From: Bacteroidota bacterium
GTDB lineage: Bacteria > Bacteroidota > Bacteroidia > Bacteroidales > JAAUTT01
Length of the DNA: 64,000 bases
Direction: 5' to 3'
Assembly: GCA_030706405.1 (NCBI GenBank)
Contig: JAUZOO010000006.1
Location: 248,001 to 312,000 of the forward strand
This document shows, piece by piece, positions 1 through 64,000 of this stretch; within the stretch, counting starts at the first letter, position 1, and each line of letters begins with the position of its first letter. A model generated the notes under the pieces. That model searched no databases. It saw only the letters and a program-made list of their open reading frames with translations, and was not told the origin of the DNA. A program made the position numbers and the translations under genes.

Positions 1-371
1 TTACTCCGTTATTTGTTGTGCTGATGTTGATTGAGTTTACCGACTTGATCTTTGCAATGGATTCTATTCCGGCCATTTTTGCCATTACACGCGATCCTTA
101 CTTGGTGTTCTTTTCGAACATCTTTGCGATTATTGGTTTGCGGTCATTGTTCTTCCTGCTTTTACGGGTTGTTGATCTGTTCCATTACCTGAAAATCGGG
201 ATTTCGTTTTTGCTCGTATTTGTGGGCTTTAAGCTTTTATTTCATACCTGGCTCGACGAGATTGGCTTTAAATCCGTGTATTCGTTGTATGTTATCCTGC
301 TTACATTGGTGCTGTGCATTGTTATCTCTATCATATTTCCGCCTAAAGAAGAAAAGATCGAAGCAGTTTAA
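1..371 (+). CDS. TerC-family integral membrane protein, C-terminal part
   Basis: The reading frame is open from the window edge, so the true start lies upstream; the GTG and ATG codons near base 18-24 are internal. The visible 120 or so residues contain the TerC/Alx hallmark EFTDLIFAMDSIPAIFA, followed by ITRDPYLVFFSNIFAIIGLRS and further hydrophobic helices, ending in a short charged tail. TerC proteins are polytopic inner-membrane proteins linked to metal (manganese) export or tellurite resistance; the acidic residues in the EFTD and MDSIPA segments are the conserved intramembrane ones. About the last third to half of a typical family member is visible. The family call is firm, the substrate is not known. 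Confidence 0.9.
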   Translation, partial: TPLFVVLMLIEFTDLIFAMDSIPAIFAITRDPYLVFFSNIFAIIGLRSLFFLLLRVVDLFHYLKIGISFLLVFVGFKLLFHTWLDEIGFKSVYSLYVILLTLVLCIVISIIFPPKEEKIEAV

Positions 372-394
372 CGGCATGGTTCCTCTGTTGGAGG

Positions 395-528
395 TTTTCT
401 TCCACACTGATGCCGGGAACTATTCTCAGAAGAATTTTTGTTCCTCGCCAATGAAGGACGGTTTTTCCCGCTGAAGTTTTGCTGCACACTGACGCAGGAG
501 CTGTTTTCCCATTTTTGCAAAGCTCGCC
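395..528. repeat. Two diverged tandem copies of an intergenic repeat
   Basis: The gap between the TerC gene and the convergent FecE gene contains two related stretches about 82 bp apart. Both begin TTTT, share CACACTGA (403-410 and 485-492), then GC(c/a)GG, a TTTTTG stretch and CGCC. Neither has a convincing gene. Near 378-397 CCTC..GAGG followed by TTTTCTT could be a weak terminator for TerC. Function is unknown. Confidence 0.4.
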
Positions 529-565
529 CGGTCAATTTTTAGCCTTTCGCCCGGTTATGTTGTGG

Positions 566-1585
566 TTATTTCGAGGTGATTGTTGGTTTCAGGAAGGTTG
601 TTAATTCGTATATGGATGCAAAACGAAGTCCCGAACCGTTCGGGAGTTTGAGATCCCAGAAGAGCGAATGGCTAATTTCAATCACGTCAATGTCGAAGGC
701 ATAATCGCCAGTTTCGCTTTCGGTGTCGAAGCCGATCCTTTCCAATGCTTTTTTAGTCCAGATGAGGGGTGTTCCTTTGCCTGTAAGCTGGCAATAGCCA
801 ACAGGTTTACGGCGGATGCTGAATTCTCCTTTTCGGGAATCAAATTTGAGCCTTGTTTGTTCAAAAATTTTTGAAATAGAATGTTGCAATACCAAATCTT
901 CGGGGGCCCCGTCCAGAAAGGTATCGGGCATGATAAGCCATAGCCTGTCGGCCTCTTTCATGGCAATGTTCAGGTCGTGCGATGAAAACAGGATAGTCTT
1001 TTGTTTTTTGCGCGTGAGCTCACAAAGCAGGTGAACTACTTCGAATTTGTTGGGCATGTCCAGAAATGCCGTAGGTTCGTCGAGGACGATAATATCTGTA
1101 TCCTGAGCCAGCGAACGGGCAATCATGGCTCGTTGACGTTCCCCGTCGCTGATTTCGTTAATATGTCGATGGGCAAGGTTATTCATTCCTACCATTCCAA
1201 TAGCTTCCGAAACAGCTAGTTCATCTTCTTGGGTGAGTTTGCCAAACCAGTTGGTGTAAGGATAGCGGCCAAAAGCTACCAGCTCCCTGACGGTGCAATG
1301 GTTTAGGCGGATAATTTCAGTTGACACGAAACTTACCTTGCGTGCAAATTCGTTTTTGGGGAAGTGGGCAATGTCTTTTCCATCGATGAGAACGTTGCCT
1401 TTAAGCGGAGGCTGAAGTTGGGTAAGGGTTCGCAGAAGTGTGCTTTTCCCAATACCGTTCTGTCCAATGATGCCAATGAGTTCGCCCCGGTTTACCGAAA
1501 CGTTCAGTTCGCTGATAATTTCGCGGGTCTGGGTTCCGTTACGGTATCCCACCGAAAGTAGGCTGGTTTCAATAATTGGCTTCAT
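566..1585 (-). CDS. ABC transporter ATP-binding protein, FecE/FhuC type (iron-siderophore or cobalamin uptake)
   Basis: ATPase of a metal-chelate importer. The Walker A motif GQNGIGKST is at residues 41-49, the ABC signature ISDGERQ at about 145-151 and Walker B IIVLDE at about 165-170, followed by PTAFLD. I chose the ATG at 1585 (339 aa) rather than the longer open frame to 1831, because the extra residues lack ABC character, lie inside the permease gene, and the chosen start gives an ATGA overlap with the permease stop, which is typical of translational coupling. After the ATPase core there is an extension of about 80 residues, seen in Bacteroidetes members of the family. Third gene of a minus-strand operon. 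Whether the substrate is haem, siderophore or B12 cannot be read from the sequence. Confidence 0.9.
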   Translation of the reverse strand: MKPIIETSLLSVGYRNGTQTREIISELNVSVNRGELIGIIGQNGIGKSTLLRTLTQLQPPLKGNVLIDGKDIAHFPKNEFARKVSFVSTEIIRLNHCTVRELVAFGRYPYTNWFGKLTQEDELAVSEAIGMVGMNNLAHRHINEISDGERQRAMIARSLAQDTDIIVLDEPTAFLDMPNKFEVVHLLCELTRKKQKTILFSSHDLNIAMKEADRLWLIMPDTFLDGAPEDLVLQHSISKIFEQTRLKFDSRKGEFSIRRKPVGYCQLTGKGTPLIWTKKALERIGFDTESETGDYAFDIDVIEISHSLFWDLKLPNGSGLRFASIYELTTFLKPTITSK

Positions 1586-2607
1586 ATTGAGGATATCCGT
1601 TGATTTCTGAAAATAATCCAAATGACAACCGGTATCCCTAGCAGTGCGGTAACAGTATTGATGGGCAGTACCATTCCGCTTCCGGGAATTTGCGAGATGA
1701 GGTCGCTTACCAGCATTAGCATTGCGCCAACAACGATGCATGCAAAAAGAAGCACTTTCTGATCGCTTGTTTTGAAGAGCATTCGGCAAATATGCGGAAC
1801 GGCAATGCCTATAAAACCGATGGGTCCGCAAAATGCAGTGATACTTCCGGCAAGAATACTGGTGCTGAAAAAAATGAGAAACCGTGCTAAGTTTACGTTA
1901 AGTCCCATGCTTCGGGCATAGTTCTCTCCAAGAAGCATCAGGTTAAGCATTTTAATGGTAAGCAGACTGATGATAAGCCCGATGCCAACCGATGGAAGTA
2001 ATACCCAAAGATGCGTGCCGCTTACATTTCCGAGACTTCCCATTGTCCATACCAGAAATGACTTTAGCAAAACTTCGTTGCTAAAATACTGCAAAACACT
2101 CACAATAGCCGTAGATACGCTTCCGAACATGATCCCGAGAATTAGGATCGTCATAATATCGTTAATGCGTAGCGAGACCAGGAAGATGAGTAATAATACA
2201 GCGCCGGCTCCCAGCCATGCCGATATGACAATGACCCAGTTTGCGGCAATGCCATCCAAATGAAATCCGAGAACCGACGAAAAGCCCAAAAGTACAAAGG
2301 CTACACCTAAACTTGCTCCGGAGCTTATGCCCAGTGTGTAAGGACCGGCCAGCGGGTTTCGGAACATGGTCTGCATCTGCAAACCGCTGATGCTTAAAGC
2401 CGAGCCGGCCAAAACTGCGGTAAGCGCTTTGGGCAAACGAAAGTCGAGGACAATCAGCGTCCATTCCTCTTTTCCGCCATTTCCCCACAATAATGCCTGA
2501 AGAATATTTTTAACGGGAATATGCACCGAACCCCAAAACAGATCGGCGACAAAAACTCCTAAAAGGGAGATTGTCAGTGTGGAAAAAATAACAAGGTTTT
2601 TCTTCAA
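1582..2607 (-). CDS. FecCD-family ABC transporter permease
   Basis: A 341-aa polytopic permease of the FecCD/BtuC family. Recognisable blocks are FRLPKALTAVLAGSALSISG near residue 50, FRNPLAGPYTLGISSGAS near 80, LAGSITAFCGPIGFIGIAVP near 255 and GMVLPINTVTALLGIPVVIW at the C-terminus. These match the canonical 10-helix importer subunit, including the ATPase-coupling GPIGFIG segment. It overlaps the downstream ATPase gene by 4 bp and follows the DUF4293 gene after 21 bp, so the three are probably co-transcribed. No periplasmic binding protein or TonB receptor gene for this importer is seen in the window. Confidence 0.93.
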   Translation of the reverse strand: MKKNLVIFSTLTISLLGVFVADLFWGSVHIPVKNILQALLWGNGGKEEWTLIVLDFRLPKALTAVLAGSALSISGLQMQTMFRNPLAGPYTLGISSGASLGVAFVLLGFSSVLGFHLDGIAANWVIVISAWLGAGAVLLLIFLVSLRINDIMTILILGIMFGSVSTAIVSVLQYFSNEVLLKSFLVWTMGSLGNVSGTHLWVLLPSVGIGLIISLLTIKMLNLMLLGENYARSMGLNVNLARFLIFFSTSILAGSITAFCGPIGFIGIAVPHICRMLFKTSDQKVLLFACIVVGAMLMLVSDLISQIPGSGMVLPINTVTALLGIPVVIWIIFRNQRISSI

Positions 2608-2628
2608 AAGGAAGGTTGTTCTGTTTGA

Positions 2629-3072
2629 TTATCGTAAGCGATCGTATGAGCGTACCAAGTCGTCGTCCTTTTTTACCCCACGATAGGCTAGGTACGAAAG
2701 AATAGCCGCAATAGCAGGGAAGGCAACACTAATACGGTATGAGACAACTGTTCCTTCATTTTTAAGAAGCAATAGAAGTGCGAAAATGGCTATGTTTATT
2801 ACTATCAATAAGATTATATTTATTTTACAAAATAACATCTGTTTTTCTCTCCTCTTGTAAAGAAAAATTGATAACAGGGTTATTCCGGTCGAAAATCCTA
2901 AAAAGAAAGATAATATGTGATTGAAAATAGTTCCGTTTTGATGAATTAAACCGTCGATATAATAATTGGAGATTTGGCCGGAGATAGCAACCTGAGCAAT
3001 AGGGCTGAAAAAACAACCGGCAATTAAGGCTATAACCCCCAAAAGATATACAGTTTGAATGCGCTGAATCAT
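2629..3072 (-). CDS. DUF4293-family small membrane protein
   Basis: A 147-aa protein beginning MIQRIQTVYLL, the typical start of the Bacteroidetes DUF4293 family, with four hydrophobic segments (about residues 6-25, 50-70, 80-102 and 112-130) and a charged tail KKDDDLVRSYDRLR. Members are predicted four-helix inner-membrane proteins without a known function. It is the first gene of the operon with the FecCD permease and FecE ATPase, 21 bp upstream of the permease; this arrangement may be incidental. Confidence 0.85.
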   Translation of the reverse strand: MIQRIQTVYLLGVIALIAGCFFSPIAQVAISGQISNYYIDGLIHQNGTIFNHILSFFLGFSTGITLLSIFLYKRREKQMLFCKINIILLIVINIAIFALLLLLKNEGTVVSYRISVAFPAIAAILSYLAYRGVKKDDDLVRSYDRLR

Positions 3073-3102
3073 GTTTATTGATATATATGGTTATTAAAAA
3101 AA

Positions 3103-3138
3103 CAAAGTAATTAATTCTATTGCGATTTACCCAAAAAA
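3103..3138 (-). promoter_or_regulatory. Candidate promoter for the DUF4293-fecCD-fecE operon
   Basis: Read on the minus strand, TTTTTTGG (3138-3131) is followed after about 20 bases by TTACTTTG (3110-3103), close to the Bacteroidetes pattern TTTG-N19-21-TAnnTTTG. It lies about 30 bp before the ATG at 3072. The -7 box departs from consensus at one position. Confidence 0.35.
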
Positions 3139-3244
3139 TAGAATATAAAATCCGAAGCAGCAAGGTGTCGAATTACAATTTTTTGTATCTTTAATTAAAG
3201 CGGATGTTATTTTATTTACTATTTTTCGACAAAAGGAGTTGAAA

Positions 3245-4123
3245 ATGAATACAAAAGAAATACAGGCTATTCTTACTTTATTGGAGGATCCCGATGCCCA
3301 GGTTCACGAAGCCATTTTTAAATCGTTGATGGATATGGGCGTAAACGTTGTACCTGACCTTGAGAAGGCATGGGAGTTTTCGGGAAATGGGGGACTTCAG
3401 GATAAAATCGAGGGGATCATTCACAAAATACAACTTAATTTTATTCATCAGAGTCTTTCGGATTGGGTAAAAAACGGGGCAGAAGACTTGCTCGAAGGAG
3501 CTTATATTGTGGCCAAATATCAATATCCCGACCTAACCTTTGCCGAAGTCAATAACTCGATTGAAAAAATACGACGCGATGTTTGGCTCGAAATCAACGA
3601 TAACCTTACTGCTTTGGAAAAGGTGCGTATTTTAAACCACATCATTTATGAGATTCATAAATACACAGCCAACACCACTAATTATTATTCGCCACAGAAT
3701 TCTTTTATAAATCAGTTGATTATATCTAAAAAGGGTAGCCCTATTATGTTGGGTATTTTATATATTGTTGTGGCACGCAAGTTAGGCTTACCCATTTTTG
3801 GGACCAATCTTCCAAAGAATTTTATTCTTGCATACAAGGATGAGTATGATGATATTATGGATCCGGCGCAGGAAAGTGATAATGTATTATTTTTTATCAA
3901 TCCGTTTAATAAAGGAGCTGCGATGGGGCGTAAAGAATTGGACTTTTCCCTGCAACAACAGAATATATCGTCAGATGATAGCTTTTTTCAGCCTTGCAGC
4001 AATGTCGAAATTATTCAGCGGTTGATGCTCCATCTGATTTATTCGTATGAGAAACTTGGCTATGAGGATAAAATTGTGGATTTGCAAAAACTTCTGAAAA
4101 TATCAAAGATGCCTAAGGAGTAG
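3245..4123 (+). CDS. Transglutaminase-like superfamily protein (Transglut_core2 / SirB1-like)
   Basis: A 292-aa cytoplasmic protein without a signal peptide. The N-terminal 60 or so residues look helical (ILTLLEDPDAQVHEAIFKSL), resembling a HEAT-like cap. The middle (about residues 130-215) has the Transglut_core2 pattern: NSFINQLIISKKGSPIMLGI, then LYIVVARKLGLPIFGTNLP. The usual catalytic Cys of transglutaminases is not obvious, as in many SirB1-type members. I start at ATG 3245 rather than the in-frame TTG at 3239 because AGGAG (3234-3238) sits at good spacing from the ATG; a clear Shine-Dalgarno is unusual here. A strong bidirectional terminator follows. Cellular role unknown. Confidence 0.75.
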   Translation: MNTKEIQAILTLLEDPDAQVHEAIFKSLMDMGVNVVPDLEKAWEFSGNGGLQDKIEGIIHKIQLNFIHQSLSDWVKNGAEDLLEGAYIVAKYQYPDLTFAEVNNSIEKIRRDVWLEINDNLTALEKVRILNHIIYEIHKYTANTTNYYSPQNSFINQLIISKKGSPIMLGILYIVVARKLGLPIFGTNLPKNFILAYKDEYDDIMDPAQESDNVLFFINPFNKGAAMGRKELDFSLQQQNISSDDSFFQPCSNVEIIQRLMLHLIYSYEKLGYEDKIVDLQKLLKISKMPKE

Positions 4124-4141
4124 AGTAGGGGCCTTAAAGCA

Positions 4142-4189
4142 AAAAAGCCGGTATTAACCTATATTTAAAAAGGTTAGTACCGGCTTTTT
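4142..4189. terminator. Bidirectional intrinsic terminator
   Basis: AAAAAGCCGGTA (4142-4153) pairs with TACCGGCTTTTT (4178-4189), continued inward through one T-G pair by TAACCT/AGGTTA, with a 10-nt AT loop. The A-run and T-run on the two sides let it end transcription of both convergent neighbours, the transglutaminase-like gene and the minus-strand barrel gene. Confidence 0.9.
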
Positions 4190-4239
4190 GCTGTGGTTTT
4201 TATAAAACCTAAGGGCTTTGTCTTGAGCTTGGAATGTCT

Positions 4240-5490
4240 TTAAAAGGTATATCGTGCCGAAACCAAGAAGCGATTGTTAACGACTGCCTTATCGGTATTT
4301 TTAATCGATTTGCCCTGATAAGTTCCATAAACAGCTCCGGTAATGCTGTATTCAAAGCCAAAATCAACCGGGCCGGAAATTACATAAGCCCTTGGGGCTA
4401 TGCGGAAAACTTGTTTTAAGTCAGCATCGCGGGTAAAGTCTTTTTTAAGTTGATTGGTTATAATCAGGTTTTTGTTCGAACCGAGGTTTTCGCTGTAACC
4501 GGCAAATAAACCCATTTTAAATTTAGTTCCTTTGGTTTCCAAGTCTGTCCATAAACTCATGGTCTTCATGTTGGCATAATCATATTCCCCTTTGATATTG
4601 GCAGAGTTTTCAATCTGACCGTAACCGCCAATCATGGTGTAGTTGGTCATGTTTTCACCGAGATTTCCCTGTACTTTAATGCTCAATTCGGGCAGTTGAT
4701 AACCGATACAAGCCTGAAGGTTATAACTTCCGATGATTTTTGTTGCCATGTACGTTGAATTATTGGCAGTTGTTGTGAGGTAAGGCTTTAGGAATTTGTA
4801 TCCGCCGGTAAGTGCGAAAAAGAAGGAATTGACACCTCCATATTGAAGCTGAAGCTGCATGTCGGGTAATCCGGAATTGCGTTGTGAGCTATTGTCGGTT
4901 GGTTCGATAGCTTTATGGGTGGTTCCTGAGCATAAAGCGCCGATTAGTTTGAGTTGGCTGTCAATCTGCCTTGTTACACGAATCTGGGCAGAACGGTTAA
5001 GCGGTTCGAATACCATACCCGAAGCAAAAAGGACGGTGTTTGGAGCAAATTCGGGAATACTCATGGGGTGCCACCATTGGCCAAGGATAAGTTGAGTCTT
5101 GTTCCAATCTAATTTAAGGGCGGCGAGGCGCAGACACATTTGGTTTTTATAACCGTCGGCAGAGCCGTTAAAGTCCGCTTCAATAACTCCGGAAGCTTTG
5201 GCTCCGAATGCCGAAACACCACTTCCGGTGATGCGAAAGCGCGATTGGAGCCCGAGCATCTGCAACTGGGAAACTTGATTAAGGTCTTTACCTGTGGCGT
5301 CTAGGGTTTTACGTAAAGGGTAGAAATATAATTCCCCGTCGCGCGATTCAGCTGATTTGTAAGTGTCGAAAAATGACTCAGAACGAACATAACCACTCAA
5401 TTTAACGGCCGGCTTTTCGGCATCCTGCGCGTTGATACTTAAAGATTCAGCTCCTGTTATTAAAGCCGCCAGAAATAAAATTTTTCTCAT
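4240..5490 (-). CDS. Outer-membrane beta-barrel (porin-like) protein
   Basis: A 416-aa protein with a signal peptide ending near INAQD (residue 22). It opens with KLSGYVRSESFFDTY, like porins whose first strand follows the signal sequence, and then shows alternating polar/hydrophobic strands throughout. It ends SARYTF, with a C-terminal Phe as used for barrel insertion. No plug domain or TonB box is visible, so it is not a TonB receptor. The segment LILGQWWHPMSIPEFAPNTV suggests a Bacteroidetes-specific porin family. Transcribed alone from a region containing an unusual pair of interleaved inverted repeats. The substrate cannot be inferred. Confidence 0.7.
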   Translation of the reverse strand: MRKILFLAALITGAESLSINAQDAEKPAVKLSGYVRSESFFDTYKSAESRDGELYFYPLRKTLDATGKDLNQVSQLQMLGLQSRFRITGSGVSAFGAKASGVIEADFNGSADGYKNQMCLRLAALKLDWNKTQLILGQWWHPMSIPEFAPNTVLFASGMVFEPLNRSAQIRVTRQIDSQLKLIGALCSGTTHKAIEPTDNSSQRNSGLPDMQLQLQYGGVNSFFFALTGGYKFLKPYLTTTANNSTYMATKIIGSYNLQACIGYQLPELSIKVQGNLGENMTNYTMIGGYGQIENSANIKGEYDYANMKTMSLWTDLETKGTKFKMGLFAGYSENLGSNKNLIITNQLKKDFTRDADLKQVFRIAPRAYVISGPVDFGFEYSITGAVYGTYQGKSIKNTDKAVVNNRFLVSARYTF

Positions 5491-5521
5491 TTATTAATAT
5501 TATAGGTTTGATTTAAATGCC

Positions 5522-5529
5522 CAAAGATA
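5522..5529 (-). promoter_or_regulatory. Candidate -7 promoter box for the porin-like gene
   Basis: On the minus strand TATCTTTG matches the Bacteroidetes -7 consensus TAnnTTTG about 30 bp before the start codon. I could not find a good -33 TTG at the right distance, so an activator binding the repeats upstream may be needed, or the match is chance. Confidence 0.3.
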
Positions 5530-5559
5530 AAAGTATTTTTGACTTAGTAGTAGGATTAT

Positions 5560-5602
5560 CAACAAAGTACGTCATAATCTGAAAGCTTTGTTGGATTATG
5601 AC
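5560..5602. promoter_or_regulatory. Two perfect interleaved inverted repeats (operator or alternative hairpins)
   Basis: CAACAAAG (5560-5567) is complementary to CTTTGTTG (5586-5593), and GTCATAATC (5571-5579) is complementary to GATTATGAC (5594-5602). The order is a-b-a'-b', so as RNA the two hairpins exclude each other. They lie 70-112 bp before the porin-like gene start, either just upstream of its promoter (operator) or in its leader (switch). Confidence 0.45.
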
Positions 5603-5778
5603 AATGTAACTTTATGTTAAATTATTAAGACGGTTTACGTTAATGTATCGGCTGTGGTTACAGTGTCTTTGGAGATAAAGATATTCGAATATTCTTTCTA
5701 AATAATAATGCAGGTTTTGATGTTAATTGTAATTTTATTATATTAGATAGATAATTAGTTAGTTAGTAGATGTGTTAA

Positions 5779-5806
5779 AAAGGGTCACTCGAGAGAATCG
5801 CCCTTT
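5779..5806 (-). terminator. Intrinsic terminator after the peptidase T operon
   Basis: AAAGGG (5779-5784) pairs with CCCTTT (5801-5806). On the minus strand the hairpin is followed by a T-run, as expected for the end of the pepT operon, whose last gene stops at 5859. Confidence 0.65.
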
Positions 5807-5858
5807 GCTTTTATAAACTTTCGATTAATCGCGTATTTCTTGGTAATTTAGATATGTT

Positions 5859-6329
5859 TTAAAGAAGTCGAAGTTCTTCCGAATAATCAAACTGTAAATC
5901 TTCATGAAGTGTCGCTACGGCTTTAGTTATTTTTTGAAACAGTCTTAGATAAATATTTCCAAGGGCAGAATTTATAGGCAAGGGAATTCCTGATTTTCTT
6001 AGGTTTTTACAAAAATGAATGAGTAATTCTATTTCTGTTTGCTTTGAACCTGAATATTTTATGTGTTTGTTTGTGACTCCGAGTATCTTTCGGATGGTTT
6101 TTTTTGCGAGGTATGAATTGCCTTTGTTTATCTCCTTAAACAATTCGTCCATTTGGGATTTTACATCTTTAATATATGTTTTTTCATCATGGGCTTCGAA
6201 TAAAAGATAGCTAAGCAATTCTTTATTCTCTTTTTTAAATTTAGCCATGAGAATACAAAGCTCTTGTATTTGTTTTGGATGAAGGCCGTTAAGTTCTGTT
6301 TTGATTTCTTTTAGTGAGGCCGCTTTCAT
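5859..6329 (-). CDS. DUF6155-like small cytoplasmic protein
   Basis: A 156-aa, Lys/Glu-rich, mostly helical protein without a signal peptide or membrane segment. It begins SLKEIKTELNGLHPKQIQEL, the opening pattern I associate with DUF6155 proteins, where a short LK-rich helix precedes a helical bundle. Its ATG overlaps the pepT stop codon by 4 bp (ATGA), so it is probably co-translated with peptidase T. No enzymatic motif is visible and the function is unknown. Confidence 0.6.
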   Translation of the reverse strand: MKAASLKEIKTELNGLHPKQIQELCILMAKFKKENKELLSYLLFEAHDEKTYIKDVKSQMDELFKEINKGNSYLAKKTIRKILGVTNKHIKYSGSKQTEIELLIHFCKNLRKSGIPLPINSALGNIYLRLFQKITKAVATLHEDLQFDYSEELRLL

Positions 6330-7546
6330 AAAGCATTCAGTTCTGTAATTTTTACAATTACTTCCACGGCTTTCTCCATGGATTTTACGGGAATAAACTC
6401 AAAGCGGCTGTGAAAATTATGCCCTCCGGCAAACAGGTTTGGGCATGGAAGGCCCATATACGAAAGCCGAGAGCCGTCGGTTCCTCCACGAATGGGAATA
6501 ACCTTTGGGGCGATACCACTTTCGATGATAGCTTGTTGGGCGAGTTCGACAATATGAAAAATGGGCTCAATTTTTTCTTTCATATTATAATATTGGTCGA
6601 GCATATCAAGCTTTACCGTATTTAAACCATATTTTATGTTGAGAAAATTCACAATCTTGACCATAAGTTCCTTTTTTTTATTGAAAAGAGTCAGATCGTG
6701 ATCCCGGATAATATAGTTTACCGTTGTGTTTTCGACGGTGCCGGTAATTTCGGTCAGATGAAAAAAACCTTCATAAGCGTCAGTGTGCTCTGGGACTGCC
6801 GAAGCGGGGAGCATATTGTTAAGTTCCATGGCTATCAGCATGGAATTCTTCATTTTGTTTTTAGCAGTTCCGGGATGAACATTCAAACCCTGGATGGATA
6901 TTTTAGCTTTGGCTGCATTGAAGTTTTCGTATTCTAATTCGCCCAATGCACCACCATCAACCGTATAAGCAAATTGTGCGCAAAATTTTTCCACATCAAA
7001 TTTATCGGCACCACGTCCAATTTCTTCGTCGGGAGTGAATGCAATCCGTACCGGCCCGTGTTTAATTTCAGGATGATTAATGAGATACTCCATGGCGGTT
7101 ATTATTTCGGCAATTCCGGCTTTGTCGTCGGCACCGAGCAAGGTGGTTCCGTCGGTAGTTATCAGAGTTTGTCCGGTGTAATCGTTAAGCATTGGGAATT
7201 CGCGGGGAGATAGGACAATATTTTCTTTAGTATTTAACAGGATATCCTTGCCTGTATATTTTTTTAATAAAGGGTTTACATTTTCAGCGGTATAATCGGG
7301 CGAAGTGTCAAGATGAGCCAGAAATCCAATAACAGGAACTTCTTTTGAAATATTACCCGGCAATGTTGCCATCACATATCCGTTTTTATCTATTAAAATA
7401 TCCTGCAAACCAATCATTTTCATTTCGTTTGCCAGCATGTTGGCTAAAACTGTTTGGCCAGGGGTTGAAGGGCACGATTTCGATTTGTCGTCCGACCGCG
7501 TATTGATTTTAGCATAGCGGATAAAGCGTTCTACAAGTTTTTCCAT
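6326..7546 (-). CDS. pepT: Peptidase T (tripeptide aminopeptidase, M20 family)
   Basis: A 406-aa cytoplasmic zinc aminopeptidase that removes the N-terminal residue from tripeptides. The M20 dizinc signatures are complete: FLAHLDTSPD with H78 and D80, GADDKAG with D140, and TPDEEIGRGAD with the catalytic base at E174 and an adjacent metal ligand Glu. The late metal-ligand His is in FAGGHNFHSRFEF. Length and motif spacing match bacterial PepT (about 400-410 aa). The downstream DUF6155-like gene overlaps by 4 bp. It has no evident link to the neighbouring polysaccharide locus. Confidence 0.95.
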   Translation of the reverse strand: MEKLVERFIRYAKINTRSDDKSKSCPSTPGQTVLANMLANEMKMIGLQDILIDKNGYVMATLPGNISKEVPVIGFLAHLDTSPDYTAENVNPLLKKYTGKDILLNTKENIVLSPREFPMLNDYTGQTLITTDGTTLLGADDKAGIAEIITAMEYLINHPEIKHGPVRIAFTPDEEIGRGADKFDVEKFCAQFAYTVDGGALGELEYENFNAAKAKISIQGLNVHPGTAKNKMKNSMLIAMELNNMLPASAVPEHTDAYEGFFHLTEITGTVENTTVNYIIRDHDLTLFNKKKELMVKIVNFLNIKYGLNTVKLDMLDQYYNMKEKIEPIFHIVELAQQAIIESGIAPKVIPIRGGTDGSRLSYMGLPCPNLFAGGHNFHSRFEFIPVKSMEKAVEVIVKITELNAL

Positions 7547-7587
7547 GAATATGATGGCTTCGTTATCTTTTGGTAAAATGCAAAAAT

Positions 7588-7619
7588 AACCAATAGCTGT
7601 TATAACCGGGCTATTGGTT
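7588..7619 (-). terminator. Intrinsic terminator of the left-arm pectin operon
   Basis: AACCAATAGC (7588-7597) and GCTATTGGTT (7610-7619) form a 10-bp perfect stem with a 12-nt loop. On the minus strand the hairpin is followed by ATTTTTG, so it ends the operon whose last gene stops at 7657. It marks the left border of the PUL. Confidence 0.8.
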
Positions 7620-7656
7620 TATGAAATGTTGTAATTGTTTGATTGTGAACGAAGGG

Positions 7657-9270
7657 CTATTTTACTTCTGTTATTCTCAATGCAATATAAGGTTTAAGAG
7701 GAATTCGGACTTTTTTTAAATTCTTGTCAAATAAACGATAATCGTTTTCGGCTGCTGTTTCAAAAATTAATGGACATGATTGGATGGTCATGTCCCACGT
7801 ATCAATGATGTCCACTTTAAAGCGGGTGCCGGCTTTTAATTTTGAGAAAGAACCATTTTTTGCAGGCAGGTTGAAAAGCCACGAGTCGTTCATCTGCTTG
7901 CCAAAATAGATGATATAATAACCTGCACCTGCCGAAGCTGTAATGTTATCACGACCTACATCTGCCAAGCTAAGGGGCGCCGGACATTCTTCAACAATTT
8001 TTCGAAGAAAAGCAATTCGCTTCCAGCTTGTGCCTTTAAATTCACCTCCTTTTGCCCAAAAAATGGTGTCGGTTGCATCTTTATTCATATAACATTCGCC
8101 ATGGGTAACATACGCACCGCCAATTACTCCATTCCATATTAAATGAGTCATTTCTTCGGGGCTGTAACGCCCCCAGCGGGCTTTTAAATTGCCTTCGTAG
8201 CCGACTTCATCGCACAAAATGGGTTTGTGGTAAACGTTTCGCAACATTGCCGCAGCGCCGGAACTCTGAACGGGCGATTCGTCTTGTACACTCACGTGGG
8301 TAAATTCGGGTTTCCAGTATTCGTAATAGGTGGCGGTTGCACCGTGGATGGAGCATAAATGACGGTATGGATCGGATTTTACAACGGTTTGTGCAATGAG
8401 GTCCCAGTCGGCATGAGATTTGCTTTTTACATAATCCCATTCGTTGGCCAAAGACCACCAGACATTTCGAAATGACGATATCCGTGCAGTAAGGTACTTG
8501 ATATACCTGATGTTTACATCGCTTGGCATGGAGTCGAAACCCCATCGTCCTTTATCGTATGGGTGGAAGAGAATTAAATCGGCTTCAATCCCCAGTTGGT
8601 TTAGATCGTCTATTCGTTTTTCGAGCCGTCGGAAAAATTCGGGGTTAAATTGATCGAAATTCCAGACTTTTATTTCGTTATTGTTTGCGTCTTTGCTAAT
8701 CTCTTTTATTGCAAAAGGATATATTTCAGGCTCTTCCTTCACTAAATCATAATTCTTGGGGAATACGCACATCCGTAATTTATTGAACCCCGAATTTTTT
8801 AATGAGTTTAACGTAATCTCCTGAAGTTCCTTGCCCATGTGAGTCCAGACGTAAGCCGTTGTTCCAAAAGGATAGTATTGTTTTCCATCGGCATATTTGA
8901 AGTTGTAGGTATCGCTCACGTGGATAATACCGTGGTTATTGGCAGAGGCTTTTATACATTCAAATTTGCCCTTTTGGTTACTTAATTCTGCGACATTGCT
9001 GGTTGTGGTATACTTCCAGGTTCCGATTTTTTGAGGCATAAATCGAATTTTGAAAGTGTTATTGCCATCATAAAAACCTGAAACTACATAGCTTGTATCT
9101 GGTCCTGTAAAGGTTGCTTCTAAATGCACATCTTTATAGCCATTACCAGTAAAAGGATGGTTTAATGTAAGTTCAAGCCTGTTCCATTGTTCAATTTTTT
9201 GCTGTGCAGTTGTGCAAATATTTAAAATGGAAAAAAAGCTTAAAGTGATAAATAATATTTTACTTTTCAT
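7657..9270 (-). CDS. Secreted glycoside hydrolase with DUF5060, DUF4038 and DUF5605 domains
   Basis: Start taken at the ATG at 9270 (537 aa), giving MKSKILFITLSFFSILNI as signal peptide; the frame is open further upstream but has no signal sequence there. Order: signal peptide, DUF5060 beta-sandwich (about residues 25-95), DUF4038-like TIM barrel (about 110-445), DUF5605 C-terminal beta domain (about 460-537). The barrel has two clan GH-A type glutamates, E277 in SLANEWDY (acid/base) and E355 in LCDEVGYEG (nucleophile), so a retaining exo- or endo-hydrolase is likely. DUF4038 is the catalytic domain of GH140 apiosidases acting on rhamnogalacturonan II, but the three-domain form may be a separate family. 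Last gene of the pectin operon, 91 bp after the pectate lyase. Confidence 0.75.
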   Translation of the reverse strand: MKSKILFITLSFFSILNICTTAQQKIEQWNRLELTLNHPFTGNGYKDVHLEATFTGPDTSYVVSGFYDGNNTFKIRFMPQKIGTWKYTTTSNVAELSNQKGKFECIKASANNHGIIHVSDTYNFKYADGKQYYPFGTTAYVWTHMGKELQEITLNSLKNSGFNKLRMCVFPKNYDLVKEEPEIYPFAIKEISKDANNNEIKVWNFDQFNPEFFRRLEKRIDDLNQLGIEADLILFHPYDKGRWGFDSMPSDVNIRYIKYLTARISSFRNVWWSLANEWDYVKSKSHADWDLIAQTVVKSDPYRHLCSIHGATATYYEYWKPEFTHVSVQDESPVQSSGAAAMLRNVYHKPILCDEVGYEGNLKARWGRYSPEEMTHLIWNGVIGGAYVTHGECYMNKDATDTIFWAKGGEFKGTSWKRIAFLRKIVEECPAPLSLADVGRDNITASAGAGYYIIYFGKQMNDSWLFNLPAKNGSFSKLKAGTRFKVDIIDTWDMTIQSCPLIFETAAENDYRLFDKNLKKVRIPLKPYIALRITEVK

Positions 9271-9361
9271 GTGATTTGTTGTGTAAATCAATGTTTTGTA
9301 GTTGTTGTGATTTGTTCTTTTTCTCAAACGAATTGGAAGCGGCACACGACAGTAAATAATT

Positions 9362-10396
9362 TTATTTGTTGGCTTTTAACCATTCAGGGTATTTTTTCTC
9401 CAATAATTTTGTAGGCCAAGTGCCGTACCAAGCATATCCGTTGCGCCGTTCATAGCCGATTTCCTTAATCGAGTATTTTTTAATGCCATCCCTGTCACAA
9501 AAGAAAGGTTTGTTGGTGCCAATTTCATAATACCTGGCCCACATTATTGACGCATTGTCTGCCGCCAATCGCCGGTCCTTTCCTTTGGGAGTTCCCGGGG
9601 CTGGTACATCGATAATTTTGTACCCCACAATTTTTACAGTCTGGAGCCATTCGATAGCTGCATTGATTGCATCCTTTATTTCTTGGGAAGGTTTGGGCTG
9701 GTTCATGAGAAATTCGATCAGGCCAACACTTTCGGCGCTACTTATGGAGGGCAGTTCAAAGGCTCTGGCTTTTGCAGGTTTTAAAGTAGTCTCGTCGTAC
9801 TGTTGGCACCAGGCCGTCAGTTTGTCATTTACCCTGATTTGTGTTTTTAAAATACAGTCGATGCCTTTGCTTACTGCCTTCGAACAAGGTTCAATTAATG
9901 CCGGGTTTACAACATCAAAGTCGTTTTGTTTCAGGGCAACATCCTGTACAACTTTTAATGCGTTGAGCATGGCATTGTCGTTATAAGTGATTTCGGCTCT
10001 GTAAAAACTCCTGTCCGGATAGTATTGAGGCCATCCTCCATTTTTATATTGAGCTTTTAACAGGTAGCGAATGCCATCTTCGGCAGCAGCCAGATATTTA
10101 GGGTTGTTGTATTTTTTATAAGCTTTTACCAGGTATTTGATTTCTTTGGTGGTAGCCTCATTGTCGATGGTGGCTTCTCCCTTTTTCACCTCATCTGCTA
10201 TCTCAGCCTTATCAGAAGCGGAGAATTCGACATTATAATCGAAGGCTTTGTTGCGGAACTGTTTGTACCATCCTCCCGAGCTTCGCTGAAACAGTAACAT
10301 ATTGTCTGCTTGCAAATCCTGGGCATTGGCTTGTACAAAAAAAGAAAAGGCTACGAGGCCTAGAATAATCTTTGACATATTTTTAAACGAATTCAT
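9362..10396 (-). CDS. Secreted pectate lyase, polysaccharide lyase family 10
   Basis: A 344-aa enzyme with signal peptide (cleavage near QANAQ, residue 26). PL10 lyases cut polygalacturonate by beta-elimination using calcium. Family motifs are present in order: SSGGWYKQF (39-47), IDNEATTKEI (77-86), NGGWPQYYP (119-127), ITYNDNAM (136-143), WCQQYDE and ARAFELPS (about 197-217), and GKDRRLAADN (272-281). The (alpha/alpha)3 catalytic domain makes up the whole protein; no CBM is attached. The next ATG (10378) would also leave a good signal peptide. It sits between PL22 and the DUF4038 gene and would make the oligogalacturonates that PL22 uses. Confidence 0.92.
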   Translation of the reverse strand: MNSFKNMSKIILGLVAFSFFVQANAQDLQADNMLLFQRSSGGWYKQFRNKAFDYNVEFSASDKAEIADEVKKGEATIDNEATTKEIKYLVKAYKKYNNPKYLAAAEDGIRYLLKAQYKNGGWPQYYPDRSFYRAEITYNDNAMLNALKVVQDVALKQNDFDVVNPALIEPCSKAVSKGIDCILKTQIRVNDKLTAWCQQYDETTLKPAKARAFELPSISSAESVGLIEFLMNQPKPSQEIKDAINAAIEWLQTVKIVGYKIIDVPAPGTPKGKDRRLAADNASIMWARYYEIGTNKPFFCDRDGIKKYSIKEIGYERRNGYAWYGTWPTKLLEKKYPEWLKANK

Positions 10397-10465
10397 AACT
10401 TAGTTTTTATGATAGAATACATTCGTTGACATACAGAGTTTAAATGCATATTTTACATGAATATA

Positions 10466-11716
10466 TTATTTCATTGACTTGCTTAGCTCCACCGCATATA
10501 TGTTCTCCGTTCCTTCAAAGTTGGCTCGGAATATTATCCATTTTCCATCCGGACTGAAATGGATATTAGGCTCAAGTTTATATTGATGATGGTACATATT
10601 TACCAATTTTTCCGTAACCATTTTATCTCCATCAGGGGTAAATAAATTAATCCATTTGCCATCCTTAGCTTTGGCAACAGATCCTGTATCGCCTCCATCG
10701 CCGGCAAATATTTTTTCATCTTTAGAAGTAGTATAATGAACAGACCATTCATCCCTTTTTAAGGCGTACTTTTTTTCGGTGTTAGTATTTAAATCTACGC
10801 CAGCAATAAAAAAGGAAGCTCCGCGGGGTTGTTGTAAATCAAACCAGATGTTTTTACCGGTATCTCCAAACCATTCGTGTCCGGCTATTTCCATTGGCAT
10901 GGTTCGTTTGTGTATCAGTATCACTTTTTTAGAGTTAATATCTAAGGTCCATATTCTGTCTACTTTGTGCCAGTGCCCTTCGTGACAAAACATTAATAAT
11001 GAAGGGTTGGTGGGCGAGAACTGAACATGATTGAGCCAGGCACTATCGGTAAATACTTTATTCAGCGTTTTGTCTTTTATGTTTATGGTAAATAGAGTCC
11101 GGGGTAATCTGGCTTCAAATATTCGGGAGAAATAATCGTGTTTTTCGGGATATTTTCTGTAGATCTCTTTTTCTTCATCGCACGATTTTGTTCCGCCAAG
11201 CAACGTTCCATCAGCATTTACGGTTGTTATTTCGCCTTTAAAGTCTGAGGGGAACACGTATAAGAGTTGCTCTTTTTTATTGTCAATGTTTACCCGAAAG
11301 ACGCTGTCCTCTACCTGATAGTATACTTCTTTTTCTTTGGCATACACTATTTCGCCTTTCATAGCACCCGGATGATTCGTCAATCTTTCGGATTGTAATG
11401 TCTTTAAATTTATCAGAAAGAGTTGTTTGTCTTTAGTGTTCATGTTGTAAGTTTCCTGCGCGGCACTTTTCGAAACGGCTTTAGACGCACTATAAAAAAC
11501 CATTTCATCGCCTATAAAGGGATTGTTGTGAAAATAAAAGCTAAAATTACTCCTGTTGTTTCGGGTTAATTTAACAATTTTGTGGTGGGTGTCCTTGTCT
11601 ATCCATTCATTGGACATTTCTTTTCCTCCTGTTTCTAACACATCTTGTGCGTATGCCGAAATGCTAAATGATGCTATAATATAGCCTATTAATATTACTT
11701 GTATTGTTTTTTTCAT
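10466..11716 (-). CDS. ogl: Oligogalacturonate lyase, polysaccharide lyase family 22
   Basis: A 416-aa seven-bladed beta-propeller lyase that splits short oligogalacturonates to 4-deoxy-5-keto uronate monomers. Typical family segments are WIDKDTHHKIVKLTR near residue 38, FSFYFHNNPFI near 58, HVQFSPTNPSLLMFCHEGHW near 235 and AGHEWFGDTG near 280, which supply the Mn-binding His/Gln/His cluster and catalytic His. Unlike the cytoplasmic enterobacterial Ogl, it carries a signal peptide (ending near SAYAQ), so it acts in the periplasm. Lies 69 bp before PL10 and 28 bp after GH105 in the same operon. Confidence 0.92.
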   Translation of the reverse strand: MKKTIQVILIGYIIASFSISAYAQDVLETGGKEMSNEWIDKDTHHKIVKLTRNNRSNFSFYFHNNPFIGDEMVFYSASKAVSKSAAQETYNMNTKDKQLFLINLKTLQSERLTNHPGAMKGEIVYAKEKEVYYQVEDSVFRVNIDNKKEQLLYVFPSDFKGEITTVNADGTLLGGTKSCDEEKEIYRKYPEKHDYFSRIFEARLPRTLFTINIKDKTLNKVFTDSAWLNHVQFSPTNPSLLMFCHEGHWHKVDRIWTLDINSKKVILIHKRTMPMEIAGHEWFGDTGKNIWFDLQQPRGASFFIAGVDLNTNTEKKYALKRDEWSVHYTTSKDEKIFAGDGGDTGSVAKAKDGKWINLFTPDGDKMVTEKLVNMYHHQYKLEPNIHFSPDGKWIIFRANFEGTENIYAVELSKSMK

Positions 11717-11744
11717 CAGATATTCAGTGGGTATGGTTGAATAA

Positions 11745-12887
11745 TTATTTCAATTTATAGACTTCGCTGCCTGCTAACAAAAAGCAGCCTAAGCCATAAT
11801 CTTCAAAGTCGGGTATTTTGTCGTAGCCTAATGGTTGTCCGTCTTTAGGTTCTTTGCCGGTACCTTGTACCCATCCCAACAAACCATTGGGATGTACACA
11901 TTCTTTTACAGTTGCATTCCATGCTTTATAAATTGCCGGGGCAAATATTTCTTTCTTCAATAAATTGTTGTTTATACCATACGCAAAAGCATAGATAAAT
12001 AAAGCGGTTCCTGTAAGTTCTTTACCTCCAAAGTGCCCGGAATCCTGCAAACTTACATTCCAAAAGCCGTCTTCTCTTTGAAGTGGTAGCAATGCGTTGC
12101 ACATATCTTTATAATCGTTCAAAAATTCGGCATAATGACTATCAGTTGCAGGTAATTTGTTCAGCACTCTTACTAATGCAGCGATAACCCAACCATTACC
12201 CCGGCTCCAATAACAATTTTTGCCGTTGGGTTCTTTGTAAGGAGGTGTAAAGTCTTTATCACGCCACCATAAATTGTCCGAAGGATTGTACAAACCTTTG
12301 CCTCCTTGTATGGTTTTGGTATAACTGTACATTTGATACATGCGGTGAAAATAATTAGTATCCTTATACTCTATTCCCAAGCGTACCCATACCGGCATAT
12401 CCATTTGCATTGCATCTATCCAGCTCCAATCGTCGGTTTTGTTGGTAAACAGCATCTGGTCAATGCTAGCTTTAATACTGTCCAGCATATATGTATTCTT
12501 CTTCCCGGTTAATACATACAGATCGTAGTATGTTTGACCCGCACAGTGATTATCGGCATTACGTGTTTTGGAGCCTCCGTTTAAGCTCCAATGATGCTTA
12601 TTCCCCCAACTCAAAGCATAGTCCAGATACTTTTTCTTTTCCGCTTTATTGGGATCTATTGCATATAGCGACATTAGCCCTTCGTAATAAACAGCTCTTG
12701 TCCAAATATTGCTTTGTCTTGTTTTATTGGTTATTATAGGGCTTCCGGCATCTGGCCAACGGCTCATGAAATAACCATTGGCTTTTTGCATAACCTTCAG
12801 TATTTCTTTGGGTTTAGGTTTAAACTGACCCCATGCACCTGTGCATAGTGAGCACAGTACAATAAAAATTAAAAAAGATCGATTCAT
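11745..12887 (-). CDS. Unsaturated rhamnogalacturonyl/galacturonyl hydrolase, GH105
   Basis: A 380-aa (alpha/alpha)6-barrel enzyme with signal peptide (cleavage near GAWGQ, residue 21). GH105 enzymes remove the 4,5-unsaturated uronic acid left by lyases, hydrating the double bond. The key aspartates are in RNADNHCAGQTYYDLY (D112) and WSWIDAMQMDMP (D158), followed by NCYWSRGNGW, a family signature. First gene of the minus-strand operon GH105-PL22-PL10-DUF4038; start codon 126 bp from the divergent 719-aa gene, so the two share a promoter region. Substrate could be unsaturated galacturonate or glucuronate from pectin or arabinogalactan. Confidence 0.92.
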   Translation of the reverse strand: MNRSFLIFIVLCSLCTGAWGQFKPKPKEILKVMQKANGYFMSRWPDAGSPIITNKTRQSNIWTRAVYYEGLMSLYAIDPNKAEKKKYLDYALSWGNKHHWSLNGGSKTRNADNHCAGQTYYDLYVLTGKKNTYMLDSIKASIDQMLFTNKTDDWSWIDAMQMDMPVWVRLGIEYKDTNYFHRMYQMYSYTKTIQGGKGLYNPSDNLWWRDKDFTPPYKEPNGKNCYWSRGNGWVIAALVRVLNKLPATDSHYAEFLNDYKDMCNALLPLQREDGFWNVSLQDSGHFGGKELTGTALFIYAFAYGINNNLLKKEIFAPAIYKAWNATVKECVHPNGLLGWVQGTGKEPKDGQPLGYDKIPDFEDYGLGCFLLAGSEVYKLK

Positions 12888-12912
12888 TATTTTGTAGTTT
12901 AGTAGAATTTAT

Positions 12913-12952
12913 GACCGAAAGTTAATTACGTTTTTTAATTAAGCAATTGGTC
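12913..12952. promoter_or_regulatory. Inverted GACC half-sites in the divergent promoter (candidate HTCS operator)
   Basis: GACC (12913-12916), TTAATT (12922-12927), AATTAA (12937-12942) and GGTC (12949-12952) form a nested inverted repeat between the GH105 operon and the 13014 gene. Each arm resembles the direct repeats before susC1: the right arm read on the minus strand matches 11 of 16 positions and the left arm 9 of 16. Confidence 0.4.
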
Positions 12953-13013
12953 TTAAAGTTTATGTCGATGTTATTTCGTCCTGATCGGGTTTTAAGATAA
13001 TAGCTACGTATTT

Positions 13014-15173
13014 ATGGGTAAAATTGTAATTATGGGTAAGATGAAATTGTTGCTTTGGGTTGTTTCTTGTGGTATTCTGAATTTTTATAATGTTAGCTCA
13101 CAGAGTATCGATCGGGAGGCTTTGGTAAAGCGGCATAATGTAAAATTAGAAAAGTTCGACACCTTGGCCTCACTTTCGGTAGGAAATGGTGAATTTGCCT
13201 TTACTGTTGATGCTACAGGCTTGCAAACATTCCCGGAGTATTATGAACAGGGAATTCCTCTTGGTACTCAATCGCAGTGGGGATGGCACAGTTTTCCGAA
13301 TGTTAATGGCTACCATTTGGGCGAAGCGCTGAAAGAATACGATTTCCATGGAAGAAAAATCCTTTACTCGGCAGAAATAAAGACCTCCGACAGGAATAAG
13401 GCTGCAGCCAATTTTTTACGCGCTAATCCCCATCGGTTACATTTGGGAATAGTGGGGCTGGAATTGTTAAAACCTGACGGGTCAAAGATTGCGATGAATG
13501 AAATTACCAATATTCATCAGGTGCTTGATTTATGGAAGGGTGAGATTCACAGCGCTTTTGTGGTTATGGATACACCAGTTGAAGTTACAACATATTGCCA
13601 TCAGGATAAGGACATGATTTCGGTGGAGATAAAGTCTCCTTTACTAAAGAGAGGATTATTAAAAGTAAAACTGCAATTCCCGTATCCTACCGGAGGTTAT
13701 GTAGATTCGGGGTGTGACTGGACTCAGCCGGGAAAACATATTTCAAAACTTATTGAAATTAATCATCAAATGGCTGTTGTTGAAAGAAGCATAGATTCTG
13801 CTAATTATTTTAGCTATGTTAATTGGGACGGAAATGCCCGAATAACTGAAAAGAAAGCGCATTATTTTATACTGTCTCCAAATGGCGATCAGGATCGATT
13901 TGCTTTTTCATGCTTATTTACCACCAAATCAAATGTTAGTACTTTACCGACATTCGCTGAAACAGCTCTGAATAATCTTGTTAGTTGGAAGAAGTTTTGG
14001 ATGGACGGTGGTGCCGTAGATTTTACTGGCAGTACAGACCCTCGTGCTCCCGAGTTGGAACGACGGGTTGTGCTATCTCAATATCTTACCAAAGTGAATT
14101 GTGCAGGATCGGTTCCGCCTCAAGAAACAGGGTTGACTTATAATAGCTGGTACGGAAAATTTCATACCGAAATGCATTGGTGGCATGCCGCTCATTTTGC
14201 TTTCTGGAATCGGTTTGACCTATTGGAGAAGAGCCTAAGCTGGTATCAGACGGTTCTGCCCAAGGCCCGCGATATAGCCAAACGTCAAGGATTTGACGGT
14301 GTCCGCTGGCCTAAAATGACTGACCCGACAGGAAATGACTGCCCCTCTTCCGTTGGAGCTGTATTGATATGGCAGCAACCCCATATTTTATATTTTGCCG
14401 AAATGTGCTACAGACATTATCAGGACAAAACTACGCTCGAAAAGTATAAAAATCTGGTTTTTGAAACAGCCGATTTTATGGCATCCTACGCTTGGTACGA
14501 CAAGGATAATAATCGATATTTGTTGGGGCCGGCTTTAATTCCAGCCCAAGAACGTTTCGATGCCAAAGTAACCATAAATCCTCCCTTTGAGCTCGAATAC
14601 TGGTATTGGGGACTCGCTACAGCTCAACAATGGCGCGAGCGTCTTAATATGCCCCGCAATAAAAAATGGGATGAGATCCTTTCAAAATTATCCGTGTTAG
14701 CCCAGCTTAACGGGATATATCTGGGAGCCGAAAGCGCCCCTGATACATATACTTTTCCCCGTTATACTACCGATCATCCGGCAGTTTTAGGAGCCTACGG
14801 GCTCTTACCAGGTAGTCGGCTTGTAGATAGCACTACTATGTGCAGAACATTCAATTATATCTGGGAAAACTGGAAATGGAAAGAAACCTGGGGCTGGGAT
14901 TTCCCGTTCACCGCCATGACTGCAACCCGTCTTGGTATGCCCGAAAAGGCTATTGACACTTTATTTATGGATATTCAAAAAAATACCTACCTGAAAAATG
15001 GACACAACTATCAGGATGCACGTCTCCGTATTTATCTTCCGGGCAATGGTGGATTACTATCTGCCATTGCCATGATGTGTGCAGGTTACGATGGATGTGA
15101 AACTAAGAATCCCGGCTTTCCCAAAAATGGGAAATGGATAGTACGGTGGGAGAATCTTAATCCAATGCCGTAA
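13014..15173 (+). CDS. Unclassified secreted (alpha/alpha)6-type glycosidase-like protein
   Basis: A 719-aa exported protein. Three in-frame ATGs (13014, 13032, 13041) precede the hydrophobic stretch KLLLWVVSCGILNFYNVSSQ; any start gives a signal peptide. The N-terminal third looks like a beta-supersandwich (LASLSVGNGEFAFTVDATG), and the rest is rich in aromatic helices typical of six-hairpin glycosidases, such as FHTEMHWWHAAHFAFWNRFD, PSSVGAVLIWQQPHILYFAE and WGWDFPFTAMTATRLG. This layout resembles GH65/GH15-like clans, but I cannot place it in a family. It has its own promoter region shared with the GH105 operon and lies 131 bp before the HTCS gene. Substrate unknown; position suggests pectin or arabinogalactan breakdown. 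Confidence 0.6.
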   Translation: MGKIVIMGKMKLLLWVVSCGILNFYNVSSQSIDREALVKRHNVKLEKFDTLASLSVGNGEFAFTVDATGLQTFPEYYEQGIPLGTQSQWGWHSFPNVNGYHLGEALKEYDFHGRKILYSAEIKTSDRNKAAANFLRANPHRLHLGIVGLELLKPDGSKIAMNEITNIHQVLDLWKGEIHSAFVVMDTPVEVTTYCHQDKDMISVEIKSPLLKRGLLKVKLQFPYPTGGYVDSGCDWTQPGKHISKLIEINHQMAVVERSIDSANYFSYVNWDGNARITEKKAHYFILSPNGDQDRFAFSCLFTTKSNVSTLPTFAETALNNLVSWKKFWMDGGAVDFTGSTDPRAPELERRVVLSQYLTKVNCAGSVPPQETGLTYNSWYGKFHTEMHWWHAAHFAFWNRFDLLEKSLSWYQTVLPKARDIAKRQGFDGVRWPKMTDPTGNDCPSSVGAVLIWQQPHILYFAEMCYRHYQDKTTLEKYKNLVFETADFMASYAWYDKDNNRYLLGPALIPAQERFDAKVTINPPFELEYWYWGLATAQQWRERLNMPRNKKWDEILSKLSVLAQLNGIYLGAESAPDTYTFPRYTTDHPAVLGAYGLLPGSRLVDSTTMCRTFNYIWENWKWKETWGWDFPFTAMTATRLGMPEKAIDTLFMDIQKNTYLKNGHNYQDARLRIYLPGNGGLLSAIAMMCAGYDGCETKNPGFPKNGKWIVRWENLNPMP

Positions 15174-15275
15174 AGCTATAATTGATTTGAGAACAGGTTA
15201 GTTTTGAATTTTACTAACATTTTTCATATTCTTTCGTGTATTTTGAAACGGATTGTATTTTTACATTTCAATTCG

Positions 15276-15292
15276 TTGAGGTAAAACCTCAA
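15276..15292. promoter_or_regulatory. Perfect 7-bp hairpin in the HTCS leader
   Basis: TTGAGGT-aaa-ACCTCAA ends 12 bp before the HTCS start codon at 15305. As RNA it could affect translation initiation; as DNA it is a small palindrome. There is no T-run, so it is not a terminator. Confidence 0.35.
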
Positions 15293-15304
15293 TACTAACT
15301 AACT

Positions 15305-18300
15305 ATGAAAACCTTTATTTTACTAATTATAGCGACGTTTACAACGTCTGTTTTTGCGCAGCAAAATGGTTATTTTAAGCATATTACTTACGAAGAAGGA
15401 CTTCCGTCTAACTATGTTGAAGCTATTATACAAGACCACGATGGCTTTGTGTGGATTGGTAGTAGCGAAGGTTTATGCCGTTACGATGGTTATTCGTTTC
15501 TTAACCTGATAAATTCTCCGTCCGACTCAACAAGCTTAATTGACAATGGTATAACCTGTCTTGTAGAAGATAAAAATCATAATTTATGGGTAGGGACCCG
15601 CCGGGGGATTACGTACCTTGATCTTAATACCTATAAATTTAAGCGTTACTCCACTAAATTTAAAGATGGCATTGGAACTAACTATATAACTTCCATGTGC
15701 CTCATTGATGAAAAAAGAATGTTTGTAGGAACAATGCTAAAAGGAGCGTATATCTTTAATCTTGAAACCGGGAAAATTACAAGATTTACTTCTGATCCTG
15801 AAAAAAACAACACACTTGCCGATAATAGAATAAACTTCGTTATAAAAGACCGCAAACAAAATATTTGGCTGGCAACCGAAAAAGGACTTGATAAATTAAT
15901 GCCAACAACCTCAAAAATTATCCACATTCTTAAAGGTGAAAGAATTCAAAATTTAAGTCTCGATACCGAAGGAAATATCGCTGCAACAACTGATTATTTT
16001 TTATACACGATTAATCCAGTTTCAAATAATGTAGTGAATCAAGAACGGTTTATTAGCGAGTCGCAATATAAATTACGCCAGACTTTTTTTGATAGCAACG
16101 GAGGCCGGTGGATAGCTGTGACAGGTCAAGGATTATTATTTACCAAAAAAGGAGATAAAACAATCACAAGGTTTGTTTATGATAAATATGCACAAGATGG
16201 TCTGAGTACTAAAAGCCCCATGACTATTTATGAGGACCATATTGGAAATATTTGGATCGGGACTTTTGATGGAGGAGTGAATGTTCTGGATAAGTACCGT
16301 AAACCTTTTGTTCGGGTTAACTGTAATTTTTTAAGTAACGGGCTGCAAAGTAATCATGTGCGTTGTATTTATCAGGATCGTGACGGGGAAATATGGATAG
16401 GTACTAAATCAGATGGTATGCTAAGCCGATTTGACCGCAAAACCTGCACATTTACCCACTATAAACATAATCCTTCAGATCCGTATTCGTTAAACGATGA
16501 TGCGGTGTTTTCTATAGTTGATGCAAAGCCGGGGTATCTCTGGATTGGCACTTCGTCGGGGGGGCTTAATTTATTTGAAAAGCGAACCGGGAAATTTGTG
16601 GCTTTAAAACATAGCGATCAAAATCCCCAGGGATTGTTGTCCAATGTAATTATGACATTACTTAATGATAAAGAGGGTAATCTTTGGATTGGTCACAACA
16701 ACGCGGGTATTGATGTTTATAATGCAACGAAAAAAATATTTACACATTATGTAAGTTCTTCTAACCCCCGGAGCCTTACAGATAACCGCATTCGTGTAGT
16801 TTACATGGATTCTGGAGGTGATATTTGGGTAGGAACCATGGCGGGACTTAACCGATACGATAGGAACACTCATACATTTGAACGTTATGTAAATAGCAGC
16901 AGTGACAAGGCCAGCATCTCCGATAATTACATTTTAAGTATTTATGAAGATAAAAACAGAAACCTTTGGGTTGGGACTCCCAATGGCCTTAACCTGATGG
17001 ACAGGAATAAAAAGACTTTTATTGTATTTAATAAAAAGAATGGGTTTCCGGCCAACAGTGCCAGGGGGATTTTGGATGACAAAAAAGGGAATTTATGGAT
17101 TAGTACGGATAAAGGAATTGTCTGGTTTGATCCCAAAAAGAAAATTTTTAGAGTCTTTACCAAAGACGATGGGCTATTAAGCAACGAATTGGCGTTGTAT
17201 ACCCAATTTAAAACTAAAAATGGTGAAATGTTTTTTGGGAGCGAGCATGGATTTAACATATTCGATCCTGAAAAAATTACGGATAATAGGAATTTTCCGA
17301 ATGTGGTGCTCACCAACTTCTTGCTTTTTAACCAAGTCATTACAGGTGATAGTGCAAATTCACCACTAAAAAATCATATATCAAGAACAAAGGAACTTAC
17401 GCTCAATTATAAACAATCGGTATTTACGCTCGAATTTGCAGCACTCAACTTTACGTCGTCCGAGAAAAATCAGTATGCCTATAAAATGGAAGGCTTTGAT
17501 AAGGATTGGAACTATATCGGAAATAAACGAAGTGCTACTTACACCAACCTTCCTGCCGGAAAATATATATTCAGGGTAAAAGCCTCTAATAATGATGGCG
17601 TGTGGAATGAAACGGGAACATCTTTGGTAATAAATATTCTCCCTCCTCCCTGGAAAACATGGTGGGCGTATTGCATTTATTTAGGAGTGCTGATTTATGG
17701 TTTCGGATTATTGCGAAATTTTTCGGTAAAGCGAATACATGAAAAAAAGGAACGTGAGCTAGATCAGTTAAAACTCAGTCTTTTTGTAAATGTGTCGCAT
17801 GAGTTCCGTACGCCACTTACATTAATGCTCCATCCTTTGGATAAGATTCAGCAAACCGACAATTTGGACGAAATTCGCAACTCAGCCCATACTGTACAAC
17901 AAAGCGCATGGAAACTACTTAACCTGGTAAACCAGTTGTTGGATTTTCGTAAAATAGATCTTGGAAAGTCATTGCTTCGGGTTAAAAAAGTTGATATCGT
18001 GCATCTTTCGGAGCAGAGTAGCCGGATTTTTGAAGATTTGGCCCAAACTAAAAATATATCATTGAGTTTTGTTAGTTCGCAGCCCGAATTGCAACTTTGG
18101 GTTGATGTTGATAAGTATGAAAAAATTTTAACCAACCTGTTGTCTAACGCTCTTAAATTCACCAATAACGGTGGGCAAATTACCGTAAGTATTACTAAAG
18201 TTGCTAAAGAAAAGCCCCAAAACATACTTCGTTTTTGGAAAGCTGGTGGTATTGTCGATTATGCAGAAGTTCGTGTTACAGATACCGGAATTGGTCTTAC

Positions 18301-19411
18301 CCGCGAAGAAGTTAATAGTATTTTTGAACGTTTCTATCAGGTGGACCAATCCAAACCAGGGACAGGAATTGGCCTGAATTATGTGAAAAGCCTGGTCGAA
18401 CTTCATGAAGGGGAGATTCTGATTGAAAGCGAGTATCAAAAAGGATCAACGTTTATAGTTCGTTTGCCGTTGGGTGATAGAATTTTGAAAATGGGTAATG
18501 TGAAAGTAGTTTCAGACCTTGAACAAGGTTATGGTTTAAGTCACCTGACAAAAGAGGCTCTTTTATATGATCTGGGAAATATTGATCAATATCCGATAGA
18601 ATTCGCAGACGAATCTGTGGAGAAAACGCCTTCAAAGCAGGTAGTTCTTGTGGTAGAAGATAATAAAACACTGCGGAAGCAGATTTGTGAAGAATTAGAG
18701 AGTTTGTATCTTGTTAAAGAGGCAATAAATGGCTTAGACGGGCTGGAGAAAACCCGTAAATACATACCCGATTTAATTGTAAGCGATATTATGATGCCCG
18801 AAATGGATGGCATAGAAATGTGCAGGCAGATAAAAAGTAGTCTGGACGTTTGTCACATACCCATTATTATGCTTACCGCCAAAGGTGCCATGGAAAATAA
18901 AATAGAAGGGTTTGAGACAGGTGCTGACGAATATCTTTCCAAGCCTTTTAATATGCAGTTGTTAAAGGTGAGGATTAGTAACCTTATCCGCTCGCGATTG
19001 CAGCTGCGCGAAAAATATTCAGCCAGCAAGGTATTAGCTCCTGCCAGGGAATTTACCACCAATAATCTGGATGAAGTTTTTTTAGAGAAAGCAACCAAAA
19101 TTGTTATTGAAAATGTTGAAGATCCGGATTTTTCCATATCTCAATTACGGGAAAAGCTGGGAATGAGTAAAACGAACCTTTTTACCAAATTACAAGTAAT
19201 AACAGGCCAGAATCCAAGCGCCTTTGTCCGGACAATACGGCTTAAATATGCTGCAGAGCTACTTCTTCAAAAAGACTCAACTATTAAGGATGTATGTTAT
19301 CGGTGTGGATTTAATTCTTCAACCTATTTTATCCGGAGCTTTAAGGAACAATATGGTTATACTCCGGGTGAATATATTGAAAACAACCGAAAGGTTTCCG
19401 GTCCGATTTAA
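15305..19411 (+). CDS. Hybrid two-component system sensor/regulator (HTCS) of the PUL
   Basis: A 1368-aa one-protein regulator spanning the inner membrane. Order: signal peptide (MKTFILLIIATFTTSVFAQ), periplasmic double beta-propeller with many Reg_prop repeats of the form NLWVGT..GL (about residues 25-690), Y_Y_Y domain (about 698-780), transmembrane helix (about 784-805), HisKA with H832 in VSHEFRTPLT, HATPase with the N box NLLSNALKFT and G boxes DTGIGL and GTGIGL, receiver domain (about 1113-1230) with phospho-acceptor D1161 in SDIMMPEMDG, and AraC-type HTH at the C-terminus (about 1258-1365). All catalytic residues are present. HTCS proteins bind an oligosaccharide directly and activate the adjacent susC operon. 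The position between both arms fits control of the whole locus. Confidence 0.95.
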   Translation: MKTFILLIIATFTTSVFAQQNGYFKHITYEEGLPSNYVEAIIQDHDGFVWIGSSEGLCRYDGYSFLNLINSPSDSTSLIDNGITCLVEDKNHNLWVGTRRGITYLDLNTYKFKRYSTKFKDGIGTNYITSMCLIDEKRMFVGTMLKGAYIFNLETGKITRFTSDPEKNNTLADNRINFVIKDRKQNIWLATEKGLDKLMPTTSKIIHILKGERIQNLSLDTEGNIAATTDYFLYTINPVSNNVVNQERFISESQYKLRQTFFDSNGGRWIAVTGQGLLFTKKGDKTITRFVYDKYAQDGLSTKSPMTIYEDHIGNIWIGTFDGGVNVLDKYRKPFVRVNCNFLSNGLQSNHVRCIYQDRDGEIWIGTKSDGMLSRFDRKTCTFTHYKHNPSDPYSLNDDAVFSIVDAKPGYLWIGTSSGGLNLFEKRTGKFVALKHSDQNPQGLLSNVIMTLLNDKEGNLWIGHNNAGIDVYNATKKIFTHYVSSSNPRSLTDNRIRVVYMDSGGDIWVGTMAGLNRYDRNTHTFERYVNSSSDKASISDNYILSIYEDKNRNLWVGTPNGLNLMDRNKKTFIVFNKKNGFPANSARGILDDKKGNLWISTDKGIVWFDPKKKIFRVFTKDDGLLSNELALYTQFKTKNGEMFFGSEHGFNIFDPEKITDNRNFPNVVLTNFLLFNQVITGDSANSPLKNHISRTKELTLNYKQSVFTLEFAALNFTSSEKNQYAYKMEGFDKDWNYIGNKRSATYTNLPAGKYIFRVKASNNDGVWNETGTSLVINILPPPWKTWWAYCIYLGVLIYGFGLLRNFSVKRIHEKKERELDQLKLSLFVNVSHEFRTPLTLMLHPLDKIQQTDNLDEIRNSAHTVQQSAWKLLNLVNQLLDFRKIDLGKSLLRVKKVDIVHLSEQSSRIFEDLAQTKNISLSFVSSQPELQLWVDVDKYEKILTNLLSNALKFTNNGGQITVSITKVAKEKPQNILRFWKAGGIVDYAEVRVTDTGIGLTREEVNSIFERFYQVDQSKPGTGIGLNYVKSLVELHEGEILIESEYQKGSTFIVRLPLGDRILKMGNVKVVSDLEQGYGLSHLTKEALLYDLGNIDQYPIEFADESVEKTPSKQVVLVVEDNKTLRKQICEELESLYLVKEAINGLDGLEKTRKYIPDLIVSDIMMPEMDGIEMCRQIKSSLDVCHIPIIMLTAKGAMENKIEGFETGADEYLSKPFNMQLLKVRISNLIRSRLQLREKYSASKVLAPAREFTTNNLDEVFLEKATKIVIENVEDPDFSISQLREKLGMSKTNLFTKLQVITGQNPSAFVRTIRLKYAAELLLQKDSTIKDVCYRCGFNSSTYFIRSFKEQYGYTPGEYIENNRKVSGPI

Positions 19412-19492
19412 TTATGTACTGAAAGAACAAAAACTGTTAAAGGCAAAAAATAAGTACGGTCATTTTTATTAAACCTATATTTTTTTGACAAC

Positions 19493-19526
19493 AAAGGCTT
19501 CCTGATTTAAACGGGAAGCCTTTTGA
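19493..19526 (+). terminator. Intrinsic terminator after the HTCS gene
   Basis: AAAGGCTTCC (19493-19502) pairs perfectly with GGAAGCCTTT (19514-19523), with an 11-nt loop and a short T-run. It separates the HTCS transcript from the susC operon. Confidence 0.85.
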
Positions 19527-19587
19527 TTTTATACGCGATCAATTCAAAGGTAATTTCCTTCTGACCTTGTAATTATTTGCCCAAATA

Positions 19588-19623
19588 GACCATGAGTTCG
19601 ATTACGAAGACCATGAGTTTGAT
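19588..19623 (+). promoter_or_regulatory. 15-bp direct repeats with 21-bp period (candidate HTCS binding site)
   Basis: GACCATGAGTTCGAT (19588-19602) and GACCATGAGTTTGAT (19609-19623) differ at one base. The 21-bp period is two helical turns, so both units face the same side, as expected for a dimer of AraC-type domains. A weaker copy starts at 19563 (GACC, then 6 of the next 12 positions matching). The array lies about 280 bp before susC1. Confidence 0.55.
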
Positions 19624-19721
19624 TTGTTATTGTTTAAAATTCAAACATTTGCATGTGTGTTTTGCGATTGAATCAAAGGTCGGAAACATGCATGAAGCAC
19701 ACTAACTAATTCTTATCTATT

Positions 19722-19865
19722 ATGAAAAACACACGTTTTTTATGCGGGCAGCCAGTCGCCCGAAGTCCTGAATTCATCCGGGAAAACCAATCACAACCAA
19801 TTTACAAACCCAACAAACTGTTTAGGAGTAATGGGCTGTTTTCTACAGTTTATGGCTCGCTATAA
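19722..19865 (+). CDS. Possible 47-aa leader peptide upstream of susC1
   Basis: An ATG at 19722 opens a 47-codon frame, MKNTRFLCGQPVARSPEF and so on, ending ..STVYGSL with TAA at 19863-19865, 40 bp before the susC1 ATG. Its start follows ACTAACTAATTCTTATCTATT, similar to the AT-rich tract before the HTCS ATG (ACTAACTAACT). No signal peptide, membrane helix or known motif. It could be a translated leader, the rotted start of an older susC, or chance. Confidence 0.25.
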   Translation: MKNTRFLCGQPVARSPEFIRENQSQPIYKPNKLFRSNGLFSTVYGSL

Positions 19866-19905
19866 TAATTGAGTATTTACTTATTTAATTCTAATCATTA
19901 AACAC

Positions 19906-22900
19906 ATGAGTAAACAACCTAATCACAATTTAAGGTTATGCAGACAACTGATGTTTTTTTTGTTGCTGATACTGCCTTTTTGTGCGTATTCGCAAACTAA
20001 CTTAATTCAGGGAACAGTATTTGACAATAACGGGAAGCCCATCAAGGGAGTCATTGTAAAGACGAATGCTAATTCGGGTAATTTCATTACCGGGGCAAAT
20101 GGTCAATTTTCGATTGCCGGCGACGAAAACTCTGTTTTGTTGTTTTCGCATCCGGATTTTTATAATTATGAAATCCGCTATAAAAAGCAGCCAACTTTTA
20201 TAGTTCAACTATTCAATCGGTATTTGTTTAATCCCAGTGGAAAAACAATATCGAGTGATACCATTGCAGGAACAGAAACTCCCAAAATGGTAGATGTATT
20301 GCATGGGCAGAAACCAGTCGGAAATATTGTTCAGTCAATTGCAACCGTAAATACCAATCAATTAACAACAACACCTGCGGCGCAGTTTTTACAGGCTATT
20401 CCTGGCAGACTTGCAGGGTTGAATATTGTATTTAGCAGCGGAGGTCCCGGACTTGATGGGGCAGGTGTGAGTACATATTCTATACGGGGAGCAAGAAGTA
20501 ATGCCACAATATTAATTGATGGCGTAGAACGAGGATATACATCTCTGGACCCGGAACAAATTGAATCAGTTTCGGTACTGAAAGATGCTTTATCTACAGT
20601 TATGTACGGACAGCGTTCTTCTAATGGTATTATATTAATTACAACAAAAAAGGGAGATAAAGGGGCTCCACGGATTTCGTTTAATGCTCAATATGGTGTG
20701 ACAACCCCATCGGCTTTACCCAAACCATTGCCGGCCTGGCAATATGCCACATTATATAACGAGGCTCAACAAAACGATGCAGGTACAACGGTTATTACTC
20801 CAACTTATTCAGATGCAGATATTGCCGCTTATAAAAATTATACCGACCCCTATGGCCATCCGGATGTAGACTGGTATAATACCGCATTGAATAAAAATGC
20901 GACTGTAAGCAAATATAATTTTAGTGTACAGGGCAGTGGCAATGGTTTTCGCTATTTTGTAGATGCCGATTATTATCAGGAACAAGGGCTGCTTAAGACT
21001 AGCTCTGTTAATTCCTATAATACCAATTCGCAACTTGACCGGTATTTATTGCGTTCGAATGTAGGGGCAGATGTCACAACGACAACCTCCATTCAGCTTA
21101 ACCTTTTCGGAAGATTTCAACGTTACAACCAACCCGGTGGTGGCATTGGCGGAATATTAACTGCCTTGCAAAATACGCGGCGAAATGCTTACCCGGTTTT
21201 TAATCCGAACGGATCTTTAGCTGGAACAAGCTCCTACGGAGGGGATGTTAATATTTGGGGACAAACTGTGTCGCGAGGGTATCAATTTACCGATGGTAAG
21301 GATATGGCAGTAGACCTGCAGGTTTCCCAAAAATTGGATTTTGTATTGCCTGGCCTTTATTTGAAAGCGCAGGGTTCGTATAACAATACAACTTATTATG
21401 CGACCACAAGGGCTAAGGATTTTGCTGTATTTCAGTATAATGCTACCACTAGTACTTATACTCAGTATGGCTCAACAACAGAGCAGTCTACATCAGGCAC
21501 ACCTGGCGACCGCTATCGTACCACTTATTTGGAAGCTTCATTGGGTTATGATAAATCTTTTGGTAAAAACAATGTTAGTGCTGTTGTTTTAGCTAATCAA
21601 CAAAGCAAACTCTTCTTTACCGGAGCTTCTACCGGAAAATTGCCTGAAAAATATACCGATTATTCTGCCAGATTAAGTTACAATTATGATAATCGATACA
21701 TTGCCGAAGCGGCTGGTTCCTATTCGGGATATAATTGGTATGCTCCTGCCAAACGATGGACAAACTTCTGGGCTGCTGGATTAGGCTGGAATATTCATAA
21801 CGAGGGGTTTGTTAAAGAAAATCTTAAACTGATAAGTAATTTAAAACTCCGCGGAACTTATGGGATGACAGGAAGTGGATACTTGTCTAATGCTGGTTCA
21901 TACATTCAATCGTGGTCAAATAAGGATAATTATACAGCTAGTTATGACCCCGCTTATTTCTGGGGAGATGGGATGAGCCTGGACAGGGGAACTTTCCCCA
22001 ATGCATTGCCCAATCCCGAGTTGGGGCCTGAGAAAGCCAAGAAACTTAATTTGGGATTAGACTTAGGTTTGTGGAGTAATCGCCTGACATTTACCGGAGA
22101 GTATTTCTACAATAAATACTTTGATTTGGTAGGAACTCCAACTTACACAACAGCTTTGCTTGGAACCTCCTATCCTGCTGAAAATTATCAAAAGTTTGAT
22201 TACTGTGGAACAGATCTGTCGGTTACATGGCAAGATCATATCAGGAATTTTAACTATTTCATTACTGCTAATTTATCTTTGGTGCAGTCCAAAGTGGTAT
22301 ATAATGCGGAATTGCCTAAAATTTATGATTATCAGCGTGTAACTGGTCGCCAGGTGGGATTGCAATATGGTTATATCGCAACCGGATTGTTTAAAAGCTA
22401 TGACGAAATAAATGATCCAAACACTGCTGTGCTTGCATCAGCCCCCAAATCTTCGTTACGCCCTGGAGATATTCGTTATATGGACAGAAATAATGACGGC
22501 GTAATTGATGATAAGGATAACGGAGCAATCGGAAGTGGTAAACCTACCATCTATTATGGTGTTACAATCGGGTTTAATTATAAAGGGTTTGATTTTAGTG
22601 CTTTAGTACAAGGAACTCAAAACAGACAGTCGTATATAAGCGGCGATTTCATGAATGGTTTTGGTAATAATGGAACTTATACCGCTTACGAATATAATTT
22701 AGGCCGGTTCACCACCGCAACCGCAGCAACCGCCACCCAACCCCGCGTATGGCTGGGAAGTAATACCAACAATACTCAAACTTCTACATTTTGGATTAAG
22801 AATAACGATTTTGTCCGCCTCAAAAATGTGGAGCTTGGCTATACGTTGCCTACCAGAATTAGCCGTAAGGTTGGAATCCCTTCAGTACGAATCTTTACCA

Positions 22901-23025
22901 ACGGACTTAACCTGCTGACTTTTGCCGATATCTATAAAGTACGGAAGGATGTTGATCCGGAAGGGTGGGGAAGCAGCTATCCCATTATGAAGGTGGTAAA
23001 CTTTGGTGTAAACGTAAAATTCTAG
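19906..23025 (+). CDS. SusC-like TonB-dependent outer-membrane receptor (pair 1)
   Basis: A 1039-aa importer of oligosaccharides across the outer membrane. Order: long signal peptide (about residues 1-30, ending AYSQ), CarboxypepD_reg-like domain (LIQGTVFDNNGKPIKGVIV), plug with STYSIRGARSNATILIDGVE and IESVSVLKDALSTVMYGQRS, then a 22-strand-type barrel ending FGVNVKF. The region between the first domain and the plug is atypical: the usual run of valines with GYG is missing and is replaced by QKPVGNIVQSIATVNTNQL. First gene of the operon, 29 bp before its SusD partner; expression probably depends on the HTCS site upstream. Confidence 0.93.
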   Translation: MSKQPNHNLRLCRQLMFFLLLILPFCAYSQTNLIQGTVFDNNGKPIKGVIVKTNANSGNFITGANGQFSIAGDENSVLLFSHPDFYNYEIRYKKQPTFIVQLFNRYLFNPSGKTISSDTIAGTETPKMVDVLHGQKPVGNIVQSIATVNTNQLTTTPAAQFLQAIPGRLAGLNIVFSSGGPGLDGAGVSTYSIRGARSNATILIDGVERGYTSLDPEQIESVSVLKDALSTVMYGQRSSNGIILITTKKGDKGAPRISFNAQYGVTTPSALPKPLPAWQYATLYNEAQQNDAGTTVITPTYSDADIAAYKNYTDPYGHPDVDWYNTALNKNATVSKYNFSVQGSGNGFRYFVDADYYQEQGLLKTSSVNSYNTNSQLDRYLLRSNVGADVTTTTSIQLNLFGRFQRYNQPGGGIGGILTALQNTRRNAYPVFNPNGSLAGTSSYGGDVNIWGQTVSRGYQFTDGKDMAVDLQVSQKLDFVLPGLYLKAQGSYNNTTYYATTRAKDFAVFQYNATTSTYTQYGSTTEQSTSGTPGDRYRTTYLEASLGYDKSFGKNNVSAVVLANQQSKLFFTGASTGKLPEKYTDYSARLSYNYDNRYIAEAAGSYSGYNWYAPAKRWTNFWAAGLGWNIHNEGFVKENLKLISNLKLRGTYGMTGSGYLSNAGSYIQSWSNKDNYTASYDPAYFWGDGMSLDRGTFPNALPNPELGPEKAKKLNLGLDLGLWSNRLTFTGEYFYNKYFDLVGTPTYTTALLGTSYPAENYQKFDYCGTDLSVTWQDHIRNFNYFITANLSLVQSKVVYNAELPKIYDYQRVTGRQVGLQYGYIATGLFKSYDEINDPNTAVLASAPKSSLRPGDIRYMDRNNDGVIDDKDNGAIGSGKPTIYYGVTIGFNYKGFDFSALVQGTQNRQSYISGDFMNGFGNNGTYTAYEYNLGRFTTATAATATQPRVWLGSNTNNTQTSTFWIKNNDFVRLKNVELGYTLPTRISRKVGIPSVRIFTNGLNLLTFADIYKVRKDVDPEGWGSSYPIMKVVNFGVNVKF

Positions 23026-23054
23026 CTGAGAATACTTTTTAATAAAAGATTATT

Positions 23055-24815
23055 ATGAATAGAATAATTAATTTTTGCTTGTTCATACTGTTGGTAACGT
23101 CAGCCGTATCCTGTAAAAGCGATTTTGAAGACCAGCCATTGGATATTACTACGGTGGATTATACTTTTGATAAAAATGATGCTACCGGTTATTATGCAAA
23201 TCTTTATGTATCTTATATTTATTCCAGACTTCCAATAGGCTATGCCCGCATTAATGGGGTGCCTCTGGAAACGGTATCGGATGATGCTGTGCCTAGTAAT
23301 ACAGCAAATGCCAATTGGAATGTTATTCGTGGCGGGTACACTCCATCCTCAACTTTTGATGATAACTGGAGTGGTATGTATGCCGGAATTCGGAATGTCA
23401 ATATTTTTTTAAATAATTATAAACAAATTCCTTGGGCAGATCCTAACCAACCCCGTTATTTATCAAATGAGGTTAGGGCTCTAAGGGCATGGTTCTATTA
23501 TGAACTGATTAAACGCTATGGCGGAGTTCCTCTCATTGGCGATAAGGTATATGAATCGACTGATGCAGAATTGCTCAAGCTGAAACGCAATAGTTTTGAC
23601 GATTGTGTTAAGTATATTATTTCTGAACTCGATGCCGTAAAAGACAGCCTTCGCCCGGAGGCAACCTTAGCATCCAGAGGGAGTGGAAATGGCATTACAA
23701 ATGGTTCCGATCCCAATGGTGGCAGAATTAGAAAAAGTACTGTGCTGGGAATGAAAACAAAAGTGTTATTGTTAGCAGCCAGTCCTTTGTTTAATGCGTC
23801 AAGCACTCCGGATAAGGATTATACCGGTTACCAAAGTTATAGTTTAGATAGGTGGAAGGCCGCCGCCGATGCCGCTAAAGCCGTGATGGATTTAAAAGAC
23901 ATCAATGGAGCAACTATGTTTCAATTGGAGAACGACCGCTATTTGCTATGGAAAACTTCAGTTAATAAGGAAGTCGTTTTTATGCGAATGGGGGGCCAGT
24001 ATGCTAATACGTATTCGTATTGGATGTCGCCTGTAGGCTATAATCCCGGGAATACTGCAAGTCAGGGATTGGTTAGCCCAACACAAGAATTGGTTGATGC
24101 TTTCCCGATGAAGAACGGAAAAACGATAACAGACCCTATTTCCGGCTATAATGCTGCAACTCCTTATGCAAACCGAGATCCTCGTTTAGACCAAACCGTT
24201 TTTTATAATGGAGCTACCTGGTTAAAACGGGCAGTGGAAACTTTTGAAGGAGGAAAGGATAAACCTAATAATACCAGTATTGCGGCCGTTCAGACTCAGA
24301 CGGGTTATTATGCTAAGAAGTTTTTGGCAAACGATGCGAACAGCTCTACATACACCAATACCTGTTTTGTGTCCACCAAAGGTAATTGGATGGTGGTTAT
24401 TCGTTATGCCGACATATTGCTGATGTATGCCGAAGCTCAGAACGAATATTCCGGGCCAGATGCATCGGTGTACAGTGCCGTAGAGGCTGTCCGTCAGCGG
24501 GCAGGTCTTTCTCCCTATGCTTTACCGACAGGATTAACTCAAGATCAAATGCGGGATGTGATACATAATGAACGAAGGGTAGAATTTGCCTTTGAAGAAC
24601 AACGCTTTTGGGATATACGACGCTGGAAAATTGCAAAATCAACCTATGGCGCAACATTACATGGGGTAACTATAACTAAAAATATCAATGGAACATTTAC
24701 GTATGTTTCCAAAAACGTGGTAACCCCCTATTATTCCGATGCCATGAACCTGTTGCCCATCGCTTTAAAGGAGACGCAAGTAAATCCAAATATTATGCAA
24801 AATCCCGGATATTAA
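23055..24815 (+). CDS. SusD/RagB-family glycan-binding lipoprotein (pair 1)
   Basis: A 586-aa surface lipoprotein that caps SusC1 and binds glycan. The signal peptide ends in TSAVSC with the lipidated Cys at about 20, followed by the acidic segment KSDFEDQPLD that favours export to the cell surface. TPR-like SusD helices follow (ALRAWFYYELIKRYGGVPLI), and the C-terminal RagB signature EQRFWDIRRWKI is present. Ends with IMQNPGY, a common SusD terminus. Gap to SusC2 is 21 bp, so both pairs are in one operon. Confidence 0.93.
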   Translation: MNRIINFCLFILLVTSAVSCKSDFEDQPLDITTVDYTFDKNDATGYYANLYVSYIYSRLPIGYARINGVPLETVSDDAVPSNTANANWNVIRGGYTPSSTFDDNWSGMYAGIRNVNIFLNNYKQIPWADPNQPRYLSNEVRALRAWFYYELIKRYGGVPLIGDKVYESTDAELLKLKRNSFDDCVKYIISELDAVKDSLRPEATLASRGSGNGITNGSDPNGGRIRKSTVLGMKTKVLLLAASPLFNASSTPDKDYTGYQSYSLDRWKAAADAAKAVMDLKDINGATMFQLENDRYLLWKTSVNKEVVFMRMGGQYANTYSYWMSPVGYNPGNTASQGLVSPTQELVDAFPMKNGKTITDPISGYNAATPYANRDPRLDQTVFYNGATWLKRAVETFEGGKDKPNNTSIAAVQTQTGYYAKKFLANDANSSTYTNTCFVSTKGNWMVVIRYADILLMYAEAQNEYSGPDASVYSAVEAVRQRAGLSPYALPTGLTQDQMRDVIHNERRVEFAFEEQRFWDIRRWKIAKSTYGATLHGVTITKNINGTFTYVSKNVVTPYYSDAMNLLPIALKETQVNPNIMQNPGY

Positions 24816-24836
24816 TTGATTTAAAAAATATAGACA

Positions 24837-27800
24837 ATGAGACTAAAATCAATCATATTAATACTGCTCTGCCTTTCCTTGACGAACATCATATTTGCCC
24901 AGGCTTTAAAAATAAAAGGCCGGGTATTTGATGAAACCAAAACACCTATGGGCGGGGCCTCTATTGTGGAGGTTGGCAATAGCCGGAATGGTACCAGCTC
25001 CGATGAAAAAGGAAATTTTGAAATAACCCTTAAGGGTACTAATAAAGTAATTGCAGTCAGTTTTGTAGGGTATTTAACCAAACAGGTAAATGTCGCAGGC
25101 CAAAATGCCTCAGTAATTATTGAACTCGTCCCAGACTCGAAAGGGCTGGAAGAAGTGGTCGTTGTTGGTCAAGGGCGTCAAAAACGTATTACCAATACAG
25201 GTGCGGTAAGTAGCATTAAAGCCGAAGAGATAAAAACGGTGGCCACTGCAAGTGTGCAGAATACATTGGCAGGTCGTTTGCCAGGATTTTTCTCACAACA
25301 ACGAAGCGGACAGCCTGGTTCTGATGCCGCTGACTTTTTTATTCGCGGAGTAAACTCTCTTAATGGGGATAATAAACCTCTTATCGTAGTTGATGATATT
25401 GAATACGATTACTCTCAGGTGCAGCAGCTAAATGCTAATGAGATCGAAACAATAACCATGCTTAAGGATGCTGCTACCACAGCTATTTATGGACTTAAAG
25501 GAGCTAATGGTGTATTGGTAATCACAACTACAAGGGGGCGTATTGGTAAACCTCAAATCAATGTAACTACGGAACAGGGATTTAATAAAGTAATCCGGAT
25601 GCCGACTTTCCTTGATTCGTATACCACAGCTTTATTGTATAACGAAGCTACAGTTAACGACAGTTATGGACTGTCCGCTCCAAAGGCAATTCAATTTTCA
25701 GCAGATGATTTACAGAAATTTAAGGACGGTTCAGATCCGTATGGGCATCCTAATGTAAACTGGGTAAAGGCTTTGTTGAATAATTATTCGACGCAAAGTC
25801 GTTATAATATTGATGTAAATGGTGGAAATCGGATAGTGAAATATTTTACATCAGTAGGCTATTACAGTCAGGATGGTATTTTAAAGCACTTTACACCTAC
25901 AAATGGAGAAGATGTAAATACTAATTATTTCTATCGTCGTTTCAATTTTCGTTCAAATTTGGATATAACTCCTATCCCGACGTTAAAGTTACGTTTTGAC
26001 CTTAATGGGCGTTTTGAGACAGTTAATAACCCGGGAGGTGTTGTTGAAGCAGAAGGGCTGTTTAAAGAAATTAGCGCCTACCGATACATGGCTCCCTATG
26101 CCATGCCTCTGGTTAACCCTAATGGAACATACGGTTATGCTAATCATTTGGGAGGTAATAGCTCGCTGAATCCAATTAATCGTCTGGCGAATTGCGGATA
26201 TAAGCGAAACTTCAACGATAACTTTAATCTTGTTGCAGGAGCAGATCAAAAGCTCGATTTTATAACTCAGGGACTTTCTGCCAAGGTGAATATATCTTAT
26301 GCGGGAAATATTAATGATTTTCGTAATATGACCCGAGGCGCCGGTTACTTACCTACTTATGCGTATAAATCAGCCACCAATTCCTATGTCAATTACAACG
26401 GGCTTTATAAAATGCCTGTTTATAGTACCGCTTCAGGGAATAGTGCATTTAATTATACAACAGTAGTTCAAGGATTACTGAATTATGACCGGACAATGGG
26501 CAGCCACCATGTGTATGGCCTTGCAATGATTAATCAACGGAGCTATACCGATAAAGCGGTTATCCCTAACAATTACAGAGGCACAACCTTACGCGTAGGG
26601 TACGATTATAAAAAGAAGTACATGCTCGAATTTAATGTTGCCCGAAATGGAAATGACGGGTTCAGGCCAGATCAACGCTATGGAATTTTTCCTGCAGTCT
26701 CTATCGGTTGGAATCTCTCGGAAGAAGCCCTATTTAAAAGACTATTCCCAGTATTTGATCTTTTTAAAATTAGGGGTTCGTATGGTTTGGTGGGTAGCGA
26801 TTATTCGTATACTACCGTTTATAATGAAATTCAATACTCTGGAGGTTCAAATTATTATGGATCAACCTATAATGAGGGTAGTTTGGTCAATCCTTACATT
26901 ACTTGGGAAAAAGAACGTCAAACAGATATAGGGTTGGATATTAATATGTTAAATGGTAAAATAGTTTTGACGGGCGATTATTTTTATAAATATCGTTATG
27001 ACCAGATGATTACGCTTAATGGGATTCCTTCGCTTATTGGACAAGGGTTACCCAAAAAGAATATGGGGAAAACCCAAAACCAAGGTTTTGATGGAATGAT
27101 TACCTATAAAGATAAAATTGGAAAATTTAATTATTCAATTGGAGCCAATATATCGTACGCTGTAAATAAGATTGTTTATGTGAGTGAGGCTCCTAATTAT
27201 CCCTATCAGGCTCAAACAGGTCATCCGTTAAATCTAACTCAGGGGTACCGTTGTATAGGTTTTTACCAACCTGAAGATTTTGATGCCAATGGAGCGGTTA
27301 AATCCAACATTGCTAAACCAGCCTGGAGTGTAATACAACCCGGTGATTTGAAATACGCGGATATTAACAATGATGGCGTTATTGACGAAGGAGATAAAAC
27401 CTGGTTGTCAAAACCCAATATACCCACCACAACTTACGGAGTGGAATTATCTGCAAATTATAAAGGGTTTTCTCTTAGGGCTTTGCTGCAAGGTTCTTTT
27501 GGATATGCTGTGCAGATTACGGCCGAAGGCGCGGGCGATGCATTTAATGGTAACCTGCGTCCCTGGAACCTTGATCGTTGGACTCCGGCAACAGCTAAAA
27601 CTGCTACCTATCCTCGTATTGGGTTAAATTCAAATATTAACAATATCTCATGGCAAACGGTATCCGATTTCTGGTTTGTGAACGCTAGCTACATACGTTT
27701 AAAATCTTTAGAACTAGGCTACCAATTGCCAGGCAATCTGCTAAGAAGGACATCGTTTATCCAAAGCGCGAGGGTTTATGTTTCTGGCTACAACCTCTTA

Positions 27801-27911
27801 AATTTCTCTCAAATGGGTAAATTTCAACAGGATGCTGAAGTGGCTAACGGAACAGGATCGGCTTATCCTAATACGGCCAACTTTAATCTCGGAATACAAC
27901 TCGGTTTTTAA
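24837..27911 (+). CDS. SusC-like TonB-dependent outer-membrane receptor (pair 2)
   Basis: A 1024-aa receptor with a signal peptide ending IIFAQ, CarboxypepD_reg-like domain (LKIKGRVFDETKTPMGGASI), the canonical linker EEVVVVGQGRQKRITNTG, plug (FFIRGVNSLNGDNKPLIVVD, then ITMLKDAATTAIYGLKGANG) and a barrel ending NFNLGIQLGF. It is a standard SusC, in contrast to the first one, and distinct in sequence, so the pairs probably take up different oligosaccharides of the same polymer. Follows SusD1 by 21 bp and precedes SusD2 by 11 bp. Confidence 0.94.
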   Translation: MRLKSIILILLCLSLTNIIFAQALKIKGRVFDETKTPMGGASIVEVGNSRNGTSSDEKGNFEITLKGTNKVIAVSFVGYLTKQVNVAGQNASVIIELVPDSKGLEEVVVVGQGRQKRITNTGAVSSIKAEEIKTVATASVQNTLAGRLPGFFSQQRSGQPGSDAADFFIRGVNSLNGDNKPLIVVDDIEYDYSQVQQLNANEIETITMLKDAATTAIYGLKGANGVLVITTTRGRIGKPQINVTTEQGFNKVIRMPTFLDSYTTALLYNEATVNDSYGLSAPKAIQFSADDLQKFKDGSDPYGHPNVNWVKALLNNYSTQSRYNIDVNGGNRIVKYFTSVGYYSQDGILKHFTPTNGEDVNTNYFYRRFNFRSNLDITPIPTLKLRFDLNGRFETVNNPGGVVEAEGLFKEISAYRYMAPYAMPLVNPNGTYGYANHLGGNSSLNPINRLANCGYKRNFNDNFNLVAGADQKLDFITQGLSAKVNISYAGNINDFRNMTRGAGYLPTYAYKSATNSYVNYNGLYKMPVYSTASGNSAFNYTTVVQGLLNYDRTMGSHHVYGLAMINQRSYTDKAVIPNNYRGTTLRVGYDYKKKYMLEFNVARNGNDGFRPDQRYGIFPAVSIGWNLSEEALFKRLFPVFDLFKIRGSYGLVGSDYSYTTVYNEIQYSGGSNYYGSTYNEGSLVNPYITWEKERQTDIGLDINMLNGKIVLTGDYFYKYRYDQMITLNGIPSLIGQGLPKKNMGKTQNQGFDGMITYKDKIGKFNYSIGANISYAVNKIVYVSEAPNYPYQAQTGHPLNLTQGYRCIGFYQPEDFDANGAVKSNIAKPAWSVIQPGDLKYADINNDGVIDEGDKTWLSKPNIPTTTYGVELSANYKGFSLRALLQGSFGYAVQITAEGAGDAFNGNLRPWNLDRWTPATAKTATYPRIGLNSNINNISWQTVSDFWFVNASYIRLKSLELGYQLPGNLLRRTSFIQSARVYVSGYNLLNFSQMGKFQQDAEVANGTGSAYPNTANFNLGIQLGF

Positions 27912-27922
27912 TTTAAAACATA

Positions 27923-29704
27923 ATGACGATGATATATATATTCTCCAAGAGATCAATTGCCTTTTGGACAGTAGCATTGATGATCATTTCTGCTGCCTGT
28001 AAAAAGGACTTCCTAGACCAGAAAACGCTATCGGTAATCAACGAACATGCCGTGTTTTCAGATAGTGCAAAATCTTATGCATTTGTAAATGGGCGATATG
28101 GTAATCTTCATTATTCGTTTGATCCCCGACGATATGGCAACCAGTGTCTGGAAGCGGCCTGCGATGAAGCTGAAGCATCCTTAAATCTTACAACATTCCC
28201 TTACAAAATAGTAACCGGTGCTGCCAATGCAAATAATGCAGAGAGCAGCATCTGGTCCACAACCTATACACAGGTGAGGGCTTGCAATGTTTTTCTTAAG
28301 AACAAGGACAGTATTCCGGTTACTCAAACAACATTAAACCGGTGGGTTGGTGAAATACGTTTTTTGCGTGCCTGGTATCTCTTTACATTGTTTAAACACT
28401 ATGGGGGAATTCCGATTATTGGCGATAAAGTGTTTGGACTGGATGATAATATAAATATACCTCGAAGTACCTATGCTCAAACCGTTGACTATATTGCTGC
28501 AGAATGTGATACAGCTGCCAGTTTGTTGCCAGTTAAGGACCCGCTTACGAGCGCCATATATTATGGAAGAGCTACAAAAGGGGCCGTTCTGGCTCTGAAG
28601 GCTAGGTTGTTATTATATGCCGCCAGTCCATTAGCGAATGATGGAACCCGAACCGATGACCCTAACCATTATGTTTCTTATGCAACAGCAGATAATAACC
28701 GTTGGAAGAAAGCGGCAGATGCTGCGGCAGATGTTATTAATCTTGGGGTATACAGCCTGTATAAAGGAGCAACACCTTATTTTTATAGTACATTTTTGCA
28801 AAATACAGGATGTGCCGAATTCGTATTAGCTTACTGGCCACCAGTTACAACCCAGCAAAATTCTTGGGTTGAAGATCTTTGTAACCCACCTTCCAGAGGT
28901 TGGAGATATAGTATATCAGGTCAGTCAAGTTGCTTTCCTATACAAGAACTTGTGGATGCCTTTCCTATGAATAATGGTCTTCCCATTACTGATCAGGCTT
29001 CAGGGTATAGCGGCATTGGGGATAATATGTATTTAAACCGTGACCCGAGACTTAGTGCTACGGTGCTTTATAATGGAGCTCCACGGTTTTATTCCGGATA
29101 TGGCGATCAGCCGGTTTGGACCTATACCGGAGTTGTTCCGACCGGTACGCCACCTCAAACAAGTGCGTCAAAAGATGGAATATATTCTAGTCTGGCCACC
29201 CTTACAGGGTATTACCGCTATAAAATGTGCAACAATGCAACACCCACCTCTGAACTTTATCGACCAATGGTTTTAATTCGTTATGCCGAAGTGCTGTTGA
29301 ATGCAGCAGAAGCTACCAATGAATATTATGGACCTACAAATGTATATCCGTGGCTAAAACTTATTAGAGACCGGGCCCAGATAAAGCCGGGTACTGATGG
29401 AATGTACGGAATTAAAGCCAATATGTCTAAAGAAGAAATGCGTGCTTTCATTCAGAATGAACGTCGTATAGAATTGGCTTTTGAGGAACAACGTTTCTGG
29501 GATATTCGCCGCTGGAAGATTGCCCCGACAATCGAAAGTTCTGAAACGCATGGTATGGAAATTACCAGAGGGGCCGATGGTAAATTCTCATATCGTACCA
29601 TTGTAGTGCGCAAACCCGTATGGAATGATAAACTTTATTATTATCCAATACCTCAGAGTGAAATTGTGAAGTCTTCTGCTTTAAAGCAAAATCCCGGATA
29701 CTAA
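27923..29704 (+). CDS. SusD/RagB-family glycan-binding lipoprotein (pair 2)
   Basis: A 593-aa lipoprotein. The signal peptide ends IISAAC, with Cys near residue 26, then KKDFLDQKTLS. Two nearby ATGs (27923, 27929) are possible starts. SusD features: FLRAWYLFTLFKHYGGIPII near residue 150, the polar mid-region and the C-terminal signature EQRFWDIRRWKIAPT. Ends ALKQNPGY. The last RagB segment is almost the same as in SusD1, but the body differs, as expected for specificity. Confidence 0.93.
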   Translation: MTMIYIFSKRSIAFWTVALMIISAACKKDFLDQKTLSVINEHAVFSDSAKSYAFVNGRYGNLHYSFDPRRYGNQCLEAACDEAEASLNLTTFPYKIVTGAANANNAESSIWSTTYTQVRACNVFLKNKDSIPVTQTTLNRWVGEIRFLRAWYLFTLFKHYGGIPIIGDKVFGLDDNINIPRSTYAQTVDYIAAECDTAASLLPVKDPLTSAIYYGRATKGAVLALKARLLLYAASPLANDGTRTDDPNHYVSYATADNNRWKKAADAAADVINLGVYSLYKGATPYFYSTFLQNTGCAEFVLAYWPPVTTQQNSWVEDLCNPPSRGWRYSISGQSSCFPIQELVDAFPMNNGLPITDQASGYSGIGDNMYLNRDPRLSATVLYNGAPRFYSGYGDQPVWTYTGVVPTGTPPQTSASKDGIYSSLATLTGYYRYKMCNNATPTSELYRPMVLIRYAEVLLNAAEATNEYYGPTNVYPWLKLIRDRAQIKPGTDGMYGIKANMSKEEMRAFIQNERRIELAFEEQRFWDIRRWKIAPTIESSETHGMEITRGADGKFSYRTIVVRKPVWNDKLYYYPIPQSEIVKSSALKQNPGY

Positions 29705-29744
29705 AAGATTAAAGTTTCTTCGAATATTACTAAATAATAGAGAA

Positions 29745-30263
29745 ATGATGAAAAACATAATAATCATAGCAAGCTTAATTCTTTGTGCTTATGTGGCCAG
29801 TTGCACCAAGGGCGGTGAACAAGATGGATTTGGCAATACTTATATATATACCTCCAATGATACTGCAAGTTATACCCAGGTGGTTCCAGCGCCTGCCGTG
29901 GATACACTTACGGCGGGAAGCGTAACGAGTTGGTATGACGATCAGGCCAAAGTGCTGAACTATACTGTTAAGTGGTATGGCTTATGGAAACTTGTGCCTG
30001 CAACAAAAAATGACACCATTGTCAGTATTAGTATTTATAAAGGCGATGCAGGCAGCAATGGAACCCTGGTGAGGACCCTTAAAGTCAGTATAACAAGTAG
30101 TAAGACGAGCAATGGGAGTATGCCTTTATGCTTAGCCGGAACCACGTATATGACAGAATCGGAAAAGGCCGATTACCTTGCCGGTAAGTGGTACATCCTT
30201 ATAGCTTCTAAAAAAAAACCTGCCGGTATTATCAGGGGACAGATGAATGTAGTAAAGAGATGA
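29745..30263 (+). CDS. CHRD-like surface lipoprotein of the susCD operon
   Basis: A 172-aa lipoprotein with signal peptide ending CAYVASC (Cys about 20) followed by TKGGEQDG. The mature part resembles a CHRD domain, with SISIYKGDAGSNGTLVRTL in the middle and the C-terminal AGIIRGQMNVVKR, where CHRD domains usually end GEIRGQ. CHRD is a beta-sandwich of unknown role, found in chordin and bacterial surface proteins. It comes 40 bp after SusD2, in the slot usually taken by SusE/SusF-type surface glycan-binding proteins, so a glycan-binding accessory role is plausible but unproven. Confidence 0.65.
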   Translation: MMKNIIIIASLILCAYVASCTKGGEQDGFGNTYIYTSNDTASYTQVVPAPAVDTLTAGSVTSWYDDQAKVLNYTVKWYGLWKLVPATKNDTIVSISIYKGDAGSNGTLVRTLKVSITSSKTSNGSMPLCLAGTTYMTESEKADYLAGKWYILIASKKKPAGIIRGQMNVVKR

Positions 30264-30306
30264 TTTAAAGAATAAAGTACTCCGTTTGCCTGATTGTCGT
30301 TAGGCC

Positions 30307-30394
30307 CTATTCAGTGAAGAACGGATATGTATGAAATTTTTATTGTTAGTAAGTAGTTAAACCTTCGTCCTGGCGCGATACCCCGACGGATTTT
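30307..30394 (+). ncRNA. Structured intergenic element, copy A
   Basis: Between the CHRD lipoprotein and the giant gene. It contains CTATTCAGTG (30307-30316), AAATTTTTATTGTTAGT (30334-30350), then a hairpin TTCGTC/GACGGA (30364-30369 and 30385-30390) with loop CTGGCGCGATACCCC, and T-rich sequence after it. Copies B and C keep loop and flank but change the stem with compensation. The ATG at 30331 opens a nine-codon frame (MKFLLLVSS) ending just before the hairpin, as in attenuators, but copy B lacks that ATG. Confidence 0.5.
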
Positions 30395-30527
30395 ACAGAT
30401 TTTTGTTTTTTGAAGAGTTGAATGATAGGTCTTTATAATAAAAATACTAATTCAAATTATCTGCTTATTCATGTATATCAGAGAATTTATTTCGGGCGGA
30501 TAAAACTAACTTATACCTAACTATCAC

Positions 30528-33500
30528 ATGAATTTTATGAAAAAAATAATTGTCGCTTTATTGCTGTTTATTATGGGGATATCCCCGACAATAATAGCAC
30601 AAACTTTTGTGCATCCGGGCGTACCTTTTACCGCATACGACCTGGCCCAATTGAAGGCCAACATTACCAAAGAACCTTGGCTTACAGGGTACAATGCTCT
30701 AAAGAACGATCCAAAATCACAACTCACCTATGGAATGCAGGGCCCCTTTGCCACAGTAACGCGAGCTCCTAATTTAAACAACGCTCAGTGGATTAGTGAT
30801 ATGCAGGCTATTCATAACCTTACGTTTATGTGGGTATTTACAGGCGATGCTGCTTATGCCCAAAAAGCTACGGACATGCTGGATGCCTGGGCTGTTACCA
30901 ATACCACATGGGGAGGTGGAGAAAATAATCTGGATATTGGCGATCAGGTAACTTATCTTGTACCTGCGGCAGATATTTTAAAAAGCATGTTTTCTGGCTG
31001 GACAGCCGCCAATACTACTCACGTAAACAATTATTTTGCAAACGTATTATACCCAACCTCATGGGTTCCGAACCCGCTAAGAGATCATAACAAAGGAGCC
31101 TTACAGCTGAAAATAGCCCTTAGTATAGCAGCCTTTTTAGACGACCCCATCAAATTTAACCAAGCCATTGAAGTGTACCGTATGGATGCCGGAGGTGGGC
31201 TGCGTAACAGCTTACCTAACGGAGAGGTCGCTGATGCAGGTCGCGACGACCACTGGAATGGACAAATTCAGGCTCTGGGGTGGGGGGCTGAGGTTGCCTT
31301 TAAACAGGGGGTAGACATGTTTGCCGAACTGGATAATCGCATGCTTGCTATTGGTGAATTATACAACCATTATAGCATGTACCCGGGCGACTTGACATAT
31401 ATCCCTTTGGGCGGATATTCAACATATTATACCACTTGGGGAATTACGCCGGGTTACAGACATAACGAGTTGCCTCTTAACAATATTATACATACAGCAT
31501 ATTCACTCCGCAAAGGAATTCCAACCCCCTATACCGATGAGATGCTCACAAAAGACAAACCAAGTGCTCTGTCCTTTTTGTATTTAAAGTCCTCCGACCC
31601 CTCCACGGCAACAGCCTTAACGCCGATTGTATATCCGGCAACCCTTGCTCAGCCTGTAAGCTATCTAAGCAACATGGATATAGGCAATACAGGAATCATC
31701 GGAAATGCCAGTTACAATGCTGGGACTTGGACTGCACAAGGAGCCGGAAATTCGGCCGCCAATGCAGCCAATTATACCTTTAAGCCTATTAAGGGTGATG
31801 TTGGAATGGTCGTTAGAGTGATGAATAATTCGATCAGTTCGGCAACTTCGGGGCTTATGATCCGCGAATCACTCTTGCCTACATCGAACTATGTATCCGT
31901 AAATCTGAGCGGAGGAGTTGTGACATCTAGTGCGCAAGGGCAAACTGCACAAACAAATGGCACTCACTACATCTCCAAAGCGCCATGGTGGCTCAAAATT
32001 GAACGCGTAGGAAACAGAGTATTTACCTATCATTCGCAAGACGGGGTAAACTGGAGTAATAACGCCTTGTTTATTATGACACTGCCTACGGATGCCTACA
32101 TTGGCTTTTATACTATTTCCAATAATACCTCCGCTTTAAACACGGCTACTTTTACCAATGTGGCCATTAACAATACGTTTCCTGCAGGTTCGCCTGAAAT
32201 AAATAGTGCTACTTCGGACACGGTGGCTATAGGTGCAGTGTTTAATTATACGATTACAGCCGCAAATTCACCCACAAGCTTCAGTGCTAGTGGATTGCCT
32301 GCCGGTTTAACCCTGGATGCAGCTACCGGTGTTATTTCCGGTACACCGACTGCCCTTGGAACTAATGTGGTAACTTTAGGAGCAACAAACGCTAATGGAA
32401 CAGAAACTGCAACGCTGGTTATAACGGTAATCAACAATGTTGCGCCTGTTGTACCAGCCAGTTTAACGGCAAGTATTGTTAATACAACCAAAATTAAGCT
32501 TTCATGGACAGCATCGGCTAACGCTACCAGTTACACGGTAAAACGTTCTCTAACAGCCGGCGGGCCTTATACCTCAATACAATCCGGTATCACAGCGACC
32601 TCTTTTATTGATCCTAATCCGGTATATGAGGTTAACAATTATTATGTGGTAACCGCACTAACTGGTGAACAGGAAAGCGGGATATCCAATGAAGTTTCCG
32701 GATCGGTACCGCCTGAAATCCCTTCCAATCTTATTGCAAGCAGCAAAAGTGGGCAAGTTGATCTAAGCTGGAACGTAGCACAGGGAGCCCAGACATATCA
32801 GGTCAGCCGGGGAACAACCAGCGGGGGGCCATATACCGCAATCGCAACGGTTTCTACAAACAGTTACTCCGATACTAATGTTACCAATGGAAACCCTTAT
32901 TATTATGTTGTTGCTTCGTTGGGTAGCACCAAACAAAGCGCTAATTCGGCAGAAGTATTTGGGGTGCCGGGTTCGAACTCTGCTACATGGAGCCCGTCGC
33001 CAGCAGACTCTACCTGGAATTTGGCGGCTAACTGGGTTGAAGGCAACGTGCCGGCAACACCTGCAGTTATTACTTTCAACGCCTCGGCCGATACGGTTTT
33101 AAACAATAATATGACTGGCCTGGAGGTCTCAAGGATTCAGTTTAATGCTGGGGCAAATGCCTATAAAATTGCAGGCAATAGTATAGTATTAAGGAACGAC
33201 CTTGTTAATAATTCTTCAAGGGGCGACTCCTTAACTATGCCGTTGGTGTTAAACAGCCAGTTGAATGTAAACGCGAATACAAATTCTGTAATACTTTCGG
33301 GCATTATAAGTGGTACAGGCAGCCTTCTGAAAACCGGCCCTTCTGCACTTTATATGTCAGGAGCCAATACGTACTCCGGCAATACAACTATTAACGGAAC
33401 AGTAGGTTATAAATGGGGGTCTATGGATGGTATCATCGTGTCCGGCGATGGTACCGGTACTGTCGGGGCGCCTACCGCCGGGCCTTTAGGTACAGGTAAA

Positions 33501-36500
33501 ATTATCATGAATGGCGGCTCCATAATCAGCAGTTTTAACGGAGTTGCTACAACCCTTTATAACGATATTGAAGTTACTGCCGGTAAAACCAGTTATATGT
33601 ATGAACGTTCCGGCAATCTTAATATCCGGGGAAGACTTACTGGTGGAGGCACTTTGATAAATGATGGTTCCGATAATTTTTCCGCTTTAAACCTTTATGC
33701 TGATAATAGTTCATTTACAGGGACTTTTGTTTCAAAACTGCGAAGCGGTCAAATGCGTGTATGTTTTGCAGTGCCGGAGGCAGGAAGTGCCAATGCAAAT
33801 TGGCTTTTAGATGCTAATGGTATCGATTGTCATCCCATAAGGTTTACAACCGGAACCCTGAATTTTGGGTCGCTTTCAGGAAGAGGGTATTTTCGCACGG
33901 ATGTCAATGGTACCCCGCTTATTAGTATTGGAGCCTTAAATACCTCCACCAATTTTGGAGGAACTTTTGCTGAAACAGGTACTGCTGTAACCAGCATTGA
34001 GAAAGTCGGCACTGGGACTTTGACGTTTTCGGGAAATAACAATTACAAAGGCAATACAACCATCAAAAATGGCACATTCCTTTTGAGTAATGATGCGGTA
34101 AGTGGCGTTTTTGTCAGTCCTATTGTTGCTAATGCTGGCGCTTTGGGCGGTACTGGCAGAAGTTCTGCAACTGTAACGATAGGAACAGGATCAGGTGCCG
34201 GCGCATCGTTTGTGCCTGGCACAGATGGTACCATAGGCAGATTTACCACAACGGCATTAGTTACGTTAAATAGTGATGCAACTTATAAAGTAGATATCGA
34301 TAGTAATACCGGCGCTTCCGATACAATCGTTGCCAACGGAATCACCCTCAATAGTGCAATTCTTTCAGTTGCTAAATTGGGTACTACTGCTCTTGCTACT
34401 GGTTCAAAATACAGGATTGTTAAAAATACCAGTTCTTCAGCCGTAACAGGAACATTTAAAAATTTGCCTGAATTTGCTATTGTTACCATTGATGGAATTG
34501 ATTTCAGAATAACTTATAGAGGCGGAGATGGTAATGATATTGAGCTTTTGGATGACCGAACTATTACTAAAGTAGTACCCTCTTCTCCTGCTAATCTATT
34601 GGCTACGGGAATATCCAGTACAAGCGTAAATGTTAAATGGCCAAAATCTCCGTCTTCTGAGTATGTGACAAGTTACACACTAAAGAGGTCATCTACAGAT
34701 GGCGGTCCGTACACTGTTGTGGCTGCGAATTTAAATGACACCAGTTATCTGGATAAGAACTTAGCTATCAACACCATTTATTATTACGTCGTTTCGGCAA
34801 CGAACTATCTTGGTGAAGGTGCAAATTCTGTTCAGGACAGTGCCAAAACATTGATTCCGAATATACCGCCAGTGCCAACTGGTATAATCTCAGCGGCTGG
34901 TGATGCAAAAATCAGCCTAAGTTGGGGAGCCGCTCTTGAAGCCGTTAGTTATAATATCAAGCGGTCGTCCGCGAGTGGGGGGCCATATACAACTGTTGCG
35001 TCTAATGTTACCGCAACCTCTTATACCGATAATACTGTTGTTAACGGTACTACTTACTATTATGTAATATCCTCTGTTAACATTGCAGGTGAGTCTGCAA
35101 ATTCTGTTGAGGTTAGCGTAACTCCGGCTACAGGAGGCTATAGTTATTGGCCATTCAACGAAACCAGTGGCGTTACAGCCAATGATGTATGGGGGGCGCG
35201 TAACGCCACGCTGAATGGGACAGGTGCTACCTGGACTACCGGGGTTTCCGGTAATGGGCTCCATCTCGACGGTACAGCCACCGGCTATGCGACCTTACCC
35301 TCAGGCATTGTCAGTACCTTAACTGGCGATTTTACAGTGTCTGCCTGGGTGAAGTTAGATGCCCTGCAAAATAATCAGCGCATCTTCGACTTTGGAACAA
35401 GCAGTACCAATTACATGTTTCTGTCGCAGAATACAGCGACGACGATGCGCTATGCAATTAAAGTAGGAAGCGGTACCGAACAGGGGGTAACCTCCGGTAC
35501 TCTTTCTCTGTCCACAGGTAAATGGGTTCATGTGGCTGTGACGCTTTCCGGGAGTACTCACACGTTGTACGTAAACGGAGCTGTAGTCGCAACCAGTACA
35601 GGTATAACCTTCAGGCCATCAGGGCTGGGAAGCACTACTCTGAATTATTTTGGTAAGTCGCAATTCTCAGCCGACCCCTTGTTGAAAGGTTCGTTGGATG
35701 ATATACGCATCTATAACCGTGCTCTGAGCGCTTCGGAAGTTTCTTCTGTCGTAAGCGCTACAGCCCCGGCATCGACTGTACTGACAGGTAATTCTGTTGC
35801 CAATCAGCCATCGCTCACCTGGACTGCTTCGTCCCAAGCAACAGGATACAATGTCAAGCGAGCAACAGTTGCCGGCGGCCCTTACATCGTTGTCGCATCC
35901 AATATCTCTGCAACTGCGTACACTGATGCTACCGCCACTTTTGGCTCTTATTATTATGTGGTTACTTCAGTTGCGGGAGCGTTCGAGGGTGTACCATCAA
36001 ACGAGGTTTCGGTGGTGTTGTTGCCTGCAATTCCCACCTCGCCCATTGCAACGGGATGGAACAATCGTACAGATATTAGTTGGACGGCCACGAGCGGAGC
36101 AACAAGCTACGATATCAACCGCGCCACTGTGAGCGGAGGCCCATATACTGTAGTTGCAAATGTTTTGTCCGCTGCAACCCTGTTCTATAACGATGCTATG
36201 GCGGCTAATGGAACGACCTATTATTATGTTATCTCTGCAAAAAATGCAGCAGGTTCCGTAAATAGTACTGAAGTTAGTGTTACTCCTGTTAGTGATCCGG
36301 TGGCAAATGTTTGGTCTCATCAGGATATTGGCTCAAATGGAGTTGCGGGTAATGGGGGCTTGGTTGCCGGCACCTATTCTCTTTGGGCTTCTGGTGCCGA
36401 TATTTGGAGTAATGCAGATGCTTTTCAGTTTCTATATCAGCCATTCAATTCGGATGGAGCGATTGTTGCACGTGTGCTGAATATTCAAAACACCAATACG

Positions 36501-38705
36501 TCTGCCAAAGCTGGTATTATGATGCGCGAGACGCTGACTGCAGGTTCACGACACTGCCTCTTGGGTTATAGACCCAGTAGTTCTGTTGAATTTGTTCGTC
36601 GCCTTACTACAGGAGGTTCGAGTACTTCCGAGGCTGTTACCAGCCTAACCTCGCCACAATGGGTAAAACTGCTACGCATAGGCACCTCGTTTACATCTTA
36701 TCGTTCGGTCGATGGGATTACCTGGACGCAGGCAGGTACGACTCAAACGATTTCCATGGCGACCTCGATGTATGTCGGCTTAGCTTACACCAGTCACGTC
36801 AATACAACGCTCGGCAAAGCCCAGTTCGACCATGTCAATATTGCCGTTGCAGTTCCTGTGATTACAAGTGCAACAACAGGCGCAGGAACCGTCGGAATGC
36901 CTTTTACTTACACGATTGCCGCAACCAACACACCGTATCTTTATAGTGCTACCGGACTGCCCGCCGGCCTCACCCTCAACGCCGATAACGGGGTTATTAG
37001 TGGTACACCAACTGATACCGGCACATTTCCGGTGAATGTAAGTGTAGTAAATGCGATGGGTACAGCCACAGCCACATTGACACTGAGTGTGTCAGCAGGG
37101 ACTAGTACATGGAACGGTACCGGCTCTTGGGGAGCTACATCCAATTGGTCATCAGGGATGTTGCCTCTGTCAGGTTCAAATGTCATTGTTCAAAGCGGGA
37201 CACTTAACATTGATCAAAGTGTAAATATTAAAGACCTGATAATGGAACCTTCGGCCAATGTTTCTATCGCCACAGGCAATAGTCTTACCACAACCGGTAA
37301 CCTGACCTTAAAATCCGATGCAACCGGAACAGCCTCACTTATTAATAACGGTACACTAACCGTAAGCGGAATATCATCTGCACAGCGTTATATGACTGGA
37401 GGTAAATGGCATATTGTGTCGCCAATAGCGGGCGCAGAAGGTGTTGCTACGTTTGTTCAGGATGCGGGGAATGCTATTCCTGTAAATGGAGCAAATTATG
37501 CTATGATGGACTATGATGAACAGGGTAATGCCTGGAATGCCTATTTTACAGCATCTACATCCGGATCTTTAGTTTCCGGGAAAGGCTATTGCGTTCGCCG
37601 CAGCAGCGATGGTGTAGCGACCTTCACCGGAGCCTTGACAAGCGGAAATCTGACTGCCAGCTTGACTCAAAACGGATATGGTTGGAATTGTATTGGCAAC
37701 CCGTACCCCTCGTCCATTAATATTAACGACGGAAGCAGTTCGTTCCTTACGGTAAATGCAAGCAATCTCGATGCTAATTACGGTGCTGTTTATCTTTGGG
37801 ATGAGCAAGCCGATTATACCGGCAACCGAAGTGATTACAAGGTAATAAGCAATGCCGGGTTCTCGTTCCCGAGCGACCGGGTACTTTTACAAAATTATAT
37901 CACTTCAGGACAAGGGTTCTTTGTAAAAGCAGCTTCGGCGGGTTTAGTAAACTTTACCCCTGCAATGCAATCGCACCAAAACGGTATAATGCTCAAAGCA
38001 AGCCGAGTGTCATGGCCCGCCATACGTTTGAACGTGACAGCCGGAGGTAATACAGCTTCTACCGTGATTGCCTTTAATAGCGCCATGACCAAAGGTCTCG
38101 ACCCAACTTATGATGCAGGTTTATTACGCGGCACTTCCGGACTGAGCCTCTACTCGCACTTGGTAAACGACAATGGAACAGACTTCGCTATACAGTGCCT
38201 GCCTGATAATCTGTACAATTCGTTGTCAATTCCGCTGGGAATTGATAGCAAAAATGGTGGAGATCTTACCTTTAGCGCAGAATCGGTTGAGTTGCCAGTG
38301 GACTGCAACGTTACCCTGGAAGATAAAGTAACCGGCACCTTTACTTCTTTATCAGCAGGTAATACATATACCTCTACAGTTGCCCCAGGGACTACGGGCA
38401 CCGGACGGTTTTATCTGCATGCTGTCAGTAATTCAACAGCAACTTCTATTCCCGGGCTATTAGCCGGTCAGGACGATCAAGTCGTGAAGGCGTATGGAAT
38501 TCGTAAAACGATCTATATTAAAGGAAATCTCAATGAAGCCAGCGTCGTTCTGTATAACCTTAACGGAAAATCGTTAAAAATATATAAACTCTCGGGTAAT
38601 GGCTCCTCAACACTTAACGAAAACAGCGTGGCTAGCGGCTCTTACATAATCCGCATTGTAAATGAGGGCAAAGAGTATTCGTTCAAAGTTGTGTTGATGG
38701 ATTAG
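30528..38705 (+). CDS. Giant multidomain alginate-lyase-family protein with T9SS tail
   Basis: A 2725-aa secreted protein. Order: signal peptide (about 1-25), alginate_lyase-type (alpha/alpha)n catalytic domain (about 26-370) with DHNKGALQLK and the motif DAGRDDHWNGQIQALG, a DUF1349-like sandwich (375-545), putative Ig domain (550-640), two FN3 repeats (642-820), a beta-helix with autotransporter-type repeats (825-1345), two FN3 (1350-1535), a LamG/concanavalin-like domain (1536-1745), two FN3 (1746-1921), a second DUF1349-like domain, a second putative Ig (2112-2190), a further beta-rich region, and a type A T9SS sorting domain (about 2650-2725: VVLYNLNGKSLKIYKLSGNG, ending SFKVVLMD). It is therefore exported and probably anchored on the surface. 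The catalytic domain is related to PL5/PL38-type uronate lyases; substrate uncertain. Confidence 0.85.
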   Translation: MNFMKKIIVALLLFIMGISPTIIAQTFVHPGVPFTAYDLAQLKANITKEPWLTGYNALKNDPKSQLTYGMQGPFATVTRAPNLNNAQWISDMQAIHNLTFMWVFTGDAAYAQKATDMLDAWAVTNTTWGGGENNLDIGDQVTYLVPAADILKSMFSGWTAANTTHVNNYFANVLYPTSWVPNPLRDHNKGALQLKIALSIAAFLDDPIKFNQAIEVYRMDAGGGLRNSLPNGEVADAGRDDHWNGQIQALGWGAEVAFKQGVDMFAELDNRMLAIGELYNHYSMYPGDLTYIPLGGYSTYYTTWGITPGYRHNELPLNNIIHTAYSLRKGIPTPYTDEMLTKDKPSALSFLYLKSSDPSTATALTPIVYPATLAQPVSYLSNMDIGNTGIIGNASYNAGTWTAQGAGNSAANAANYTFKPIKGDVGMVVRVMNNSISSATSGLMIRESLLPTSNYVSVNLSGGVVTSSAQGQTAQTNGTHYISKAPWWLKIERVGNRVFTYHSQDGVNWSNNALFIMTLPTDAYIGFYTISNNTSALNTATFTNVAINNTFPAGSPEINSATSDTVAIGAVFNYTITAANSPTSFSASGLPAGLTLDAATGVISGTPTALGTNVVTLGATNANGTETATLVITVINNVAPVVPASLTASIVNTTKIKLSWTASANATSYTVKRSLTAGGPYTSIQSGITATSFIDPNPVYEVNNYYVVTALTGEQESGISNEVSGSVPPEIPSNLIASSKSGQVDLSWNVAQGAQTYQVSRGTTSGGPYTAIATVSTNSYSDTNVTNGNPYYYVVASLGSTKQSANSAEVFGVPGSNSATWSPSPADSTWNLAANWVEGNVPATPAVITFNASADTVLNNNMTGLEVSRIQFNAGANAYKIAGNSIVLRNDLVNNSSRGDSLTMPLVLNSQLNVNANTNSVILSGIISGTGSLLKTGPSALYMSGANTYSGNTTINGTVGYKWGSMDGIIVSGDGTGTVGAPTAGPLGTGKIIMNGGSIISSFNGVATTLYNDIEVTAGKTSYMYERSGNLNIRGRLTGGGTLINDGSDNFSALNLYADNSSFTGTFVSKLRSGQMRVCFAVPEAGSANANWLLDANGIDCHPIRFTTGTLNFGSLSGRGYFRTDVNGTPLISIGALNTSTNFGGTFAETGTAVTSIEKVGTGTLTFSGNNNYKGNTTIKNGTFLLSNDAVSGVFVSPIVANAGALGGTGRSSATVTIGTGSGAGASFVPGTDGTIGRFTTTALVTLNSDATYKVDIDSNTGASDTIVANGITLNSAILSVAKLGTTALATGSKYRIVKNTSSSAVTGTFKNLPEFAIVTIDGIDFRITYRGGDGNDIELLDDRTITKVVPSSPANLLATGISSTSVNVKWPKSPSSEYVTSYTLKRSSTDGGPYTVVAANLNDTSYLDKNLAINTIYYYVVSATNYLGEGANSVQDSAKTLIPNIPPVPTGIISAAGDAKISLSWGAALEAVSYNIKRSSASGGPYTTVASNVTATSYTDNTVVNGTTYYYVISSVNIAGESANSVEVSVTPATGGYSYWPFNETSGVTANDVWGARNATLNGTGATWTTGVSGNGLHLDGTATGYATLPSGIVSTLTGDFTVSAWVKLDALQNNQRIFDFGTSSTNYMFLSQNTATTMRYAIKVGSGTEQGVTSGTLSLSTGKWVHVAVTLSGSTHTLYVNGAVVATSTGITFRPSGLGSTTLNYFGKSQFSADPLLKGSLDDIRIYNRALSASEVSSVVSATAPASTVLTGNSVANQPSLTWTASSQATGYNVKRATVAGGPYIVVASNISATAYTDATATFGSYYYVVTSVAGAFEGVPSNEVSVVLLPAIPTSPIATGWNNRTDISWTATSGATSYDINRATVSGGPYTVVANVLSAATLFYNDAMAANGTTYYYVISAKNAAGSVNSTEVSVTPVSDPVANVWSHQDIGSNGVAGNGGLVAGTYSLWASGADIWSNADAFQFLYQPFNSDGAIVARVLNIQNTNTSAKAGIMMRETLTAGSRHCLLGYRPSSSVEFVRRLTTGGSSTSEAVTSLTSPQWVKLLRIGTSFTSYRSVDGITWTQAGTTQTISMATSMYVGLAYTSHVNTTLGKAQFDHVNIAVAVPVITSATTGAGTVGMPFTYTIAATNTPYLYSATGLPAGLTLNADNGVISGTPTDTGTFPVNVSVVNAMGTATATLTLSVSAGTSTWNGTGSWGATSNWSSGMLPLSGSNVIVQSGTLNIDQSVNIKDLIMEPSANVSIATGNSLTTTGNLTLKSDATGTASLINNGTLTVSGISSAQRYMTGGKWHIVSPIAGAEGVATFVQDAGNAIPVNGANYAMMDYDEQGNAWNAYFTASTSGSLVSGKGYCVRRSSDGVATFTGALTSGNLTASLTQNGYGWNCIGNPYPSSININDGSSSFLTVNASNLDANYGAVYLWDEQADYTGNRSDYKVISNAGFSFPSDRVLLQNYITSGQGFFVKAASAGLVNFTPAMQSHQNGIMLKASRVSWPAIRLNVTAGGNTASTVIAFNSAMTKGLDPTYDAGLLRGTSGLSLYSHLVNDNGTDFAIQCLPDNLYNSLSIPLGIDSKNGGDLTFSAESVELPVDCNVTLEDKVTGTFTSLSAGNTYTSTVAPGTTGTGRFYLHAVSNSTATSIPGLLAGQDDQVVKAYGIRKTIYIKGNLNEASVVLYNLNGKSLKIYKLSGNGSSTLNENSVASGSYIIRIVNEGKEYSFKVVLMD

Positions 38706-38728
38706 AGTACAGAACAATAAGGGAATGC

Positions 38729-38772
38729 GCAGAGGAACACAGAAGACGGAAATGAGTCTGTGTAACCTCTGC
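38729..38772 (+). other. Long imperfect hairpin between the giant gene and the 61-aa gene
   Basis: GCAGAGG (38729-38735) pairs with CCTCTGC (38766-38772), and inside it ACACAG (38737-38742) pairs with CTGTGT (38758-38763); the apical loop is 15 nt. The T-run after it is poor (TCTTATAAACTTTT), so it may stabilise the upstream mRNA or partly terminate rather than fully stop transcription. Confidence 0.45.
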
Positions 38773-38801
38773 TCTTATAAACTTTTAAACAAAAAATACT
38801 C

Positions 38802-38987
38802 ATGGAATCACAAGTAAATAAAGCACTTCCGACACAGGAAGAACCCAAAGAAAAAATAAGTCGGAAAGAAGCCCTTAAAAAGACTGGTTATATTGCTTTT
38901 TCGGCAGCAACAATGATGCTGTTGTTTAACAACCCGGCCAAAGCCCAGGCAGGAACATCGCCAGCACCACCGCCAGGCTCATTTTAA
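38802..38987 (+). CDS. 61-aa exported or membrane micro-protein downstream of the T9SS giant
   Basis: Reads MESQVNKALPTQEEPKEK, then ISRKEALKKTGYIAFSAATM and a hydrophobic stretch ending NNPAKAQA, then GTSPAPPPGSF. The layout (charged N-region, SRKEALKK, hydrophobic core, AQA) looks like a late signal peptide, with a Tat-like flavour but lacking twin Arg, or like a single membrane helix. If cleaved after AQA the mature part would be only 11 residues, Pro-rich. Follows the giant gene by 96 bp. I believe similar short proteins accompany large secreted proteins in other Bacteroidetes, but I cannot confirm that here. Function unknown. Confidence 0.6.
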   Translation: MESQVNKALPTQEEPKEKISRKEALKKTGYIAFSAATMMLLFNNPAKAQAGTSPAPPPGSF

Positions 38988-39432
38988 AGAATAATTATTA
39001 CCAGTCTATTCAGTGGTTTCTTTCTGAAATAGCTTAAAATTTTTATTGTTAGTTAAAGTGTTTTCCCCGTTCTGGAGCGATTCCCCAACGGGATTTTCAA
39101 GGAAAAGGAGTGCCATCTTATAAAGTGGGACATAATAAGGATGATTAATTAAACAAAATGACTGCGCTTTGTAGCGATATTGCAGCTATCTCTATTAGGC
39201 AGGCTTTACAAAATTAAGAGCAGATGATTGGATTTGTCGGAAATATTGTTTCAGCCGGAAGAGCTCCGAAAAAGACGCTTTATAACGTTGGCGGTAGAAC
39301 AAGCTGCCACAACTCCGGCATTTGGGATATGAATATTTTAAAAAAAGTATTGGTGTTTCGCATATATATTACATTATACCAGTTAAATAGCTAAATTATA
39401 TTTTTAAAAAATTTTAAAACAATTCGGTTATT
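38988..39432. other. 445-bp gap with structured element copy B
   Basis: Apart from element B (39006-39092) the gap has no supported gene. A long-range inverted pair GCCGGA (39254-39259) and TCCGGC (39314-39319) is present. The last 100 bp are very AT-rich and probably hold the promoter of the enzyme operon that begins at 39433, though no clear -7 box was found. Confidence 0.5.
39006..39092 (+). ncRNA. Structured intergenic element, copy B
   Basis: CTATTCAGTG (39006-39015) and AAATTTTTATTGTTAGT (39037-39053) are identical to copy A. The hairpin is CCCGTT/AACGGG (39066-39071 and 39087-39092) with loop CTGGAGCGATTCCCC. Relative to copy A the outermost and innermost stem pairs changed on both sides (T-A to C-G and C-G to T-A), and T-G became C-G, which is strong evidence for RNA structure. 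Confidence 0.5.
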
Positions 39433-42400
39433 ATGATTAGATCAGCTTTATTACTAATTGTGATGTTCATATTCCAAAACTGCTTATTCGCTCAGGATTA
39501 TCCCAAGGTGATTCTTCGGGGAGACTATCCTGACCCCAGCATCATGCGCGACGGTGAAAACTATTATATGACACATTCGCCTTTTGTTTATTCGCCAGGA
39601 TTCCTTATCTGGCATTCAAAAGATTTAATCAACTGGGAGCCAATTTGCAGGGCTTTGGTAGGTCATACCGGTTCGGCAATGGCTCCGGATCTGCTTAAAT
39701 ATAACAATCGATATTATATTTATTATCCGGCTGCCGGTACCAACTGGGTAATCTGGGCCGATAATATTCGTGGCCCATGGAGTAAACCAATTGATTTACA
39801 CGTGACAGGCCATATTGACCCGGGGCATTCGGTTGGTGAAGATGGGAGACGTTACCTGCATGTTAATGACGGTTATATCGTTCCATTATCGGGTGATGGA
39901 CTTTCAGTAGCCGGGAAACCGGAAAAAATATATTCGGGATGGGAATATCCTAAAAGTTGGATCGCCGAATGTATGTGTCTTGAATCTCCCAAGGTTATAA
40001 AAAAAGGTGATTACTTCTATATGACTACAGCCGAAGGTGGAACTGCCGGACCGGCAACCAGTCATATGGTTGTATCTGCCCGTTCTAAAAGCATTCGTGG
40101 CTCTTGGGAGAATTCTCCTTATAATCCCATAGCTCATACCTATAGTGCTGATGAGCGTTGGTGGTCAAAAGGACATGGTACCATTATCGATGACGTAAAC
40201 GGGGATTGGTGGATGGTTTTCCACGCGTACGAAAATGGAGCTTATACCTTGGGGCGCCAAACATTGCTTCAGCCAATTCAGTGGACTAAGGACGGATGGT
40301 TTTATGCTGATAATAAAGCGAAGTCGATTGAACCCAAAGGCGATTCGATTAAACATGGGATGAAGCTTTCGGATGACTTTCAAGGGAAAGCACTTGGCCT
40401 ACAATGGACAACATGGCAGAACTTCGATATTAACAATGTTTTTCTGAAAAAGGGAAGTCTTTATATGAAGGGAAAAGGAACTAATCCTAAAGATGCCCAA
40501 TTACTTCTGACTACTGCAACTGACAAAAATTATGATATTCAGGTTGAAATTACCGTAAAAAAAGGGAGTGTAGGTGGTTTAATTTTGTTTTATAGCGAAA
40601 AAGCTTTTGCCGGAGTAAGTTCGGACGGCAATCAGTTTACTATTTACGAGAATGCTGAGAAACAGACAACCAGACCCAACAAACTGGGCAATCATTTCTT
40701 TGCTAAAGTTTTAAATGCGAAGAATATCTGCAGTATATTGGTTAGTAAGAATAAACAAAACTGGGACACCATCTGCTCCGGATTGGATGTCTCGGACATG
40801 CATCATAATAAATATCACAGGTTCTTTGCATTGCGTCCGGGGTTAATGGCTGCCGGAAATGGCGAAGTGAAATTTAACGATTTTGAATATAAGCCACAAC
40901 AGGGGTATCTGTTTGCCTATTTCACCGATAAAAATGCGAATAGAAACGGGATGCATTTGGCTTGGAGCCGCGATGGGTATCAATGGACAAAGATTGGGGA
41001 CGAATATAGTTTCTTGAAATCCGATTACGGCGATCAGGATAAAGACAAACGGATGCGCGACCCCTTTCTGATGAAAGGAGCCGATGGCTTGTGGCATTGC
41101 CTTTGGACTATTAACTGGAACATTAACACCATTGGACATTCAACTTCCGCCGATTTAATACACTGGACATCGCAACAAACCATTCCTGTGATGGAAGGTT
41201 ACGAAGCTCGAAATTGTTGGGCTCCCGAAATGATTTATGACGATAAGAGTCAGCGATATATAATTTTCTGGTCCAGTACAATAAAAATAAATAGTGAATG
41301 GAAAGTTGAGCCAGGCTATAAGTACGACAATCGCATTTATTACACCTCTACCAAAGATTTCAGGACTTTTGCTCCGGCTAAGTTGTTGTTCGATCCGGGT
41401 CATAATGTGATTGATGCTACGGTCAATAAAACTGGAAGCAAATATTTTATGGTTTATAAGAATGAAAGCGAGTTGCCAACTCCTCAGAAAAATTTGTTTG
41501 TGGCAGTTAGTGATAATGCAGAAGGTCCTTATAAGAAATTGTCGGATAAATCATTTACTAAAAACTGGGTAGAGGGGCCGTCGATTAATCAATTGCCCAA
41601 TAACTCTTTTCTGGTTTATATGGATTCTTACAAGGATAAACGATACGAAGCCAAACGCACCAGGGATTTTAAAGTATGGGAAGACGTAAGTGATAAGGTC
41701 TCTCTGCCCACGGGAGCTAAACATGGTTCGGTGGTATCTGTTCCGATGGATTTTATAGATGATGTTATATTCGATCAAAAACGAGCCGAACAAGAAGTAA
41801 CGAAGCAAGCATCCAAAGAGGGAGTGATAGCCCCCAAACCTGTTTTTCGTGATCCGGTTTATGATGGCGCTGCCGACCCAATAGTTATTTGGAATCCGCA
41901 AGTAAAAAAGTGGTGGATGTATTACACCAACCGCCGAGCAACGATGACCGAATTGCCCGGCGTAAGTTGGGTGTTTGGTACGCCCATCGGAATTGCCGAA
42001 TCGACTGATGGTGCCAATTGGAAATATGCAGGTGTTGCCAATTTTCCGGATTTACCTGCCGAATGCGGAGGTAAAGATGTTACTGAATGGGCTCCGGATA
42101 TTGTACTTGGCGATGATGGTAAATGGCACATGTACCTGAGTGTTGTTCCCGGAATAGATACAAAATGGGGATTGCCTGGCTTTATCGCGCATCTTACCAG
42201 TGCTAACCTGCGCGATTGGAAATATGAACGTCGCCTTTCGCAATTGGGGACAAGAGTAATCGACTCAGATATTCTGAAAATGCCTGATGGGATATGGCGA
42301 ATGTACTATAAAGATCAAACGAAATACTCGCATATCAATGTAACTGAAAGTAAAGATCTTTATAACTGGTCTGAACCCAAAGAAGCATTGAGGATAAACG

Positions 42401-42774
42401 GAGAAGGGCCGATTGCATTTCAGTGGAAAGGTTATTACTGGCTGATTATTGATACCTGGAATGGACAAACCGTGCATCGTTCGGTGGATGGAAATACCTG
42501 GACAGTTCAACCCGGCGGCCCTTTAATGCCGGATGATGAAGGCACGGGAAAAGATGATGTTCCAAACGCATTGCATGCTAATGTGGTAATTAGTAACGAC
42601 CGTGCCTATATGTATTATTTTACCCATCCCGGAAGAATCGGAGCTGATAAAAAGAAAGATACATACGAACAACGGCGCACTTCCATTCAGGTGGTGGAGT
42701 TGGAGCTGGACGATGCAGGCTGGATTACGGCAAACAGAAACAAACCTACCTATGTAAAAATGTCTCGGGAGTAA
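39433..42774 (+). CDS. Three-propeller glycoside hydrolase family 43-type fusion
   Basis: A 1113-aa exported protein (signal peptide to about residue 21). It holds three five-bladed propeller modules. Module 1 (about 22-300) has D34 in GDYPDPS and E184 in CLESPKV; it is followed by a DUF1349-like beta-sandwich (about 305-490). Module 2 (about 492-800) has D543 in MRDPFLM, NCWAPEM, and E714 in VEGPS. Module 3 (about 805-1113) has D815 in GAADPIV, EWAPDIV and E991 in GEGPIAF. Each module thus keeps an Asp base candidate and Glu acid candidate typical of GH43. GH43 enzymes are arabinofuranosidases, arabinanases, xylosidases or galactanases. A single chain with three such modules is uncommon. First gene of the enzyme operon, 20 bp before GH2. 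Exact activities unknown. Confidence 0.85.
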   Translation: MIRSALLLIVMFIFQNCLFAQDYPKVILRGDYPDPSIMRDGENYYMTHSPFVYSPGFLIWHSKDLINWEPICRALVGHTGSAMAPDLLKYNNRYYIYYPAAGTNWVIWADNIRGPWSKPIDLHVTGHIDPGHSVGEDGRRYLHVNDGYIVPLSGDGLSVAGKPEKIYSGWEYPKSWIAECMCLESPKVIKKGDYFYMTTAEGGTAGPATSHMVVSARSKSIRGSWENSPYNPIAHTYSADERWWSKGHGTIIDDVNGDWWMVFHAYENGAYTLGRQTLLQPIQWTKDGWFYADNKAKSIEPKGDSIKHGMKLSDDFQGKALGLQWTTWQNFDINNVFLKKGSLYMKGKGTNPKDAQLLLTTATDKNYDIQVEITVKKGSVGGLILFYSEKAFAGVSSDGNQFTIYENAEKQTTRPNKLGNHFFAKVLNAKNICSILVSKNKQNWDTICSGLDVSDMHHNKYHRFFALRPGLMAAGNGEVKFNDFEYKPQQGYLFAYFTDKNANRNGMHLAWSRDGYQWTKIGDEYSFLKSDYGDQDKDKRMRDPFLMKGADGLWHCLWTINWNINTIGHSTSADLIHWTSQQTIPVMEGYEARNCWAPEMIYDDKSQRYIIFWSSTIKINSEWKVEPGYKYDNRIYYTSTKDFRTFAPAKLLFDPGHNVIDATVNKTGSKYFMVYKNESELPTPQKNLFVAVSDNAEGPYKKLSDKSFTKNWVEGPSINQLPNNSFLVYMDSYKDKRYEAKRTRDFKVWEDVSDKVSLPTGAKHGSVVSVPMDFIDDVIFDQKRAEQEVTKQASKEGVIAPKPVFRDPVYDGAADPIVIWNPQVKKWWMYYTNRRATMTELPGVSWVFGTPIGIAESTDGANWKYAGVANFPDLPAECGGKDVTEWAPDIVLGDDGKWHMYLSVVPGIDTKWGLPGFIAHLTSANLRDWKYERRLSQLGTRVIDSDILKMPDGIWRMYYKDQTKYSHINVTESKDLYNWSEPKEALRINGEGPIAFQWKGYYWLIIDTWNGQTVHRSVDGNTWTVQPGGPLMPDDEGTGKDDVPNALHANVVISNDRAYMYYFTHPGRIGADKKKDTYEQRRTSIQVVELELDDAGWITANRNKPTYVKMSRE

Positions 42775-42779
42775 CTTAA

Positions 42780-46013
<3,234 letters not shown>

Positions 46014-46039
46014 TCATCAATAAGTTACAATTTATTCGG

Positions 46040-46081
46040 TCAGAAATGCCTTCGAAAATAATCCGAAGGCACCTGTTCTGA
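46040..46081 (+). other. Intra-operon hairpin between GH2 and the GH127-like gene
   Basis: TCAGAA (46040-46045) pairs with TTCTGA (46076-46081), and inside it GCCTTCG (46048-46054) pairs with CGAAGGC (46064-46070). It lies in one of the larger gaps of the enzyme operon (102 bp) and has no T-run, so it looks like an mRNA processing or stability element that may set unequal expression. Confidence 0.5.
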
Positions 46082-46115
46082 GTTGTATTTAAAATACAAA
46101 TAGAATATAAAATTT

Positions 46116-47954
46116 ATGAGACACGTTTTCATTGCGTTACTATTAGTCACACATTCGAGAGTGTATAGTCAAAACGTACCATTGATTTCAAATATAGAAA
46201 AGGTAATTCCTTTTCCAAGTAAATCTGTTACTCTGACTCCATCGTGGATAAAAGAACGGGAAGATTTGAATATAGCATATTTGAAATCACTTGACCCTGA
46301 CAGATTACTTCATAATTTCAGAATTAACGCAGGTTTGTCTTCAACCGCGAAGCCATTAGAGGGGTGGGAAGCTCCTAATATTGGATTGCGGGGACATTTT
46401 GTCGGGCATTATCTTTCTGCCGTTGCAAGCCTGGTAGAAAAATATGCGGATACTGAGCTAAGTAAAAGGCTCAATTACATGGTAGATGAATTGCATAAAT
46501 GTCAGCAAGCTTTTGGCAATGGTTATCTCAGTGCTTTTCCCGAAAAAGATTTTGTTGTATTGGAGACAAAGTATAGTGGCGTATGGGCTCCTTATTACAC
46601 CTATCATAAAATTATGCAGGGTCTGTTGGATGTTTATGTTTGTACGGGGAATAAAAAAGCGTACGAAATGGCAGTGGATATGGCAGCCTATGTGGATAAG
46701 CGAATGTCTAAGTTAGATGAAAAGGCTATAGAAAACGTACTATATAGTGTTGGCGCTAACCCATCGAATGAAGCCGGAGCAATGAATGAAGTTTTATATA
46801 AGTTGTATAAAATCTCCGGCGATCCGAAACATTTGGCTTTAGCAAAAGTGTTTGATCGGGAATGGTTTCTTATTCCACTATCAAAGAACAATGATATCTT
46901 ATCCGGATTACATTCCAATACGCACTTAGTGCTTGTGAACGGATTTGCTCAAAGATATTCAATCACAAAAGAAACATTATATCGTGATGCGGTTTTAAAC
47001 TTTTGGGATATGCTTATCAATGACCATGCTTATGTGAATGGTTCAAGTAGCGGGCCGCGGCCCAATGTGGTTACCCCCACTTCACTTTCAGCAGAACATT
47101 GGGGAGTACCAGGGCATCTTAGCAATACCATGACAAAAGAGATTGCGGAATCTTGTGTATCGCACAATACCCAGAAACTTACTTCAACTCTTTTTACATG
47201 GACGACTGATCCGAAGTATGCCGATGCCTTTATGAATACGTTCTATAATTCGATATTAGCCCTGCAAAGCGGCTATTCCGGTAAATGCGTATACCATTTA
47301 CCCTTAGGTTCTCCTGAAAAGAAAAACTTCCTGAAAGAGAATGATTTTCGCTGTTGTAACGGTACTACCATAGAGGCATTTTCATTACTTAATTCAGGCA
47401 TCTATTATCATAACGACTCTGCTTTATGGGTAAATCTTTATATCCCATCAACAGTAGATTGGGCTCAAAAAGGAATAGGATTAGAACAGTCCGGGAATTT
47501 TCCTACAGACACATGTGTTGAATTTAGATTATCCATCAAAAAGAAAACAGCGTTTACGCTTAAGTTCCTTATTCCGTCCTGGGCTAAAAATGTGGACATC
47601 TACCTGAATGATGAAAAACAGAGCATTAGAACGTCACCGGACTCTTACGTTAACTTAAATCGGGTGTGGAAGAATAATGATAAAATCAAACTGGTTTTTC
47701 ATTATAATTTCTACATAAAAACAATGCCTGATGATAAAAATGTAATTGCCATATTCTATGGTCCGACTCTTTTAGCATTTGAAAATACCTCAGAGCTTAT
47801 ACTAAAAGGAGATAGTAATAATATTTTAAATAACCTATCAGTGCAAGATCATACTTTCCATTTGTACAATGGAGGGAAAATCTATTTGCTTCGACCTTTG
47901 TACGACGTTGAAGAACAGGCTTATGGTGTCTATGCAACAATAAGGAATTACTGA
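46116..47954 (+). CDS. Beta-L-arabinofuranosidase family protein (GH127/GH146-like, DUF1680)
   Basis: A 612-aa exported (alpha/alpha)6-barrel enzyme. Signatures: WEAPNIGLRGHFVGHYLSA near residue 88, WAPYYTYHKIMQGLLD near 155, IAESCVSHNTQKLT near 345 and DFRCCNGTTIEAFS with C413 and C414. In this clan a cysteine is the nucleophile, assisted by zinc held by Cys and Glu. The CC followed by NGTTIE is closer to the GH146-like type (CC-x-G-x-x-x-E) than to classical HypBA1. Another Cys (C391, KCVYHLPLG) precedes. Expected role is removal of beta-L-arabinofuranose from arabinan or arabinogalactan side chains. Confidence 0.85.
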   Translation: MRHVFIALLLVTHSRVYSQNVPLISNIEKVIPFPSKSVTLTPSWIKEREDLNIAYLKSLDPDRLLHNFRINAGLSSTAKPLEGWEAPNIGLRGHFVGHYLSAVASLVEKYADTELSKRLNYMVDELHKCQQAFGNGYLSAFPEKDFVVLETKYSGVWAPYYTYHKIMQGLLDVYVCTGNKKAYEMAVDMAAYVDKRMSKLDEKAIENVLYSVGANPSNEAGAMNEVLYKLYKISGDPKHLALAKVFDREWFLIPLSKNNDILSGLHSNTHLVLVNGFAQRYSITKETLYRDAVLNFWDMLINDHAYVNGSSSGPRPNVVTPTSLSAEHWGVPGHLSNTMTKEIAESCVSHNTQKLTSTLFTWTTDPKYADAFMNTFYNSILALQSGYSGKCVYHLPLGSPEKKNFLKENDFRCCNGTTIEAFSLLNSGIYYHNDSALWVNLYIPSTVDWAQKGIGLEQSGNFPTDTCVEFRLSIKKKTAFTLKFLIPSWAKNVDIYLNDEKQSIRTSPDSYVNLNRVWKNNDKIKLVFHYNFYIKTMPDDKNVIAIFYGPTLLAFENTSELILKGDSNNILNNLSVQDHTFHLYNGGKIYLLRPLYDVEEQAYGVYATIRNY

Positions 47955-47992
47955 TAGATCTTAATTGTACAATATGCTCTTATTAATTTGAT

Positions 47993-50566
47993 ATGAAAAA
48001 AATCAAAAGTCTGCTTCTGCTTCTTGTGCTGGGTATTTCTTGTTTAGCTCAAAAAACACCTGTCATTAGGGCTAAATTGAACTTCAACAAAGATTGGAAG
48101 TTTCAATTGGGAGATTTCAAAGGCGCGGAACAGATAAGCTTCGACGATCAAAGCTGGCAAAATGTAGGGCTACCCCATTCTTTTAGCATTCCCTATTTTA
48201 TGTCGCCTGATTTTTACGTTGGATATGGTTGGTACAGGAAACAATTTGATATTCCGCCACATTATGCTGATAAAAAACTTTTTTTGGAATTCGAAGCCGC
48301 TTTTCAGGATGCTGAAATATTTGTAAATGGGAGGAAAGTAGGTTCTCACAAAGGTGGGTATACCGGTTTTTCTATCGATATAAGCGATGCTGTGGTAACT
48401 GGCAAGAATATGGTTGCTGTGCGGCTGAACAACCTTTGGAATCCACGTCTGGCACCACGTGCTGGTGAACATACCTTTTCAGGTGGACTTTACCGCGATG
48501 TATATTTGGTAGTAACCGAACCAGTGCATGTTACTTGGTACGGTACTTTTGTGACAACTCCGGTGGTGTCCAGTAAAAATGCGAGTGTAAACATAACCAC
48601 TGAAGTTAAAAACAGCAGTTCAAACAGCACATCGGTAAAATTGCGTACCGATATTTTGTCTCCTGATGGAAAAAAAGTAGCTTCGGTTACAGAAACGAAA
48701 ACAATTGAAGTAAACGAGGTTGCATCATTCGATCAATCCATACAATCCATCAAAAATCCAAAGCTTTGGGATTTGAATTCTCCCAATCTATATACTGCTG
48801 TTTCAACCGTAATGGTTAATGGGCAAATGCAGGACGAATACCGTACATCCTTTGGCATCCGCTCGGTGAAGTTTACGTCAGACAAAGGATTCTTTCTGAA
48901 CGAGAAACACATTTATTTATTGGGAGCCAATGTGCATCAGGATCATGCCGGCTGGGGTGATGCGGTAACCAACGCCGGATTTTACAGAGATGTAAAGATG
49001 ATGAAAAATGCCGGTTTTAACTTCATCCGTGGATCACATTACCCGCATGACCCTTCATTTGTAGAAGCGTGCGATCAAATGGGGATGTTATTTTGGTCGG
49101 AAAATCCGTTTTGGGGAATTGGCGGTAGTGCCAAGACGCCCGAAGGATATTGGAATTCGAGCGCATATCCTACACAAGAGACTGACAGAGATTCTTTTGA
49201 GAACAGCATCGAACAGGAACTTCGGGAAATGATACACATGTATAGGAATAACCCTTCGGTGATTGCCTGGAGCATGTCCAATGAGCCATTTTTTACAGCC
49301 AGTCAGACTATTCCTGCTGTGCGAAAATTGTTAAAAAATTTGGTGGATATTTCGCATCAAGAAGATCCAACAAGAGTGGCTGCGATTGGCGGTTCGCAAA
49401 GACCGTTGGACGAAAACCGGATTGATAAACTTGGCGATATGGCAGGATACAATGGCGATGGAGGCTCTATTCCTTTGTTTCAGAATCCGGGGATTCCGAC
49501 TATTGTGTCAGAATATGGAAGTACAACTTCTGATCGTCCTGGTAATTATGAGCCTGGCTGGGGAGATCTGGCAAAAGATAATGGACAGGCTGTTCATGAT
49601 TGGCGAAGCGGACAGGCTATCTGGTGCGGATTTGACCATGGTTCTATTGCCGGAGCCAGACTTGGAAAAATGGGAATTGTGGATTATTTCCGGATACCTA
49701 AGCGTTCGTGGTATTGGTATCGGAATGAATATCTGCACATCGCCCCGCCGGAATGGCCTCAACCCGGAACTCCAACCAAACTCAGGCTTGAGGCCGACCG
49801 CAAAACATCGAAAACTGATGGTACGGAAGATATTCATTTGGTTCTAACGGTACTGGATGCTCAAGGTAAGGCTGTCAGTAACAACCCTCCAGTAGAATTG
49901 AAGGTCGTTTCTGGTCCGGGTGAATTTCCAACCGGAAGCACTATAAAATTTGAAGAAAAAAGTGATATCCGTATTTTGGATGGACAGGCAGCCATTGAAT
50001 TCCGTTCATGGTATGCTGGCAAGACTGTAATTCGTGCCACTTCTCCCGGATTGGATTCGGCAGAAGTAGTCGTGAATTTTTTGGGTGAAACTCCATTTGT
50101 ACAAGGAGTTACGCCGGGAGTAACTGAACGGCCGTATCATCGTTTTTCAAAACAAGGCCAACCAAATATACTCCAGCTGTTTGGGTTGAACAATCCAACC
50201 TTTGGCAGCTCGTTTATGGCTGATCATCCTACCTCTTTTGCTGCAGATGGAAATAAAAAAAGTTGGTGGCAGGCCCTCGCCAATGATCAATATCCCAATT
50301 GGATACTTGATACTGAGAAACGACTATCGCTATTGAATATTAATTTGACTTTCCCCGACGAAGACGTTTATCGTTTTAAGGTTGAGGTTTCTGAAAATAT
50401 GAAAGACTGGAAACTTGTTGAAGACTTTATGAACAATCAGCAAAAAATCAACTCAAAACAAATAACTCTTTCAGGCATAATAGGTGGAGCTATCCGCATT
50501 TCCTTTGATAAGGCTGCGAAAGCTAAACTTGCGGAAGTCGAAGTAAGTGGTAAAGTTGTTGAATGA
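47993..50566 (+). CDS. GH2 beta-glycosidase with Ig-like and discoidin-like C-terminal domains
   Basis: An 857-aa exported enzyme distinct from the LacZ-type GH2. Order: signal peptide (to about AQK), jelly roll (about 25-190), Ig-like (195-295), TIM barrel with acid/base E431 in WSMSNEPFF and nucleophile E507 in IVSEYGS, Ig-like GH2 C-terminal domain (about 595-700), and a terminal F5/8 type C-like domain (about 715-857) with WWQALANDQYPNWILD and VEVSENMKDWKL that may bind galactose-like sugars. Could be a beta-galactosidase, beta-glucuronidase or beta-galacturonidase; the NEP (not NEAGNG) motif is found in several of these. Lies 38 bp after the GH127-like gene and 16 bp before GH95. Confidence 0.88.
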   Translation: MKKIKSLLLLLVLGISCLAQKTPVIRAKLNFNKDWKFQLGDFKGAEQISFDDQSWQNVGLPHSFSIPYFMSPDFYVGYGWYRKQFDIPPHYADKKLFLEFEAAFQDAEIFVNGRKVGSHKGGYTGFSIDISDAVVTGKNMVAVRLNNLWNPRLAPRAGEHTFSGGLYRDVYLVVTEPVHVTWYGTFVTTPVVSSKNASVNITTEVKNSSSNSTSVKLRTDILSPDGKKVASVTETKTIEVNEVASFDQSIQSIKNPKLWDLNSPNLYTAVSTVMVNGQMQDEYRTSFGIRSVKFTSDKGFFLNEKHIYLLGANVHQDHAGWGDAVTNAGFYRDVKMMKNAGFNFIRGSHYPHDPSFVEACDQMGMLFWSENPFWGIGGSAKTPEGYWNSSAYPTQETDRDSFENSIEQELREMIHMYRNNPSVIAWSMSNEPFFTASQTIPAVRKLLKNLVDISHQEDPTRVAAIGGSQRPLDENRIDKLGDMAGYNGDGGSIPLFQNPGIPTIVSEYGSTTSDRPGNYEPGWGDLAKDNGQAVHDWRSGQAIWCGFDHGSIAGARLGKMGIVDYFRIPKRSWYWYRNEYLHIAPPEWPQPGTPTKLRLEADRKTSKTDGTEDIHLVLTVLDAQGKAVSNNPPVELKVVSGPGEFPTGSTIKFEEKSDIRILDGQAAIEFRSWYAGKTVIRATSPGLDSAEVVVNFLGETPFVQGVTPGVTERPYHRFSKQGQPNILQLFGLNNPTFGSSFMADHPTSFAADGNKKSWWQALANDQYPNWILDTEKRLSLLNINLTFPDEDVYRFKVEVSENMKDWKLVEDFMNNQQKINSKQITLSGIIGGAIRISFDKAAKAKLAEVEVSGKVVE

Positions 50567-50582
50567 TAATTAAATAAGAAAT

Positions 50583-53045
50583 ATGAAGAAAGTAATACTG
50601 GTATTAATTGTGTTCTGTACCGGATTGACAGCTGGGGCTCAACGAAATCTTAAGTTGTGGTACAATAAGCCTGCCACACAGTGGGTAGAAGCTCTTCCTG
50701 TCGGAAATGGCAAGATCGGAGCTATGATATTTGGACGGGTCGATGAGGAGCTCATCCAGCTTAACGAGGGGTCATTGTGGTCAGGCGGTCCGATGAAAAG
50801 GAATGTAAATCCGGAGGCATTTCAATATCTACAGCCACTACGTGAAGCGTTGTTTGCCGAAGATTACCAAAAAGCAACCGCTCTTTGTCGCAAAATGCAA
50901 GGCTATTTTTCCGAAAGCTTTCTGCCAATGGGCGATTTGGTGATTCATCAGGATTTTGGAGACGGCATCGCTCTGCATTATTATCGAGATTTAAATCTGA
51001 GTGAGGCCGTCGCTCATACCAGTTTTACTGTAAACGGGGTGAATTATTCACGAGAAGTATTTGTCTCGGCCCCGGCTAATGCTATGATTATTAAATTAAA
51101 ATCGTCCAAAAAAGGAGCTTTATCATTGGATGCCGGGTTGAGAAGTTTGTTGAAAAAATCGGTTTCAACATTCGGTTCTGATATCTTGGTACTGGATGGG
51201 AAAGCACCAGCAAGGGTCGATCCGAGTTACTACAATCCAAAGGGACGCGAGCATATTCTTTGGTTGGACACGGTCGGTTGCAATGGAATGCGTTTCAGAA
51301 TGGAACTAAAAGCGCAGCTAAAAGATGGTCAGTTAAGAACAGATACGGCGGGGATTCATATTACCGGGGCTACCGAAGTGATTCTTTACCTTACAGCAAC
51401 TACCAGTTTTAACGGTTTTGATAAATGCCCCGATTCAGAAGGACACGATGAGAAGTTGTTAGCTGATAGTCTGATGCAGCATGTCGCAGCCCTGTCGTAC
51501 GAGCGTTTGAAGAAAAATCATATTGCTGATTTTCAAAATTATTTCAATCGTGTTAATCTTGATTTGACAGGTAAAACTTCAGATGCCAATCCTGATAATC
51601 GACCCTGGGACGAGCGTCTGAAAGCCTATTCTTCCGGAAGTAATGATCCTGTTCTTGAACAAACCTACTATCAATATGGACGTTATTTGCTGATATCATC
51701 CTCACGTCCGGGCGGTTTGCCGGCTAACCTTCAGGGAATCTGGAATAAAGAGCTTCGGGCTCCATGGAGTTCTAACTATACCATTAATATCAACACCCAG
51801 ATGAATTACTGGCTGGCAGAGCAAACCAATTTGTCTGAGATGCACCAACCGTTGTTGGATTGGATTGCCGATTTGTCTCAAACCGGTAAAATTACAGCAT
51901 CGGAGTACTATCATACCCGGGGATGGGTCGCTCATCACAACTCCGATATATGGGGACTTAGCAATGCTGTTGGAAATAAGGGCGATACTTCTCCTACCTG
52001 GGCAAACTGGTATATGGGAGGGAGCTGGCTTTGTCAACATTTGTGGGAACATTATAAGTTTACGGGCGATAAGACCTTTCTGAAAGAAAAAGCTTATCCT
52101 GTAATGAAAGAGGCTGCATTGTTTTGTTTCGATTGGTTAATTGAAAAGGATGGATATTGGGTAACTGCTCCGTCAACATCTCCGGAAAATGAGTTTAAAA
52201 TCGATGGTAAAAATAATGCAGTAACAGTTGCTTCCACGATGGATCTCTCCATTTGCTGGGATTTGTTCTCAAATCTGATAGAGGCATCAGAGGCATTAGG
52301 AATTGATCCTGATTTTAAAAATGAATTAATAACCAGAAGGGCTAAACTTTTTCCTCTGAAAATTGGAAGTAAAGGTCAGTTGTTAGAGTGGTATAAAGAG
52401 TATGAAGAGTCAACACCTCACCAGCGGCACGCTTCTCATCTGTTTGGATTGCATCCCGGACATCAGATTTCGCCTTTGACTACACCAGATCTTGCACAGG
52501 CGTGTAAAAAATCACTCGAATTGCGGGGCGATGAAGGTACAGGATGGAGTAAAGCCTGGAAAATCAACTTCTGGGCACGGCTCTTCGACGGTAATCATGC
52601 CTATAAAATGGTTCGTGATATTTTACAATATACCACAAAAGAAAGCGGAGGTGTCACCGGAGGCGGAACCTATCCGAATTTTTTTGATGCACATCCTCCT
52701 TTTCAGATCGATGGGAACTTTGGCGCTACAGCAGGAATGACCGAAATGCTTTTACAGAGTCAATCGGGATGCATTCATTTGCTGCCGGCATTACCCGATG
52801 TTTGGAAAAAAGGTTCGGTAAAGGGACTTCGGGCTCGGGGCGGATTCGAGATCGGAATAGATTGGAGCAACGGTAAACTTAAGACGGCTATGATAAAGTC
52901 GTTAAATGGCGGTGTTTGTAAAATTCGGACTCAACAACCAGTTGGGATTAACGGTCTCCAATCTGTAAAAGAAAATGGAGGTTATGTAATGACCTTGTTG
53001 ACTGAAAAAGGACAGACCTATGTGGTGAAATCCAGTAATGACTAA
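50583..53045 (+). CDS. GH95 alpha-L-fucosidase or alpha-L-galactosidase
   Basis: An 820-aa exported inverting enzyme. Signal peptide ends GAQ. N-terminal GH95 sandwich: [18 protein letters not shown] and [10 protein letters not shown]. The (alpha/alpha)6 barrel has [18 protein letters not shown], the Asn pair in [24 protein letters not shown], and D710 in QIDGNFGAT, which aligns with the acid/base assembly of the family. Bacteroidetes GH95 members act on alpha-1,2-fucose in glycans or on alpha-L-galactose in rhamnogalacturonan II and xyloglucan; the sequence alone does not decide. Starts 16 bp after GH2. Confidence 0.93.
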
Positions 53046-53125
53046 AGTGTTGAAAACGTAAGTGTTGGAGTTTTTTACATCATAAATCTGAATCAATAGT
53101 TCAAGTTTAATTATATTAATAAATT

Positions 53126-54586
53126 ATGAAACAAATAGTAAGAATGCTTCTGGTAATTATTATTGTTTTTTTTACCACGTTAGGAGCGATTGCCCAAAAA
53201 CTTGTAATACATCCGGCATCCGACAGCATTCCTCATAATAACGATTTTACGGTGAAAGTACGCGTGCCGGGCGGAAAGTGGCAGGACTTGTTTGAGTACC
53301 AGGCTCAGGTGGACATGCATAACGTACGCAATACCTCGATGGTAAACTTCGATTTTGAAGGATCGGTTGAGGTTTCCGTAACCTATAATAAAGGAACTAT
53401 TCAAACCGCCAGGATACGTCCTCTTTCCTATGATATTCATCCGCAGGTGAAAGGTAAAACCCTTACATTTTCACTATCTAAACCTTGTAATCTTTCATTA
53501 GAGGTTAATGGCGATATTTTTCACAATCTTCAAATATTTACCAATCCGCCGGAAACAAACAGGCCTGACCCCAAAGATACCGCTGTAATTTATCTTGCCC
53601 CCGGCTTTCACACCTTTAAAAACGGAGTATTGAATATCCCTGGCGGCAAAACACTCTATCTGGCTGGCGGCGCAGTTTTAAAGGCCTCAATCAGTTGCAT
53701 TAATGTTAAAGATGTGCGAATTTGTGGGCGAGGAATAATCTACCAGGCCAATGATGGGGTAGGAGTTAACTTTTCGGATAACGTCCAGATCGAAGATTTG
53801 ATTTTCATTAATCCTTCTCACTATACTGTATGCAGCGGCCAATCGAAGAATATTAAAATCAAAAATATCCGATCTTTTAGTTCAAAGGGGTGGAGCGATG
53901 GCATTGACTTGTTTTGTAATACAAATGTGCTGATAGACGGTGTTTTTATGCGAAATTCTGACGATTGTATTGCCATTTACTGCCATCGTTGGAAATTTTA
54001 CGGAGACTGCCGAAACGTAACTGTGCGCAATTCGACGCTTTGGGCTGATGTTGCGCATCCGATTTTGCTTGGAACCCACGGAAATCCGGAGCCTGGGAAG
54101 GAAGAAACAATCGAAAATATTAGTTTTTCAAATATCGACATCCTGAATCAGGACGAGTTGCAGCTTGATTATCAGGGCTGCATGAGTATTAATGTCTCAG
54201 ATGGTAACCTGGCACGTAACATCCGGTTTGAGGACATCCGGGTTGACGATTTTGAGCGTGGACAATTAGTGAATCTGAGGGTTGCTTATAATAAAAAATA
54301 TGCCAAGGCCCCGGGGCGGGGAATCGAAAATGTTTATTTTAAAAATATTACCTATAATGGAAATCGTGCCAATACCTCAATAATTCAAGGTTACGACGAT
54401 TCCCGAACGATTAAAAATGTAGTTTTTGAAAATTTAACAATTAATGGTACGGTTATTTCGAGTCAGACCGTAAAACCGGGTTACATGCAGCTTGCTGATC
54501 TAGCAAATATTTTTGTTGGCACGCATGTAGAAGGTGTTGAATTTAGGGCTGTTAATGATAAACCTGAAGTCGATACTGCGAAATAG
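53126..54586 (+). CDS. GH28/GH49-type beta-helix glycosidase
   Basis: A 486-aa exported right-handed parallel beta-helix protein. After the signal peptide (to about AIAQ) comes a small N-terminal sandwich (about 25-150), as in GH49 dextranases, then helix coils. Candidate catalytic acids: D258 and D261 in WSDGIDLF, D279 and D280 in NSDDCIAIY, followed by LLGTHGN that fills the place of the G/SHG motif of GH28. These match clan GH-N, inverting endo- or exo-hydrolases. The N-terminal domain and the wording of the motifs favour a GH49-like subfamily over ordinary polygalacturonases, but the setting is pectic. Substrate open. Confidence 0.75.
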   Translation: MKQIVRMLLVIIIVFFTTLGAIAQKLVIHPASDSIPHNNDFTVKVRVPGGKWQDLFEYQAQVDMHNVRNTSMVNFDFEGSVEVSVTYNKGTIQTARIRPLSYDIHPQVKGKTLTFSLSKPCNLSLEVNGDIFHNLQIFTNPPETNRPDPKDTAVIYLAPGFHTFKNGVLNIPGGKTLYLAGGAVLKASISCINVKDVRICGRGIIYQANDGVGVNFSDNVQIEDLIFINPSHYTVCSGQSKNIKIKNIRSFSSKGWSDGIDLFCNTNVLIDGVFMRNSDDCIAIYCHRWKFYGDCRNVTVRNSTLWADVAHPILLGTHGNPEPGKEETIENISFSNIDILNQDELQLDYQGCMSINVSDGNLARNIRFEDIRVDDFERGQLVNLRVAYNKKYAKAPGRGIENVYFKNITYNGNRANTSIIQGYDDSRTIKNVVFENLTINGTVISSQTVKPGYMQLADLANIFVGTHVEGVEFRAVNDKPEVDTAK

Positions 54587-54680
54587 AAAACCAGACAAAT
54601 AATGTTGAAGTTGCAGGTATACATAATAGATAAGTTGTTTAATTCGATAGTGTTTTGATGAAACTATAATAAATTATTAG

Positions 54681-55886
54681 ATGATAATGAACAAATTTAT
54701 TTTATCCTTGACCTTATTTTTTGTGGTTGTTTTGGGTGCAAATAATCCCATTTCTGCGCAAAGTCAAGAATCTATTGACAATCCTCAAATTGCACCAAAA
54801 GCAATTAAGCCGGTAAATGGGAAAATATTCGTTCACCCCGGTATTCTTCATTCAAAGGCATCTCTGGAGCATATTTATGAAGTTGCAACAAAGAAAACGA
54901 TGCCGGAGTTCGGCTCTTATGAATTATTGAAAAATCACCCGTGTGCTAGTGCTCAATATACGATGAATGGTCCTTTTGCAGTTATTTCGCGCGACGGCCA
55001 ATATGCTTATACCAAAAGTAAGATGGAAGCCGATTTCAGCGCCGCTTATCTGAATGCGCTAATGTGGATTGCCACAAAAGATGAAAGTCATGCTAAAAAG
55101 TCATTGGAAATTCTGGGAGCTTATGCCGATAGCTTAAAGTTAATCCCGGCAACTAACGATGCGCCTCTTTTGGTTGGTTTGGAAGGAACAAAAATTGTTA
55201 ATGCGATGGAAATTCTTCGCTATACCTACAACGAAATAACGAAGGAACAAATGGAGAAGATAACCAAAATGATTACCGGCATTTTTCTTCCTATATGCGA
55301 AAAGTTTTATAATACTAAAGCCTATACAAACGGAAACTGGGGAGCTATAATTACTAAAATGTACATCTCGTCGGCGATATATCTCAACAACGAAATGATG
55401 TATAAAAAAGCGATCGACTTTTATTACAACGGAAATGACAACGGTACCATCCAAAATTACATCAGCGATTCTACCGGGCAAATCCAGGAAAGCGGACGGG
55501 ATCAGGGACATTCCCAGTTGGGAATTGGAGCCCTCGCAACCGTTTGTGAGATTGCCTATAATCAGGGCGACGATCTCTACAGTGCCTGTAATAACCGATT
55601 GCTTAAAGGGTTTGAGTATGTTGCCCGGTACAATTTAGGGGATGATAATATGCCCTTTACTACATGGAAAGATGTTACGGGTAAATATTCCGACTGGACC
55701 GTGATTTCTGATAAAAGCCGGGGGCATTTTATCCCGATTTATGAGATGGTTTATAATCATTATGTCCGAATTAAAGGTTTGTCGATGCCTTATACCGAAA
55801 AAGTTATTAAAAAGATCCGCCCCGAGGGTTATGACCGCGACCAACCGGCGTTTGGAACATTACTTTTTTACGGCACCGGAAAATAA
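54681..55886 (+). CDS. Alginate-lyase-family (PL5/PL38-like fold) secreted protein
   Basis: A 401-aa exported protein; ATGs at 54681 and 54687 both leave the signal peptide intact (cleavage near ISAQ). It has the alginate_lyase superfamily pattern: KIFVHPGILHSKASLEHIYE, NGNWGAIITKMYISSAIYL and ESGRDQGHSQLGIGALATV, then RGHFIPIYEMVYNHY. It is the stand-alone counterpart of the catalytic domain of the 2725-aa giant, which has FVHPGVPFTAYDLAQLKAN, KGALQLKIALSIAAFL and DAGRDDHWNGQIQALG. Such enzymes cleave uronate polymers by beta-elimination, including glucuronan for PL38. Here it probably acts on a uronate-containing plant polymer or oligosaccharide, not alginate. Confidence 0.75.
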   Translation: MIMNKFILSLTLFFVVVLGANNPISAQSQESIDNPQIAPKAIKPVNGKIFVHPGILHSKASLEHIYEVATKKTMPEFGSYELLKNHPCASAQYTMNGPFAVISRDGQYAYTKSKMEADFSAAYLNALMWIATKDESHAKKSLEILGAYADSLKLIPATNDAPLLVGLEGTKIVNAMEILRYTYNEITKEQMEKITKMITGIFLPICEKFYNTKAYTNGNWGAIITKMYISSAIYLNNEMMYKKAIDFYYNGNDNGTIQNYISDSTGQIQESGRDQGHSQLGIGALATVCEIAYNQGDDLYSACNNRLLKGFEYVARYNLGDDNMPFTTWKDVTGKYSDWTVISDKSRGHFIPIYEMVYNHYVRIKGLSMPYTEKVIKKIRPEGYDRDQPAFGTLLFYGTGK

Positions 55887-55923
55887 AAGCAATCGCTAAT
55901 AGAAACGAATTAAAATAATAACA

Positions 55924-57759
55924 ATGAATGCTAAAACATATATTTTTTTAACAGGGCTACTGTTAGTTGCCGTCGTCAACAGTTTCGGACAGGTAAAGAA
56001 ACCGGTTCGTATTGAGGCTCCCAACAAACAAACTTATATTGAATTGGGTACCAATAAGCAAGGGGAATTGCAATACCGTGTGTTTTATTCGGGACAGGAA
56101 GCGGTTACATGGTCAGAGTTGGGCCTTCAGGTAAATGGTATAACTGCCGGAGCGAAAACCGTGATAAAGGGCAAGGCTCAAAAGAATTACAATGAAAAAT
56201 TTGCATGGCCTTTAGGTGAGGATGATACGATTGTTAATAATTACAATGAAGTCAAATTCTCTTGTGCCTCATCCTCTTTGCAATTTAATCTTGTCGTACG
56301 GGTTTATGATGGCAGTGTTGCGTTCCGTTACGAGATTTTCCAACAAGTAGGTTTCCAGAACAGTAGTATTAGTAAGGAAAATACAACGTTTACTTTTGCC
56401 CAACCGTTTACCATTTACCAATATAACCAAGAGTCGGTATTTACACCGGTTGCACTGGATTCGTTGACGAAAACCTGCGATTTTCCGGCTACCCTTACCA
56501 ATGGTAATTTATTTATCAGCATAGGCGAAGCTGATAATGCAAATTATACAAAAGCGGAATTAAAAAAGGGCGATAAACCCAACAGCCTTGTTGTAGCTTT
56601 TGTGAGAGATAAAGAGGTAAAAGTGGGCGAAGCATTTCAGACGCCATGGAGAACAATAAGCATGTCAAAAACAGCGATTGGCCTGCACGATTATAGTAAA
56701 CTTTATTTGAAACTAAACTCAACCTCTCTAAAAGAAGTTCCGGCTTGGATAAAACCCGGAAAACTGATAAGAGCACAGTTAAACACCCAAAGCGGACTGG
56801 AATGTATCGACTTTGCGTCGAAACATAATTTTCAATACATCATGTTTGATGCAGGATGGTATGGCGCGGAATTTCGTTCAACTTCCGATCCTACTCTGGT
56901 CATTCCCCAAATTGATATGCCCAGAGTAATTCAATATGGGAAAGATAAGGGAATCGGGGTAATTCTTTATGTAAATTATGTTGGACTTAAAGCTAAGTTG
57001 GACACTATTCTTCCTCTGTATAAAAAGTGGGGTGTCAGTGGTTTTAAATTTGGCTTTGTCGATGGATTGACCCAAGGAGGCCTTACATGGCTGGTATCTG
57101 CCATCAAAAAAGTCAATGATTATGGTTTTATACTTGATATTCATGATAATTACAAACCCACAGGTTTAAGTAGAAACTATCCTGCGCTGCTTACCCAGGA
57201 AGGTATTCGTGGAGATGAGAACAGCCCGGATGCTTTTCACACTACAGTCTTACCTTTTACCCGTTTTTTAGCTGGCCCGGCCGATTTTACCTTTTGCTAT
57301 CCAAATGAAAAGAATAGTTTTAGCAAAAATCTTAAAGTCAGTAAAGCTCAGCAGCTGGCATTAACGGTTGTTTATTTTAGCCCCCTACAGTCTATCTTTT
57401 GGTACGGAAAGCCCACCGATTATACTAATGAAGCGGAAATAGAATTTTTCAACTATGTACCTACGGTTTGGAACGAATCTCATTATCTGGCAGGTGATAT
57501 TGGCAAGAATATCAGTGTTGCCCGACGTAAAGGTGATGCTTGGTTTGTTGGAAATGTAGCCGGGTTCGAAGACTGGAAAAGCAGCATTCAATTAAATTTT
57601 TTAACCCAAGGGAAAGTTTACACGGCTACTGTTTATGAAGACGACGGAGTGGGCAGCATTCGCAAAAGAATTGAAACCGTTAAAAAAGGAGAAGCCTTTT
57701 CCTTTGATATTAAAGCAAAAGGAGGTCAGGCTATTCTTATTCAACCCGTAAATAACTAG
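55924..57759 (+). CDS. GH97 alpha-galactosidase-type glycoside hydrolase
   Basis: A 611-aa exported enzyme: signal peptide (to about SFGQ), N-terminal beta-supersandwich (about 25-275), TIM barrel (about 280-520), C-terminal beta domain. D380 in GFKFGFVDG lies where retaining GH97 enzymes have their nucleophile; the inverting alpha-glucosidase SusB lacks it. E426 in LLTQEGIRGDE is the acid. This favours a retaining alpha-galactosidase-like activity over alpha-glucosidase. Calcium-binding Glu residues are expected in the loop regions. Would remove alpha-galactose (or beta-L-arabinopyranose) ends from side chains. 37 bp after the lyase gene and 19 bp before GH43_24. Confidence 0.9.
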   Translation: MNAKTYIFLTGLLLVAVVNSFGQVKKPVRIEAPNKQTYIELGTNKQGELQYRVFYSGQEAVTWSELGLQVNGITAGAKTVIKGKAQKNYNEKFAWPLGEDDTIVNNYNEVKFSCASSSLQFNLVVRVYDGSVAFRYEIFQQVGFQNSSISKENTTFTFAQPFTIYQYNQESVFTPVALDSLTKTCDFPATLTNGNLFISIGEADNANYTKAELKKGDKPNSLVVAFVRDKEVKVGEAFQTPWRTISMSKTAIGLHDYSKLYLKLNSTSLKEVPAWIKPGKLIRAQLNTQSGLECIDFASKHNFQYIMFDAGWYGAEFRSTSDPTLVIPQIDMPRVIQYGKDKGIGVILYVNYVGLKAKLDTILPLYKKWGVSGFKFGFVDGLTQGGLTWLVSAIKKVNDYGFILDIHDNYKPTGLSRNYPALLTQEGIRGDENSPDAFHTTVLPFTRFLAGPADFTFCYPNEKNSFSKNLKVSKAQQLALTVVYFSPLQSIFWYGKPTDYTNEAEIEFFNYVPTVWNESHYLAGDIGKNISVARRKGDAWFVGNVAGFEDWKSSIQLNFLTQGKVYTATVYEDDGVGSIRKRIETVKKGEAFSFDIKAKGGQAILIQPVNN

Positions 57760-57778
57760 ATTAAACGATACAATCAAT

Positions 57779-58768
57779 ATGAAATATTCTTTTTTAAAAC
57801 GACAATTACTCACGCTTAGTGTAGTTGCAATATCTACAAGTCTGTTTGCTCAAAAACAAAATATCATTCATCCCTGCGAAGTCTGGCCCGACGAAGATGG
57901 TAACCACATACAGGCACATGGCGGAGGTATTATCAAAATAAATAAAACCTATTATTGGTATGGCGAACAACGCGCAAAAGATTTAGATCCTCAATATCGT
58001 TATGTAAGTTGTTATTCGTCCAACGATTTGACAAACTGGAAATTTCGTGGTAATGTAATTAAAATGTTACCTCCTGACTCCCTGTCTCAAGGCTGGGTAT
58101 TGGAACGTCCAAAAGTTTACTACAATGTCAGAACAAAAAAGTATGTTATGTATTTTCACATTGACGATAAGGGATACAAGGTAGCCCAAGTGGGTATTGC
58201 TGTATGCGATAAACCCGATGGTGAATTTAAATTTGTGAAAAGATTTCGCCCGCTGGGGCACGAAAGTCGGGATATTGGCCAGTTTATCGACGATGACGGC
58301 ACGGCTTACTTAGTGTTTGAGGATCGCCCATATGGTTTTCGTATTGCCAGACTATCGGGCGATTACATGAATGTTGAAAAGGAAATGGCTCTTGTAAAAG
58401 CTCATATGGAAGGCGGAGCCATTGTGCATTACAACGGGCTGTATTATTCGATAGGCTCCGCCCTGACCGGATGGCGGGCCAATCCCAATAAATACTCAAC
58501 AGCACCTTCGCTCGAAGGTCCTTGGACGGAATTTAAAGATATTGCCCCTGCCGAAACCAATACCTATGGCTCGCAATCGACCATGCTTATAAAGGTTGTT
58601 GGTACTAAAAAAACCACGGTCATTTTTATGGGCGATATATGGAAGCCTAAAACACAGTGGGATTCCCGTTACTTATGGATGCCTTTGGAAATAGGCGATG
58701 GAAAATTATGGTTACCTAAACCTCAACCCTGGAAATTAAATATTAAAACCGGGAAAACTACATTTTAG
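57779..58768 (+). CDS. GH43 subfamily 24-like exo-beta-1,3-galactanase
   Basis: A 329-aa exported five-bladed propeller. Motifs: IQAHGGGIIKINKTYYWYGE near residue 43, VLERPKVYYN with E109, HMEGGAIVHYNGLYYSIGS with E211, and YGSQSTML with Q266. GH43_24 enzymes lack the usual Asp base and use a Glu as acid and a Gln as base; the E211/Q266 spacing of 55 residues fits that pattern. They release galactose from beta-1,3-galactan, bypassing beta-1,6 branches, so this gene points to type II arabinogalactan as part of the target. No CBM13 is attached. Last gene of the enzyme operon. Confidence 0.85.
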   Translation: MKYSFLKRQLLTLSVVAISTSLFAQKQNIIHPCEVWPDEDGNHIQAHGGGIIKINKTYYWYGEQRAKDLDPQYRYVSCYSSNDLTNWKFRGNVIKMLPPDSLSQGWVLERPKVYYNVRTKKYVMYFHIDDKGYKVAQVGIAVCDKPDGEFKFVKRFRPLGHESRDIGQFIDDDGTAYLVFEDRPYGFRIARLSGDYMNVEKEMALVKAHMEGGAIVHYNGLYYSIGSALTGWRANPNKYSTAPSLEGPWTEFKDIAPAETNTYGSQSTMLIKVVGTKKTTVIFMGDIWKPKTQWDSRYLWMPLEIGDGKLWLPKPQPWKLNIKTGKTTF

Positions 58769-58984
58769 ATAAACGAAGTCTTGGAAATAAGCTATCTGTA
58801 TAAGTTTTTTCAATATATTGAAAGCAAGGTTCTTAGCTTGTTTATTAGCTTTAAATGTCGGGGTCTTTTAATTTTCCGACACGTAATACGTCTCAATGCA
58901 GCCTTTGATACTTCCCAATGTAAGCGAAGTCTAAAACAATATTATGATTAATATTGCCAGCATTTTGAATTTAACTCTGCTTTT

Positions 58985-60049
58985 ATGAACCAACGAAAAC
59001 TATTATTGCAGCTTTTACCCGGATTTATTCCATTGTTCGCATTTATCATTGCTGATGAATTTTTTGGAACTACAATCGGTTTAATTATAGCTATTGCCTC
59101 TGGTGTCGTTGAATTAACCTGGTATTGGATCAAGGACCGGAAATTCGATAAATTTATTTTACTGGATACTTTACTCATCATTATTCTTGGACTGGTTTCT
59201 ATTATCCTTGAAAATGAGGTGTTTTTTAAAATAAAACCAGCATTGATAGGTGTTCTAATGTGTGCAATTCTAGGGGTTTCAGTATTCTCTCCAAACAATC
59301 TCCTTCTGAATATGTCAAAACGATATATGAAGGGGATGAAACTGAATGATTTGCAATACCGGCAGTTTCGTAAAAACATGAAAGTTATGTTCTGGCTGTT
59401 TTTAAGCTACACCGCCCTGGTGTTTTATTCCGTGTGGTTTATGAGTAAAGAAGCTTGGGCATTCATTAGCGGAGGCCTGTTTTACATATTATTTGGAGCC
59501 TATTTTCTTTTTGAAGTCATAAAAAACCGGCTTTTGCAAAGGAAACAAATGAAAGAGGAATGGCTGCCTTTGGTAAACGAGAACGGTGAAATTATTGGGA
59601 AAGCCCCCCGCAGCATTTGTCATTCTGATAAAAACCTGCTGCATCCTGTAGTGCATTTACATGTATTTAATAGTAAAGGTGAAATATATCTGCAAAAACG
59701 TCCCATGCACAAAATTCAACCCGGGAAATGGGATACTGCCGTAGGTGGGCATGTCGCCTTTGGCGAAGATATAGAAACCGGCTTAAAACGCGAGGCCTTG
59801 GAAGAACTTGGCATCGCGGATTTCAATCCCCAATTGGTAGCCAATTATATTTGGGAGTCGGATATAGAACGGGAATTGGTATTTTGTTTTATCGCGAATT
59901 ATAATGGGGCTATTACAATAAATAATGAGGAATTATCCGATGGGAAATTTTGGTCATACCCGGAAATAAATAGTTTCCTCGGTAAAGAAATTTTTACTCC
60001 AAATTTTGAAGAGGAATACCGTAAGATACTGTCAAAACAAAAAAGCTAA
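58985..60049 (+). CDS. YciB/septation-protein-A-like membrane domain fused to a NUDIX hydrolase
   Basis: A 354-aa two-part protein. Residues 1-185 have five or six hydrophobic helices (LLPGFIPLFAFIIADEFFG, LIIAIASGVVELTWYWIKD, KIKPALIGVLMCAILGVSVF) resembling intracellular septation protein A (YciB). Residues 195-354 are a NUDIX domain of the isopentenyl-isomerase/YfcD-like type, with LVNENGEIIGKAPRS and a complete Nudix box, GGHVAFGEDIETG then LKREALEELGI. The two parts sit in one uninterrupted frame. NUDIX enzymes hydrolyse nucleoside diphosphate derivatives; the substrate cannot be read. It stands 216 bp from the PUL and is not an obvious part of it. Confidence 0.8.
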   Translation: MNQRKLLLQLLPGFIPLFAFIIADEFFGTTIGLIIAIASGVVELTWYWIKDRKFDKFILLDTLLIIILGLVSIILENEVFFKIKPALIGVLMCAILGVSVFSPNNLLLNMSKRYMKGMKLNDLQYRQFRKNMKVMFWLFLSYTALVFYSVWFMSKEAWAFISGGLFYILFGAYFLFEVIKNRLLQRKQMKEEWLPLVNENGEIIGKAPRSICHSDKNLLHPVVHLHVFNSKGEIYLQKRPMHKIQPGKWDTAVGGHVAFGEDIETGLKREALEELGIADFNPQLVANYIWESDIERELVFCFIANYNGAITINNEELSDGKFWSYPEINSFLGKEIFTPNFEEEYRKILSKQKS

Positions 60050-60114
60050 TTAGGTCAACCTCAAAGGTTGTATCAATATAACACATCTTTTAACAACCTT
60101 TAACGTTCATTACA

Positions 60115-60144
60115 TTTCGTTAACATTACTTTACACTATGTTTG
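60115..60144 (+). promoter_or_regulatory. Candidate promoter upstream of element C
   Basis: TATGTTTG (60137-60144) matches the Bacteroidetes -7 consensus TAnnTTTG exactly; TTTCG (60115-60119) is 17-18 bases before it and is a fair -33 box. Transcription from about 60150 would reach the hairpin and T-run at 60251-60281, giving an RNA of about 130 nt. Confidence 0.45.
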
Positions 60145-60161
60145 TATCATCAAAACGTCCA

Positions 60162-60218
60162 CTATTGGACATCAAAAAAAGACAATAAAAAGACAAGCAT
60201 AGTTAGTAGTTTTTTCAT
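60162..60218 (-). pseudogene. Possible remnant of a signal-peptide-bearing gene
   Basis: On the minus strand an ATG at 60218 opens MKKLLTMLVFLLSFFDVQ and then stops at TAG (60162-60164). Such a Lys-Leu-rich start is typical of exported proteins, but no body follows. It may be a gene remnant or coincidence, since the AT-rich plus strand favours such codons. Confidence 0.2.
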
Positions 60219-60230
60219 ATTTAGGTTTGA

Positions 60231-60281
60231 TTGGTTAGTAATAGTTTAACGCCGGGCTGTAGTGATGCACCCCGGTTTTTT
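60231..60281 (+). ncRNA. Structured intergenic element, copy C, with terminator-like end
   Basis: TTGGTTAGTAATAGTTTAAC (60231-60250) resembles the flank of copy A, TTGTTAGTAAGTAGTTAAAC. The hairpin is GCCGGG/CCCGGT (60251-60256 and 60271-60276; outer pair G-T) with loop CTGTAGTGATGCAC, followed by TTTTTT. The loop shares CTG..G.GAT with copies A and B. Here the element looks like a full intrinsic terminator. Confidence 0.5.
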
Positions 60282-60860
60282 GTTATAATTAATGTTAAGC
60301 ATTCCACTATACTGTTGATTATAAAATGTACATGGATTAATAAGAGACAGATAGAGCTGAATTCATTTCATAGTGTTTTGTTCTACCTGTCCCTACGTTT
60401 TTATACCTTCTCAAAATTTAGGTATGCCAATATGCCTCATACAAGGTATTTATAACCTTGTCAACGAGTTGCACCTTTGTAGCATAGCAGACAATCAACG
60501 ATTTAAATATTTGAGCTATGCATGTGAGGATAGCGAACTATCTGTATTTTTTATTCGAGTTATTTTTTATTGCAGAACCAGAAACCGGCATGTTACCCTT
60601 TTCTTTTATTTCGAAGGTGCGAATGCGCATTGTTGCCCTTAGATATGAAAAGGTTTTTTTAAATAAATCAATAAGAACAGCAGCTTATTCTGATTTTTAG
60701 ACAATACGATTGTTTCCCGAGGTAAAGCTATTCGCTGATGCTTTTTACCGCCCCCCTAATGTAAAATGGAGGATATATTCATTCCAATTCTACAATGAAT
60801 TCGGACATATGAATCTGTCAAGCTTAGAAATTGAATAGAGTTTTTACGGATTTTGTTGTA

Positions 60861-60895
60861 TTTCACACCATGGATTAATTGCCTATGGTGTGAAA
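60861..60895. other. Perfect 11-bp inverted repeat
   Basis: TTTCACACCAT (60861-60871) and ATGGTGTGAAA (60885-60895) form an 11-bp stem with a 13-nt loop. No gene ends nearby, and there is no long T-run on either side. It may end an unseen transcript or be a protein-binding palindrome. Confidence 0.45.
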
Positions 60896-61430
60896 ATATA
60901 TGTAAAAGAACTTTATAATATTTTATTCAATTATAATATCTAATCTACATAGATTTTATCTTAAATTTTTTAATTCAAATACCGATAGGTTTCAGAATGA
61001 ATTCTGTTATGATCCCAAGGGAGGGCTTTAAGAAATTCAATTGCTACGCATTTAATAAGATGTAAATTTAATAAGCTTTTTTTCAGATATATACATGGTT
61101 TAAATTTTCTAATACGTAATTGGGGCCAGATCATTTTCAACCTAAAATGATAGAATTTTAAAGATTTTAGTCTGTATTTTCAAGAAGCAAGAGGCAAATT
61201 GAATATAGTTTTGTATACGATCTTAATAAATATAAAATAGCGAGAGTACATGTAAGAAATTAATAGAATTCTCACATCGATTACTATCGTTAACCGGATT
61301 CGGAAGTAAAATACAACGGAAATTTACAAATAATCACACTTCAACATGTTTACAAACAATTATTTACACATTAACTAAGGATGTCAAAAAACAAAATGAA
61401 TTGACTACTAATTAACTAAACAATTAAATT

Positions 61431-64000
61431 ATGAAAAAAAAACACAAGGTCTGGGATTTAAAAAATCCTGAGTTTAAGGCAGCCTATGCTTTAAAGTTTG
61501 CTATCGTGCTTTTAGGGCTTGCACTTACGGTGCAGGCATGGGCATTGCCAGGTTTGAGGCAACAGCCGCCTAAGCACAAACTCTCCGGGCAGGTAACAGC
61601 TGCATCGGATAATAGTTCTATACCGGGAGTAAACATCAAGGTTAAAGGAACGAAAAACGGGACGATAAGTGATACTGATGGCCGGTTTGTCTTGGAAGTT
61701 TCAGACAACGATATACTTGTTGTGTCGTTTGTGGGTTATAAAACTCAGGAAGTAAGTGTTGCCGGGAAAAGTAGCGTCGACGTAAAGCTGTCTGAAGATG
61801 TTTCTAAACTCGATGAGGTTGTTGTTGTTGGATATGGTACAACAAAACGAAAAGATGTTACCGGTGCTATATCTTCAGTTACGGGTGATGATATTCGTAA
61901 AACAAGCCCGACTACTCTTGATCAGGCCCTGCAGGGAAAAGTAGCCGGACTGATTGTAAACCAGATTTCAGGACAACCTGGAGGTGATGTTGCCATGCAA
62001 GTCCGTGGGATAACTTCATTTGGCGGCGGCAAGCCGTTGTATGTGTTGGATGGTGTTCAAATTGAGGATATTGCTTCTATTTCGGCGCAAAACGGATCTA
62101 CTCAAATCGGTTCCAACCCTTTAGCGGGTATAAACCCTTCCGAAATAGAATCGATTGACGTGTTAAAAGACGCATCTTCTACTGCCATTTATGGTGCAAA
62201 GGGTACCAATGGCGTCATTATTATTACCACCAAAAGAGGCAAGGTTGCTGCTCCTAAGATTTCCTACGATTATTATACTGGTTTCCAGCAGATAGCCAAG
62301 AAACTACCGGTTATGGATTTACGGGAATATGCAACTTTTACAAACGAAAGGAACACCGGTATAGGTTGGGGTTGGGATGTCCGCCCTGAGTTTGCCAATC
62401 CACAATATTTAGGCAAGGGTACCGACTGGCAGAATGAATTATTCAGAAATGCTCCTATGACCAGTCACACCCTCTCTGTAACGGGTGGTGATACCCGGAC
62501 ACAATATTTCCTGTCAGGTACCTATTTCCACCAGGAAGGTATTGCTTTAGGCTCTGATTTTACCAGAATGTCAGTACGCCTGAACCTTGATAATAAAACC
62601 ACCGATTGGTTAAAAATCGGCACCAGTATTCAGCTTGTAAATATTGATGAAAATCTAAATTCTACCAATTCAAACGTTATTCGTGATGCGCTTAGTCAAA
62701 CCCCCAACGTTCCCGTAAGGAATAGTGACGGCAGCTATGGTGGCCAGTATAATCCTGCCGGCTATATTCAGCAAACGGTAAATCCTGCTGCGATGGCTAC
62801 TATTAATAAAGCAGATGGAAACAGGAAGCAGCTTTTCAGCAATCTCTATGCCGAGGTTACCTTTGCCAAAGGCCTGGTGCTGAGAAATGAAGTAGCAGCA
62901 AATTATTCGATGGCTAATGAAGATCGTTTTAACCCAAGTTATGTGCTAGGTACAGTCAAAAATACCACCAATTCTGCCACCAATATTTTTTCTCAGGACT
63001 TATATACTTCTATAAACAACTACCTTACATTTACCCGTTTTTTTGCAAATAAATTCAATTTGAATGTAATGGCGGGCCATGAGGCAGTATTAGATAAATC
63101 TTCGAATGCATCCGCATATCGTTCACATTTCCCTTCGAACAACGTACAGGTAATCAGCGCAGGCGACGCTACTACGGCTACAAACAGCGGGAGCAAAGGC
63201 CAGAGTGCAAGGGAGGCGTATTTCGGACGTTTAAATTTCACGATTAATGATAAATACCTGCTTACCGGTAACATTCGTAAAGACGGCGACGCTAAATTTT
63301 CAATAGAAAACAAATGGGTAATGTCTTACTCAGGTGCTTTTGCCTGGAAATTGAACAACGAGCAGTTTTTGAAAAACGTGAAAGCTGTTAATGAACTGAA
63401 GCTACGGTTTGGCTATGGCTTGACGAACAACCCTGCAGGAAGGGACTATGCTTATGCTTCTACATTCCAAACAGTCGCTACCGGTTTAACCGGTATTGCA
63501 CAGTATCAAACAAATATTGGAAACCCTAATTTGCAATGGGAGCAAACAAAGAATGTAAACATTGGCCTTGACGGGACATTTTTGGACTGGCGTATTAACT
63601 TCTCTGTCGATTTTTATGATAAGAGAACAGATAAACTTGCCATGCAAGTTTCGTTGCCTATGTATTCAGGAACAGCTATGGTCTGGTCTCCCGGAACCTT
63701 GGATGCACCATGGGCAAATGTGGGATCTATGGATAACAAGGGTTTTGACTTTAGAGTAAGTACCACAAATATCAAAGGAAAAAGCTTTACCTGGAAAACA
63801 GACTTTACTTTTTCACGGAACGTCAATAAGGTGTTAAAACTCAATGCCGACGGGGCTCCAATCATAGGATATCCTGCAAGTAAAACAATCGTAGGTGGGT
63901 CATTGGGCCAATTTTACGGATATCAGGTGCTAGGAGTTTATGCAAAACCATCTGATTTTTTGGGTGACCCGGCTAAAGGCATTGCGCCTGCTGCCAGACC
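61431..64000 (+). CDS. SusC-like TonB-dependent receptor (third), N-terminal part
   Basis: Open from ATG 61431 to the window edge (856 codons seen), so the end is missing. Order: extended N-region and signal peptide (MKKKHKVWDLKNPEFKAAYA, cleavage near QAWA), CarboxypepD_reg-like domain (HKLSGQVTAASDNSSIPGVN), canonical linker DEVVVVGYGTTKRKDVTGAI, plug (QVRGITSFGGGKPLYVLDGV, then IDVLKDASSTAIYGAKGTNG) and most of the barrel. It starts a separate operon, probably another PUL, since 1.4 kb of gene-free DNA and the NUDIX gene divide it from the first locus. Its sequence is not closely similar to the two other SusC proteins here. Confidence 0.93.
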   Translation, partial: MKKKHKVWDLKNPEFKAAYALKFAIVLLGLALTVQAWALPGLRQQPPKHKLSGQVTAASDNSSIPGVNIKVKGTKNGTISDTDGRFVLEVSDNDILVVSFVGYKTQEVSVAGKSSVDVKLSEDVSKLDEVVVVGYGTTKRKDVTGAISSVTGDDIRKTSPTTLDQALQGKVAGLIVNQISGQPGGDVAMQVRGITSFGGGKPLYVLDGVQIEDIASISAQNGSTQIGSNPLAGINPSEIESIDVLKDASSTAIYGAKGTNGVIIITTKRGKVAAPKISYDYYTGFQQIAKKLPVMDLREYATFTNERNTGIGWGWDVRPEFANPQYLGKGTDWQNELFRNAPMTSHTLSVTGGDTRTQYFLSGTYFHQEGIALGSDFTRMSVRLNLDNKTTDWLKIGTSIQLVNIDENLNSTNSNVIRDALSQTPNVPVRNSDGSYGGQYNPAGYIQQTVNPAAMATINKADGNRKQLFSNLYAEVTFAKGLVLRNEVAANYSMANEDRFNPSYVLGTVKNTTNSATNIFSQDLYTSINNYLTFTRFFANKFNLNVMAGHEAVLDKSSNASAYRSHFPSNNVQVISAGDATTATNSGSKGQSAREAYFGRLNFTINDKYLLTGNIRKDGDAKFSIENKWVMSYSGAFAWKLNNEQFLKNVKAVNELKLRFGYGLTNNPAGRDYAYASTFQTVATGLTGIAQYQTNIGNPNLQWEQTKNVNIGLDGTFLDWRINFSVDFYDKRTDKLAMQVSLPMYSGTAMVWSPGTLDAPWANVGSMDNKGFDFRVSTTNIKGKSFTWKTDFTFSRNVNKVLKLNADGAPIIGYPASKTIVGGSLGQFYGYQVLGVYAKPSDFLGDPAKGIAPAAR

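Follow-up and report, generated by a model that had tools for sequence, protein, structure and literature searches.

In Bacteroides thetaiotaomicron, 14 paralogous FopS RNAs, filed in Rfam as RF04319, carry an unpaired 5′ part followed by a terminator. They bind the RRM protein RbpB and repress SusC translation near the start codon. The FopS RNAs respond to bile salts, possibly via an unknown regulator, one of them is 3′-end-derived, and their conservation has been reported within the Bacteroidaceae (PMC11697453). The DNA considered here is a stretch of 64,000 nucleotides from a Bacteroidota bacterium of the order Bacteroidales (contig JAUZOO010000006.1; hereafter the window, with coordinates on the forward (+) strand unless marked (-)). 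It contains three related hairpins, copies A, B and C. Copy C is best explained as the gene of a trans-acting sRNA, a FopS-like repressor of SusC translation and one of six paralogs, a reading to which we assign a probability of about 0.72.

A first-pass annotation had described the three copies as a structured RNA element with a covarying stem and a possible terminator function, and in this respect it holds up well. The stems lie where it had placed them (copy A, 30364-30369/30385-30390, TTCGTC/GACGGA; copy B, 39066-39071/39087-39092, CCCGTT/AACGGG; copy C, 60251-60256/60271-60276, GCCGGG/CCCGGT). Between A and B two pairs are indeed altered on both sides and one changes from T-G to C-G, and these two copies share CTATTCAGTG, aligning over 64 nt at 80 % identity (E 2e-6 in the window, 1e-5 in the genome). 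Further copies with compensatory changes, on which the annotation had made its proposal depend, are provided by the genome and the order. In a first set of 45 copies from the genus and the order, 93.4 % of the cells pair and 10 of 10 pairs show double-sided changes, compared with 36.5–57.5 % pairing in slid controls; in a second set, made up of 63 copies and sharing 3 with the first, the figure is 92.5 %, both alignments having been fitted to the structure so that the counts lean towards it. At least 5 T among 8 positions make up the tail of 41 of the 45 copies, and we read the stem with its “conserved loop” as an intrinsic terminator whose loop is not special. The loops comprise 37 GNRA tetraloops, 7 with one extra base and 1 other (n = 45). 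With 44 of 45 of GNRA type, the loop finds no support as a recognition element, contrary to the earlier suggestion that it is read by a protein, and the strong conservation resides instead in a 31-nt stretch ahead of the hairpin. Since the loop pattern, with one mismatch allowed, occurs near chance frequency in the window (6 seen, 3.19 expected; 8 of 100 shuffles reach as many), the loop carries no weight by itself. TAGTTAGTAG, considered as a mark of terminators across the genome, is found at 18 sites, the same number as its reversed control. An Rfam scan of the window returned nothing at the gathering threshold and three matches at E ≤ 5, none of them on the elements.

The three copies originally counted are all present, but a weaker one at 5725-5813 had been overlooked, and copy C is itself part of a unit of about 200 bp with six occurrences in the genome. 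Copy D, on contig C5, came to light in a pattern search, and sequence alignment places C and D in an intergenic block of 570 bp (60063-60632 for C) duplicated at 89 % identity. The gene after copy D has O-acetylhomoserine sulfhydrylase as its best NCBIfam match, under that model's cut-off. When the C/D stretch was compared by BLAST with 60 genomes, 4 further copies were obtained from the own genome; they cover about positions 21-222 of the query and hence end at the hairpin. Each of the six units consists of a TTTAAC-type repeat box, TATGTTTG (one base altered in D), a variable stretch, the core TTTTTTCANATTTAGGTTTGATTGGTTAGTA and the hairpin with its T-run. In copy C, the spaced [TG]TTAA pairs and the alignment of the paralogs point to a putative response-regulator site, possibly for RprY, formed by a TTTAAC-N4-TTTAAC box and a following GTTAAC (60089-60124). 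The TATGTTTG element at 60137-60144, kept in five of the six paralogs, we take to be a Bacteroidota -7 box on the basis of the consensus TAnnTTTG. An RNA start would be expected near 60150, which yields a predicted small RNA of about 135 nt (60150-60284), defined by the promoter-like sequence, the core and the terminator as they recur in the six paralogs. The 31-nt core, or seed (60210-60240), is constant at 30 of 31 positions across the six dispersed copies, amid an adjoining stretch that is variable. In the predicted fold of copy C, part of the core is base-paired, which speaks against the proposed reading, and the core is followed by the GC hairpin and T-run, i.e., the terminator with its GUGA loop (60251-60283).

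A covariance model, R1, was built from the six own copies and those of two genomes of the same genus (G001 and G002), with A and B deliberately excluded and no FopS sequences. On the window it matches copy C, the new copy at 5725-5813 and, only at E 1.9, copy B; on the genome, at E ≤ 0.01, it finds the six copies at 85–100 bits and four weaker ones, one of which is that at 5725-5813. The latter, composed of UUAGUUAGUUAGUAG and a hairpin with a GAGA loop, scores E 8.8e-6 with R1 and E 1.3e-6 with a model trained with it, R2; its pairing with SusC start codons shows no clear peak (lowest z near the start -1.8).

Two other features were noticed near copies of the element. A palindrome, TACCTAAATTTAGGTA, occurs at 60404-60429, with one half eroded in C, and at four loci elsewhere (L035, L036, L039 and L044). 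It precedes cysJ-cysI in L035 (both over cut-off) and similar genes in L039, is also found in L044, and in D lies upstream of both the sulfhydrylase-like gene and one that resembles sulfite/nitrite reductases. It has the appearance of a sulfur-assimilation operator that was copied together with the rest of the C/D block. Near the C15 copy, the segment 745-825 (-) of L028 matches a group II intron just below the Rfam cut-off (38.7 versus 40 bits).

The core of copy C is antisense to the start-codon regions of SusC genes. Over 29 such regions (from 44 matches, of which 30 were fetched and one, L164, was dropped for an uncertain start), its mean pairing energy is -18.3 kcal/mol, compared with -12.7 for shuffled cores, 0 of 40 of which are as low. 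Elsewhere in the scan from -190 to +190, the largest deviations occur at +10 (z -4.6), in a window that adjoins and overlaps that of the start, and at -150 (z -2.9), where the smaller dip also lies under 40 of 40 controls. Neither the variable region nor the hairpin gives a peak at the SusC start codons. Pairing is stronger at SusC starts than at those of 100 further genes of exported-like type (-14.5; p 5.5e-6) and of 47 genes of neither kind (-12.8; p 6e-8), the two classes being separated by a crude hydrophobicity rule and the start codons chosen by one with a preference for M-K; SusC is still ahead when only genes whose second codon begins with AA are compared. Restricted to the leader, the effect is smaller (-12.6 for SusC, -11.1 and -10.5 for the others; p 0.010 and 0.001). 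Four of 31 start regions of window ORFs, one of the 31 (38803) being placed one base off, reach p ≤ 0.025. The leader and start of the SusC gene adjoining copy C (61393-61448) is a predicted target at -21.7 kcal/mol (p 0.010 against 200 shuffled cores).

Searching instead for 18-nt near-complements of the core yielded 15 non-self sites, none of them over a start codon, where the reversed control yielded 14; one of the 15 (L144) is situated in a leader, 39 nt ahead of the ATG. Another leader that ranks with the best of the window's predicted targets (-20.6 kcal/mol) is that of a gene at 4240-5490 (-), which is divergent from the 5725 copy and encodes an exported-looking protein of 416 aa without a Pfam match. 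Occurrences of the core pattern in Flavobacterium luteum were rejected as an sRNA because they read as leaders, in sense orientation, of exported genes next to a SusD-like gene and are thus target-like. There, around 5435-5510 of L121, an exported gene adjoining a SusD-like gene is preceded by three leader-like units that resemble one another and are complementary to the core of the sRNA. A match to the core pattern in Acinetobacter is taken as chance.

At E ≤ 0.01, R1 has matches in 87 of the 295 genomes that represent the order, one of which carries as many as 14 copies. R2, applied to the phylum, gave matches at E ≤ 0.001 in 11 genomes out of 395, and 5 of these are outside the order. The first-pass annotation had recognised no named RNA family; the element is in fact homologous to FopS, though below the cut-off of RF04319. 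This Rfam model aligns end to end with the same-genus copies of G002 (34.4 bits) and G001 (30.7 bits), for a gathering cut-off of 56, whereas the own copies that it detects reach 19.0–21.3 bits and make up 3 of its 11 matches on the genome at E ≤ 10. Sixteen loci of the order, out of 20 picked and mostly top matches of R2, were scanned with RF04319: 11 are above the Rfam cut-off, L117 is below it with 36.8 bits, and L226, L253, L237 and L095 have no match at E ≤ 0.1. Since its copies score well under the cut-off, the own lineage is not a member of RF04319 by Rfam's rule, yet it is homologous to FopS and hence a relative. The family is thereby traced across the order, and a second lineage with a different layout is added to it. 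In another family of the same class (L190, L191 and L192), the hairpin stands right behind a stop codon and is preceded by TTAGGTTTGGTTAGTAATG or TTAGGTTTAGTTAGTAATG, which resembles the core's 3′ half but lacks the seed, as in A and B. The own genome encodes three RRM proteins, and the RRM of one passes the NCBIfam model Rbp_regulator; a protein of this type may also have a role here.

Copies A and B differ from copy C in several respects. Copy A (30307-30394) starts 44 nt past the stop of a CHRD-domain gene (29745-30263), copy B (39006-39092) 19 nt past that of a 61-codon ORF (38802-38987). What they have in common with the C family is the UUAGU flank and the hairpin; both are without seed and without promoter box (0 of 2 with [TG]TTAA pairs). 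The flank of copy A aligns to the C family with a local score of 31, above all 1000 shuffles (mean 16.9), while copy B alone gives no significant match in the shuffle test (p 0.11), and its own link to the family is weak. With R2, copy B appears in the window at E 7.7, and copy A is absent from the matches of both models up to E 10. Over the 29 SusC starts neither copy has a pairing peak at the start codon (lowest z near the start: A -2.2, A with short flank -2.6, B -1.8). We read A and B as truncated relatives that form the 3′ ends of the preceding genes. All the elements might likewise be no more than ordinary intrinsic terminators or mRNA 3′ ends, copied along with neighbouring DNA and devoid of any function in trans. 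This describes the seedless copies A and B well, placed as they are just behind stop codons, and the duplicated block that holds C and D is compatible with it. Applied to C, however, it is unlikely, given that the core has been kept in six dispersed copies amid varying neighbour bases, that it has a pairing peak at start codons and that it is homologous to an experimentally studied sRNA family.

Somewhat less probable still is the original proposal that the hairpins are cis-acting attenuators or regulated terminators in the leaders of the following genes, with a loop that is read by a protein. Genes on the same strand do follow copies A, B and C, at 137, 340 and 1154 nt, and the hairpins have the anatomy of terminators. 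However, copy C has a promoter-like sequence of its own, 1154 nt separate the end of its hairpin from the SusC start, the loop is generic with the conservation lying in the core, and the rprX-linked copy described below faces a gene on the opposite strand, so that it leads no mRNA there; neither of these two copies is located in the leader of a gene that it could control in this way. That the elements are remnants of coding sequence, as the similar reading of A and B in one frame (RPGAIPRR / RSGAIPQR) had suggested, can practically be dismissed, because this frame is open for 18 codons in A and 31 in B and has no start codon before the hairpin, the frame through the stem of C reads RRAVVMHPGFLL, and the stems covary.

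The copy on contig C4 diverges from the genes of a histidine kinase and a response regulator, the latter of which passes the NCBIfam RprY model. On its other side are an IPExxxVDY gene, an RNase III-like gene (under the model cut-off), fabF and acpP. The same gene order surrounds the rprXY copy in G001, G002 and G003; in G003 the locus has the box, the -7 box and the hairpin, and its copy is not among the four G003 matches of R1. Copies are also flanked by rprX and rprY in G077 and G180, which belong to one family, and in G085 from another (together with rnc, fabF and acpP), which brings the recognisable rprX-linked copies to six genomes of three families. Within flanks of about 1.5–2.1 kb, and in sets that partly overlap, rprX was seen at 3 of the 27 loci of a first set from outside the genus. 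A second set, of 23 loci, and a third, of 60, yielded none; each of these two has a single generic kinase match, that of the third lying at L218 (27 %). The link to rprXY is real but not general.

Upstream [TG]TTAA pairs spaced by 10 or 11 bp are found in all 6 own copies that bear the seed (4 % expected from shuffling), 2 of 3 same-genus copies, 3 of 3 other rprX-linked copies and 5 of 33 other copies of the order (2.5 % expected), and in 0 of 4 weak own copies, all counts being partly fitted to the data in that this relaxed form was adopted after the strict one had failed. None of the 12 copies that make up the own and rprX-linked sets has the strict TTAAC-N6-TTAAC box, their spacing being 10. 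In the open-licence literature, no title or abstract was found that links RprXY to FopS-type RNAs, and “rpr” is absent from the main text of PMC11697453.

If copy C is indeed the gene of a FopS-like sRNA, its mode of action can be sketched as follows. A promoter with the TTTAAC-type box would direct the synthesis of an RNA of about 135 nt, and transcription would end at the GC-rich hairpin with its GNRA-type loop. The 31-nt core would pair with the start-codon region of mRNAs for SusC-type and some other exported proteins and thus block their translation. RprY, to judge from the copy divergent from rprXY, may switch the whole family, in which case envelope stress would lower the making of outer-membrane importers. 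A and B, as seedless truncated relatives, would form the 3′ ends of the genes that precede them. FopS-type repression of SusC is already known from gut Bacteroides and the new idea is control by RprY; RprXY is a candidate for the regulator that PMC11697453 calls unknown. A wider reading, which we put forward tentatively and hold to be possible without being probable, is that an sRNA gene divergent from rprX was the ancestor of the FopS superfamily. In that case RprXY would supply the missing switch of transcription: an envelope-stress system of the OmpR type would silence SusC importers by way of a multicopy antisense RNA, in a phylum that has been described as devoid of the classical RNA chaperones. 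On the same assumption, A and B would be mRNA 3′ ends that keep the UUAGU-terminator half, and one may speculate that they act as decoys for the same RNA-binding protein. If true, this would tie envelope stress to the post-transcriptional control of glycan uptake in Bacteroidota.

In enterobacteria, the sibling sRNAs OmrA and OmrB are under the control of OmpR. They offer an analogy only, in that both systems combine sibling sRNAs, an OmpR-family regulator (proposed in the present case) and outer-membrane targets; the phylum and the set of chaperones are different. OmrA and OmrB are also named in PMC11697453. The consensus of BTnc231 (Rfam RF04180), with its start UUUUUUUCAUAGAGAUUUAGA...GGUUAGA and a GUGA-type hairpin, resembles the core, but the G002 copy scores 20.7 bits against a cut-off of 80.4. 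Compared with FopS, as described in PMC11697453, the predicted RNA is longer (about 135 nt versus the reported ~65–70 nt). The box and the -7 box lie about 70 nt upstream of the core (-7 box at 60137-60144, core from 60210), whereas the FopS promoter directly precedes the seed, and one copy here adjoins rprXY. Like FopS of B. thetaiotaomicron, on the other hand, the family consists of multicopy paralogs with a conserved UUUUUCAU...GGUUA core ahead of a terminator hairpin, this core is antisense (here in silico) to SusC start regions, and, just as one of the FopS RNAs is 3′-end-derived according to that source, copies A and B appear to be 3′-end-derived as well.
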